Shown here: positions 1 to 64,000 of the stretch, in pieces
Layout: the number at the start of each line of letters is the position of its first letter
Numbering within the stretch: the stretch's first letter is position 1
NCBI GenBank assembly: GCA_032358255.1
Contig: JAULBX010030707.1
Location: 62,001 to 126,000, forward strand
Reading direction: 5' to 3'
Length of the DNA: 64,000 nucleotides
DNA from: Heterotrichella gracilis
Lineage: Eukaryota > Sar > Xanthophyceae > Tribonematales > Xanthonemataceae
Notes under the pieces: generated by a model
The model's database searches: none
Told to the model about the DNA's origin: nothing
Seen by the model: the letters and a program-made list of their open reading frames with translations, nothing else
Translations under genes and position numbers: made by a program

Positions 1-74
1 GCTGGGGAAAGTGCACTTTCCACCTGTAATTATGCCCAACACTTGATCGCTGTCCGGTTGGCCAGTACTAGCAA

Positions 75-221
75 CATCCATGCGCATGGGGTACCCAAAT
101 CTGAACGTTCATGCACATAGGAATACCCAACAATGGACACCCATGCGCATAGGGATACGCAAATCTGAACATTCATGCGCATAGGAATACCCAACAATGG
201 ACACCCATGCGCATAGGGATA
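75..221. repeat. Tandem repeat, 64 bp period
   Basis: Two nearly identical 64-base units run from about 94 to 157 and 158 to 221, preceded by a partial unit from about 75. Each unit holds the self-complementary octamer ATGCGCAT or a one-base variant, and the units differ at only a few bases. No reading frame is maintained across it. It lies upstream of PRP39 in intergenic DNA. Confidence 0.85.
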
Positions 222-684
222 CAGTACTGTTAGTGGCGAATGACGTCATGGAAAGTGGACCAACCTGTGGATGAGCGTGTTACGATTAACTCAGTGACCT
301 CCTTTGCCTTTGCAGCAGTTGGGGACACCCTTCAGAAACCTTGTGGGTTTGAAGTTCTGCAAAATAATTAAATGCATTAAAATTAAACAGAACGATTTCG
401 ATTTCAGTTCCGTGCAAAATAGGTTTGAAACTATTCGAAGGCGGCCAACTTCGACTCGAGTCAGTATTGGGCGGATGTTGTAACCCATCTGAGGCGACAG
501 CTGTGCACCCTTCACTCTTGTATTGACCCGTTTGAAGCAAGGCAAGTGTACTAGCAGCGTAAGACTACCTGCGGTAGCACCCACCGGCTTGCCATCGTTT
601 CAGTTCGATCTTGATTAGGAGTACAAGGGCCTTGGCGCCAGTTTAGCAGATTTACTGACTGGATTGGGGTGTGTTTCGGGGACG
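222..684. other. Intergenic / PRP39 5' region
   Basis: No supported gene is seen. The overlapping antisense frames between about 286 and 584 show no recognisable protein and no splice logic. The stretch presumably holds the promoter and 5' leader of PRP39, but I see no clear TATA box or initiator to name. Confidence 0.5.
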
Positions 685-3600
685 ATGGAGGACGTAGGTG
701 CTGCCACTGTTGCCGTTGATCAACCCGTGGCCGGGGTTACTGAGGAGGTGCCAGTGACTCACGAAGATGAACAGTCCCTAGCAGTGGGTCATGACCAGCC
801 TGATGCAGGAGCACAGCCAGGGCAGGATGTGTCTATGGAGCAGTCAGCAGCAGCAGTTGATCAAGAAGGTGAGGCTGGGAAACTGTCCAGATGGGCTTGA
901 GTAGGGACCCAGAATCCGATGGCTGACCCGGATGGTGTGTGAAATTGCAGTGGCTGTTCAACAACCAGAGGAGCCCCCACCAAACCCACTGCTCTCCAAG
1001 TTTGAAGAGCTTTCGGAGAAGGTTGCAGCAAACAGCCGAGACTTCACCTCCTGGACGCAGTTGATAACAACAGCTGAAAAGCTGGTGAGCATGGCCCACG
1101 CATGCATAAGCCGAGCATCACTCCCATGCGCTTGGCAAGCCCCACTGTTGTGTGCCCACAACCCTTCAGTGAGCAATTACGAAGAATCATATTCCTCCAT
1201 TGCCATTTTCAACGGTTATGTAGTCTGGGATCCTGTGCATGCATGCCGCTGACAGCGGGTGTGTTGGCCAGGATGACCTGGACAAGCTGCACACAGTCTT
1301 TGATGGGTTCCTGGTGGAGTTCCCGCTGTGCTACGGGTACTGGAAGAAGTACGCGGACGCAGAGAACCGCCATGGCAACCAGGAGGCTGCGCAGGCTGTG
1401 TTTGAGCGGGGGGTGACTGCCGTCCCCAACAGCGTGGACCTGTGGGGCCACTACTGCACCTTTGCGCAGACCAACGGCAGCCAGCCAGAGGGGGTGTTCA
1501 AGTACGGCCATTTCCTACCGCTTGAGGTCATCATAGGGCGCCATGAACACAGTCACATGCAGGTTTCAGATTCACCACCAGTGGCCACACGCCATGGGAT
1601 GCATTCGCCGCCAGTGGCCACATGCCGTGCACTCCTGCTTTTACACTCTGCACACACAGTTAAGGGCATTAGCATTTTCGTGCTGCCTGAGTGCCACCGC
1701 GCGCGTGCAGGTTGTTTGAGCGGGCAGTTGCTGCAGCGGGGTCCGACTACCTAGCACACAGCCTGTGGGACAAGTACATCCAGTACCAGTCGTCTCTGGG
1801 CTTGTACCCAGACGTGGTGGAGCTGTACGGCAGGATCTTCAACATACCCTTGAAAGAGCTGGACCGCTACTACAACAGGTACTCCTTGCACCCATATGGC
1901 ATGCCACAATCAAACCCTCGGCAGGGGTATACTAATTACCCCGATGATGAAGCCCTCTCCAAGGGTATACTAGTCAGTTTAGGAAGTACAGTCCTGCCCT
2001 CTCCATCGTGCTTGACTGCCCCGCGATCCATAACAATTGATGCAACCTGCTTGCTTTATATACCCGCACTCATGACACAAACCCTAAACCCTAAACCCTT
2101 TGTGCAGCTTGCGGGAGTGGACCTACCAGCAGCACCTGTCCCACCTTGCAACCAGTGAGGACATCGCGGCAGTGGCAGCTGAGCTAGTAGCGGAGCACAA
2201 GGCCAAGCAGCAAGAAGCAACAGCCAGTGGCGATGCAGCTACTAGTGGCGCAGCCCCAGATGCTGTACCTGCGCTTGAAGGTAGTTCAGAGGCAGCCGCA
2301 GAGGGGCAGGACACACAGGAGCCACCCACCACAACACTGTCTGCAGAAGCAGCTCCAGCAGGGGATGCTGAGATGTTGGATGCTGCTGAGCCCAGCGCGG
2401 ATGCAGATGCTGAGCCGGCTACCGGAACAGATGCCGCGCCAGGTGCTGATGCAAGCGTTGAGCCAAATGATGGCGCAGCAACTGCTGAAGCAGCCACTGT
2501 ACCAGCCCCTGAGCCAGCTGTTGAGCCAGAGTACACCCCCAGTGACGACGAGGTGAAGCACGCGTGGTTTGCGAAGTTTGAGGCGATGTACCACAAGACG
2601 CACCACATCCGGGCCCAGCGCGCGCCCTTTGAGGACGGCATCAAGCGGCCCTACTTCCATGTCAAGGTAAGCCAATGGCTACATGGGCTGACCTACTCCA
2701 ACATGACCTCATGTCGCGTGGGATCAACAGGTGCTTCAGCAGTGCCAGGAAAGGGCTGCGTGGCGCCGCATGGGCAAGACCAACTGCTGATCTGACTGTG
2801 TCGCTGAAATGCGTGTAGCTAAATAAGTAACCAACTAACTACTAATCTTCCATGTCTAGGCGCTGGATGCTGCACAGCTGGCCAACTGGAAGGCCTACCT
2901 GGACTTTGTGGAGGGGGGCACAGATGCCGTGGAGACGCTGCGGTTGTATGAGCGCTGCCTGGTGGCGTGCGCAAGCTACCCAGGTATGTGCAGGACTGTG
3001 TAATGCCAGTGCAGGGTGTGTGCATGGGCTGTATCAGAACTGCTGATTGGGGTATGCGAGTGCTCATGAATGGGCTGTGTAATGTCAGTGCAGCAGAAGT
3101 GTCATGCAACTGTATGGCACTGCTGATTCAAAATTCGATGCAATCTTGCTCACATTTGTGCTTTGAAGCAAGTTCAGTAATCAAATTGCAAAGTAGTTCC
3201 AATTATTAATGTAAATCTAAATTGCCAAAATATAGTGCTATTTTGGCAATGAAAATTTAATGTAGTATTAAGTTAATAGCATTGATTGAATGCTATTGCA
3301 ATGTGAGCGCTGTGCAGTGTGGGCTGCTTATGCAGTTATTTCCAATTGTCTTCACAAATAACCTTTTGCTGTGCAATTGCCGCACCTGAGTGCATTGCAG
3401 AAACCAAATGTTTATTTTCCCCTATGTTGTTGCAGACTTTTGGATCCGATATGTGCTGTACCTGGAGCAATCCAGCGCGAGCGATGCAGCAGCTGCACTG
3501 GAGCGGGCGGTGTCGGTGCACTGCAAGACCAACCCGACCATGCTCCTGTTTGCGGCGCAGTTCTCGGAGCGCCAGGAGCAGCTGGACAAGGCCCGCAGCA

Positions 3601-4391
3601 CCTATGCGCACGTGCACGCCACCTGCCCCAACCTGCTGCAAGCCGTCATCCAGCAGTCCAATTTTGAGCTCCGGCAGGGCAGCAAGCAGGCTGCAGCAGA
3701 GGTGTATGAATCAGCACTTGCCGCGCTGCGAGCAGGCAGTGACCCCGCCTCTAGCAGCTTCCTCGGCATGCAGTACGCGCGCTTCCTGCTGCAAGTGCTG
3801 CAAGACGCCGACAAGGCCCGGGACGTGTACCACGCGGCGCTGGAGCAGGACGGCGGGAACCAGCAGCTGTGGGAGGGGGCCATCCACTTTGAGGAGCTGA
3901 GCCCACAGGCAGGCAAGGCAGGACGCATCTTGGACCTCATCGACCAGGCAACGAGTGAAAGCTCGTCTGTGCCCGCCGCCGGCAAGGACGAGATCGTGTC
4001 CCGGGCGGCGTTCTACGCGGATTTGTACGGCACGCCGCAGGACATCCTGCACGCCCAGCGGCTGCAGCACAGCCGGTTGCCGCTGCCGCCGTCGCTCAGC
4101 GACGCCTCGCGCAAGCGGGCTGCAGAGGCCACCTCCTCACCCCAGGCGGCCAAACAGCAGAAGACAGAGGAGCCTGCCTTGGCGGCATCCACTGCACCGG
4201 CGGCTGCAGCAGATGCAGCAGCGTACTATGGGGCAGCCGCCGCAGCATACCCATACGCGTCGTATTATGGGCAGTACCCAGCCTACCCTGCAGCCCCTGC
4301 ATACCCGGCGCCTCCTGCGTACCCACCGGCATACCCGTATAGCGCTCCGGCCGCAGTCCCGGCTGCCGCACCGCCTGCAGCTTATTATTGA
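685..4391 (+). CDS. PRP39: Pre-mRNA-processing factor 39 (U1 snRNP-associated)
   Basis: PRP39 is a nuclear HAT-repeat scaffold of the U1 snRNP that helps recognise 5' splice sites. Seven exons join in frame to 784 residues: 685-868, 951-1084, 1272-1501, 1711-1878, 2108-2666, 2860-2983 and 3436-4391, all with GT-AG introns. HAT-type helices are visible, for example LCYGYWKKYADAE, VFERGV, FERAVAAAGSDYLAHSLWD and FWIRYVLYLEQ, in the family order. The ATG at 685 is the first in frame; an acidic Ala/Glu/Gln-rich leader follows. Exon 5 carries a long Ala/Glu/Pro low-complexity insert (about 2200-2530) between two HAT blocks, and the C-terminus is an Ala/Pro/Tyr tail with YPAYPAAPAYPAPP-like repeats. 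Both are unusual additions to the conserved core. Intron 4 ends in three perfect CCCTAAA units next to its acceptor. Confidence 0.9.
2079..2099. repeat. Interstitial telomere repeat (3 x AAACCCT)
   Basis: Three exact AAACCCT units sit within ten bases of the 3' acceptor of PRP39 intron 4 (exon 5 begins at 2108). This is the plant/green algal telomere motif located inside a gene. Confidence 0.9.
3221..3250. other. Perfect inverted repeat in PRP39 intron 6
   Basis: The 12-base arms attgccaaaata (3221-3232) and tattttggcaat (3239-3250) are exact reverse complements separated by six bases. They lie in an AT-rich part of intron 6, unlike the GC-rich exons. It may only be an intronic hairpin; I infer no function. 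Confidence 0.7.
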
Positions 4392-4779
4392 TGGCCCATG
4401 TGCCCTGACCTCTTGCTTTGACTGGGGCGTGCTAGCTCTATCAGTGCAATGATCAGCCATGGTATTCCAGGTTGATGGTTTCAGTGATGCCCAACCTCAG
4501 CTATATGGATCTTGTGAGCATTTGTCCTTGGTTGTGCAGCGGTACTGCTTGACAAGGTCCAACTGGGACATGTGAGGGCAGGGATGGTAGTTCTTGATGG
4601 GCACGTTGATTGCACATGTGCGTTGGTGGGAGGTTGAGCGTCTGAGCACATGCACACAACACCGGGTGGCGGTGTGTTCACCAGGTTGCTTTGCTATCCC
4701 TGCAGGCCTTGGGGAGGGTTTGCTTGCATGCGTGAGTGGCACACGCCAGGCCTGTGTATTGATAGGGTAATCATGAAAT

Positions 4780-4806
4780 ACAACCAGCCCCCATTGGGCT
4801 GGTTGT
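4780..4806. other. Perfect hairpin, 11-bp stem
   Basis: The arms acaaccagccc (4780-4790) and gggctggttgt (4796-4806) are exact reverse complements around a five-base loop. It lies about 390 bases past the PRP39 stop, so it may be in the 3' untranslated region or just beyond it. Confidence 0.7.
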
Positions 4807-4847
4807 GACATATTGTAATAACTTTGGAACAATGTTCCAGCTGGTGC

Positions 4848-5058
4848 CATGACACATGACTGGCCTGCCAGGTCAAGGGATGACAGTCCGATATTATAGC
4901 TATAACAAATGAACCAGCTATTATCAGATGTGACACCACTAGGGCAGCTGAGCACACACATTGCCACAGTGTGCCCTCCGTCTGGCAAGCCCATCAATGA
5001 ATATCTTGATGCGTGTCATGACACATGACTGGCCTGCCAGATCAAGGGATGACTGTCT
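4848..5058. repeat. Direct repeat pair, about 40 bp
   Basis: The segment containing catgacacatgactggcctg at about 4849 recurs at about 5017 with a few substitutions, including the following gatgac block. The spacing is about 168 bases. It is probably a remnant of a local duplication and no coding content is seen. Confidence 0.75.
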
Positions 5059-5569
5059 GACACAGCTGATGGGACACCTGACACCTTGCGTTGCTCAGCC
5101 TGAGACCAAGCTAGGGCCCGTCATACCTGGGTCTTCGTATCCATTCATATGCGTTGGGGTGCAATTCTGTGCCACACCACCACTGGACAACGGTTGACCA
5201 TGTGAAACTGGACGGGGCCGAGTAGCTAGTAAGCATAACTACTCCAAGCCAAGAACAATCCTTGTCGGACAAACATATAGCTATATATTCAATACGGTAC
5301 AGTACTATATAGTATGCGCCAAGACCCTGCCAGCACCCACTCTCAGTCCTGCATGCGCGCGCATGCAGTCAACACCGCCATGGCGTGCCTGATCTACTGA
5401 CAAGGTAACCACCCAGTCACTGATGGCATCCTACTGGTATTTGTAACTAAGGGTATTTTCAGCACGACATGCCTGAATTGGAGTGTCCAGATTTACTGAA
5501 CATTGACAGACCCTATGGACCTGCCGCATCACATCTAGCGTCACAGCGCATGAACCGTGCATCCAGGCT

Positions 5570-6930
5570 GCAGCTTCAGTAGCTTAGTCAGAGTCTGATG
5601 AGTTGACAGGGTCAAACACCTTGCCATAGTTGCCGAGCTTGTTCAAAGGAATGCGGTTTATCTGAAAATCCGGTCCACATGGGTCCTCCCTTGCTGGTGG
5701 TGTGGTGGACTCCAGCAGATGCATAGCCTCTCGCGCCAGCTCCAGTGAGCAGAACAGGCCGCAGGTGAACAGCTCCGAGTCGATGATCTGGTATATGTAT
5801 GTGTCACCCTTCTCTCCCAGCGCCGCCTGGAGTTCATGGTACCATGGAAGAATAGCATGATGCTTCTTGCGAGCATGCACAAACCAACAAGGCACGTCTG
5901 TGAACATTTCTGAACCACAATTAAGTAACAGCATAAAGATGTATTGCGCTTGCTCATATTTGCAGGCATTGAAGAGCCGTGCACTAGGCCCAGGGTGGGG
6001 TGCAACCAGTTTGCGGGTGGCTCAAACCCTTAATAAGGTTATTCTGGGGGTGCGCACCACTTCCTGGTTGTCTTCACTAGAGGAGCTGACAGACGTCCTC
6101 CTACTAAGCCTCTCTTACTGTGGAGTGCTGGCAAGCGACAAGGCTGGCAGCCAGGAACGGAGCAGCAGCGGGCGGGGCGCACAGGGGGTGCCCACCACCT
6201 GGGCTCCCACCTTGGCAGTAATTTGCCTGGCAGCCAGTGGCAGGCCTAGAGCTGGCACTGCCTTCATATGCACGGCTGTCCTCATGATGGGTCCCAAAGG
6301 CCTGCTTGTGACGCAGGGAGAAGATACTGTGCGCCAGGCTACCTGCAACAAAGCAGAAACTGTTTTGTACTTTTGTTGCATGCATGCATACGCCAAGGTT
6401 TGGGTAGAGACTTGGGGAACGTTCCTCAGCGCCGCGCAAATGGGCGCGGATACAAAGTTCCCGTGTTTGTCTGGCAGCGTTACCTATAGGTGTTTCAACC
6501 TAAAACGCAGTACACCTTGTTTTCTTTCGGGGAGTGCTATCCTGACTGAACCATGTCGGGGGGTGCTTTGCACCTTTAAAAGTTAGCGCAGTTTGTGTTC
6601 GGAGCCCAGGCAGATGGGAGAAACAACTGGAGTTTTCAACAGCTGAACGTTGTCAGGAGCAGCTGTGGCAACTTTCGGCGGAGTGCAGTCGTGGAATGAT
6701 GACATACCTGGGTTGTCAGTACTGGAACTCGAAGTCTCAATAGAAGCCGGCACCTCAAAGGCTTGGACCCGTCAGGCGCACAGATGATCTATGGCAATAA
6801 TGGGTTGCTGCGTCTCTTAAAGTTCGCCAGGAAGGAGGCCTATCTACTTGGCTCGAGCAAATGCAGACGATATGCACATTTTCGACGACTGGCCAGTGGC
6901 TGCCACATGGGGATGCTGGTTGGGGATCGA
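5570..6930. repeat. Tandem duplicated segment, unit 1
   Basis: This 1.36 kb stretch aligns from end to end with 7597-9065: the same ordered blocks occur in both, for example the 'gctgtggcaact' block at 6662 and 8802 and the 'cttggctcgag' block at 6847 and 8994. Divergence is moderate, with several small indels, so the duplication is old. The spacer (6931-7596) shows no supported gene. Confidence 0.8.
5584..6285 (-). pseudogene. Unrecognised duplicated gene, copy 1 (probably decaying)
   Basis: I do not recognise this family. The best part is an open frame at 5584-5934, extendable upstream to about 5970. It contains ACKYEQAQYIF, the core PWYHELQAALGEKGDTYIYQI, a helix SLELAREAMHLLE, and a Ser/Asp tail ending DSD. 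Upstream, from an ATG at 6285, lies an Ala/Arg/Ser-rich stretch (MRTAVHMKAV...) like a green algal organelle transit peptide. In this copy that stretch meets TAA after about 56 codons, whereas copy 2 reads through. The splice acceptor suggested in copy 2 (CAG at the ACKYEQA exon) is CGG here. The C-terminal frame remains open, so the copy may be transcribed, but as a gene it looks damaged. Confidence 0.4.
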
Positions 6931-7596
6931 TGTCGTAAGAAACACAGATTTCTAGCCCCCGCTGGCGTTTTGTCCAACCCAACGACTTTTTCTATCAGAC
7001 CCCCTTGCAGTGTCATAGTCCAGTGCTGCAGCAGTGTGACAATGTCCCTGTCCCGGGGGACCACTGTGTGTACTGTGGTGTGAAAGTACAACCACAGTGC
7101 TTTTATGGGCGCGTCCAAATTGAGTTGGCAAACGCTGGTCATTGACACACAATAATTTGCTAGCCTGAACGCTATTCACATTGAGCACAGAATTCGTGCC
7201 ATTCGCGGGCCACTTTTGGTCCTTTCATCCATTCACAAGGGTACACAGCTAATTAGCCAGTAATTGTCCCGCCTTCCAACAAATCTGTTATGTTTGTCTG
7301 CAAGATGTGCTTCTGTAGCTTCTGCAGAAACCTGACCGCCACCATGCCAACCTCCTGATGGGTGAGCATTGGGACAGAAGGGAAGTTGGCTGGAAGGGGG
7401 TATCAATGATTGGGACAAGCTCAGATAAAGTGCTATCCTGGTTGCAGGGCGCAAAGCACATCTGTGTGGCATTACTGCATTTGTTTGACACGGACGTGCA
7501 GTATTACACTAGAAGTTTAGATTGTTGGACACTGTCAGAGCAGTGTTGTAAAGCTCTGGTGCCGGCATTCCCGCAGCCCTAGCGTGTGAACCCAGG
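6931..7596. other. Spacer between duplicated units
   Basis: No supported gene. Short frames on both strands (for example 7233-7472 minus and 7358-7582 plus) overlap each other and have no recognisable motifs. Confidence 0.4.
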
Positions 7597-9065
7597 AATT
7601 TCAGCAGCTTAGTCGTCGACGTCTGAGCCGTCTGAGTCGTCTGAGTCATCAAAGTCATCTGATGTCTCAACAAAATCAAACACCCCGCCGTAATCACCGG
7701 GGGTGTTCAAAGGAATGCGGCTTATCTGAAATGTGGGTCCTTCAAAGTTTGCAGGCCTTTCTGTGGTAGACACCAACAGTCGCATGGCATCCCGCGCCAA
7801 CTCCAGTGAGCTGAACATGCCACAAGTCCACAAGTCTGTGCAGGAGATGAGTTGGTAGAGCCAGACAGTTCCGTCCTCCTCTCCAAGCGCCGTCTGGAGT
7901 AGATGGTACCATGCAAGAAAACACATATATGGGTGTCTCTTCAAGAGTGCCAGCATGCACAAACCAATTGGTTGCAACAAAGCTAGACATTGTGCACAAG
8001 TAGCACAAGGGACGTCTGTGAACATGTCTGAACCAAAGTTTGGTAAAGGCACAGTTGCAGTGCGCTTGCTCATATTTGCAGGCATTGAAGGGCTGTGCAC
8101 TAGGGCCAGAGTGGGGTGCAACCAGTTTGTGGGTGGCTCAATAAACTAAGGTTAACCAACGTTGGCGCACCGGTGCCGCTTCTACCTTGTCTTCACTTGA
8201 AGAGCTGACACAAGTCCTCTTGAGCCTCTCATATCGTGGAGTGCTGGCAAGCGACAAGGCTGGCAGCCGGGAGCGGAGCAGCAGCGGGCGGGGCGCACAG
8301 GGGCTGCCCACCACTGGAGAAGTCACTTGCTTGGCAGTCACTTGCCTGGCAGCCAATGGCGCGGCTGCCACCGCCTTCGAATGTACAGCTGTCCTCATAT
8401 TTTGGGGGCTTTAGAGGGCTGTTTGTGACGTAAGGAGATGATGATTTGCGCCAGGCCACCTGCAGCAAAGCAGAAGTTGTTTTGTACTTGTTAGAAATGT
8501 CGTGGTTTTGCATGCATGCATACGCCAACCTTAACGTTGGGGCAGAGACTTGGGGGAACGCCGCGCACCGGGTGGGCGCGAATACAGAGTTACCGTATTG
8601 TTCTGGCAGCGTTTCATACAATTGTTTCAACCCAAAGCGCATTTCACCTTGTTTTCTTTCGGGGATTGGTATCCTGACTAAACAAAAGTTGGGGGGTACT
8701 TTGCAAATTGAACCTTCAAAAGTCAACGCAGTTTGTGTTCGGAAGCTTAGGCAGAAGGATATCCAACTTGTGTTTTCAACAGCTAAACGCTGTCAAGAGC
8801 AGCTGTGGCAACTCTCGGCGGAGTGCAGTTATGTAAAGATGACAAACCTTTGGGGGGGTCAGTGCTTGGAAACTCGAAGTCTCGATAGAATCCCGCCACT
8901 CTAAAGGCTTGCACACGTCAGGCGCACAGAAGACCTATGGCAATAATGGTTTGCTTCACCTTTAACGTTAGCCAACAAGAAAAACCCGTCTACTTGGCTC
9001 GAGCAGGGTGCAATTGTCTCCTCGTCTGTTCGACGATTTTGGCACCATGGGGATGCTGCAGCATG
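7597..9065. repeat. Tandem duplicated segment, unit 2
   Basis: Partner of 5570-6930, in the same orientation, about 2.0 kb downstream. It is slightly longer, partly because of a 14-residue-sized insertion near 7960-8000. Homology fades just before the eIF4B promoter region. Confidence 0.8.
7609..8398 (-). CDS. Unrecognised duplicated gene, copy 2 (putative)
   Basis: The likely first exon is 8186-8398, 71 codons from ATG at 8398, rich in Ala, Arg, Ser and Leu and poor in acids until its end, consistent with a chloroplast or mitochondrial transit peptide; a GT donor follows the codons SEDK. The 3' part reads open to 7609 and matches copy 1 in the core WYHLLQTALGEEDGTVWLYQL, in SLELARDAMRLL and in an acidic tail of Asp/Ser repeats. 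The segment between is uncertain: a two-base difference from copy 1 just before NFGSDMFTDVPC and an inserted block after it put the two copies in different frames there. Function is unknown, and transcription evidence would be needed to fix the exons. Confidence 0.4.
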
Positions 9066-9278
9066 CATTTTCGGGACTCGCTGTCGGGAAAAACGCCCCC
9101 AGCGATTTTCACACCCACTTTGCTTTTATTATCGTCCCCACCCTGATCTAGCTGGTCAGCAGCCGCCCCAGGCACTGTGGTGCGCAGTGGGCTTTGAATA
9201 CAAGTGCACGGCTGCCGCATGTCTCACCAAACCCATCCCCTGTTGCGCGTCCATTCCTGCTGCAACCTGGTTGTCACC

Positions 9279-11819
9279 ATGGCACAGCAGCTGTACGATG
9301 GCAAGTATGTCCTGATCGAGAAGCACCAGAAGGAGAAGAAGGCGGCATGGGGTGCGGGAGCGGCCGCTCCTGCACCGGAAGAGGCACCCAGTGGTGGGGC
9401 CCCTGCTCCGTATGCTGCCCCGGGCTCCGCTGGCGCACCCCTGGCAGACTCGGCTTTCCCAACCCTGGAGGCCGCTGTCAAGACTGGGCCTGCCAAGAAA
9501 GAGAAAAAGGTGAAGAAGATGTCGCTGAACGACTTCATGGGCTCCACTGGCGGCTCCAATAACAACGACATCCTCGCTACCCTGCCCAAGGCACCCGCCA
9601 GGGTGGAGGGAGACGGTGGTGGCGGTGGCCTTGGTGGGGCGTTCAAGGACTACCGCGATCAAAACCGTGGTGCGTTACTTGCAACCTGAGATATTCCTTG
9701 TTTTTCAAAGTGGCCCTGTCAAATTGACCATGTGCACTGGCATATGTGCTTAACCTGGTGCACCTTGTTTTCTGAAAGGGTTCTTTAACCTTCCAACGTT
9801 GTTTTCTCAGGTGGCTTTGGAGCCCGTGAGGAGCGTGGAGAGAGGCGCCAGGCAGAGGATGAGGGCCCTTCCAGGGCTGATGAGTCAGACAACTGGGGCA
9901 AGGACAGGAAGTTTGTTTCCTCGGCCTCTGACGGCCCAAGGGGGGGCTTTGGCGGCGGTGGTGGCTATGAGAGCAGGGACCGTGGTGGTGGTGGTGGCTA
10001 TGGGAGGGACAGGGAGTTTTCTGACAGGCGCGAGGAGAGGCGTGAGGATGATGGCCCCTCCAGGGCTGATGAGGCGGACCACTGGGGACGCAAGGCGCCA
10101 GCTGGCGGGGGCTACGAGGAGCGCCCAAGGGGTGGGGGCTTTGGGCGCAGGGAGTACGAGGCTCCATCAGACTCTGGCAGCAACTGGAACCGCCCAGCCG
10201 CCAACGGGTCGGACGCTGGATCAGATGGGGCACCCCGCGAGCGGCCCAAGCTCAACTTGAAGCCAAGGACTCTCCCCGTGGAGGCCCCACCTGCACCTGC
10301 GCCGGTGGCTGCAGCTGAAGCTAAAGACAGCGATGCAGCTGCAGCTACCACTGAGGAGGAGCAAGCGCCCCAAGCGCCAGCCCCAGCCCCAGCCAAGAAG
10401 AGCAACCCCTTTGGTGCAGCCCGCCCCCGCGAGGAGATCCTGAAGGAGCAGGGCAGGGACTGGAGGAAGGAGGAGTTGATATTGGAGCACAAGGCGGCTG
10501 TGGCCCCAAGGTACAAATTGGCAACTTGAGATGCCTTGCAAGGTGGCTGTATGGGTGCCAGTGCCTGTGCAACTAGTGTAGTGGCTGCAGGGTCTGTCGA
10601 TATTGCACAAATGACCCCGCGTGTGGTTGAATGATGTGGGGTGACAGTGGGTTTCACGAACGTGCGGCTGTTGGGCACCATCTGCACTGTCAGGGTGCAC
10701 TGGTTTGACGAGTACTCGCCCTTGAAACGGGGCGTGGCATACCCACACTGCCACCTTTACTGACGCCTTGGGGTATTGAACACACATACATGTATTCTGT
10801 GCCTGTTTCTTTGCAACTCTCTGACAGGTGTGTTGCCACTGCAGGGAGGAGACTGCCGAAGAGAAGGCGCTGGGCGAGCAGATCAGCGAGCTGCGCAAGC
10901 GAGTCGAGGCTGGCGAGGGCGACCAGGTGTCGGATCAGGGGGTGAGCGAGGAGGAGGTGGTCAAGGATGGCAAGACCGTCAAGCAGGTGAGGAGGGGCTC
11001 TTTTCAGGGCACTCTGGTGGCATCCTTTGTCCACGTCGACGTGCATGGTTGCCCCCATCCTGTGTTGCAAATGGCTACGCGTAAGGTGGGGTTGCACCCA
11101 TCTCTGCGGCAGTGTAGCCGACGTGCAGGTCTTACTGGAGCCAGTCCTGTGCTAACTTGCATGCCCTGGTCATTATTGGCTAGAGCTGTCACAGTCAGTA
11201 TTGTAGCACGTGGAAGTGATATGGCTTGTCACTATATGGGGTATTTTGGACACTGGACAGGTCCCGTTGTAGTGGTGCTTGGGCGTGTACTTGATACAAA
11301 GATGGCTTGATAGCAAGAGAAGTGCCACCATTGTGTCCATTATTGTATCCACTTGTGCAGAGCTGGACCTTGTCTGCTGACACCTGTTCAAAGACAGGCT
11401 GCATCCTTTCTTTCCAACTCATTTGTTTACAGGTTGCCGCACATATTCCATGCATCTTATTGTAAGTGTCTTCACTTTTGCAGACCCTGGACGAGCTGGA
11501 GATTGAGCTGCTGAAGCTGACCGCCCAGCTGGACGACAGCCTGCGCTTCCCCGCGCCACGTGGGGAGCGCGACGGGTCCCAGGACAGGCAGAGCCGCAGC
11601 AGGGAGTCCCGCGATGTGCGCGATCCCCGGGAGTATGGGGCTCCTCGCGACTCACGTGACTCGCGCGAGCCACGTGACCGGGAGCAGGGGTATGGGCGCG
11701 ACAGGGAGCAGAGGGATGGGGGGTATGGCAGGGAGAGGGATGGCGGGTATGGGGGGGGGAGGGATGGCGGGTATGCTCGGGAGCGCCCACCCAGGGGAGG
11801 CTCAAAGGAGCGCTGGTGA
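9279..11819 (+). CDS. EIF4B: Eukaryotic translation initiation factor 4B
   Basis: eIF4B is a cytosolic RNA-binding cofactor that stimulates the eIF4A helicase during scanning. Four exons join in frame to 522 residues: 9279-9669, 9811-10510, 10845-10986 and 11484-11819. Signatures in order: MSLNDFMG near residue 78, two repeats DEGPSRADESDNWG and DDGPSRADEADHWG set in Gly/Arg/Asp-rich sequence, the block RPKLNLKPRTLP, the hallmark SNPFGAARPREEILKEQG, a charged helix EEKALGEQISELRKRVE, and a C-terminal Arg/Asp/Ser and GGYGRERDGGYG tail. No RRM is seen, as in plant eIF4B. The ATG at 9279 is chosen because MAQQLYDGKYVLIEKH begins the conserved part; an upstream in-frame start would add only an unconserved stretch. 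It follows the duplicated unit closely. Confidence 0.85.
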
Positions 11820-12943
11820 ATGTGGCACAGGGGAGGGTAGGAGTGTCGAGTTTTGTGGCCCACATTGGCTCATATGGTCAACGAGGTGTTACCGCACACC
11901 ATGAAAAAACGCAGTCGCTGACCATTTATCTGCAGGCATAGTTTGCAAGGTCCTGTTCAAGCCACGCAACCTGGAGGGTGGTGGCAGCTTATTGCTCAGT
12001 TTGGCGGGCGCTTTGTCGATGGTTAGGGTTGCTTTAGTTGTCAGAAATGAATAGAGCAAGAATGTTGGTGTTGGTATGCTGTCAGCGCTTATGTCATGGT
12101 AGCTTGCTTTGCCTGTAGGCAGCACCACTGGCAGCCAGATTGGTATGTGCCAGTGGAAGGTAGGCGCCTTGCCAACCTCGGAAGTTTTTGTTAACCACAG
12201 CGGTTTTGACTCACCATGTAGTGTTGTATGTGTGCCACTCAGGGCACACTGGGCAGCACCATATCATCTGTTTGGTGGGTGTGTTTGGATAGCCAGTTTG
12301 GCCCTTTCGCAGGTCTTTCACACATGCAGACCTGTCACACGCACAGGTTTATGACACTCTAGTCAGATTGGGTTTGTTCAACGTGAATTTATATAGCAAC
12401 CAACTGTAACTATTTGGGAGGTATCACGTCAACACAGACAAGCTGTAGCAACCTGTGATCACCCTAATAGGTGGGACAGGCATTGCAACATGAATGCTGA
12501 ACGAACGCTGTTGATCAAACACCCTGGAACATGGCCATGTTAACCGCCAGCGGCTCTTGACTCAGCAGGCTGAGAAAGTAGACATAGTATGAATTGTTGC
12601 GTTACTCTGTAACTGCAAGAAGTGTCGCCAGGTTGCTGACAAAACCCACAATTGTGCAAAATACTTTCGGATTAATTTGCGCCGATTTTCGCAAAATAGG
12701 ATTGTGTATTTTTTCAAAGGGCTGGTTGGGTAAGTGCAAGTGGCCCTGGTTCGTACGCAACAGACAACCCTTGGAAGTGCACGAGTGGTGGGAAAGTTCT
12801 GCCGCCTCAACTAGAGATCTCAAACGCACATTTAGCCTCAATTTGTAGGTGGGTGACTTGAGCTTATTCGCACCCACATGCATGCAACCGAACGCCTGAC
12901 AGCCACGGGCAAGGAGGGCGGGCCAGCCAGTGGAAGCAACTCC
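11820..12943. other. Intergenic, no gene seen
   Basis: It holds the eIF4B 3' untranslated region and the upstream region of membrane gene copy A. Open frames at about 12562-12848 are on opposite strands of the same sequence and lack recognisable motifs. Confidence 0.45.
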
Positions 12944-15900
12944 ATGAGGTTGTGGGTGCCCTCTCCGCTTTCGTTCGCAGACAGGGGTCTCGAGCGGCGG
13001 TACCGGGTGCACCGGTGGCAGTCCATGCGAGTGGTGGACCAGAGCTCGAACTTCTTCCTAGGCGTGGTGGTCATGCCTGTGCTGTACAAGGGAAAGATGC
13101 TGCCGGTCCTTGGAGGTAGGGAGTCACGCACTCGCTTCAGCCCTGCGCCTCATCTCTGATTTGGTCCAAAAAAAGAACCTGCTTTAATGCATGCAGATCT
13201 GCCCAGCGAATGCCTTGCACGAGTGCTGGTCCACTGCTGACTTATCGTGCACACTGAACCACTTGAATGTTCATACGTGGTGCAGGTCTATGCAACTTGA
13301 CGATCGTCCTTGTTTCGCGACTGGCCAAGGTGAGGGTGCGTAGCTAGGCACTGTGCTCAGCACAGTGTGCTGGCTAAGTCTAGGCAGTCACAGGATTTTG
13401 CTTTTGGCTCAGAGCAAGTGGCCCAACCTACCATCAGCTATTGGCTGCTGCCCAGCGCAAGGCCTATCTATCAAGAGATGAGTCATTTAATGTAACATAC
13501 CTTCCAATGCATGCCAGCAAACGGCCAGGATAACATCAGCCTAGCAATTGTATCCATCCTGTCAGTGTGTCCTTCCACTCGATCTTACGCCGGCTAACTC
13601 ATGTTTTACCCTAGCAAGCTGGCTTCTGGCTATACGCCCAAGACAGGCTCACCATCACATCTCACACCTGCCGCCTGAAAGAATGACACCTGACACCACA
13701 CCATTTTATTATTTCTTTTTAATTCCCATCCCATCCCATATTTCATTGGTTGCGCAGGATGAGCATGCCGCCTTCTGGTCCGACGCGCGCGACGTGCTCA
13801 TCACCCTCAGCCACTTCTTCATGTTCCTGTCACCCACCGCGGTGCCCAACACCTACTGCGCCAAGGTCTCGGAGGCAGGGGACAACTGCCAGCGCATCTT
13901 CTGGCGCCTGCTGGCACACACCACCCTGCTTGCACGGGTGGCGGCCCCGCTGGTGCTTCGCCCGCAGCTGGGTTGCCTCATGGTGCTGTTGGCGTTCTGC
14001 ACCATCCACGACATTGCGCGGGTGGCGCCCATCCATTGCAGCATCACCCAGAGCTGCATGGCGGCGTGCGCGCCTGGCCTGGACCTACAGGTGGGTGGGA
14101 ATGGTGGTGTAGGGTTTAGGGTTTAGGGTTATTTGTCGGGCTCTAGCCTAGACCCTAAGACAGGAGGGCAGTTGCGCGTCCCAATGGACCTACAGGTGGG
14201 TGGGGATCGGGTGTAGGGTGTAGGGTTTAGGGTTTAGGGTTTGTTGTCGGACTCTAGCCTAGACCCTAAGACAGGCAGTTGCGCGCCCCACTGGACCTAC
14301 AGCCTGTAGGCTACAGGTGGGTGGGAATAATGGACAGGAGGGGTTTAGTGTTGAGGGCGAACGGGTTCTAGGCACACAACAAGAAGCCTAAACCGTAATC
14401 CCTACTGGCTTTCCCTAACTCTCCTTCAAGCGTGCCTGTTCAAGGACAGGCTGCATAGTAATATGACCCTTCTCTTTAATACTGTTTCGTTGTTGTTTGC
14501 TCCTGTCCGTCAGACATACAATTTTTCTTTTCTATTTGTTTTTCCTTGTGCAATTTCTCAACTGATTTTCAATTCCTTCCAGCACAAAAGGAAAACCAGC
14601 ACAAGAAGTGGCTTTCTTTCTGTAATCTATCAGCATATGTAATTATGCGTATTCTTTTACCTGCAGGTCTCCCAGCTGCTGCACGCGGGCCTGTCGATAC
14701 TGGGCAGCGTGGTAGCGGCTGGCGCGCACAACCCAGCGGTGCACCTGGACCCCGCCAACCGCCTGCAAGCGCACCACATCTGCTTTGTGAACCGCTCGGT
14801 GCTGTGGGTGCTGTGCCACATCGTGGCCCTGGTGCTCAGCTCGTGGCGGGAGGTGGCGGACCGGCGCGCGTGGCTCAAGACGCAGGTGCGGCGGCCGCCG
14901 GTGAGGATGATAGGGTGTAGGGTGTAGGGTGTTAGGTTTTAAACCTGTAACCTCAGGAAGTGGGGTTTTAGTAAAATCGATATGGATAGGGGTCTAAATA
15001 GCAGCAGAATATCAGTTATTGATGTGGTGTGGGTTTTAGGCGCTTGGTCCCGTGGGTGCTGTGCCACATTGTGGCCCGGGTGCTCAGCTCGTGGCGGGAG
15101 GTGGCGGACCGCCGCGCGTGGCTCAAGGCGCAGGTGCGGCGGGTGTGGGGGAGATGGGGGATATACCTCATCTGCCACATCATATACTTTTAATGCACGG
15201 AAAATAATAAAACGTTTATACCAACAGAAAAGTAGCAGGATAGGATATTTCCATTTGGCGCGCGTCGTTGAAGAGTGTCTCACTGCAGAATAATAACAGA
15301 TTGCAAAAGGATGTGTTGAAGGATGTTGTATCGATAAAGTAATACATACAGGAATAATGGTGTAGGGATTGTTGAAACGCCTGCTGCACGTTTGTTAACG
15401 CAGTGTCGCTTTTCACTGTGACCCGGGGAGAGAAACCATTTGGGGAATGGCATTTACTTGCTGCTGGTGTCGATTACTCTCCTCTTCTCCCAGGTGTCTG
15501 GCGAGGAGCATCAGCAGCAGGCACTGGAGGCAGCATGGCAGCAGGTGGGTGATAGCTATGGTCATGGAGGTGCATGATGTGAGCCATTTTGGGGGGCAGA
15601 GGAGATTATGCATCCCCGGGATGCATAATGCTGATAGGGTGCCAGTGTACTATGGGGTAGGTGGGATGGTAAGGGGCAACAGCAGCGGGGCAATGGAGGC
15701 AGGTGAGTGGTGCTGTGAACAGAGGGGGAGGCTCGGTGTTGGGGGAGGCCATGATGTGGGGTGGGGTGCATGGACACGTTGCATGTGTGCTGGGTGGCTC
15801 GCCGGTGCAGGGGCGTGCATGCTGTTGTTGTTACAGCGACACAGCAGGACCTGTTTGCAAGATTAGCAGGTGGAGTGAGCAGTCCCAGGGGTTTAACTTC

Positions 15901-16311
15901 TAAGCTCCTGATGTGCAATGCCGACTGTTGATCTGCATGTACCGCTGGAATGGAACATATCTGACTAGCTATATCTGGGAATGCACTCCACGCCCGCAGC
16001 TGTTAACCGACCCTCTGTCCCTATAGGGCCCAGCTCGTGTGTGTCATGTGCATTCTCTGCCCTCAACCCCGGGCCCGAAACCTAAAGGCACAGGGTCTTG
16101 CGGGTGGATTGCATGCTTCACTTCCAATCCCAAACCCCGCGCCAGTGGCAGTACTGAGCCGGGCTGTTTTTTCCCGCAGATGGATGCGCACTGGTCCTTC
16201 ATCCGCCTGCCCTGCAGCCCCGAGTTCATGGCCTATGTGGGGATGCTGGTGCTGTTCCTCATTTGTCACGAGCTGTTCAGCGAGTGGCTCAAGGGGAGGC
16301 ACCCTCGGTAG
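12944..16311 (+). CDS. Multi-pass membrane protein, tandem copy A
   Basis: Family not recognised. Exons 12944-13115, 13286-13329, 13758-14090, 14667-14885, 15494-15544 and 16180-16311 join in frame to 316 residues. The ATG at 12944 is kept in all three copies. It starts with a soluble stretch SFADRGLERRYRVHRW, then about six hydrophobic segments: FFLGVVVMPVL, LTIVLVSRLA, LSHFFMFLSPTAV, LVLRPQLGCLMVLLAF, VLWVLCHIVALVL and YVGMLVLFLICHELF. Conserved Cys occur in YCAK, NCQR and SCMAAC. The FxDxxLExxY start and short hydrophobic segments resemble membrane cassettes seen in front of some algal signalling enzymes, but no catalytic domain follows before the stop. Against B and C, this copy lacks one intron (exons 3 and 4 fused) and has one extra (between 14885 and 15494). 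Several introns hold diverged copies of exon ends. Confidence 0.7.
14081..14320 (+). repeat. Exon-end plus telomere-like repeat, three tandem units
   Basis: The end of exon 3 with its donor (GGACCTACAG then GTGGGTGG) occurs at 14081, 14186 and 14293, a period of about 105 bases. Telomere-like tracts lie between the first and second (14109-14131) and between the second and third (14209-14243). The units also share a 'ctctagcctagaccctaaga' block. Confidence 0.85.
14911..15136 (+). repeat. Telomere-like tract and copy of exon 4 end
   Basis: After the donor of exon 4 (14885) a degenerate TAGGGTG tract (14911-14940) is followed at 15044-15136 by about 93 bases nearly identical to 14804-14894, that is the last part of exon 4 and its donor. 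Confidence 0.85.
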
Positions 16312-17450
16312 GGTTTAGGGTTTGGAACCAAATGGATGCAACCCTGGTGGGGTGTAGGGGTTGGAACCAAGGGGATACAGACACACAGCTACAGCCTCTG
16401 GCAGAGTGCGAGCGGGAAGCTTTCTTCAGTGCTCCGCTGCACAGCAGAAAAGACACTGCGCTTGCTCTTGCCAATGGTTTATCACCCCCTTGGGGAGGGA
16501 GAACAAGAGGACCTGCAGTGCGCAGATGGCTGCTAGAACATGCCCTCGGGGGGGTGCTTGAGCTTGCGGTCATGCAGTGTGCTGCAGCCTGGCGCCGAGC
16601 ATTTTTTATATTTTGCACTCTGTCTATGGGATGGTGGGGACATAATGAACACTAATGCTCAGAAGTGGTATATTACAGAGTTTTCAATTTTTCATTGCTT
16701 ACAGGCGAACCATGTGCCATTATATGCACCACAAGTTTTCTTGGTGCCACCTGAACCCTGTCCTATTTTTGCCACCAGCAACACCCAATCGCTGTGCTCC
16801 AGCCGACCACCCTCTGAAAATTGGCCCTTCACCTTCAGAAACCTCGTTGACTTTTCAGTGCACCTCTTCCTGCCCCTGCTCGTAAACCCGCTATTATTAT
16901 CTTCTCTTTTCCATTTGCCTGGTGGCTGCCATCTTTCCCTTTCCAGTTTGTTCAAGCCTTAAAGATAATCACACCTCAAGCAGTTCGTTGACAATATGAG
17001 GTACATCCTGCATTGGTGCGTGTGTGGGTGGTTGGACCTGCTTACAAAGTTTTCCGGCAGCTGCAGTGTCTTGTACTCCATGCGACCTCAAGCCTTGAGT
17101 CAAGGTGAACGGTTTGTAACAGCCCTTTCTTTGATCCACTGCTCTTTTACGTCCAAATATCCAGGTCTTGGTAAAACGAAGGGTTTCAAAAAAGGGCTTT
17201 GTTTTAAATGTATTTTCAACCGTTCCAGTATCACGGACGTGATACAAGGTGCTATTCACCTCCAGTGCACTGACAAGGTGTCCTGTACTGCCGTAAACTG
17301 CACCACACGGAAGATACCTACCACACACTCGCACACAACTTATACTTGCACAAGTCGTGAGGACTTGTGTCGCCCGCCGTGTAGGTGGGACTAGGTGCAT
17401 GCACCCCTGATCACCCCGCAAGCGGCAGCCCAAGCCGGTGTCGAGATCCC
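16312..17450. other. Intergenic between copies A and B
   Basis: It begins with TTTAGGG-like sequence immediately after the copy A stop, including a short duplicated block (ggaaccaaatgga / ggaaccaagggga). From about 17090 it becomes homologous to 20500-20850, the region before copy C, marking the upstream part of the B/C duplication unit. No gene is supported. Confidence 0.5.
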
Positions 17451-19697
17451 ATGCGGGTGTCAGTGCCCTCACTACTGTCTTTCGCCGACAGGGAGGGGCT
17501 CGAGCGGCGGTACAGGGTGCACCGGTGGCGGTCCATGCGAGGGGTGGACATGGGGGCCCACCTGCTATTGATGCTGGTGTGCGTCCCTGTACTGCTCAAG
17601 GGAGGGACGTGGCCGGTGCTTGCAGGTAGGAAAAACCCTGCGCGCAGCCTCTTCAGACCGTATTAAGTCTGCAAGCTCCATCCTGAACCAATACTGCAGA
17701 ACCTGGCACGGTGATCCCCTGCATGCATGCGTACATGCATGCTGCCAGATAATGAGCACGTTTCGCGAGTGTAGACACCCAGTGCACAGACTGCTGAGTC
17801 ATATACGTGGTGCAGGCGCTTGCAACTTGGCGATGATCCTTGTTTCGGCACTGGGAAAGGTGGGCTCGCGTGCGTGCTGTTGTTTCGCAATACCCTAGGG
17901 GGTTTTGGTTCACTGGGCAGTGCTCACTAGGCAAAGAACCAGCCAAGCTGCCACGTGGTGGCTGCCTAATAGGCATATAGACACCAAGCTGCCTATTGGG
18001 TGACACCAACGTGCATATGCAGGAGGCACACGGCCATGTGTGGTCTGAAGCCCGGGAGGTGCTAACCACCCTTGCCCACTTCTTCCTGTACCTCACCCCC
18101 ACCGCGGTGCCCACCGCCTACTGCGCCAAGGTGTCTGCGGCAGGGGGCAGCTGCCAGCGCACCTACTGGAGCCTGCTGACCCACACCACAGTGCTGGCGC
18201 GCGTGGTCCAGCCGGTGGTGCTGCGCCCACAGCTCGGCTGCCTGCTGCTAGTGACTGCCGCCCTAGCTGTCTTTGACGTGGTCCAGGTGTGGCAGCGCCT
18301 AGGGTCTAGGGTCTAGGGTGTAGGATGTAGGGTTTGAACTCGCCTGTGCACCAGCGCGCCTCTTTAAGGATAGTCTGTGGGCGGGGGAGTTGCTGAACCA
18401 AAGTAACTTGTGAGGGGTGATCGGCATGATCGGCATTTTCTCCGCCTAATGACATAAAATTCTTGTTGTTGTCCCAGGCGGCACCTAGACAATGCAGCGT
18501 CATCCTTGGGGACGGGTGCATGGCTGCGTGCGCGCCCGCTTTGGACCTCCAGGTGGGTGGGAAATAGTGGACAGGAGGGCAATGCCTGGTGTGGGTCATG
18601 TGGTCTCCCCTTTGCTCCAATACAATGAAACTACGTTTAATGAAATAAATAAGTAATAATACAGATATAATAAGAAGTGGTTAGTCATAATGAAGACGAA
18701 TAACATTATTAATAAAGTATATATAATACTGTAAATAACCCTCATCTGTTTCCCAGGTGCGCCTTTTGAGGACAGGCTGCGTAGCTTAATATTAGATTTA
18801 AATGTGTCTTATGTATTTATGTGTTTAAAAACCGCAGGTCTCCCAGCTGCTGTTGGCGGCAGTGGGCAGCGCTGCGGCAGCGGGGCCGCACAAACCTCCA
18901 GCCCTCCCGGGTCCCGCCCACCAGCTCCAAGCGCACAGCATGTGCGTGGCCAACCGCTCCACGCTGTTTGTGCTGTGCCACATTGTGGCGCTGGCTCTGT
19001 GCGTGCGCTGGGAGGTGGCTGACCGACGCGCCTGGCTCAAGACGCAGGTGGCGAGGGAGGAGCATCAGCAGCGGGCACTGGAGGCAGCATGGCAGCAGGT
19101 GAGCGGTGGCCATGGCCATGGGGGAGACGGGGGATTGCATGATGTTGTATGCATGTTGTGATCGATATGGGGGAGTATGGGGGATGCATGATGCTCTATG
19201 CATGGTATTGCCGACATCTGGTGGTAGGGGAATGCATGATGCTCTATGCACGATGCTGGTACGGTGCCGGTGTACAGTGGGGGAGGTGGTGGTGAGGGGT
19301 AGGAGCAGCGGGCACTGGAGGCAGCTTGGCAGCAAATGACTGCAACTGGGGGGTGCGGTTACTTATGGTGATGCACTCACGTCTGCAGCAGATTTCCCAG
19401 TGCACCATCCTACAGGGTCCAGGACTTGCGCGCGATGTGGATGCCCTGCCAAAAAACCCTACACCCAAATCCACGGGAGCAATCTATTGTGTCCTTCAAA
19501 AACCGTATTGACCAGGGCTGTAATCCATCTTGAAAAACACAACCTGGTCACCAGGACTGTGTGTTTTGCAGATGGATGAATACTGTTCCTACCTCCGGCT
19601 GCCCTCCAGCCCCGAGTCCCTGGCCTACGTGGGGATGTTGGTGCTGTTCCTCATATGCCACAAATTGCTGAGCTTGTGGGTCGAAGGGAGGCAATGA
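17451..19697 (+). CDS. Multi-pass membrane protein, tandem copy B
   Basis: Paralog of the 12.9 kb gene. Exons 17451-17625, 17816-17859, 18023-18286, 18478-18552, 18838-19098 and 19572-19697 join in frame to 314 residues. Order of landmarks: SFADREGLERRYRVHRW, hydrophobic LLLMLVCVPVLL, LAMILVSALG, LAHFFLYLTPTAVPTAYCAK, VLRPQLGCLLLVTAAL, the short exon QCSVILGDGCMAACAPALDLQ, FVLCHIVALAL, and the final YVGMLVLFLICHKLL. The exon 18838-19098 is continuous where copy A is split by an intron, while exons 3 and 4 are separate where copy A is continuous. This copy is the cleanest of the three and is the best guide to the family. Function remains unknown. Confidence 0.7.
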
Positions 19698-20851
19698 TAG
19701 GCAGGCACATGGCCACAGCCTTGGGCACAGGGTGAGTGGGGAGGTTGAACGGTCCGCCGCCTGCGCAGCACAAGAGGCAATGTGCTGGCCGGGCAGCTCA
19801 AGGCTCGGCTTACTGTTTTAGGGTTTAGGGTTCAGGGTTCAGCATCAGCGATAAGCATGAGGCTCCGGTACCAATGGCCGCCTCATGCTTTTCCAGCCTT
19901 CAGACGGGAGCGCTGTGCCTAGAGCCACACCGTGTCGAGAGAGTGATTTTATGGACCATGCTCCATCACCCTACAAGTCTGGCAATCACTGTGCCTTCTA
20001 CCCGCGTAAGCTTAGGTAGTAATTTTCTGCCTGCACGAGGCTATGTCCTTGCTCAGTCTCAATTGGTTGAATGACGGCTGCCACATTTGTCCGGGGGGGT
20101 GGTTTTACAAATTCATTGCGACTGGGGTATTATACCTATGACATAGGCTTGTTTTTCCTTTCATTTCATCTTCTATTCTATAATAACAGAGTTAGATCGT
20201 TACATGCGTTCATCCAAATGTAGCACTTGTATTTAAGTCAGTCTTGCTTATATGCAGACGTATATGCAGACAGGCAGGTTCATCTCTTACAATGCTCAAT
20301 TTTTTGGTTTGTGATGTGGGTATGAGTTGTTGCACGGTGTCTTTGCTCCCCCGTCATGCTTTGACCGCATACCGTGGTCACTTGTTTCTTATACAGTGCC
20401 GCCTAATAGGATGTAGATCAGCGGTTTCTTAATTTATGCCTTCTGGGTTTATGTGCTGTGCTTTGGGTGCCTCTTCTACGAGCTTGCTCAAGCTTGTTAC
20501 ACGCACAGGTGCACTGAACAGTTTGGAGCAGCCCTGTCTTTTTCATCCACTGCTTTTATGTCAAGAGAAAGAAGGGGTTTTTGAAAGTTGTTATTCAAAC
20601 ACTTTTATTTAAAAACCTTTCAAGTGGCAAATGCTATCCCTCACCTTTGCAGTGCAGTGCAGTGCACGGATAAGGTGTACGGTACTGCAACACACGCAAG
20701 CATACTTGCAAACAACTTATTCGAGGACAAGCCGAATGAGTGCTTCTGTCACCTGCCGTGTGGGTGGGACCAGGGCGCCTATAGTGCGCATATAATGCAT
20801 GCACCCCTGATCACGCCGCAAGCGGCAGGCCAACCCGGTGCGTGAGGTCCC
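19698..20851. other. Intergenic between copies B and C
   Basis: It contains a telomere-like tract (about 19817-19840) and sequence homologous to the regions after copies A and C and before copy B. No gene is supported. Confidence 0.5.
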
Positions 20852-21684
20852 ATGCGGGTGTATGTGCCCTCCCCGCTGTCTTTCGCTGACAAGGAAGGGC
20901 TCGAGCGGCGGTACAGGATGCACCGGTGGCAGTCCCTACGAGGGGTGGACATCGGGTGCCATGTGCTCTTGATGCTGTTGTGCGTCCCTGTGCTGCTCAA
21001 GGGCGGGACGTGGCCCCTGCTTTCAGGTAAAAAACCCTTGCGCGCAGCCTCTTGCCCGGTGTGATCAAGGTTGCAAGCTCCACCCTTGCTCCACATGTGT
21101 TGATCAATATTGCGCCATGGCGTGCCCTGCATGCATGCTGTCCAAGAAACAAACACTTGTCATCGCGCACCTGTCCAGTTCACAGACTGCTGAGTCATAT
21201 ACGTGGTGCAGGCGCTTGCAGTGTGGCGGTTGTTTTTGTTTCAGCAGTGGCAAAGGTGGGCACAAGTCGTTGTTTTGCCACACCCTACATAAGGGTTATA
21301 GTTTTTGGTCCATCATGCAGCGCTGCCTGAAGGGCAGGTACACACCCAGAACCGCACTGCCACTTGGTGTAAAAGGCAGCAGTGCATGGCTTGTGGACAT
21401 TCTTGGCGGATGCATGAACCCGAAACCCCACAACTAAACCCTAACCCATATTTATGGCATGTACATTATTTGGAAACGCAACGCGTTAAAGGTTGGTTAG
21501 CTAGTTAGTTACATGCATTCCAGCAATACAGCCAGATCAGCAGTCAGTCTTGCGCGTGCGACGCGAGCAGCTCTTTCCTGGCACTGTTTGAACCACCTAT
21601 GCATCGCACGCGACTCGCGGTCCTGCTGGAGAAGGTCAGCCTCAAGAGGTGCTGACCCCTTGACAGCCTGCGCCCTACAGGAGC

Positions 21685-21868
21685 GATTTAGGGTTTAGGT
21701 TTGAGGGCACTTGGCACCAAACCACCTGCGCAGGAGGCACACGCTGCCTTATGGTCTAAAGCCCTAAACCCCAAAGAAGTGCTGCCCCCTCTACAGCGTG
21801 TACCCCACTGGAAGACGCCTGACACCAAACCTCCTGCGCAGGAGGCACACGCTGCCTTGTGGTCTGAA
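21685..21868 (+). repeat. Duplicated exon 3 head in copy C
   Basis: The acceptor and start of exon 3 (accaaaccacctgcgcagga and following GGCACACGCTGCCTT) occurs at about 21717 and again at about 21825, a period near 110 bases. TTTAGGG-like bases precede the first copy (21685-21706) and CCCTAAACCCC-like bases lie between them (21761-21777). Confidence 0.8.
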
Positions 21869-22121
21869 GCCCGTGAGGTACTGACCACCCTTTGCCACTT
21901 CTTCCTGTATTTCACCCCCACCGCGGTGCCCACAGCCTACTGCGCCAAGGTGGGGGCGGGGGGCAGCTGCCAGCGCAACTACTGGAGCCTGCTGGCGCAC
22001 ACTGCACTACTGTCACGCTGTTGTGCTGCGCCCACAGCTGGGTTGCCTGCTGCTGGCAAATGCCGCCCTAGCTGTCCATGACGTGGCCAAGGTGGGGGAC
22101 GTAGTGGACAGGAGGGCAGCG

Positions 22122-22203
22122 CTTAGGGTGTAGGGTTCAGGGTGTAGGGTTTTCGGTTGCCTGCTGCTGGCGACAGCTGCCCTAGTTGCCCATGGCCGCA
22201 CCG
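22122..22203 (+). repeat. Telomere-like tract and copy of exon 3 end (copy C)
   Basis: After the exon 3 donor (22091), a TTAGGGTGTAGGGTT-like tract (22122-22153) is followed by about 47 bases (22155-22202) resembling the end of exon 3 (about 22040-22091), beginning ggttgcctgctgctggc. Confidence 0.8.
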
Positions 22204-23114
22204 ATTCAAGGATAGCCTGTGGGCGGGGGAGTTATTGAACCCAAGTAACCTATGAGTGGTGAATGGCATGTATTTGTTTCAATTTGTTGACCTGTTTCTC
22301 ATGGTGCTGTCCAGGTGGCCACTAAACAATGCAGCGTCATCCTCGAGGATGGGTGCATGGCTGCATGTGCGCCCTCATTGGACCTCCAGGTGGGTAAAAA
22401 TAGTGGACAGGAGGGCAGTGCCTGGTGTGGGTCTTGTGGAATCCCCTCCGCTCCAATACCATAGCTAACTGAATATATAATGCAAACGAAACAGATAGTG
22501 AAGCAAGGTGAATTCTTGCAACAACACCTCCTCCAACAGTCTAATGACCCCGGGTTGGCTCCCTCATGACTGTCTCAAAATTCCTGTAAATTCCTGTAGT
22601 AATGAAGAGATAAATATTATTAATATAAATATTCTCTTATTATAACTGGAATAAATACAATAATAATAACAAAATAATGGTAATAAAAAGATGCTATTAA
22701 ATACTCCTCTTCCTCGACAGGCGCGCCTTTTGAGGACAGGCTGCGTAGTTTTAGCTTCATATAGGATATATATATTTACTATGTACTAATGTATATATTT
22801 ATTTTGTATATATTTATTTAAAACCTGCAGGTCTCCCAGCTGTTGCTGGCGGTCGTGGGCTTGGCTGCGGCGGCGGGAGCGGACAACCCACCAGGAATCC
22901 AGGACCCCGCCCACCAGCTCCAAGCGCACAGCATGTGCGTGGCCAACCGCTCCACGCTGTTTGTGCTGTGCCACGTTGCTGCGCTGGTGGTGTGCACCTG
23001 CTGGGAGTTGGCGGACCGCCGCGCGTGGCTCAAGATGCAGGTGGCGGGTGAGGAGGGGCAGCAGCGGGCACTGGAGGCAGCATGGCAGCAGGTGAGCGGT
23101 TGATGAAATTACAG

Positions 23115-23310
23115 CTTTAGGGTTTGGGGGCAGCATGGCAGCTGGTGAGCGGTGGCTATGGCCATGGGGGAGATGCATGGTGTGACCCATATCAGGGGGT
23201 AGGGGGGGTGCATGATGCTGGTACGGTGCCAATGTACAATGGGGTAGGTGGTATGGGGAGTTGCAGCAGCGGGCACTGGAGGTAGCATGGCAGCAGGTGA
23301 GCGGTGGCTG
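23115..23310 (+). repeat. Copies of the exon 5 end inside the copy C intron
   Basis: The exon end GCAGCATGGCAGCAG with donor GTGAGCGG (23077-23099) recurs at about 23129-23151, after a TTTAGGGTTTGGGG tract, and again at 23266-23305. The last is flanked by an acceptor-like TTGCAG and a GTGAGCGG donor and would make an exact 30-base in-frame exon. Copy B has a similar decayed repeat at about 19304-19336. Confidence 0.75.
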
Positions 23311-23654
23311 TAAATAAAAACTGGGGAGGCTGCTCAGGTGTGGGGATCCCCGCGTCTGCACCCAATGCACCATCCCTACAGGGTCTGGGGCCTGTGCATG
23401 GTATGGACGCCCTGTCACAAACCCTATACCCTCATCCACAAGAGTCGGTCTGTACCCTTTAAGGTGTGGACTGCAGACATGTTTGTCAGGACACAGAGTA
23501 TTGACCAGGGCTGCCATTCCTGCAGGTGGATGGGTACTGGTCCTACCTCCGACTGCCCTGCAGCCTCGAGTTCATGGCCTGGGTGGGGGTGCTGGTGCTG
23601 TTCCTCGTCTGCGACAAGTCGTTCAGCGCATGGGCTGAAGGGAAGCAATGGTAG

Positions 23655-24977
23655 ACATGCCCATGGCCACAGCCCCACACACACTGCTTTCACTCGTGAT
23701 TACTTAACGACTAAGTAGATAGCCGGGCAGAGGGTGAGTGGGAAGTTGCCATGGTCCCCGTTTGCGCAGCAGAAACTGGCAATGCGTGAGCTGCGCCAGA
23801 TTGATTATTTAGATGCGTATGATCACAATGCCCTGCATGGGGCTTATTCCTTGCTCAACAAGGCTTGCAAATACGGCTGCCACTATTTCCCTCCCATGCG
23901 CACATTCTTTTACCACATACACTGGGACGGGGGTGTTACACCTATGATACTGGCTTCCTTGAAGAAATAAATTGCTTTGAAGATAATAATTTTCATACAT
24001 ACTTGTTCTTTTGTAATAGGGTTAGTTCAAGCGTTCCCGCCATACAGCATGGACTCTGCTACAGTGTACTTGGCCTGAGGAAGATGGATATTTTAGTAAT
24101 AGTGGGTATTTCAGGTTGGGGTTTCTTTTCTATTGTTTGAATATTTTTTAGGATTCAACTGTTTTTTGTGAACATTTCCTGCATTTGGAGCATGACTTGC
24201 TCGTTGCTCGCCTCCCCGGGACCGGAGATTGCTCTATCCGGGAGACTCAGTTGCCCATGGTCTTTGGACTGCGGCGGGCTTCTCGTCATTATTCTGTTAT
24301 TCTACAGTGTATTTATACATGCTGCAGCCTTGCTTCCATGAAGACCGGCTTCCAGCTGCCTAGGCCGGTCTCAGACAGTGTTCCGACACTGCTCATACCA
24401 TTTCTGAATCGTGATAGGGGTATCATTGTTACATGTAATGCGCCCCAGTGGCACGCTGAATCTGTCTTGTGGGCTTGCCACCGCGATGAGGAGCAGTAGA
24501 GCCTCGAGCTCTGCTGATGGGGAGATAATTATGTCCAGAAAACTTGAGGCTCTTATACCAAGCATTCTTTTCAGCACAAAAATTGCGCCAACATGGACAC
24601 TGACAGACTCAGAGCACCGCCCTGACAGGAGCTATGTACATGACACATGAAGCTGGATTCGTGTACAAGGTACACAAAATGTCGTACAGAAACAGCCACT
24701 ACGGCACAGCACCAGACATAGAAATTCTAAACTAAACAACTCCTAAACTGAACAACATCTACTGCTACAAAACTGCCCAAAGGGCCTGAAAAAACTGCAA
24801 GGAGGTTACTGATGTATTGGAGAACGCGTTCCTATTCAAAGCTGTAGGTAAGGTGGGTCAGGTGTCGCACAACAGCCAGTTTGGGGCCATCAACCACTGT
24901 GTAGGTGAGGCTGTGCGCCCTGTGCCAGAGCAACCCCAGGAGCTGCCTGCCCTCCCGTTGGCTTGGACCCCAAAGCT
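23655..24977. other. Intergenic, no gene supported
   Basis: The first 400 bases are homologous to sequence after copy B, so they belong to the duplication unit. The rest includes the 3' end of the SCP2 gene on the minus strand. A short minus frame at 24371-24577 is discussed under rejected items. Confidence 0.45.
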
Positions 24978-25608
24978 CTAGAGCTTTGCTTTCGGTGCAG
25001 CAGCATCCAAGATAGGCTGCAGCTTCATTGCCATGCCCATGCTGCCCGCAATTTTCAGTTTTCTCAGCAGGAACGCCTGCTGAGGGCCCAGCTTGCCCAT
25101 GACCATCTTCACAAAGTTGTCGTCGGTGATTGTCAGCGTTAAGTCTGGTTTCTCCTCAGGGGAGCCCTCTTTCAGCTCTCCCTTGCCTTGCCTGAGGTCT
25201 AGTGTCCACTCAGCGTCGTCTATCTTGAACACCACCAACCCCTGAGTGATAGGGACAAATTATTCAGTTGTGTACAAGGTACACTGTTAACTACTGCAAC
25301 AGATAGGGTAAGCTGTGTGGACTGCTGGTTCGTTGTCATATAGTGGAGGTGCAGTCACTCCTTGGGCATAAGATAGGAAGCCAGGTACAAGGTGCAACAA
25401 GATTGGCAGCCTGTGTACAATAAAATATGGGACCTTTGAGGTGACAGTCAAAACAACGGCATACGGCAGCTAGAAGTGCAAGCTCTCCACATGGCATATG
25501 CATGCATATGCTACTTGCCTTCACTTTCGCCACAAGCGTCTCACCATCCTTCTCCAGTGTTTTTTGGAGTTGCTGGAAAAGGGGCGCCGACGCTTTTCCA
25601 CCACCCAT
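24978..25608 (-). CDS. SCP2 sterol-binding domain protein, peroxisomal
   Basis: A stand-alone SCP2 (sterol carrier protein 2) domain, which binds sterols and acyl lipids in a hydrophobic tunnel. Two exons, 25519-25608 and 24978-25241, give 117 residues. The start MGGGKASAPLFQQLQKTLEK and then KVKGLVVFKIDD, EWTLDLRQGKGEL, KPDLTLTITDDNFVKMVMGK and AFLLRKLKIAGSMGMAMKL follow the family closely; the usual length is 110-130. The C-terminus is AKL, an accepted PTS1 peroxisomal import signal. The intron has a GC donor (AAG then GCAAGT) and a CAG acceptor; this junction gives the family sequence, while the alternative GT nearby does not. The downstream 24.7-25.0 kb is presumably 3' untranslated. Confidence 0.87.
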
Positions 25609-26337
25609 GTTGGCGTCCAGGTGAATGCTTGCACAACTGACTGCAAACGCGATGCGACCTGCAAGGACTTTCACTGTCAATATCCTTTCCTTGGACGTGC
25701 AAAGGACACTTACAATGTGCTTTAACTCGAAGTCAAGCTCACTGCAGTATGAAGGATACTTATTGAGCTCGCTGCACACATGCCTGATATTCGGAAAATA
25801 ACCGTATTTTCCGTTGTGAATGTTTGCATAACATGCATGCGAAACTGGCTCTTCAACAGTAGTACTGACCATTGCAAAGGCACCTAGTCCTGTGCATATT
25901 TTTCGTCGTTGCTTTTGCAGACAGGGTTGCCGGACATCCACGTAGTTAAAACCTTCTGTTGCATTTTCGGTTGGTTGTGGCAGGGTTGTGACTGGTTCAA
26001 CCAAGGTATCACTGAGGTGTCGCCAGAGGTGATACTGCAATTAAGACTAAAGAGAACTGTATGAGGTGTTTGTTGGTCGTGCTGCTGTTGCAAGGGACAA
26101 CTGCCCTTGTAAGGTATGCATGCACTAGGCAAGGCATGCAAGCCACCTGCCGGTTTGTTCACCTGAAACACCAAAGTCAACTCTGCCTACCACTACATCT
26201 CGCTGCAGACGCAACACTCTGCCAGCCGAAACTGCAACATTTCCAACACCATGTGGTGCTTACCAACCATCCCCACTTACAAGCAGTCCCCACGTTGTAG
26301 GGCTCCTGCATAAGCCACCAGCGCCCGTGGTCCTTCC
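25609..26337. other. Divergent intergenic region
   Basis: It separates the minus-strand SCP2 gene from the plus-strand SANT gene, so it may hold both promoters. A long minus frame (25336-26040) overlaps the SCP2 first exon in another frame and is not believed. Nothing else is recognised. Confidence 0.5.
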
Positions 26338-29300
26338 ATGGGTTCCACTACCCCTCCTCCCCGCCCCAAGCGCAACGCAGCCATCCTGGCCGACGTGAAG
26401 CGCAAGGTGCTCACCGAGCTCGACCACCTGCCACCCAAGAAGCTCGCCCAGGCCAAGCAGCAGCTAGCGCAGGCCCAAGGTCAGTACTTCAGCCAGGTGC
26501 AGCAGTACGAGGAGGAGCTGCGGGTGGCAGCACCCACCGAGGCCTACTCCCCCTACTGGCACAAGGAGCTGTACCACAGGGACAAGGCAGCAAAGGCAGC
26601 AGGCCTGGGCAAGCGCACCAGGGAGGTGATCGACCTTGTCGTGCCGGAACCAGTGTCACCAAGCGCTACCCCCGCCACAGCACACAGCCCTTCCAAGCGC
26701 AGCAGGCAGGGGGGCACTGTCCCTCCCTCACAGGGGGCGGCACCCACCGCCACCCCAAACCTGCACCAGCTAAGTGCCAAGCTCACCGCTCCCAAAGTGC
26801 TGGCTCGAGGGTTGCCCAAGGACACCTGGGCCACAGCACGCACGCCCTCAGCTCAGGAGACCCCAGCTCATGCAGCCAAGCAGCGAGCAAGTACACACAC
26901 CAAACCCGGCACACACCAGGCTCAGGGTATAGATCAAGATGGCACCATCCCTCGGCGAGCCTCCCACCAGCCCCAGCCAGCCGCCCAGCTGCCCAACACG
27001 CACACAGGCCTACACAACTCGCACCCTACCTTCTCAGCCGCTACCCCTCCAGAGGGTATGGCTGGCCCATCCTCGTCCCCGAGTATCACTGCTGAGGGTA
27101 CCGACCACCCGCAGCTGGAGCCGCGCTCGCTGCGCCACAGGCAACAGGTGCAGTACAGTTCTGCTGGCCCTTCGCCATCCCCACACGCCGCAGCCGAGGG
27201 GGATGATCAGCCACAGGCGGAGGGGAGCAACCAGCCGCGCGCGCTGCGCCACAGACAGCCGGTGCAGTATAACGTCATCGCCATCCAGCTGGCGCAAACC
27301 AGGCCAAACCAGGCCGCCAAGGTTCTGGCCAGGACTGGCGAACCCGCGACCTCCCCTGGGCCCAGCAACAACCCCCTTGAGGGTCAACGAAAGGCGCATC
27401 TGGTTGGCGGCGTGGGCCCCCTACCCGCAAAGGAAAGCAGGGTAAAGCCAGGTCCCAGCCATGCAGCAACCAGGCCCCAGCCAGGCCCTTCCTCGGAGGA
27501 CGCACCCCCTGGCGCCACCACTGCACCAGCCGTGCCCGTCAAGGCGCGGGCCGCGAAACCACGCGTGCCCAAGCTTGCTGCGCAGCAGGACGCTGGCAGT
27601 GCGCCTCAACCCAGCCTATCCTCAGGCGGACAGGCAACAAAGCAGGCTGGCAAAGCGCAGGCGAGGCCGAACCCACCTGCGGGTACATCCGCCTTGCCAG
27701 CCGTTGGGTCTCCAGCAGGGGCCGCCAAGCAGCGCCACCCACCCGCCCACCCCAGGGAGCAACAGGAGAATGCAGGGGGAGGCAGTACCCACCCGGCGCC
27801 GCGTGCCACGTCAGCATCGATGCCAGGCGGGGCGGCCGGTGGCCACAGGACGTCGCGTGGCGGTGCCACTTCAGCGTCAGTGCCAGGTGGCGGCAGCGTG
27901 GCGCAGCTAGCGGCGGCGGCGGGCAGGCGGGCGGGTGGGGCACCGCCAGACTCCCCGAAGGCGGCTGGTGGTGGTGGTGGTGGTGACGGTGGTGGTGGTG
28001 GGGAGGGGTGGAGCCAGCAGCAGCTTGTAGCGCTGCAGCATGCGCAGGCGGAGGTGGCGCCCACTGCGTCTGGGTACTGGCAGCGGGTGGCGCGCATGGT
28101 GGCGGGCAAGACCGCCGCACAGTGCTTTGATAAGGTGAGCGGGGGTGGGAGGCGCGCAGCAGGCTGCCTTAGGGCATTCATGGGTGGGTGGCGAGAATGG
28201 TTGCGAGGGGCGCATGGGCTGGTGGGTGGAACTGCCTATCATTGGCTTTGTGAATTGTTTCCGACAGAATGTGGACTGCGGGGCTTTGCTGTGTTGCTTG
28301 GGGTTCCAACTGTTTAATGTATTTTTCTCCTGCCGCAGTTTTACCAGAATCACCCCACACCGCCCGGGGCGCAAAGGGTGCAGCCCAAGCGCTATGGCGT
28401 GCAGCAGGCAGCGCAGGTGGCGCCTCACCCCAGTGCAAGTACGCGGGCATCCGCCAGCCACTGTCCCGCTCCATGCTGTGTGTGCATCGCCGCATGTGGC
28501 CTGTGTTGGTGTGATTGTGATGCCTGTGAACTGCAGCACAATGAACCCATGACAATTCCACTTGTTTGTAATCAGCTTCTGGTGCTGCACGCCTGATGCC
28601 CAGCCACTACTCCTTGCTGCATGACCAGATGCATGCTTCGTATGTGCTTGTGCATTTGGCAAGCGCGCAGTGAGCTGCGCATGCATACCGCATGTGTATG
28701 TGCATTGCCTATATGCGATACGCGGCCCATATGCATGGCGTGGCGCATGTGCAAATGGGGTCCGAAACTACACATGCACATGCAATACCCTGTGCGTATG
28801 GGCTGGGGGCGCATGGCAGCTGACGTGGTTTGGTGGGTATGGTGCAGGTAGCTTGCGGCGGCAGGTGACCAGCACCGCTGCGCAGCGCAAGTGGGCGCGG
28901 CAGGTGCGCTGGCAGCAGCGGGCGGATGAGCAGCAAGGTGAGCAGTCGAAGGGGGAGGAAAGCGGGGAATTACGAACTGCTTTCATAAAGCGTTGCGAAT
29001 GCGGGGTGGCTGCCTACCATCTCCTGCTGCACCTGGTCCTTGCGCACAATACCAATTGAGTTGTGCTGTTATTTGTGTATCTCATGGGCAACTAATTGCT
29101 TTTTCTGTGGGGCATTTCCTTTCTACATTGTAGTCTCTTTTGGTCAACTTTTCTTAGTGCGTGTATTTTTGGTTAAATGAGTATATCCTTTGGACTGGTA
29201 GCCAGTGGGGGTGAAATTCTATATGTGCCTGCTGCAGGGGATGATGGTGACGAGCGGGAGTTCCTTGAGGCGGCACAGCAGCAAGAGCAAAATGACAGGT

Positions 29301-29952
29301 GGGCAAACTGGCTAAAATGTACATTATAATTTAACTGGTTTTTTTTATTTTAAAATGTATATTATAATTTAATTTCTAAGGTTTTTCCCTATACAAGAAT
29401 TACAAGATTCATTATAGTGAAGAATTAAGTGACAGTTTCTCATATTTTCAACGATTTATCTATTGTTTGTACATATGTGCAGATACATCGACCAGCTGCT
29501 GCGGCGGTTGGGCGGCAGCAGCGGTGCGCTCCTGGGGGCGCAGCCGCTGCACCCCGCCTCTGCGCCACAGAAGCAGCGCGCGCGCAGCTCCGGATTGCAG
29601 GGAGTCAGCAGCCCCGGGCTGGCAGCACTCCTTGCAACAGGTGAGAGATGGGGCCAGGGTTGTGGATACCATGCGCCATCCAATATGGGGGTTGGGAGCA
29701 GGCGCCATGTAGCGGGGCTGTGAGTCCAGGCATGAAGCAGGGTGGTGGTGGTGGTTGGGTGCAATGTGGTGGGTGCAGGCATCATGTGTGCAGGCGCGCT
29801 TCTGTGGATGCTTGAAGAGATGATGTGGTTGCACGCTGCCCCTGTAGTATCAGATGGTGGTGCAACGTGATGTGTATATGTGCATTGCAGTGGACATTCA
29901 GAGCGAGGAGGAGGAAGTGGAGGACGATTACTACTTCACTGAAGATGATTGA
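26338..29952 (+). CDS. SANT-domain protein, KNL2/MIS18BP1-like
   Basis: Six exons (26338-28134, 28339-28438, 28848-28937, 29238-29298, 29483-29640, 29891-29952) join in frame to 755 residues. A SANT domain spans about 558-612: WSQQQLVALQHAQ, SGYWQRVARMVAGKTAAQCF, DKFYQNHP. The phrase 'AAQCFDKFYQNHP' resembles the SANT of MIS18BP1/KNL2, proteins that guide centromeric histone loading. The first 560 residues are a Pro/Ala/Gly/Ser-rich, probably disordered region. Within it a 38-residue repeat carries RSLRHRQQVQY (263-273) and RALRHRQPVQYN (301-312), which recall the CENPC motif (RxxRxR..PxxYW) but lack its final Trp. A Gly tract (GGT repeats near 27967) precedes the SANT. The end is acidic, EEEEVEDDYYFTEDD. 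No SANTA domain is visible, so the KNL2 assignment is an inference; another SANT factor is possible. Confidence 0.65.
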
Positions 29953-30724
29953 CGTGTGCGGGCGTCTGATGCACCTGACAGCTAATTTACCAGCCTGATG
30001 TTACTTTGTCGGCAGCATTGGGTGGCTCAACATTGCAATGCCATGCTGGCTTCACTGCAATGCATGGATTCAAAATAGATGGTGATCAGCACCATGTGTG
30101 GAAAGAAATCTAATAATGTTGCCAACCGAGTCAGCATTGCTGGTGGCATCCCACAGTGGCACTATGTGCAAGAAATTTACTCTGACAATACGGCAGTACG
30201 ATAGTGTTGACGGCCCCGGCGTTAGGCCCAAAGCCGCATTTACATTTTTGCAAACATTCCGGACCATGCATTACGATATGCGCTGTGGGCATTATGACTG
30301 CAGTCGCTGGATGGGATTTATGACTGCCGGTGGTGCCTGGCCAAGTTGAACAATTACTTTTATTGCAAGTAATAACCGTAACATTGTTTGTCAAGTTGGA
30401 GCCTGTAACTTACGCTGAGCGGGATAGTATCAATAAGCACCGATGGTATTACCCATCACCACCCAGGCAAGTTGAGTGCAGCGCAATATCAAGTTAATTG
30501 TTCTAGTTTACACAATTGCTTTAAAGCATTAACGGAAAATAAAAAATACAAATTGTCCACTCATTGATAAATACCAATGTAGTTTACTGAACACTAATAA
30601 GCCTATCAAAATGATATTCATCTACATATTTTCTACAGATTGCAAAGATTAAAATCATTCGGCATTCCTCAACGCCTTGATTCAGAACGAGTATTGGCCC
30701 AAGGGATGATCATGGATGCAGTAA
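29953..30724. other. Convergent intergenic region
   Basis: It lies between the ends of two convergent genes and should contain both 3' untranslated regions. It is AT-rich from 30400 on. No gene is supported. Confidence 0.5.
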
Positions 30725-33700
30725 TCACTGCCCTTTCCCAGGTAGGCATAGTGCGGCTACTCCCCGGGTGATCCATTCATATTCAACACTGTTCTCTGAG
30801 ATTGGCAAGCTCATGGTGGTGATTAAACTGCTGCCTCTGGCGCTGTCTTTTCTTGTCCTTGTTTGGTAAATTGGGCAGTTGTACATCGGACTGCAATTTT
30901 CTGGCTGGCATTTGGTGTCGCCCATTGGCACTGCCAACGGTGTGCATTTGACCAAAGGCAATTTGGCAAACATCACCCCGTCTCTTGCCTCGCCCAGTGT
31001 GCTGTTTTCTGCGTCCCATGCAGCACCTTCCAAGAACAACCCATCCACATAAATGCTCCCATCCTCTTTGTCATGAACCACACCAGCAACGTCTGCATGT
31101 GATGTGACTGTGAAGCTGATTTGGACCCTATCAATGGGCATCAGGTGCGTCCTGGCATATTCTTGGGTGACTGCAGTGAAGAGGGCCTGTGGGAAGAACA
31201 AGCCAGGCAGCCAGAACGCCTTGGGATGGCCCTCCTGTAGCCACCGATGGATGTTGCTGACCCTGGCCTGGTAATCCTCCACCCATGCAGACAGTGACGT
31301 GATGCTGCTGGGGAAGGCAACCTTCAGCCACGATGCAGGCACCAGGTTGTTAGCAACTGCTCTGTAGGTAGCATCATGCTCTGACGTCATCACAATGGTC
31401 CCTGTCACTGCCTTAATCAAGCCCTCCATGCTGCCACGTATGGTGGAAGTCAGCTGGTTGTACAGCTGCATCTCCTGTGCCAACACCACCGAAAAGGGAC
31501 TGTATGCGCCATTCCCCATTTGCATGAAGAGCCCATCGCTTGCTTTGCTCTTGTCAAACGGCGCAGACAGCTTCTTCAGGATGGAGTTGGCGATGTCGAC
31601 TATCACAGCATCCCCCTTGGAAGACGAGGAGGACATGGCCACTGTGCTGGGCGTGTGGTTGGTGATGATTGTGTCCAGCAGCAGCCTTGTTTCGTGGCTT
31701 CCAAGCGCAATGTCTGCGTTTGAATGGAGCCCAAAGCTGCTGGCCCTGTTGGATAGCTCCATGCTTTCAACCACGGCCCTGCACAGCAGGCAACCAGTGT
31801 CACCACAAGCTCCATCATTAATCATTATTATTAGCTGGAATAAATGCCAGGATGAAATGGCATCATCAGTTGAAAACTCTGGATTTTAAAACCTTCAGGT
31901 GCTGAAACCATTCTGCAACATTGCAGCTGGTACGTACACAAGCACTACATGCAATTCCTGTACAGGCATATCATTTTTATTTATTTTTTATGGATACACA
32001 CCTGTAGTCCTCTCTGGTGACCAGATTGGGCCCAACCTTGATGGTGGCTCCATTGGGCACGCGATATGGCTCAGAAGAGAGGACTGAAGGAGGCATGCAC
32101 TGCTGCAAGGTGGCGGTTAGGCAGCGCTGATCCAAGCTATCAGTCACTCTGCCACCGTAGTTGATCAGACCAATGATGTGCTGCAGCGCTGGCAGGGAAG
32201 GTGTGGCTTGCTGCTGCAAAGCTTCACGAATGCTCATGAGGGAGCATTCGAAATCTGACTGAGTGAAGGTGTAGGGCACAATCCATCCTATTGAGCCATA
32301 TTTCCTCCTCTCCTGTATGGTCCCATGGAACATAGCAAGCGCAAACACACACTTCTGGAACAGAAAGGTCCCATTTGTGCCCAGCGATGTCTCCAGCATA
32401 TCTGGCCGCGTGAAGGCCAAGGCCTGATCCACATTGCAGCAGAGCCCTGACGCATTCTCCACTGAAAGCTTGAGGCCGTTTTGGAGCACAGAAACAGGGA
32501 ATACCTGCGAAGATGCAGCTTGCATGAATGACTTGGTGAGCAGGTGTGAGGAACACAGCAGATATGCCCATTCTCAGGCATTATCAGGGTATATTGTGTG
32601 TTGTAATAAATAGAGTTAGGGCACATTCTGAGGCAGTCTCAGGTGCATATTGTTGTAAAGATAAAGTTAGGGCACATAAATCAACCAAATTTCCAATTTT
32701 GTCATAAGCTACTCACTTGTGTAGGCATTGTTGTCAACCACAGCCGGAAGTTTGCGTTAACCTTGGTGGTCTCTTTCAGTATGTCTTCAACCAGCCATTC
32801 CAGTCTGCCCATCCATGACGCAGACAGGTGGCAGTTCTGCAGACACACCCAGTCGCCAGAGCGCATGGCTTGGGTGATTGTTTGCTCTGCAACCTCGCCT
32901 TGACCCTGTCCCATTGAAATAAAATGCATGCGCTCCCCAGGTACCATCTCCTGCAGGGTAGATTTAGGATGTAGCCATTAGGGTTGAAGACTCTGTTCTG
33001 CTGAAGACTCTGCTGATAGAAGAAGACACTGCCCATTGCTGACACCAGTGCATGTGTCCAACAAAAACAATCAAAGCACAGGTGCACGTGGCCATTGAAT
33101 TCATTGGCAGTTCCCTATGTGTCCCCCACTCACCTTTCTGATTGCAAATTCTTGGAGCTGGGCTGTGGGATCAACGCCTGGGGACAGCAAGAAGATGATG
33201 GGAGCTCGGGCTGAGGACTCCTCAAAGGTTTCATCCAGGTTCCACGCTGAAGTTTCTGAGAACCCACTGCCAAGCACCCTGTGGAAAACAAATCACTGAG
33301 AAAAATATATCAATTCAATTTCGCATTTTAAATTTGTGTTAGTCTTTTAACATTGTGTATGCCAATAGCTGTCCGAACCATTACGTTGCATTACAATCCA
33401 AATTGGGCCCCAGTGGTGTCGTTTAATGTCCCTCCTTGAGCCTGCCACTGCAAATGACTGCAGCAGTCAAGTTTAAATACAATTATTTACCTGTCTACAA
33501 TGCGCTTGCACGCTGGCATACACACATCTTCCCTGAACACCCTGACCAGGAGTAGCTTCGACAACCTGCCCAGCTGCTTGCGCCACTTCCCTGGCAGCGG
33601 CTGCTCATGTGGTGCCGCACTTGTCAACCAAGCCTTCCAATCCTCTGCTGCGGTGGACATGGAACGCACGATGCCATGGAACGCTGGCAGCTTGGCATCC

Positions 33701-36000
33701 ATGTACAGGATTTCCTGCCAATGCGCTGCATCCACAATTCCAGCCAGGCTCTGAGGCATGGTTGTAGTGGCATTGGTCCCGCTGGGGGGCACCCCCAGGA
33801 CGAAAAAGTCCCATTCAGCTGCATTGACCTTCCCTTCTTGTCTCAAAACTGCTATAGCAAGGAGGAAGGCAAACACGAATTTATGGGGGCCTAGCAGCCC
33901 CTTCTGCACGTTGCTGGAGATGAACTTGGTTGTATGCAAGACCATGTTCTTCACGCGAACGTTCACTTCGTTGGAGGGCTTGCTCATCTCCACGCTCTGG
34001 TTGAACATCTTGGTGAAGAAGTGCAGGGAGTACTGGTAGGTGCTGAGGATGCCCGCCATGTGGGCCACCACCGAGTAGAGCGTGGCACCGTTGGCTGCCG
34101 TGGGGCGGTACTGGTCACGAGCCTTGTTGATGTCCATCTCGGTGTCTTCTGCTTTTTTGATGCGGCCTGTCATTAAAAGTTGCAACTGTAATCTGAAAGG
34201 AAGACTTCCAAATAAAAGACCAGCTGATGTCATGTCATTGTGGGCCACTCTAGTGCAGTGGTACAAAAATAAATGATAACGAAAGTAGAAAATGACATAT
34301 TTAATGGTAAGTAAATGTAATTCTTTGTCTAGGTGAAAAGTGAAGACCTTGAACACATCATGGAAGACAGACCTGTGACTGACAATGCTGTCTCCTTGCA
34401 GGAGTTGAGTGTGTCGATCAAGGTCTCGTCATCAAGCATGTTTGCGCTGGTGTCCTTCATCAGCTGCAGGATGCGGTCCTCAGTTTCCTGCAAGCGCGGG
34501 CAGGAAATGGTCAGCAAAACAACAAACGATGAATTAGAAAAAAAGGCGGAAAGTATGGTAAAATGGTTTAATATTATGAATTATTGTTATTAGAATTCAT
34601 TTGTTTTTAATCCAATTTACAACTTCCTGGACGTGGCCCTCCTAATTGCTGAGAATTCTTTCCAAGGCAATTCTTGCTGTACCATTTCCAATTGCAAACC
34701 GCCGTGAGCGTGATGATTGCAGGCTTACCTTCAGCTGTCGTTTGTCACTGAAGATGCTCATGACAAGATGGTCCTTCTGCCCTTCCAGGTCAGGACGCTC
34801 TTTCCTCACAATGTCCCCAAGCAGCTGCTCCTCCAGCCCCTGCAAATATCCCGTGGTTAAAATAACATGCACACATTTAATGCCAAATTACAGGAAAGTT
34901 AATTGGCGAATGCTGCTCTCAGACTTACTGCTGTACATAATAATTGTAAGGATTTAAATATGTACAGATGGTTATTGCAAGAATAATAACCAATTTGCAC
35001 AGGCTCTAGTGTACCTTGAGTGTGACAGTGAAGTTGACCAGGGTTACATTGTTGCAGACGTCGGCTGCATAACAAGGGTTGCCCAGTTTTGTGGTCATGT
35101 AGAGCCTGAATCTGGGGTCGTATTCTATCCAATTGTCTCCCAGGCGAATCAACGTCCGTCCATTTTGATTCACCACCTGTAACATTGCAGTTGTGAGCAT
35201 ACACTATGCAACAGCCAGAGTGGATTGTATCATTTGCAGGTAAGCGCAATTGAAGCAAGCATGTTACACACCCAATGTCACCTCATGCAAGTACTACTGC
35301 CGCAGTAGATCATATAAGAACCGGTACTTAGTGCAACTGCATGGTACAAGTGCATACCTGCTGCATCAGTATGGACTCAAGGGCTGGGTCCAGGGTCTCG
35401 CCTATATCCTCTACCAGCACAGGGGTACCAATCCTCACGCTGCTTTCCAGGGTCCTAGCAAAGTTGGCTGTGTTGAGTCTGAGGACGCGCAGCCCAGCTT
35501 TTGTCTCCATTGCTTTGATCCACGCATTGCCTTGACCCTGAGCAACAATTGAGGCAAATCTCAGGCTTCTCATACACATTGCCTATACATTATTGTTAAA
35601 TACATGAGTAATTCGATTGGAACAGCCCTTGAGAGAACCTACTCAACCACCGTAGTGTACCATGCCAGCCTGGCGGCCAGGCTTTGCCATAAAATCCCAC
35701 AAATAGGGGGTTGCTCCCAAACCACATTGCATGTACCTGTGGGTCAATGAGGAGTGGCCATCTCTTAGCCTTGCAGACCACAACCGCGCTGTCAACCGAC
35801 ACCTCGTCGCTTGGCAGCCCACAGATGTTCCATTCCCTTATCTCCATGGAAGTCGTGAAAACGGCTTTTGGGGTGCAACTGTCTGAAAATGGAATTCCAA
35901 GGGACTTGCATTCCTGGGTCCATTCCTCCACCAGCTTGCTGCGGTATGGTCCTGCAAAAGATGAATCCTGCCGTAAAATATATGTATGTGTCCAAAGGTA
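30725..36000 (-). other. Dynein: AAA5, AAA6 and C-terminal domain
   Basis: AAA5 exons include [46 protein letters not shown] and [23 protein letters not shown]6 includes [36 protein letters not shown] and FRLWLTTMP. The C-terminal domain includes [34 protein letters not shown], and [20 protein letters not shown] (about 31130-31200). Confidence 0.88.
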
Positions 36001-39000
36001 ATGAGGGCTTGATGAAGACCACGCGCAGCCCAGCCAGAAATCATATGCATTAAATTTTTTTTTTGTAATTCCTCTCAGCAAGATGGCAATTAATGACATA
36101 CCTGAGAAAGGGCCATAATAGCTGATGCAGGCTGCGCTAATGAATACATCCCCTGGGAGGACATTTATCTGCTGCTGGATCGTCTCAACAGTTGCCTCCC
36201 ACCGTGCACCCTCATCGCCAATAGCTAGGATCAGTTTCTCTGCTCTGTCCAACCGCCGTTTTGCCGTTTCTGCCTCCTGATGCAGCGTGTCCAACTCAAT
36301 CTGCGCTGACTGCAGATCATCTTGCAAGCTCTGCACTCTCTTGACAACCACCTGTAAAAGTACAAATGCGCAACGTCACAATGCTGCCATCTTCTATTTG
36401 AACTCAACAGAAAAGACTAATCGGAAATTCTACATATCTTCTTTGCAAAAATGCATTGTCATCCACGAGTAGTTGTATGCATCAGGCATTGGCCACTTTA
36501 TGCCCCCAAACTGCTGAGCCAGCAGTTCGCTTCCACTGCGATGCAGTAAAACGCATGCTTGACTTGAGATTTTGTGCAGTTTCAGTGGCATGTCATATTA
36601 AGGAGTAAATGACAACTGACCTGCAAAGACTGCTGCTTCTCTTGCAGGTTGGCATTGGCTTGCTGCAGCGCTGCTTCTGCTTCTTGCAAGCGCTCACGTT
36701 TTGGCTGCACAACCTTGATGATGGTGTTGTACTTCTCCATTGCCACTACCCACATGCAAAGTGACATGGCAGCCTGCAATGGCACCACATGAACATTACC
36801 CATCCAAAGCCATGCCAGGCAATTCATTCATAGTCTTAGCATGGATTGTATGTGGCACAGCATAAGTATTGCGACATGACACTGCTTGACCAAATAATAT
36901 GCGTCATAGACGGGAAGGTTTTCCTTTACAGTAGTGTACCTTGCTGGTTTTGCCCACGCTGTCAGGCTTGAAATCTTCATTCTCCATGACTCTGCGCAAT
37001 TTGCGGATCACTGAGTCCGGGATGTTGTCTTTGTCAAATTCAACCAGCGACTTCATGAAACCTGGGTCACTCAGAACCCGCTTTGCAGAGTCCCAGTCAG
37101 CCTTTTCTCCCTTCAGGATGCAAACACCCTGCACAGATGCGCAAATCAATCAGTTACCAGTTTCTTTCTGCCAAATGTTGCATGTGGTGCAAGCCAGCAG
37201 ACTGATGCTGCTGCTGAACAGAGCGTGTAGCCACCCCATGCCTGACTACTCCAAGTATTACCGTACTCTCAAAAAAGAAAAAGTAGGCTCAGTGGATTAA
37301 ACCTAATCATCAGGCAAATTAGGTCACAGGCAGATCCTAGAGATTGCTTGACTGTACCTCCATGGTCAGCTGCACTAGAGTCGGGGGCTTGATGAAAGAC
37401 TTGATCTCAGTGATGTCGTTCTTGTTCAGCGCTTGCAGGCTGTCAAGGGCGGCTTCAAGGGCAGGCATGGCAAGCTCTAGGTCCGCCTTGGCTTCCTCAG
37501 CCATTGCTTGGATCTCCTGCGCCTTGAGGCTGACGTCTGCCTCCTCGGCTTCAATGAAGGCCTTCACCCTCTGCGCTTCCTCTTGCTCGTTGGCCACTTT
37601 GTCCACCAGGGCTTGCGTGACCTGTTGCAACCACGCCACAGACTCTTAGATGCAACTTTAAAGTTGCATCTAAATTTATTTGCAACCTGTGCAGCAACCT
37701 GCTCTGTAGCCATCCGCATTACCACAAGTGTTACTTCCATCAGCACATATTCTCTAATTGAATCAGTCAGCATTTGTGTGTTGGCTGAAACCCACTCTCA
37801 TGGCGTTTTCCTCTTTCAGCCACGCAGCAATTAGTCCTCTGTCTCCATGCAGCAGATGGTGGTACCCATGAATGATTAGCATTGCGTACGTTGTGGTGTT
37901 TGTACTTATTTGTACCTTTGCCTTTTCATCAACCACAGGCTTGAGCGCACTGATATCTTCCTTCATCTTTGCAATCACCACCTTGGTTTCTTTCAAGCGA
38001 GCCAGCCCGCTGACGAGCCGATCAAGGGCAGCGTGCATGTATGCCCGCCGGTCCTTGAGCAGATTGCCGTAAAGGCTGCAGACAGAATCAAGGGGTTAGT
38101 ATTAAAATTGCATTGATATTAGTTGGATTGCAACTACCGTCTGTTGCAAGTATTATTGTTGTCGTTTCCCAGAGTGCCGCGCAATGGTGCAACCCAAGGA
38201 AAATGCAATCTGGCTGTACACGCACATAACTCACCTGATGAAGTCCAGATAGGCTTTGGGAGTGATGTAGAAACGCGTGTTCTTCTCGTCACAGTACCTC
38301 TCTGCTGCCGATGTTGCTGTGCAGTGCACGCTGACGCACGCAGTTGTCAGAGCCTGGACAATGTCACCTGCAGCAGGCATTATCTTTTAACTTCACCAAA
38401 TACGACCACATGTTTAGGGTTTCAGGTTTCAGCCTGGCTTATGTTTAAATGTTACATGCCATTAAGCTTAATGTTTTGATGTTACAAAATGTTGCACCAT
38501 GCGCAAGGTTACCTTTATTCTCACTCTGGAAAGAAATCTAGCACCAGTCAATTATTCAACAAAACAATCACCAAAATCAATTTAAAAGCAATTTTCCCGT
38601 TATGAAATTTATTCTCCCTACCTGACCCTGCATCTGCGTTTGTGAGATATGTACTGCTGACATGCAGCAGTGCTTCAGTGGTCCAAGGGGAGAACCAGAT
38701 TGTAGTGGTGTGCCCAACGATGGCCACATACTGGCGACACACCGACTGGAAAGGTTTGCTGTGCGGGCTCATGGCCAATATCACATGCAAATTGGCAATA
38801 ACTCTCTTTACGAATGCTTTGAACAGCCCGTCCTGCAAACATGCTCAGTCCCATCAGTAACACGCTAGGGGAGCATATAAACACCCTCAAGGTTTTAGCA
38901 CATGGCATGATATTTGTAACACATGCGTAATAGTATTACCCTATGTGTTGTACCATATTATACTTTTATGAGCTGCAATAAAAAAAGCCAACATAAAAAG

Positions 39001-42000
39001 CAAACATGGGCGAAAAGAAATATTTCCTCACCTTGCTGGAATCACCACCTTGCTCATCCACATATCGCCTGATTTCGGAGGCAATCCTATCCTTATCCTC
39101 AGACGAGTACAGCGCTTGAAAGTACATTTCACCGTTCCTCATCAGGTTGTCAATGTCTTCAAGCACGTCGGGGTTATTCTGGTGGCTTTCTGTCAGCAAC
39201 AGCGTACACATGGACCCCTGAAGCCCAGCTATCTCAAACACAGCCTTGAGCTCATCACGAAAGTCAGAAAGGTTCTGTGTCTTCCGAACAGCAATGTTGA
39301 TGAGCTTGTGCTGACATATGAATGCTGCAAGCTTTGCCAAGCTTTGTTTCCCACAGCCACCAACCCCGACAAGCAACGCATGGCCATGTGGCTGACGCAA
39401 GATGCGGACAATCCGCACCACATATTCAACAGCCTCCCTGAAAAAGACGAGCTGCATACTGTTCTTGCCGGTAGTATTGTACTGCTGCAACTGGTTCTGC
39501 AGGAGAGCCACCACTGAGGTTGGGTCTGTGGCTGCCTGGTAATCCGGTGTGTCTGGATCGACATCCGTGAAACACACCTGCTGGAAAGATGGGTTGGGGG
39601 ATGCACCCTCTGGTGAAGCCAAAATATCCTGCAGCGGAACATCAAGCGCAGCATGTGAAATTGGCCGACACACTGGGAAATTGGCATGTAATAAAGTATA
39701 AAATATAACTAAAGTAGGCATAAGATGTAATGTCAGTCCTTGTGGTCCATGGTACATGGCATGCACAAACTGGAGAAGCAATGCTACAGCCAGCACAGCT
39801 CACGCATTGCCAAGGGCATTTGATGGCCCAATGAGATGCAGAAGCAATTGCTTGCCAGCCAAATATTTTCCAGCCAAGCCCTGTACCTGAAAATCTGAGA
39901 GGCAAATTTGCTCCAAAGACTGGCTGACAATGGACTTGTCAGCTTCACACGTGAGGCAATCTTGGAACACCCGCAGCACTTCATGGCCCCACAAGTTTAC
40001 GAATGATGCAGCTTTGCTGCAATGAACTGCTTGAATCATCAACATTCCCTGCAATGTGTTACAAAAGCCAGGTTAAAGACAGACGGACATGGAGCAATGT
40101 ACTAATTCCTTGCGAAGGTACACTAAATCCCTAATCCCTCACCTGTGCCCCGCAAGTCCAAAACCCTAAGACCCTAATTTATGACATGTGCCCCATCACG
40201 CAATAAATTATTAAATCTATACCTAATTCTACCATGGTGGTGATCAATGATACCTTACAACATCTTTTCTTGAAGCTAGGCGGGGGTCACCCTGAGGCCT
40301 GCAAGGCAACCCTGTAATTCTGCAAAGGCAACTCTCACTGTATCACATGTAACAGTCAGCTTGGCTGTCCTTTGACATCGTGTGAGAAGTCAAATCATGA
40401 AACTCACCTTGAACACATTTGACAGCGATCGTAGGGTGAACATGTAGTGTGGCTTGGCTGGGGTTGGCAGCAGCGCCCCACACACGTGGTTGAACAGCTT
40501 GAGGGTTGCATTCACCACTGGGTTGCACAGCTGCTGCACTTCGGCACAGAAATCAGGCGCTTGGAAGTGCGTGTGGAGGATGGTGGTGAAGATCTTCTGC
40601 TGGTTGGCAGTGGAGGGCTGCACCAGATTGATGTGGGTAAAGTGCCGAGCGAATCGCTGGGACACTTGCTGCCTCCCCCCACTGATGTTGCAAGCTGTCA
40701 CCAGGAGGGTGTCCTCAACATCCTTCCAGAACAGCTTGGCCCTGTCGTAAAAGCCCTTGAAAAACAGCACACAAGCCAGCATTAATTAATGATGATCATA
40801 ATTCACGGATTGCTGGGGGGCTTGATGGGACTGCACTACTGTCACGTATGACATGAGTGCCATGTATTAAAAACGTTTCAATACGAAGCTGCTGGCGAAC
40901 TTTACAGCAAGTGATTACCAATAGAGCTCCACATGAGCTTCCCATGTAGGTTTTCAGCAACAAGCTGCAGGGCAGGGCAAAATGGTTGCAATAGCTGAGT
41001 GCACGTTCTACCTTTGCATCTTGCAGTTGCCGCAGCAGCTCGATTGCAGGTTGCGTTCCGTACGCATCGGAGGCTGGCAGATTGACGTCATCGATGAAGA
41101 ACAGCATTGTCTTCCCAGGAGGTGGTCCATACCGAGTTTTGCGTTTCTTTTCCAACTTGCTGAGCATAAACGTCTCAATTTCCTGCCGGCACATAAAGGA
41201 TTTTGTAATTTAATTTTGGATAATTTCAATGCGTGAACCCAGTTTGCGTCTCGTTGACATTTTGCGCGCTATGGGGGAAAGGGAAATGTAGTCATTTCAG
41301 GGTATCTACTCAGCAGGGATTTATGCACTTAGCCTATGATGATGATGATTCATCCCTTACCCTAACTTAGGGTTTAACATTTACACATCACATTTTTACG
41401 ATTGTGCATCTGCTTTTTTGGATATGCCTCAGTACCATTCACGACCCACCCCTACCTTTCCAGAGGTCCTTGATGACAGGGAAAGGGAGTGTGATACATA
41501 TGCCTGCTGGTGTTGAAGCACATCCAGCGCATGCCCAATCACTGTCGTTTTGCCCACCCCGCAGTGGCCAGTGAACGTCACTGATCGCGCAGCACCCAGT
41601 AAGACCTGCAGTATTGCGAAGGGGTAAACAACGCTGCTAGCTACAGGATTGTGTCAGATTGAGAGATCTGACCATCTGAGATCCTAAACATCTCAAGTAG
41701 CCTCTTATAAAATGTAAAGGGAATACTGTGGATCTTGCTAGGTAACTTTGCACACGTGACCATGACATGGCGAATTGGGGGTAGATAAAAGCCTGCTATT
41801 ATGTGACATGGATAGCCAAGCAAGGAGTGCCATCCAGACCAACCTGAAGCAGCTTGTAGCAACAGATTGTATCAGTTGTCGGCACAAACAGCTGACCGCC
41901 AGGCTGTGTTTTGACATCGGGCAAGGCAGGAGCCATGCTGTCCCACGGCGCCCATGCTGACAGGCTTGGCTCGTCAACGCAGTAGTCGAACACGGTTCCT

Positions 42001-45000
42001 TCCTCAGGGAAGGGTGCTGTTGCAGCAAACTGCTCCTTCACAAGCTTGTCAAAGGCCACACGCACATCCTGTCCATGCTGGCCCCCAAAAGCCCAGATGA
42101 ACGCAAACGCAAAGCTGTGATGCAGCTGGAAGCAGTCGGGCTGAGCGCTGGACTGGGTTGAGCGTCGGTGGTTGTCGCCATGGGAACGCCTGTCGTGCGT
42201 GGCGCTCGCCAGTGTTGACTGCACACACACCAAAGTATATATGTGACTTGCTGAGCAATGATACTGGCGCACCAGAATGCCATGGCATGCTTTGACAGAA
42301 GCAAAGAATGAAATGCCATTTAATTATTTATTCAAAAAATAATTTGAATAATTTGAGAAGCTCTTAGATATAATATTTATCAAATGCAGGTTGAGTTCCA
42401 GGCACACCTGCATGATTGCAATCAGGGACTCCAAAATGTTGACCTCCAAGATTGGGTGCTTTGGTGAATGGTCATGGGAAAACAGGAGCCCTTTGTCAAA
42501 ATGGTCCTCACAAAGGCTGGCAATCACTTGAATATATTCCTTGGCAAAACGCTGCAGCAGGCATGGGAGACGCGCCCTGCATGGAAGAGTCATGCAAATT
42601 TGCTACCATGTTATACAACATGAAACAGAACCAGTCAAACAGACTCCTGGCAATGGGATTGCCTGCCACAATATGTCCCACTTACTCAGGCAGAATGAAT
42701 TGCAGGTACCCACAGCATGAAATGCAAGGAATCAACGTGTTCAGCCCTGATGCTCCAAGCAAGGCCTACTGGAATTTTCATTAAATTATAACTTGATGAT
42801 TTACCTCCAGGTCAGAATGGTGCTAGGCATGTACACCATGCCACACCGGCTGACTGTTGCAGGTGATGCAGCATTGAGGTCTTGCACCTCAAACATAAGG
42901 CGAGTGGTCTTTGCATCAAGCTTGATGCGTTCGCCATTTGCCAGGCAAAGGGTGCACTGCAGCAACAATACCAGGGGTAAGCAAACCTGTAGGATCCCAA
43001 CATCAGACGCATACAGTCCCCATTGCAACCCTAAACCCTAAACTTTGGTTTGAGAGCAGCTGCCACTTCTGTAACACTACCAAATTAGTACTATACTACA
43101 GTCATCCAGTGTTGGCCGTATGCATTCTATTGATCCAGCAGCACATTGCCTCACTCATCGTAGTTGCTGCAGTCAAGTATTGCTTTTCTTTCTAGGCCGG
43201 AGTAAGTTTTAAAATAGATATTACCACGGTACTTACCGTATCATCCAGCACTGTGTTGAGGTTCTCCACCCACACAGCATCCACAGGGCCGTCAAACACA
43301 ACCCAGGTTATGGACTTGCCACTGTCAGCCACTGCCTCCCTGATGAGCTTGGAAGCAACTCCATCTGTCCACTCGTTTGTGAAGGCGTTGTACTGGCCAT
43401 ACAGCTCACCCATGCTCAAGCACTTGGGGTTCAAGGTGTGCACGGTAATGGGGCGAACCCCTGGCGAGGCTTCACTGAGGTGGTTAGCTGCGGCCTGCAT
43501 GTTTTGAAATGAAATAAATAGGGGGTTTATGAACATGCCACAAAACCCCAAGGCAGGGTTGGTATAAGCAGTACCAGGGCACGGCTAGCTGGCGTAAGGT
43601 ATGTATGCATATAGGCAGCCTGTAATCTGGATGGTATCCATAGATTCTTAGGTATGACATACATGCAATTAGCAGGGGGGATAACCAATCAAATGACTTA
43701 CGTATGCACTGCAGTGATATGCTCGTCATGGGAAGAGGAATGAGGAAAAAAGGGAGCGCGCGTAACACATATATAGCACAGGCAACCGAAAAGCTCACCA
43801 CAGCGTTCCTCTAAGTCATACCAGGATTCCAGCATGCCTATACTCACTTGCAGCACGCGGTAGCAGCTGGACTTTGCAGTCATGGCTTGCCCCACCAGCA
43901 TCACTCCCATCCTGACTTTCAGCGTCTCATGCAGCTGCAGCACTTTCTCGTTGAACACTGGGAGCTTCTGCAGCTGGCTCTTGCCCAGCGCTTCATCAAT
44001 TGCAGCCTGTAGAGCCTCGTTCTCCTGCAAAAGCGCAGTAATAACTATCATTGCACTTCGATGCTACAAACTCTATGGTATGGCTTGAGGCTGATGAGGC
44101 TGCCACCGGTAATAACATTCAAAACTCTGTTAACAACCCCTTCAGATCACCTGTGCACTATCTGCATGGTGCTAAAAACTAAATCAATCAATAATCAATC
44201 TGCTGTGTGTTGGTGCCAGCACAGCAAAAAAGCATGGGGTCCATGAACAGTACCCACCATGGAAGGGATTTGCAAGCCAGGGAAAAGGTCAGTGATGAGG
44301 TTCACGAAGAGGGTCGTATCCTGCTCAACCAGCTTTGGCAGATTGCTGTTCTTCAATGCCGAAACAAGGACAATATCTTCATCCGCGTGTGGTGTCTGGC
44401 GCCGCAAGTCTCCAGCCATGACCAGAACAGATTTCAGAGCCCTCAGACCAAAGTCGTAGTGATGTTGTTTGGACAGTTGCTCACTTGCTAGCTGATACAG
44501 CTTGACCATCTTCCTTGACAACAATTTGGATCCAACAAAACCTGTGATAGCCAGCAAGCTTTTAGGACACAGGCATTTTAAACCCATTTATCCTCCACAA
44601 GCAAACTTGGTGACCCCACACGTTGCAAAACAAAATATAAGCCCTATTCCCAAAGCCAGATTCCTCCATACAACCCAAGTCTTTACCTTCAGCAAAGAGC
44701 ATGACCTCCGCAACAAAACCATAATCTGGCACCATCATCCCAACTGGCCTAAACAGCGCCTTGAGATTATCTGGAAGCTCTGAGCGCCCAGCGTAGCCTG
44801 GGTTCATGGTGATGAATACACCACATGTAGGCAGCAACCTGATAATGCGCCCATCAAACATAAATTTCAGCAGGTTGGCCTGCAGATTAGAAGGGGGAAG
44901 GACAAGTTTTATTAACAAAAAATTATGCAATCTGATGTAGTGCCATACGGGCAGAGTTGGCCACTTTGAGGTCTTGGATTTCATGGGCAGTGGTAAAGCT

Positions 45001-48000
45001 GCATTGCTGATTGCTTTTCTGCAAAGTTATACTCCCCCGGCGTGCTGGGCATACAATAATTTACCACATGGGTTCATTGTAAGTCACCTTGAGAGCGTTC
45101 TGTACAGACAGGAGCTGTTGCGCAACCACGGACAACACCTCCAAGTCAATCCGATTAAATTCGTCCAGGCATGCCCAGGCTCCAGACTGGGCAATGCCAG
45201 CAAAAAACTTTGCCATGAACCTGCACACGTTCAGCACGTTCTGTTGCTCCCCAATAAATTGAATAAGATAATTCCAATAGAAAACTCCAGAAGATATACA
45301 AGTATACATTTATATTTGGTGCTGAACGAATTTCCAGTGGGTACAACAGTCCTCACCTGAAGTTCAGATTCTCAGCACAGTTGAACACCACACAGTTAAT
45401 CCCCAAGCACTTAGCAAGGTCCTTGGTGGTCTCAGTTTTGCCGGTACCAGCTGGGCCTGATGGGGCACCACCCAGCTTGAAATGTAGAGCATTTGTGAGC
45501 GTCAAATAGCACCTATCTGTGGTCACAAATGGGTTGTGGATTGTAAGAGGTTTCAGTAACAAACCAAAACTGCAACTTATTTAACAGTAAATGCAATGCA
45601 AAAAAGAATAACTTCAGTAATCACGTAGACAATTTTTGACACACACAAGTCACAACTGCATATCAATAGCGGCAGCTGTCCTGCTGACAGGCACATATAT
45701 ATGGAGAAAACAAATACGAAGCAAATTGTCACCTGTCATGGGAGTTATTACTAGGCGGCTTTGCGCTCCCAAGTACTCATGACCGTACACAAATGAGGCA
45801 CTTAGTTGCTTGATGGCAATGTCCTCGATAGACATATCCCAGTAGTGGCGCAGCTGCATTTGCCATAAGAAATCATCGCGCGAATCGACATTGCTCCTGT
45901 GAACAGCATGCCGCATTGTGAGATTAGGTTGGCTGCAATTACAGTACATGACCTAGTAAGTGCACATGCTGCAGTACTTGTGAAAAATCCTGGGTAATTT
46001 AGGGTGGCTACTTGCACATGCACTCAACTATATTACACCCATGTAGCTACCAAGCCAGCTATTTTGAAATACAAGTTTAGGGATGGCTATTTGCACTCAA
46101 CAGCCTGCCCAATGCAGCATCCTACTTTAGCAAAGACTCCAGCACATCTCTGTTGTGGACATCCGCCGTCAGCACCGCAACTATGGTCCTCCGCTGCAGG
46201 TCGTCAAGCTTGCCCTGAGCAATGCTGGTCAGCATGTTCAACTTGTCGAGCTGCTTGGTCACCAGCTGCTGCAGCTCTGCACCATCAACAATGTATGTAA
46301 GGTTCACAACACATGCAAAGTGCTGGGGAAGCAACTAGGACTGTAGGAACTACCAGAATCTGCCAATGAATGGAAGTACAGGGGCTAGCTTGACTCCCAG
46401 TAATATGTGGCCCCTTCATAGCATGTGCTGTCTACCCATTTTGCAGGCCACAGGCAACAACACATCATGTACATCTGGGGTCCAGATTACCTGCATGAGG
46501 ATCATTGGAGAAGAGGGCTTCCTCCACATCCTTAACCCAGAAGATCTGGTTGACCACGCTTGCTATTTGTGAAGGCTGAGAGGTGGCCCACTGTAGAAAC
46601 TCCTGTGGCACATAAGACAAATTTGAGACCTCAGATCGATGTATGCAGTCATTACTTTATATACGTAAATGGTGCAGGCAGCAATCCCAGTATCCCCAGA
46701 AATGCGGCGATATGATCCACTAAACATACCGCTGCAGATGATGCGTTGTATGTTTCACAGCCCAGGCGTGCACACCGCCGCAGGGTGGTGACCATAGTCT
46801 GTTCTACCGAGGTCAGCCATTGCTCCACTGTTCCACGCGCCTGCAGATGACAGTAAAAGTTGACGCTCTTATGAGTTTCTTGGCCACTTCCCAAGGGGGA
46901 AACAAAAAACACAGATCTTTTATAATGCATGCACTTTCTGCTACTAGAGCAGTAGCTACATAACTCATTGATGCACATGTACAGCTGAGAGGTCTGTCTC
47001 ACGAGGAGTTTGTGTGTCACTCCTGCATGCACCTTGGATGCAATACTACAGGCAAACAAAGGCATGGTGATGGGCAAGACACAAGGCAAGCCTCACCCGC
47101 AAAGGCTTTGGAAAAGCAACATGTTCACCCTCTGCTGAAGTCATGCCAACAATCTCGATGCTCCCAGGGCCTGCAAAATCCAGTCTGGCAGAGGCCACGC
47201 GTTTCATTCAATACCATGATGCACAGTCCTGTGATGCATGATGATGCACAATCCTCTGATGCATAAAAAAAATAATTTCAAAGCGACCCCAGAATATATA
47301 TGTATGTATTTAGCATGGAACATATTGGATCGTGGGAATGTGTGGTGTAGAACATCTATTCCATGTGCCCATTGCCACCAGTCCCATCATCCTCATGGGA
47401 TGTACCTTTGGATGCCGTCAAAGCACTTCCTCAAGTGAGGCTGCACTGCCTGTACATTCCTGGTTTGTGCCAGAATCTCCAACAGCTCATCATTGGATAT
47501 GAAGTAAAACCGTGGAAAGGCTGTGCGTTTTGTCTCCAGATAGTCGTCCAGATTCTTCTGTATCCGCTCTAGCGTCTCACTGTGCTTCTTCAGGTTATCC
47601 AACAAACCTGAACAGGACACATTTGTTTTCGAAGTGCAACCCAGTTGCATTGCCAATGGCCTGTGCAAACACAATCTATATTCCATCTTAAAGTTTTGAG
47701 TAACACCCACATTGTGTCGTCAACAAATGCAAGCTTTGCGTTACCAAATCAAATCTTACCGGGGGCAGTTCCAGCCAGGAGCGTGTTGGGTTTCTCTTGC
47801 GTATGCCGCATGATCTCCCGATACTGCCTGTCAACTTGCATGAAGGCCTTGGCCTCTTGAGGCATCTGGCGCTGGATGTCAGGGGCAGAGAAAATGGATT
47901 CCAGGTAAATCCACTTCTTTTGACATTGCAACCATTCATCAAGCGTGTCTGACAGAAGATTAAGCTGCCTATCCACACGCTCCACTTCATTTCTGATGCC

Positions 48001-51000
48001 AACAACAAATCTGCAGCAGCGCAGCGAGACCATTCCAGGTCATGATAACTGACAAGTGGGATGCGTTTGCAAAGTATATAATTATAAACAATGTGCACCA
48101 CTATATCATAAAGGAAGCAGGCGCAAATTTATGATGCAGCAACCATGTGAGACCATCCTGTCTACTACAATGTACCTGGAAGTCAGCAAGTTGTTTGTTG
48201 TCTGCAAGCCCTCCTCCAGTGCTGTTGCAATATCCTCAATCTTTGTTAGGATATATACCCCCTCCTTGTTGTCCTTGTATGTGGACACAGTGAACTCCAT
48301 GCTACTCCAATCGTCTTGAAGTTTGGCCTGCGGGGTATAGGGTTGAGATAAACGTAAGGATGGGATCCTTTACCCTACGTCCCAGAAGCCCCATATTATT
48401 GCATAGGTTAAAAAAGCTTATAAAGAACGCTCTTTGTTATCTACATAGGTTACAATATTACATGCCCCCTTGAAAACTGCCACACTTACAAACTGGTCCT
48501 CCAGCGCATGCTCTTGCTCCGCCTCTGCAGCGATTGCCAAGATTTCCGCCTTGAACTCGTGTACCTGCAAGCAAAGATGCCTATCAATGGCAGGTTGCAG
48601 ACAGGGTTGCAGATGTCTTCCCGAAATACCTACAGTAACTTGCGGCTGAAACGTTCCAAACGCATTGACGTGGTGCTTGGTCAGTGGCATATGCAGTACA
48701 GATGCAATACAAGTCGAAGTCAATTAGTGGGGGGCTCAATGGTGCGCACCTTGACTTTCAACAGGGTACCAACAGTGAGGGTGTCATCTCTGGGTAGCTG
48801 CACCCCAGTGACGTCAACAATGCGCGCCCAGTGCCTGTCCTTGATTGCCGTGCTGCGGAAGACTTGTAGCAATGGCTGGATTTCCTGGAACTCAGCCACT
48901 CTCACATGGAATGCTGATACCACCTGTTGCAAGGGTAATGCATCAGTACTGCTGAGGTGCACAACCTTCCCGAAAGTCTAACTTTGAACTTGAATAATAG
49001 TATTCAAAGTACCATGTTTCTCACTGCAAGAGTATCTTTGTCAATGACATACAGTAGTCATCATTCAGTGACAATCTAACGCATTGACCCAAACGGCATG
49101 AACCACTGGAAATTCAATCAATATTAGGCATGAAACCCACAGGGAATTCAATCAAGACACCTCAATGATAAACAGCAATTTTCAAAAGTGCCTTACCCAT
49201 CCATATCATCAATCATGCTTTCGATAATGCTAGCAAGATACACACCTCATTTGGTGGTAGACCAGTCACCAGAGAGTCTGCAACCTGCTGATAGCTTGTG
49301 AGCTGGTCATCCAGGTATGCCAGGTCCACAGTGTTCACCGGCGTCCCCTCCCAGATTTCAGCCTGCTCTTCCAGCTCCTTGCTTGCTGTCCACATGAGCG
49401 TTTTCAGGTTCACCTGTTGACGATTATACCCGGCTGTGTCAACCAATTGTTTTGCATATACAGAATCAGCAAGTAAGGCCAACCACTACCAGGCACATGC
49501 AATTCTGAACCAAAAACCTGCTGCTCATTTCCAAATCTAGTGTCTTTGTGTGGGCCCTGCTGACAGCACGATGTGCCTACATATTCAGCATCACGTAGGC
49601 CTTGCTGTGCATACGGGGGCGTCACCAGCTATCGTACCTCTTTGGATATTGAGGTGAGCTCCTCAATGTCGCTGACCATCACGTTGAACAGCTTCTCATT
49701 GCTGACAATCTGCCCTGCCTGATGCAGCAGGCCCTCCATCTTTGCTTGGAGACCCACCAAAATGCTCAGCATCTCTGCCCTGTTGCTCTGGGAATCTGTG
49801 ATGCGCTCATCTTGGGCACCGTGGAGCACCTCACCAGCCTTTTGTTGCACATCACACATTCCTGGGAAGACAGCCCAGCTGTCAGAAATTGCAACACGAC
49901 AGGTGATTGCAGGCAGCAGTATCACATCAACAAGTGGCTACCAACGATGGTAACATAATGCATTGTGAATTTGCGCAGTCATCGTGCCCAATCCAGACAA
50001 ATTTCCTGTGACTGTCGGTTCTGGTCGCAGACAGGAAGGTATTGTACCAGGATTATGCTGGAATTGCTGGCAACCAGCGCTTGCCAGTGGGGATGTTATC
50101 TAGAATACCCTTGACCACCTGATTGGTCCAGGGGCACGTGCAAGTAAAATTAAGAAATTATCATGATGCGTGCTGGCAGCATACCTTCTTGTAGTTGTTT
50201 GTAGTACTTGGCAATTTGGTCTGGTCTTGCAGCATCCATTTCAGAGATGATGGCTTTCACAGTTTGGAAGTCTGCACAGGAGGGGATGCATTTTCAATCA
50301 CGAAAACCTTGCCCACGAATCCATTTTTTGCAGCGGCTGCCATGCTGCTACAACATGTCTAACAAGGATTTTAAATATTGTTTTTTACTTGCTATTCCAG
50401 CAACGTAGATAGCAAACAAAGACCCAGGGTTGTGGAGACCATGAGCGTACCGTTTTCCATTGTTGAGAGCGCAGCCTTCAGGAAATCAGGAATGGGAACA
50501 TTGTGGCTATCCATGGCAGCATGGAGGCTCTGCAGCTCAGTAAACAGCAGCACCAGGCTTTGCTCCTTGGCCTGTGGCAAGGTCACAGCCAGTCAGTCGT
50601 GCAACCAGGCATGTCAGAATTATTAAAGTTGACACCCACCATGCACATGCACAATTGTTTCAAATTCACTGCAAAATGTCAGCAAGGAGTTCCAGCCTGA
50701 AATTCGATTTGCTGCAAATGCCAGCTCGCAAACGTACATGCAACTGAGACTCGCATGTTGCATGAGGAAGCAAGCTGCCCAACAAAGACAGCCCAAGTGC
50801 GACATACCTTGTAACTTTCCACGAACTGCAGCTTTGTCACATAGTCCTCGGTGGTTGTTTCTTCTGCCTTCAGAACACGGGTCGCCTCCCGCACTTGCTC
50901 AATGAAGTGCTTGTAGATGTCAGAGGCCGCATCGGGCAGCAATTGATGCATCTCATCCAGCAATTTGGAAGGAAATGGGAGCAGTGCCTCTTTGAGCGAA

Positions 51001-54000
51001 ACCTTTTGAATGCACAGCACCCCAATTCTGACCTGCGCATCAAAACATCCCATGTAATTATAAGTATGTATTACACTGTTACATTGGTATGAACATTGCC
51101 AGGGCCAACCTGCTTGGAACCACAAGTGCAAAAATGACTGAAACATGCTGAAATGCACGGAATCAACAGCACATGCAATGTTGTTTCTAGCACTGTGCAA
51201 GAATGCGCCAGGGCACAACACATTGGCACGCAACCGGTTAACCCTTAGGGCACAACATGTTGGCATGCAACCGGTTAATACAGTACTGCACAGTACAGTA
51301 GTACAATATAATTCAAAAAAATGCCAAGCAAATGACCATCGCACCTCATCAGGGATAGCATGAATGTCCTGCTTCTCGTTCTCCAACAGTTGCATTGCTC
51401 CTTCAAGGATGGCAAGAGTAATCGCAGGGCCCCTCCGATCAAAGCTCTCATCAACATGCTGGTTCACATATTGGTGGATGACATCGCGAGGGTTGAAGGC
51501 TCTGCCATTCAGCATGCCATGAAAACCGGATAGATCCTGTATGTGGCAGATAGGGTAATATCAATTATTAATTGCGATGCAATTCAGGGCTGTGGAAGTT
51601 GCAACAAGCAAATTTTACGCAGGCTGAGTAGATGCCTGCCATGATCAGCACCATCCAGTGCTGGATTGTATTGAGTGCTTTATCATAATTGCTCACACAA
51701 AGGTGCATGATCAGCAACATCCAGTGCTGGATTGTATTGAGTCATGATTGCTCTACTCACACAGAGGTGGCTGCGCATGACCTCCCTGTCAACCAATGGT
51801 GCTGGCATTTGCACCATGGACGCATACAAAAATCAGTAAAATTAAAATAAACGGACAAATGAACTTAAGAGATACTCTGATTGCAACGTGGCCTAACCCT
51901 CATTCACAGACTTCAAATACTTGGTGCATGTAATACACTCACCTGCTGGTTCTCAGCCATACTGTAAGCTCGTTGGAGAGCTATGGTGATGTTGTTGGTC
52001 AATTCTCCAAAGTTCCCATACTTCACCATGCTGGTAATTGTATCTTCTTCTCCAGGGTACTCAGTCGGAATCCTCACGGTTTTGCGCACTTCGTCGCTTT
52101 CCAACACCCTTGTTATACAACACGTTGTCTGGACATATTGCTGTACCATCGCACCAAAAGCTGCCTGTACATGGCACCCATGCTATCAGTGCAAGTGTTT
52201 ATCCCTTATGTGCAAGGGCCATTAGCTAGCTTGATATTAGGCTGCCCAAAGGCAATGGTCCAACTGTGGCTCATAGCCATGCACAACCCAAAATGGATTG
52301 AAATTAATCCTGTGATGCAATCATAAAAAACGCTGAGTGAAACTACATTGACATTGCCCTGTTATTTTACCTGCAATGATAGGTCATACATGCAGACGAA
52401 TCTTACAGGCTCCCTTCAAATCTGCACATACCTGGCAGACAGTAATGTCAGGGGTGTATCTGAAAGCCCTCTCCTGCAGCATCAAGTCAACCTCCAAAAA
52501 CAAGTGTACAGGAGCACCCTCAGCCGCCTGCTGCTGATAGCAGATCAACGACAGGATATTCTGTAGCGAACTTGTGAGCACCTGCAACAGCAATCGGTCA
52601 ATTGTAATGAGGATCACCAAGTGTAGCCACATGCAAACTGCTGCAGCATGTATCACAACCCATTGTCATGCAGGGACACTGCCAGGGAAGCTCAGGGGCA
52701 AAGCAACACTGGAGGTTCACGGGGACAATAATGCTGGTTTCAGAATACAGGTTTGCTGCTGACCCTCCTTGAAACCTCCTCTTTTCTTATGCCCTAAATT
52801 AATATGGTGCGGGTGAATCTTACATGTTGAGAGGTGAATTCCCATGCTTATTACACCATTTACTATTTTGTGAGTACATCGCTTTGTAAGCACTGAAATC
52901 GTCCATACCTCCTCCAGGGCGCTTGCCATCATGCAATCTATCAGCCGCAGAAACCTAGTAAGCTGTTGTTGCTTGCGGTTCTGGGTAGGGATGAGGGTGT
53001 AGTTGTGGTCTGAAGGGAAGCTTGAAGTCTTGAGCTTGCTTTTCAGCGGCATTGCATTGTACAAGGAGGTCGTGAGTTGCTCCTGCTCAAAAACAGTTAG
53101 GATGCGGTCAAAGTAGCATGTGATTGACTCCTGCATCAACCAAGTGTGCAAGAGCAAGAACAAGCACTAATGGGACATGTCGACATGCCCCTTTATCTGG
53201 AAGCTTTAGCGATAAACTTAATTTCTTGTGCATAGATTGCATGCATTGCTGAATCAGATTGCACAATCTAAGATAAATGCGGTACAGTATCCTGCTCTAT
53301 CCTACAGCAGAATACCATTATCTTCCACTCTTTTACCTGCTGCTTTGCAAATGCAGCAAGGGCGCCCTCCAAAGCTGCATATGACTCCTCGCAGGCTCCC
53401 AGCGCAGCTCGTTGGATGGACTCCCAACAGGTGCTGATCTTGGACGCCGCTGACTTACAGTGTTCTTCATGAATCTTGCAGAGATTGCTCGCAGAATACA
53501 CCTCGTTTGCTTGCACCACATCCAAGCGCATCCGTTGCACTGTCATGATGACCTCGTGGACCTCGTGCAAGCATTTCTGGAAGCAGCGCAACATGGCAGT
53601 GAAGATGCAAGTATGAACTGCTGCTGGATGCAGAGGATTGGATATAGAACAGCTACAGAATCAGCCTTCAGCATGTAAGAATTGGTGGATGGCCGCTGCC
53701 AGAGTGGTCACATGTCTGTGGAACTCCCCCCCTTATAGTGTTATAATAATATATAATCACTAGGCAACGTGGTGCATTGCAGTAGGGTACATTGCAGTAG
53801 GGTACGAAGCCCTTGGGGCATTTGGAATTCAGGTTGTTGCCGTGAATGTGCACGTGACAGTAAACAAATGACAAAAGAAATATTTGCACTATGCTGAAAT
53901 TGCAAGGGACGGTACCTGGAGCACAGGATCACAGACGACAGACTGCTTGGCCAGCTCCTTCTGCACTGCATGCTGCTTGGCCAGGCGGATGGTTTTGATC

Positions 54001-55810
54001 CACATCCGCCAGCTCTTCCAGAGGCGGAAGCTGTGGAATGTCCTTTTGCTGCGCAGCGCTTGGAAGCAGGCCGTCTCCCGCTTCCATTGCGCCAGGCTCA
54101 CAAAGTCGGCGGTGCCATCCGCAAAGCGCTGCAGAATCCCCTGGGCCACAAGAGAGTCACATGGGTGAGTGTGGAGGACCCTTATAATGAACGATGCCAA
54201 GGATGGTGATTGTGCGCATTGCTTGGCATGGGCAATTGTGTTTTTGCACCTTGATTCCAGGCAGGCAACAGAAAAACCACGGTACCAAATGAACAACAAC
54301 GCCAAAAGCAGGCACCTGGTTCACATTTGAGGCAAAAAGAGCAAATATTGCTCATTTATTGCACGTACCTTGTCGGTCAGTGTGATCAGCTCTCCAGCGG
54401 GAAGCTGCTTGTACTCCACCACCTCCAGGTCGTATGGGTTGAAGTGGACAGAGCTTGCAGGGGTGGCACGCCGCAGGTAGTGCATCTCTGTGATTTCATT
54501 GGCGCTTGCATGGGCCAGCAGCTGCTTCCTGTCAAGGTGCTCTAACAGCCTATGCAGGTTTGAAAACGCAGAGTTCATGTAAAAACTCCCTACAGTGCCA
54601 TTCCTAAAAACATCCTGGTTCAAGCAAGCCCTCGTGCACAGCAGGACGCAACGCAAAATTCTGGCGGGAAAGGTGGCTCCATTGCCAACTGCCTGCGTCC
54701 ACCCACCGACCACCGCTAACACCTACTAGTGGTGACCTCAAAACCCCAAAGATCAAACCCTAGACCTTGTACATTACGCATTTTTCGAGTTTTACCCGAC
54801 CACCAATACCACCTACTGAGAGCAAAACATTTCCCACAACTGTGTGACATCAAATGCAGCCTGCAGTGCTTACGGACGGCTATGCTGCGCAGGCAGTGGC
54901 ACCCGTCACAGGGACTTGCTGGCAGCTGGTAATCGATGCCATGCAAATGGTGGTATTGGGTGGCCTTTAAAGTAATAAATATGTTTTTTGAGAGCTATTA
55001 CTACAAAAACTTTAGCAAAATAATAATAAAAATTGATTGCAAATGGTGTACATATTCATCAGCCGGCCTGGAAGCACTGCAACCTCAGCCCTGCCTTATG
55101 CGCATGCCCTGCTGCCCAATGCACTGGAGGCTTACCATGTGTACTGCGCCCTGCCACTTGCCCCGTGTTGGCGCCTTTCCGGAGGAGGCTCCGCCGCAGT
55201 AAGCACCGCCCCTGCATTGTGTGCGGACCTCAGTACACCCTGGTAGGTCGTAAGGGAATAAACCCCTTAACGTGCCAGAGTCTCTTTAGGGTTTAGGGCT
55301 AGAATGAAACCCTACTGCCAGCGGAACCAGGTGTAGACGGTCAGGCAGGTGCGCAGTACAGTATTGGCCCTTTCCAGCGACAACAACATGCGCATCACCA
55401 TTTAGGATCCATTCGTCTGCTAGGTTGTGAGCATCGGTGGTATGCTTACTTTGTGAGGGGCTGTGGACAGCAGCATCTGAGGGTTGCGCAGCCACATCTT
55501 GTTCTGTAGTTGCAACAACCCTTACTGCAGGTCCCTCCTGGTGTGGCTGCGAGCACCAGCAAGGACTTGATCAACCTCCTGATTGAAGGCAGAACTGCAG
55601 CACAGCGTTGGTGCGCAGAATGCACATACCTTTGATACCTTGCTCCGCCCCTTGGTGTTCTGCTCCTTGAGGCATATGCTAGCCAGAAGCTCCCCCGGAC
55701 GCTGTGGCACCAGTGCAGCCTGTCAGTATCCTTTTTTTTGAACCTGTTTAACTAGTGTAAGCATAGCAACATACCTTCCTGTGCAGATGTGCCGGGGTGC
55801 TCCCATCCAT
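30725..55810 (-). CDS. Axonemal dynein heavy chain (inner-arm, single-headed type)
   Basis: The motor subunit of a flagellar inner dynein arm, which uses ATP to slide outer doublet microtubules. The complete order of a dynein heavy chain is visible on many short exons: tail, linker, AAA1-AAA4, stalk with microtubule-binding domain, AAA5, AAA6 and C-terminal domain. The start is set at 55810 ([12 protein letters not shown], 55775-55810), followed by exons 55630-55719 and 55450-55503 in frame; the next junctions up to about 54550 are not solved. The stop is at 30725 after [15 protein letters not shown], matching the usual HWIxRGxALLC end. The short tail and the AAA2 sequence [18 protein letters not shown] suggest the single-headed inner-arm group (DNAH1/3/6/7/12 type); I cannot say which. 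Introns are AT-rich and short, often 100-400 bases. No disabling change was noticed in the motor exons. Confidence 0.9.
36100..38380 (-). other. Dynein: stalk and microtubule-binding domain
   Basis: [12 protein letters not shown] (about 38235-38270) leads into the outgoing coiled coil ([40 protein letters not shown]), and [20 protein letters not shown] starts the microtubule-binding domain. [20 protein letters not shown] (about 37040-37115) continues it. GLCMWV-like [19 protein letters not shown] (about 36710-36770) and [20 protein letters not shown] form the returning coil, ending near 36110 with [20 protein letters not shown]. Confidence 0.85.
38600..40060 (-). other. Dynein: AAA4
   Basis: The exon near 39030-39660 reads [20 protein letters not shown], then the Walker [20 protein letters not shown] (about 39325-39385), [17 protein letters not shown], and [13 protein letters not shown]. 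The arrangement is that of a functional AAA4 regulatory ATPase site. Confidence 0.85.
40390..42310 (-). other. Dynein: AAA3
   Basis: Exons carry [12 protein letters not shown], then [20 protein letters not shown] with an intact Walker A (about 41530-41590), [13 protein letters not shown] as Walker B (about 41075-41115), [32 protein letters not shown] and [20 protein letters not shown] (40405-40480). The usual CAPPGGGRNPV segment is altered to [10 protein letters not shown]. Confidence 0.85.
42800..44580 (-). other. Dynein: AAA1/AAA2 boundary and AAA2
   Basis: [20 protein letters not shown] (about 44430-44490) closes AAA1. AAA2 follows with the P-loop region [16 protein letters not shown] (about 43845-43900), where the second Gly of GxxxxGK[ST] is Ala. 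Then [42 protein letters not shown] (43240-43450) and [13 protein letters not shown] (about 42835-42875), all strongly conserved in dyneins. Confidence 0.85.
43027..43044. repeat. Interstitial telomere repeat in a dynein intron
   Basis: AACCCTAAACCCTAAACT lies just after the exon of AAA2 in reading direction reversed. It shows that telomere-type repeats also occur in this gene's introns, though far less often than in the membrane and SGNH genes. Confidence 0.8.
44540..45562 (-). other. Dynein: AAA1, main ATPase site
   Basis: Walker A is [18 protein letters not shown] (plus coordinates about 45421-45473), followed by [12 protein letters not shown], whose exon starts at 45357 on the plus strand. 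The next exon (up to 45220) begins [20 protein letters not shown] and supplies the Walker B region [16 protein letters not shown]. Then [20 protein letters not shown] and [20 protein letters not shown] (44780-44880). All catalytic motifs of the main hydrolytic site look intact. Confidence 0.9.
45640..48100 (-). other. Dynein: linker (DHC_N2) exons
   Basis: Exons contain [20 protein letters not shown] (about 47900-47960), [18 protein letters not shown] (about 47460-47520), [16 protein letters not shown] (about 46760-46830) and [20 protein letters not shown] (about 46140-46220). Then follow [15 protein letters not shown] and [18 protein letters not shown] (45740-45890). These are the conserved linker motifs in family order; the linker swings to produce the power stroke. 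Confidence 0.8.
51195..51280. repeat. Tandem repeat in a dynein intron
   Basis: Two units of about 41 bases, each reading 'gggcacaaca' then 'ggcatgcaaccggttaa' or a close variant, lie at about 51199-51241 and 51248-51279, within an intron of the dynein tail. Confidence 0.7.
51640..51745. repeat. Tandem repeat in a dynein intron
   Basis: The block 'ccatccagtgctggattgta' with 'tgatcagca' before it occurs at about 51642-51677 and again at about 51709-51745, a period of 67 bases. Both units are followed by 'ttgagt'. Confidence 0.75.
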
Positions 55811-57190
55811 GCTGTTCAAGGCAGGACAGCCCAGTTGCGCTCAGCTTGCAGCATGGCAAACCCTGCCAAGGAAAGTGTGAAAGCTAAAGGATGGCAAGCG
55901 CCTGAGGATATAGCAGTGAATGGGTATATAGGGGCGGCGTATTCATAGCTCACACACTGGAACTCGTTGAAGGGCACTAACAGAGACTTTGACTGGGAAC
56001 ACAAGGCTTTTGTGGGCAACGAACCCTGATACAATAGTGCCTGTCGCAACGCTATAATCTTCTTACGACTTTCAAAGTGATACAGTGATAAATGCAGGTT
56101 GATTTGTGATGTTTATGAGCCCACAGCAAAACCACAATCGGTCAGGTTTTGGGCTTGCCTGCCACAAGTGCAGAAAAAACCGCCTTGGCACAACCAATAC
56201 CGCTTAGACGTTCGCACAGTGTACATAATTGAGCGATTGCATTTCTTGCTAGACTTGTGACAAGTTGGGAGGTATTGGGTTGGTTTTGTACAACGCAAGT
56301 ATAGAACCAACGAGCTATGTGTTGACCTCAACCATATGCATCCATACAAGCCAACTCGTACACTAGCGTGCTCAAACCCTAGAAAAGGCGCAAGAGCCAC
56401 AGACCCAGAAAAATGTAGGATTTACACAACCCACCTCTTTCTGCCGGGCTGTGCAGCTGCAGCAAAAGCATGTTTCTTACTCCGCTGCCAGGACATGCGG
56501 GGCCTGCATGCGATAGCGAAACCCTCGACCCAATACTAAGTACGTGTACGTCGAAACCGCAGTGTATCCTCCAAATTAGCTTGTACGCAAAAACCACCTG
56601 TGTTGACACCAAAAAAACTCTCCATTTGCATACAAAACCCTCATATGAATGCTATCCATACTGCCCGGTGCACTGTCTGCGTGAGGTCGACCTCGCTCAT
56701 TCGTGAAAAAGTGGGGCCCACATTGTGGGCCACAACTTGGCAAACATCTACACGTGTACGGTAGATGTAGCGTACTACACAATCCAAGCTGGTTGTTGCT
56801 GACACAACCCTGACAGTTCGCTCGCTAAATTATTGTGTGTGGAATACTTTTGTATAGGTACGTACTGCCTACTCCGAAGTTGAACGCAGCCCACTTTCCA
56901 CAAGCCTCGATCTCTGTCAAGGGCGGTGTTGTGAGAAAGGAGCACCCTGTGTCGTGACATCCGTTTGCAGCATATACCTTGGCCTGTCATTAGCCAGCTG
57001 AGCAGCCCATCATCACCTTACAGCCACATCGCTGACGCCCATCTGGACGCTCAACGACTTTCAGCTGCCCTGGACCGCACCATACGCCTCCATGTACCCG
57101 AAACCAGCCAGATCCCCGCCCCCCAGACCTCCATGATGACTGGCCGATGCCGATGATAGCGGCCTGGCAAGTGACTACTCGCCCACCAGC
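55811..57190. other. Divergent intergenic region, dynein / SGNH
   Basis: The two genes start about 1.4 kb apart on opposite strands, so promoters of both probably lie here. I see no reliable gene; frames at 56113-56706 are short, overlapping and unrecognised. A single CCCTAG-type telomere-like motif occurs near 56375. Confidence 0.45.
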
Positions 57191-60100
57191 ATGGCCCACA
57201 TGCACGCCTCGCCCGCACCGCTATGGCTGCTGTGGGCAGCCGTCTGGCTCGCAACCTGCTCGGCCATGGTGTACCCTCCCATCGGCTCGTGTGCCACCTC
57301 CCCATCCGCGCTCGAAGCACGCAGGCGGGAGCCTTTCAACGAGGTTCGCCTTGTCACCCACCAGAGACTACCTGAGGACTCGGCCTTTCTGCGCAACGGC
57401 ACGGAGGTACGAAGCCGACGCCATGATGCCCTGAAACTGGAATGAACCTTAAACTTGTGGGGCGCTGCAAATCTGCAAAACCCTGGTGGCTTGACAAACC
57501 GCCTCGGAGGATCCTTTTTGGCGTATGCATGGACCATGATTTATACAGGGTTACGTCAAGTTGTCAAGAGATTTGCTGATGCCTTAATCACGCACCTCCT
57601 GCAGGTGCAGGTATCTCATATCAACTAGTAAGCTATTCATGTCCGAGTTTGGCCCTCCCGGCAGCACGCTTGTATGCACCCTTTGCAGCATGCCCTCCTC
57701 TCCACCTCCCCCTTCTGCCTTGTCCTGCTTTTAATAATAGATACCAAGCAGCAAAGTTAAAGTCCAACTGCCCTTTCTACTTGCTGCAGTGGCCTATTCT
57801 GAACCAGATCTACACTTATGAGCCAGCGCTGCCCGCATCCAGACTGGCGCTGGCTCGGGGGGTGACAGGCAACGCCTCACGCATGCGCTCTGTATTTGCA
57901 AGGCTGTTGGCAGGTAAGGGAGGCGTGGATGGGGCCCCACGTAGCACAGCTCCCTTGATGCAGATGGGCATGTGAGAGGCATGTGGCACGTACTAGGGTT
58001 TGGGTGTAAGGTCAGGGTTTACGGTTTGGTCAACAACAGCTGGGTCCGGGGGTGACAGGCGCCTGCGTGCTGTGTTTGCAAAGCTGCTGGCAGGTAGGGG
58101 AGGGCTTGAATTGGACACGGGACCTCTGGCTCTGGGTGGCTTGTGCAAAAGATACCATCTGGGCAGACCACTTAGGGTTTGAGGATTGGTCCCCATCTGA
58201 CGCAGAACCCTTGATGCAGATGGGCTCATGAAATGTGTCAGGGTTTGGGATGCAGGGGTAGGGTTCAGGGTGTGGTTAACAACAGTTGTGTGACGGGTTT
58301 GGTGGACGGTCTGCCATGTAGGTTTGCATGGGCCGTGGCCTGGTGGCAACCCTAAGTACTAAACCCTAACGCAGTCACTCGAGCGTGTGCAATGCTGGCT
58401 CGGCATCTGCATCACTACCATGGCAACATCCTTTATTTAGATTGAAAGCACAAAAGGGTTAACCCTGAACCCTACAGCTGCACCTGCAATGCCACCAACC
58501 TCAGCCATCCTCCCATACCCACCAACCCCACCCACCCCCCTCTCCCCCCCTCCCAGGCCAGCCCATCACGGCCGTCATGCTAGGTGGCAGTGTGACCGCA
58601 GCAGCAGGAGCCATGTACCCCGCGCAGGAGGGGTACGCATACCAGGTATGGCGGGGGCACCTGGCAGAATGAGCGCCCTGCTAGGCTGGCTTTCTGTCAC
58701 TATCGCTTTGCATGTTGAGGGACGCATTGGCAACGCCCCTGTACATGGAGAGGAGGCATGCGGTTTTTCTTTCCTTGCATGCTCAAACCCTAATCCCTGT
58801 GATTCTAAACCCTAACCACATGCCTCCCAGGTGCTAACGTTCATCAACACACCCATGGATCAACCTGCACCCCGTCCACGCCTCCTCAGCCCCTAAACCC
58901 AAACCGGATGCCTTGCAAAATGCTGATATGAGTTAACACCGTTTTACAGTACCCCGGGCCTCCACATCCTGAACCCCTTAACCCTAAAACCTGTATGGTT
59001 TATGAACCCAACCCCTACGTAAAGCCTAAACCAACGCCTCCCTGTTGCTGATGTGGACTCCTAAGGCCTTACACGTATAGATTCCATAAACCTAAACCCT
59101 GACACACAAATCCTACATTACGGTACCCTAAACCCTCCACCCCTCAGGTGCTGACGTGGCTCAACACCACCTTCCCGCATCCCGGCCACCGCCTGCTCAA
59201 CCCCTCAGTGGGTGGCATCGCCTCGCTGTGGTACATGGCCTGCCTGGAGGACTTTGTGCCCCCAGATGCAGACCTGGTGGTGCTTGAGTGGACGCTGAAC
59301 GACTACTTTGTGGCGGGGAAGGACTTTGACTCCGTGTACAGGTAAGGGGGGATGTCTGGCATTTGGCGCTCTGAGTGTTTGCCAAAGGGGCAAGGGCATG
59401 GCAGTGTTGGGTGGCCGCTGGTCTTGATCTGGCTGTACCGTTGGAACAGCTAGAGTGCATAAGTCTTGATAATATACTAGAGAGCGCTGAACCAACACCT
59501 CCGTGGCCGAAAAGGATTTTGCCTCGGTGTACAGGGGTGTGCAGAAGGTGTACTGCTGATGTGTGGTTGTGATGACTCGATCTTGTTAACAAAAATTGGG
59601 AGGAGACTTTAGTGGAAGCCACTTCTCCTGCACAACAATTCCAGCCTTGCATTACACGCGGACATTGGTGGCACATCGCTACACATGCTTTTCATCAACC
59701 ACTGGCACACCCACCCACCCCACCCCATCCCCTGAATACGGTACCCCACTCAAAACCCCACACGCCCCACCCCACCCACAGGCAGTCCCATGAGGTCATC
59801 CTGCGCCGCCTGCTCTCCCTACCCACCCACACCGCGGTCCTGTACCTCCATTGGTACGCCCCCTTCTACGCCAAGGGGGGGATTTTCTTCGAGACCGCAG
59901 AGGACGCGCTGGACATTTTCATGGCCCACTACGACATCCCCTCCCTCTCCTTCCGCAACTCGCTGTATGACCTCATACAAGGGAATGTGACAGGGTACCA
60001 GTATGTGCAGATGTTCTGTGACGAGGCCCACCCCAACCAGCTGGGCCACAGGTGAGGAAATGGCATTTGAAAGGGTTAATGCAATAGTCTGAAATATAGC

Positions 60101-62141
60101 GCATGTATGTTAGAAAATCATCGTTAAAGATTTATAATAAAATGCAATTGCACCAGGCCATCGCTCGACCTGCTATGCAAGGCAGAGATTGAATCCTAGA
60201 AAGCACTAAAACCACGGCGGGGGCGTGGAGAGAAATACAGTGTTAATATAATCTATGCTGATCCTTATGCCGTACCCTCCCCTAGGTACTTATCAGACAT
60301 CGTGATCGCCTACCTGCAAGACGTGGCCGCTGACGTGGCGCTCAATCCGCTGACTCAGCGCGACACCGATGCCCTGTCAGCGCCCCTCATGGACCCCCTG
60401 CTGCCCTACGACACCACGGGGTCCAGCTGGTGCAGGCGAAACCATGCGCTGGAGGAGGTGCAGGTGGCGGCGAACCAGGTGCGGGGTGCGGGGGGGGGAC
60501 CAAAGGGGGCGCATAGGTGGGGGATTGTGGAAATAAGATCAATAAAGTCGGAGGCCAGCATTCTGTTGCCTGCTGATTTGAATCTAGACCGTGCATTGGA
60601 TGTATGATCCCAGATGGCCTCGTTCTCAAACATTTCATTTCTGCCTCGAGTAACGCCCACCTACTTGAGACCAGGGGCGCATTTATCCATCTGTATACAT
60701 TTGTTCATGCGTTTTTCCCATTTTGCAGGGCTGGCAGTACACCCCCCTGCACTACAACGGCCAGGACGGGTTTGGCTACTCCACCACCACGCCTGGTGCG
60801 CTGCTGCGGCTGAAGCTCCAACCCGCCCAGTGCGGCGAGCCTGCGGTGTACGGGGAGGGGTCGGTGGTCGGTGTGGGGTACATCAAGGCATTTGGTGCTT
60901 TGGGCAGCGCCACGTTGAGCTGTGTGGAGGGGTGCACATGTGACACACAGGTGCGCAAACCCTAAACCCTAAACCCAAAAATAGGGTGCCTCTCTAGGGT
61001 GGGATCTAGGTAGGTCATGCAGGGTCATAATCACAAGTAATTTGGTGCGGGGGCCCAGCGCCACATTGAGCTGCGTGGATGGGTGCACGTGTGACACGCA
61101 GGTGTGCAAACCCTAAACCCTAATGCTTGATGGCGTAGACCGTCTCCTTGAAGCTGGTGGTGTGGAGCATGTCCGTGGGCGTGATCATGCGGCATGAGCT
61201 GTGATATAGGTAAATCATGTAGATGCTTAGGGAGAAAAGCAGAAAGGGATCGCACACAGGCGGAGCTAGTGGGTTGCAGGGGAGGCGCACTAGCACCAGG
61301 TGTGCTTGATAGATCATCCACCCCGTGACACCCACCTTCCTTCAAATTCGGTGGGAAATTTGTGGCCGCTTTTGACGTGCGCCCACCCACCTTGGTACAG
61401 ATGCTTGATGCCAGCAGCCAGCGCAACGTGTCTGAGGAGTCCTGGGCCTACCTGTCAGTTGCACAGACCCAGGCCTGCGCCCTGGAGCTCAAAACAGGTG
61501 GGGATGGCAGCAGATGGCAGGGGAAATGGTGGTCACATATAGTAATAGCATTTCCTCAAAGGTAATGTCCTCCTTTTTGTTACCTCCTTCAGGAGGTTTC
61601 GTATGGACCTGCCCAGGAACGCGCTGCACGCATGCCATTCATCAAGGTTACATCAAATATATGTTCACATTGCAGGCATCGGGTATAGGATGGTATCTCC
61701 GTGTTCTTGTTATGTTCTGTAAATTTTTTAAATATTTTCATTATCATATGAATTCCAGCCTTGAAGCTAAATCAGCCAGGTCACATTGCATACCCGGGGA
61801 TGCAAATCTGTGATGCTCTGTAAGATGTACAGATAGCTGCTTTCACATATCTATTTAACGTGTAAATCTGCGCACACAGGCGACGCACCAGCGGCCCCCG
61901 GCACCGTACACATCAAATTAACCTGTAATTTGCGCACACAGGCGACGCACCAGCGGCCCCCGGCACCACCTTGAGCTTCCACCTCACCGCGCTCAGCGTC
62001 AGCTGCAGCAGGCCAGCCACCGCGCAGTACTTCCAGAAAGCCGACCTGGCCAAGGTCAAGTCCCACGAGGATGAAACGGATGCGCGCTGTGCCGTGGGGC
62101 AGCCTGTGCTGGGGGGCCACGTGTGCCCCGGGAATGCGTGA
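57191..62141 (+). CDS. Secreted SGNH/GDSL-type hydrolase
   Basis: A probable ester hydrolase of the SGNH fold entering the secretory pathway; substrate unknown. Nine exons (57191-57406, 57790-57913, 58557-58645, 59148-59341, 59782-60051, 60286-60478, 60729-60950, 61401-61497, 61942-62141) join in frame to 534 residues. The start MAHMHASPAPLWLLWAAVWL is a signal peptide. Block I is MLGGSVTAAAG (nucleophile Ser125), block II NPSVGGIAS (Gly165), block III LEWTLNDY (Asn194), and block V FCDEAHPNQLGHRYL (Asp288, His291), giving the full Ser/Gly/Asn/His set. The C-terminal third is a Cys-containing beta-rich region (CVEGCTCDTQ, VSCSRPATAQY). Exon 8 could begin earlier, since its frame is open to about 61345, but only the 61401 acceptor joins in phase. 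Three introns contain duplicated exon edges. Confidence 0.82.
57993..58095 (+). repeat. Telomere-like tract and copy of SGNH exon 2 end
   Basis: After exon 2 (ending 57913) a TAGGGTTTGGGTGTAAGG-like tract (57993-58027) is followed by a copy of the exon end and donor at about 58038-58097, matching 57848-57919 (CGGGGGTGACAGGC, TGTTTGCAA and GGCAGGTA blocks), with an internal deletion of about a dozen bases. Confidence 0.8.
58790..59135. repeat. Degenerate CCCTAAA cluster in SGNH intron 3
   Basis: Intron 3 is studded with CCTAAACC, AACCCTAACC and similar telomere-like motifs (about 58792-58816, 58892-58906, 58977-58990, 59020-59032, 59090-59101, 59126-59133). This is the densest such cluster in the window. 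Confidence 0.75.
60957..61122 (+). repeat. Telomere repeats and copy of SGNH exon 7 end
   Basis: Three CCCTAAA units (60957-60979) follow the exon 7 donor. At 61056-61102 the exon end is repeated (CAGCGCCACATTGAGCTG, GGGTGCACGTGTGACACGCAG, donor GTGTGC), again followed by AAACCCTAAACCCTAA. Exon end and repeat tract are thus duplicated together. Confidence 0.85.
61872..61977 (+). repeat. Duplicated acceptor and start of SGNH exon 9
   Basis: The segment 'gcgcacacag' plus GCGACGCACCAGCGGCCCCC occurs at 61871 and again at 61933, a period of 62 bases. Only the second copy continues into the open exon; the first ends in CCGGCACCGTACAC. No telomere-like bases lie between. Confidence 0.85.
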
Positions 62142-63642
62142 AGGGGGCGGTGGGGTGGGTGGGTCTTTGGGGGGGTGCAGGGGAAATGGGGCAGGGTGCT
62201 TTGCTGAAAGGGGGCAGGGTGTATGCGCACCATGGGTTGCACGCATTTGTTGCTGGTAGAGTTTACGTTGACATTGAGCTTGTTTTTACTTTGTTTACCC
62301 ATGCTATCCCTTGTGGCAGTCATGCACCAGCTCTTTGTAGTGGCCCATCGAGTGCAGGCAACCCCCACGTGGCACCTCCTACATTTACTACACCCAAGGG
62401 GGTTGTGTCAGAGTCAGCATGATGTGCCTCAGAAGCAAATTGTGATATTTGTGCATTTGCAAAATTCATGCCGTTTGAAGGATGCATTTTCTACTTTACT
62501 GTTTGCGGGGGACCGTCCCCCAATTATTGTGCTATGTTGCCTGCATTAAAACTGCACATTGCCAATTGACATTCAACGCACTGAAAACTGAAATTCTCAT
62601 TGGTTTCCACTTATTTTTGTTGGGAAGGATTGCAAGAAAGGCCGGCCCTTTTTGGGAAAGGGAAGTCTCGAATAAGCATTGCTATTTACCCAGATTCATC
62701 ACTGACGGAACGGTTCCGTCATGGCTGGGTCTTCAATCATAATGCTCTAATCATAGGATGCCCAATGATTGTGACTCGTACTTGTACAAACATCACTCGG
62801 AGTCAGCAAAGCCCTGATAATGTATCGGTCCAGTTTTACAACGGCTGAAAGTACAGTGCTTTACCCAGGAATAAAACAAAGAGGAAATCAAGCGGGCCTA
62901 CATAATATGCTATTAGCCCTATTATTTGACCTATCCATGTAAATTGGTCTACGCCTCAGGCAGTCTGGCGAAGAAGGTTTCAACGCCCTCGCCTAAGTCA
63001 CATGCCAGTGCTGGCGGGGCCTGCCCTAGCAAACCGTCCTATCTCAAAAAAGTTGAAACTAATTTCCAAACTGATGAGACTCAATACTGCCAGTGGCACT
63101 GGCTCAAGGATGCATTACCGTACTGGACATTGTCAACAGACAATCCAGCAGACAGCTCACTACTGCGCGTACAGTCACAACCCACTAACCTTGAAATAAA
63201 GGGCTCAAAGTAACCAGTAAAAGGGGTGTGGCCGGTATAAGATTGCACCACCTTCCCACCAAGTTTGTTGAACTCACAATGCTGATAACTAACATACAGG
63301 GCAAGCTATTGTACAACAAGTTCACCAACCAGAAGGAGAATATACAAAGTGCGTTGGGCGCGAGCGTCGCAAGTGGCAACCGTTGTGTGCTGTGACCCAT
63401 GTCCCCCACCAAGAGCCGGGGGTGCGCCACCACCACAAAAATTCGAGGCTGCAAAGCCTTTCAAGCTGTAACATCACGCAAGGCGCGGCGCGGCGCGGTG
63501 TACACACACGGTCCAGAAAATCCTGGGCAGTTCGACCATAAATCCCTATCCTTGGCCAGCTCCCCTCCCAGCTGACAGGATTATAACAGTCTGTAGGCAG
63601 TGTACAGTTATTCTCAATACAGCGTCATCACCGAGAGTAGTG
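62142..63642. other. Convergent intergenic region, no gene seen
   Basis: The G-rich start (62145-62180) and following sequence are likely the SGNH 3' untranslated region. Near 63490 a CGCGGCGCGGCGCGG run stands out. No protein or RNA gene is supported. Confidence 0.5.
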
Positions 63643-64000
63643 TCACCAGTAGTCCCTATCCATGGTCATCACGGAGGAGGAAGGCTTGGGCGCCTCCTCC
63701 TCTTCCTCCTCCAACTCTAGCCCATCTTCATCAAACTGTGGAAACAACACGGTGGAATCAGTGACCAATGCAAACGCAGGGGCTGTGCAGGTGGGGTGGT
63801 GATGAGGTGCAAACAGTGCTATTCAAGGGTAATCGAAACGTTGGAGAACAGTAGGGCCGTGGACGCAAGCACATTGTGTGGTAGTGCCAAGCAGGGAGCT
63901 TCTCTTACCTTGGAGCCCACCAGGCCCTCGTATCTGAACAGCTGCTTGAGGTTGACAAAGGACACCTCCTCCAGGGAGCGCACCACCAGGTCAGCGGCCT
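63643..64000 (-). CDS. Unidentified gene, 3' end only (runs off the window)
   Basis: Two exons are visible. The last, 63643-63735, reads FDEDGLELEEEEEEAPKPSS then VMTMDRDYW and stop. The previous, 63909 to beyond 64000, reads AADLVVRSLEEVSFVNLKQL, FRYEGLVGSK, with a GT donor at its end; the two join in phase. The acidic run followed by an aromatic end suggests a large conserved protein with an exposed acidic tail, but I do not recognise the family from 60 residues. Neighbouring SGNH gene is convergent. Confidence 0.65.

Follow-up and report, generated by a model that had tools for sequence, protein, structure and literature searches.

The 64,000-nucleotide stretch of DNA analysed here (the window) carries three tandem paralogs, A1, A2 and A3 (family A), and a gene B on its forward strand:

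12944–16311, + strand: gene A1, 316 aa, 6 exons, open frame through GT-AG introns
12944–13115, 13286–13329, 13758–14090, 14667–14885, 15494–15544 and 16180–16311, + strand: exons of A1
17451–19697, + strand: gene A2, paralog of A1 and A3, 315 aa, 6 exons, open frame through GT-AG introns
20852–23660, + strand: paralog A3, frame broken in exon 3 by an 11-nt gap relative to A1 and A2
57190–60950, + strand: gene B, seven exons found

Judging from its sequence, A3 is probably a pseudogene. A Pfam search of A1 returned no family to E 0.1, and gene B gave a weak GDSL-lipase-like match under Pfam's cut-off. Searches for family A relatives yielded 6 pattern stretches in viral_contigs, none confirmed, and 24 in genome_contigs, where again none was confirmed and no outgroup was found.

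The window contains 35 telomere-like tracts, compared with 1, 2, 1, 0 and 1 in five dinucleotide shuffles. The tracts keep a strict 7-nt period; AGGG-N3-AGGG occurs 33 times, against 1–8 times for the eight other spacings tried. TTTAGGG is the candidate telomere repeat here, and TTTAGGG-like repeats form internal arrays, as in interstitial insertions of the mammalian type. Tract density is 1.34 per kb in family A and 1.97 per kb in B, 0.25 per kb at 28–56 kb (mostly dynein) and 0.08 per kb at 1–12.8 kb.

The first-pass annotation had described an exon edge with a diverged direct copy in at least six places, in two unrelated gene families, with TTTAGGG- or CCCTAAA-like tracts between or beside edge and copy. 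We recovered all six and a smaller seventh, in families A and B, with tracts at every one of the seven, and found at least two further places that the annotation had missed. The principal arrangements, together with two tract-free copies that serve as controls, are as follows:

14068–14328, + strand: start of A1 intron 4; exon end with donor, tract, exon-end copy with donor, tract, exon-end copy
14106–14130, + strand: first telomere-like tract of A1 intron 4, followed by the C-strand remnant CCTAGACCCTAA
14209–14242, + strand: telomere-like tract of the second unit in A1 intron 4, followed by CCTAGACCCTAA again
15041–15142, + strand: A1 exon-end copy, original at 14793–14894, 93% identity
19284–19334, + strand: copy of the A2 exon-5 end, without telomere tract (control)
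21687–21872, + strand: A3 exon-3 start region; TTTAGGG tract, copy 21703–21764, CCCTAAA tract 21759–21775, original 21811–21872
23049–23316, + strand: A3 exon-5 end (23049–23091), tract 23116–23129, copies 23125–23157 and 23254–23316
57849–58225, + strand: B exon-2 end with donor, tract 58014–58027, copy 58039–58103
58785–59215, + strand: B exon-4 start region; CCCTAAA tracts alternate with exon-start copies, the exon itself at 59148
59485–59535, + strand: copy of the B exon-4 end, original at 59293–59342, without telomere tract (control)
60884–61123, + strand: B exon-7 end with donor and CCCTAAA tract 60957–60980; repeat 61034–61123 with its own tract 61108–61123

In A1 intron 4, a 111-bp unit is present in 2.1 copies at 14080–14302 (TRF), with exon-end copies at 14185 and 14274; the arrangement is missing from the corresponding intron of A2 and A3. 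The copy at 15041–15142 matches A1 over 102 nt at its 93% identity, A2 over 79 nt at 89% and A3 over 84 nt at 82%. Its best match is thus the exon of A1 itself, and the copy probably postdates the paralogs. We considered and rejected a mutually exclusive (alternative) exon for this copy, which covers the final part of the exon only and carries amino-acid changes; a matching upstream donor is neither needed nor evident. Sequence related to the A2 copy at 19284–19334 occurs in A1 at 15659–15702.

The A3 copy at 21703–21764 comprises the intron end and the start of exon 3, and 21712–21757 and 21820–21865 are 93% identical with tracts masked; neither A1 nor A2 has this arrangement. A CCC shared at 21762–21764 was noted by eye only. 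Further along A3, an exon-end copy relates 22041–22080 to 22155–22194 (85% identity), and 23125–23157 and 23254–23316 both copy the exon-end stretch 23049–23111. In B, 57849–57923 and 58039–58103 share 75% identity, the intron part 57927–57969 recurs at 58183–58225, and 60884–60972 and 61034–61123 share 86% identity. Two copies of the B exon-4 start had been missed earlier: one at 58823–58894 with a tract on each side (51/63 matches, 0/1000 shuffles) and a shorter one at 59040–59060 (18/20, p = 0.003). Neither a putative third exon-2 end copy in B, near 58317 (p = 0.57), nor an exon-copy remnant in A2 intron 3 (p = 0.80) was supported.

With tracts masked, the window holds 22 local direct-repeat pairs of ≥30 bits, against 0, 0, 0, 0, 1 and 0 in six block-shuffled windows. 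Most exon-edge copies span the exon–intron junction and continue into intron sequence past it, which rules out spliced mRNA as their source and supports their origin as DNA-level tandem duplications. Copied donors, as candidate splice sites, lie at 14196, 15134, 58093 and 61102. A copy crosses an exon edge in 7/15 pairs of families A and B (null 3.08, p = 0.016), a count subject to detection bias because exon copies decay slowly.

Tracts and duplications coincide more often than expected, in tests that used approximate exon limits, refined afterwards. Across the window, a tract falls in 7/16 duplication loci (circular-shift p = 0.008, null 1.77). Shifting within the noncoding DNA of family A gave 5/6 duplication loci with a tract (null 2.03, p = 0.019) and 8/15 tracts within duplication loci (null 2.59, p = 0.0007). 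The link is clear in family A and not significant in family B alone, where 2/4 duplication loci have a tract (null 1.27, p = 0.39). The annotation's proposal of a recurring local repair process is partly supported, by tandem duplications at the DNA level in two unrelated genes and by the association in family A, and not by family B taken alone.

The fast-evolving introns of multi-copy genes might simply gather both telomere-like microsatellites and local duplications, the two being causally unrelated. The strong regional differences in tract density (0.08 to 1.97 per kb) and the result for family B would suit such a coincidence, but the concentration of tracts in duplication loci within family A noncoding DNA (8/15) argues against it, and we regard it as unlikely. 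A second alternative, doubtful though possible, reverses the order of events: tracts enter introns independently and, being fragile or slippage-prone, later provoke tandem duplication of adjoining DNA, exon edges included. At 14080–14302, 57849–58225 and 60884–61123 both copies have a tract, as if it had been co-duplicated with the exon edge, and 24/35 tracts lie outside any detected duplication locus, which indicates that tracts can come first. At the loci 14793 and 22041, however, the one tract called stands between the copies, with none past the second; an insertion with target duplication would leave this pattern. Tracts are missing from at least two exon-edge copies, the controls in A2 and B. 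Loci with TTTAGGG arrays in the viral collection (11 from one search and 4 from another, one of them shared) are a different kind of DNA and provided no useful relatives; at the 11 examined, 0 tracts lay inside a local duplication.

The paralogs of family A also differ in their introns, at identical codon positions:

14886–15493, + strand: A1-specific intron, 608 bp, phase 0, CAG|GTGCGG...CAG|GTG, not in A2 or A3
14911–14939, + strand: telomere-like tract in the A1-specific intron, 25 nt inside it
18287–18477, + strand: A2 intron 3, 191 bp, not in A1; tract 18300–18335, 13 nt from the donor
22092–22314, + strand: A3 intron 3, 223 bp, not in A1; tract 22123–22158, exon-end copy 22155–22194

These are two paralog-specific introns in three instances. 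A tract begins 13–31 nt past the donor in 3/3, and 2/3 have an exon-end copy. Tracts occur in 3/3 paralog-specific instances against 4/12 shared ones, too few for a claim. Paralogs that lack tract and copy (A2 and A3 at A1 intron 4; A1 and A2 at A3 exon 3) can, at ~75% identity, stand in roughly for orthologous empty sites. The two introns may have been gained rather than lost.

The annotation had further suggested that the process feeds new donor or acceptor sites into genes, and had named tandem duplication of AG-GT sites as a known way to create introns. In the textbook form of that route, both splice sites come from a duplicated AG-GT pair. It fits neither paralog-specific intron, since homology places the acceptor elsewhere than at the AG of the copy: for A1 14886–15493, homology with A2 and A3 puts the acceptor at 15493 rather than at 15133, and in A3 intron 3 the exon-end copy ends before the junction. 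That these introns start with telomere tracts nevertheless makes the idea of new splice sites more plausible, and intron gain from repair that leaves both tract and duplication is plausible but unproven. A mobile element whose ends are telomere-like, an introner or another kind, inserting into exons to form introns, would also produce paralog-specific introns, and the start of A3 intron 3 resembles that of intron 4 (22102–22130/22401–22429, 86%), so that these sites have some intron sequence in common. Yet near-identical inserts at many unrelated sites, the mark of introners, were not found within the window: the 22 local pairs and a self-comparison of the window revealed no common insert beyond the tract and paralog homology. 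What has been copied is in each case the exon edge of that locus, 40–113 bp long, and not a target duplication of fixed length. We consider such an element very improbable.

Tract orientation follows position within the intron. In 5′ halves G-strand tracts outnumber C-strand ones 8 to 4, and in 3′ halves C-strand tracts outnumber G-strand ones 11 to 2 (Fisher p = 0.015); with each intron half counted once, the G-to-C ratios are 6:3 and 0:5 (p = 0.031, one tie dropped). In the dynein gene, 3/7 tracts could be placed (Pfam matches and one sequence by eye) and 3/3 fit this polarity; adding these three gave p = 0.005, on which we rested no weight. Of the 35 tracts, 7 have opposite-strand tract sequence (p ≤ 0.02) to the 3′ side of their G strand and 2 have it on the other side (Wilcoxon p = 0.006). 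In these counts some pairs were entered twice, both opposite cases derive from the 14080 array, and about four independent strong pairs are left. Opposed tracts thus tend to lie head to head.

The polarity could instead reflect a role in splicing, G-rich UUUAGGG being tolerated or favoured near the donor and CCCUAAA, pyrimidine-rich and branch-point-like, near the acceptor, with duplications as by-products. Once tracts are masked, introns are still skewed in this way (+0.13 for 5′ halves, −0.05 for 3′ halves). However, the paralog's matching intron is often without a tract, so tracts are not needed for splicing, and telomerase healing of both ends predicts the polarity equally. Nearness to exon edges (≤35 nt) is weak as well, at 6/15 tracts in family A (null 2.99, p = 0.053) and 2/12 in family B (null 2.26, p = 0.72), neither significant. 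Such a role appears quite improbable.

The explanation that we favour, at about even confidence, is that tracts and exon-edge copies are scars of DNA-break repair in the nuclear genome, formed through staggered breaks extended by telomerase. Two nicks on opposite strands, separated by tens of bases and located at an exon edge or close to it, would produce protruding 3′ ends, one or both of which telomerase would lengthen with TTTAGGG. Filling in of the opposite strands would copy the overhang to both sides, and joining of the ends would give exon edge–TTTAGGG(n) [CCCTAAA(n)]–exon-edge copy, inserted telomere sequence flanked by a long target-site duplication. Tandem arrays would later have formed from some products (14080–14302, 57849–58225 and 60884–61123), and mutation would decay all of them. 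Inserts flanked on both sides by directly duplicated sequence, as tandem duplication at staggered breaks would leave them, are present here, and head-to-head opposite-strand sequence is expected if both break ends received telomere repeats. Two arrangements do not fit the simplest form of this scheme: at A3 21687–21872 the G and C tracts enclose the copy itself, and at B 60957 a C tract follows the donor side. We also counted against it the non-significance in family B, the tracts without duplication, the tract-free copies and the viral-collection loci.

Each ingredient of the repair scheme is already known separately; the proposed combination is a new variation on them. In the parts of the reports available to us, interstitial telomeric insertions have target duplications at 6/130 rodent and 4/25 primate loci (Nergadze et al. 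2007, PMC2246262) and at 3/66 loci in the horse, where staggered breaks are held responsible (PMC7215372, 2020). As here, these are short internal arrays, and in a minority a direct duplication of the target has been taken as a sign of staggered-break repair; among complex rearrangements, one locus in the horse has head-to-head telomeric stretches, and 31% of short interstitial telomeric sequences in humans are intronic (PMC2246262, PMC7215372). In mammals, however, duplication is a minority outcome (4.5–16%), whereas several of our best cases have 40–113 bp copies of an exon–intron edge, two of them in paralog-specific introns.

In mouse and human cells, breaks with 3′ overhangs give rise to small tandem duplications through CST-guided Pol alpha-primase (PMC8355091). 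From this system, too, one would expect the overhang to be duplicated in tandem, through the machinery responsible for telomere C-strand fill-in, but the sections available to us report no telomeric insert. Neointrons in Daphnia, attributed to staggered double-strand breaks, are present or absent at a site, have copies of the exon end at the intron's far end and contain internal direct repeats in 55/90 cases (PMC4202315, in part). Their exon-terminal repeats measure 4–12 bp; the greater length of the duplications here counts against the repair reading, and the word stem 'telomer' was not found in the text of that paper. Intron gain by AGGT tandem genomic duplication, as outlined in the relevant part of a review (PMC3443670), similarly duplicates exonic AG-GT segments in tandem, but the homology-placed acceptor of neither paralog-specific intron is a duplicated AG. 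Work on plant telo boxes has proposed that free 3′ ends within transcribed regions receive telomere units from telomerase (Gaspin et al. 2010, PMC3022908); in the portion consulted, telo boxes are single motifs enriched in 5′ UTRs, without exon duplication.

Three telomere units in a row put a stop codon into all reading frames of both strands, which means that coding sequence could keep such an insertion only if it were spliced out. Survivors would be channelled into introns, and some could become new introns, as may have happened at A1 14886–15493 and in intron 3 of A2 and A3. Going further, and speculatively, we suggest a recurrent source of spliceosomal introns in this lineage, in itself rather unlikely: both ends of staggered breaks would be healed by telomerase and then joined, making some introns miniature telomere fusions (exon–TTTAGGG...CCCTAAA–exon) with the exon-edge copy as target duplication, and splicing would let an always-nonsense insertion survive. 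Excerpts from PMC8226300 and PMC12730881 do not link intron gain with telomere repeats. How introns originate is a long-standing question, and few of those gained reveal how they arose. Telomere repeats that mark a break would put a recognizable label on the repair event. If the idea is true, one could count introns gained through break repair across a genome and date them from the decay of their tracts, and telomerase activity at internal breaks would be tied to gene structure in a non-mammalian lineage.

One further tandem lies at the end of a coding sequence:

16301–16370, + strand: tandem at the A1 coding-sequence end, halves 16301–16331 and 16341–16370, 27/30 matches, a figure that takes in the telomere-like tract itself

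The stop codon of A1 (TAG, 16309–16311) lies inside a telomere-like tract.

The first-pass annotation had reported exon edges copied into adjoining introns with telomere repeats between or alongside, in two unrelated gene families. Direct reading of the sequence and a repeat search verified every place it named. With TTTAGGG-like (G-strand) and CCCTAAA-like (C-strand) tracts masked, the window, a 64-kb, intron-containing eukaryotic stretch, yielded 22 local pairs of at least 30 bits, against 0, 0, 0, 0, 1 and 0 in six block-shuffled windows; it contains 35 telomere-like tracts, against 1, 2, 1, 0 and 1 in shuffles. Tracts most often depart from the repeat by a G in place of T at position 2 (13/67 mismatches). 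TTTAGGG is described in PMC8226300 as the ancestral green-algal telomere repeat. Arrays of ~100 bp of this repeat also occur on IMG/VR contigs L001, L008 and L009, the last two sharing a tract layout.

Merging the 22 pairs gives 16 loci, seven with a tract inside (null 1.77, p = 0.008, circular shift); nine loci lack one, and 24 tracts lie outside any locus. Within noncoding DNA of family A, the plus-strand tandem paralogs A1–A3, five of six loci carry a tract (p = 0.019), and loci take in 8 of the 15 tracts (p = 0.0007). For family B, the region of gene B, the figure is two of four loci (p = 0.39); a copy of the B exon 4 start, missed by BLAST and later caught by direct alignment, was kept out of this test. 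The proposed link between tracts and duplications thus holds for family A and is unproven for family B. The association of tracts with exon-edge duplications is genuine and unusual.

Seven of the 35 tracts have opposite-strand telomere sequence (p ≤ 0.02) past their GGG end and two have it at the other end, some pairs being scored from both members (Wilcoxon p = 0.006); both opposite-end cases are junctions inside the array at 14080. Across introns of both families, G-strand and C-strand tracts number 8 and 4 in the 5′ halves and 2 and 11 in the 3′ halves, a post hoc pattern (p = 0.015) that includes the intron after 60950, its end assumed near 61400 (p = 0.003 without that intron). Splicing selection could yield this polarity, since tract-free intron sequence shares the skew.

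The paralogs act as rough stand-ins for empty sites. A1 intron 4 opens like the matching intron of A2 and A3 (CAG/GTGGGT). A1 alone has the order exon end, TTTAGGG tract, C-strand remnant, exon-end copy with donor, tract, remnant, exon-end copy, beyond which sequence common to the A2 and A3 intron picks up again. At the A3 exon 3 start, a copy of intron end plus exon start is bracketed by two tracts, one G and one C; A1 and A2 lack this bracketed copy. Also in A3, the start of intron 3 (22102–22130) resembles that of intron 4 (22401–22429; 86%), as though copied between introns.

Intron positions differ among the paralogs as follows.

14886–15493, plus strand: A1-specific intron, CAG/GTG, phase 0; A2 and A3 uninterrupted there
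18287–18477 (A2) and 22092–22314 (A3), plus strand: A2/A3 intron, phase 0; A1 uninterrupted (GCG CGG GTG GCG)

In these introns the donor-to-tract distance is 25 nt (A1), 13 nt (A2) and 31 nt (A3). Exon-end copies are present in A1 (102 nt, 93%) and A3 (40 nt, 85%); none was detected in the A2 intron (18287–18477). The A1 copy is closest to A1's own exon (95/102, versus 70/79 for A2 and 69/84 for A3). The exon-5-end copy in intron 6 is older: both A2 and A3 carry it, and a related sequence is present in A1 (36/41). In A2 that copy has no tract, so exon-edge duplication can arise, or last, without telomere sequence. The closest relative is less sharp for A3 copies; one of them matches A3 at 43/46 and, across fewer positions, A2 at 25/26.

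With three genes, intron gain and loss are equally parsimonious. Retention of neighbouring introns would argue against wholesale mRNA-mediated loss, and the exon-end copies within the paralog-specific introns would favour gain over loss. A simple AGGT duplication does not account for these introns, because their acceptors are not the copied AG.

The copies and tracts are best read as scars of break repair, in which telomerase would lengthen 3′ overhangs that would then be filled in and joined, giving exon edge–TTTAGGG–CCCTAAA–exon edge. Passages in the literature support each step separately: breaks at which telomeric DNA was inserted and the target duplicated (PMC2246262, PMC7215372), 3′ overhangs at which CST–Pol alpha makes tandem duplications (PMC8355091), telomerase acting at free 3′ ends in transcribed DNA (PMC3022908) and staggered breaks as an origin of introns (PMC4202315). 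Two sites deviate from the expected product: at 60957 the C tract lies on the donor side, and at 21687–21872 the copy sits between tracts. That such repair products give birth to introns is an attractive, testable hypothesis.

A1 and A2 have open frames end to end, with all introns GT–AG. An 11-nt gap in A3 exon 3 (21842–22091) relative to A1 and A2 breaks the frame, so A3 is probably a pseudogene. Pfam searches with A1 and A2 (the A2 query with a small sequence error) gave no family A match to E 0.1; the match of gene B to Lipase_GDSL_2, at E 0.0015, falls under the curated cut-off. A telomere-like tract (TAGGGTTTAGGG) opens with the A1 stop codon TAG (16309–16311); the aligned place in A2 reads TGA TAG, with no tract. 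The window also holds the following gene.

Minus strand: dynein heavy chain gene, with domains Dynein_C, AAA_9, AAA_8, AAA_7, AAA_6 and lid

For both dynein fragments compared, the top match among solved structures was 8glv_Fm; 8glv is the Chlamydomonas doublet. The window probably comes from a green alga with flagella. A 150-bp inverted repeat (2686–2835 and 21492–21641, 80% identity, 19 kb between), whose second member lies in the A3 intron preceding exon 3, is possibly a dispersed element. Apart from the finding, a 1.3-kb stretch is tandemly duplicated (5594–6859 and 7658–9005, 73% identity), and a 64-bp unit forms a tandem array at 74–222 (93%).
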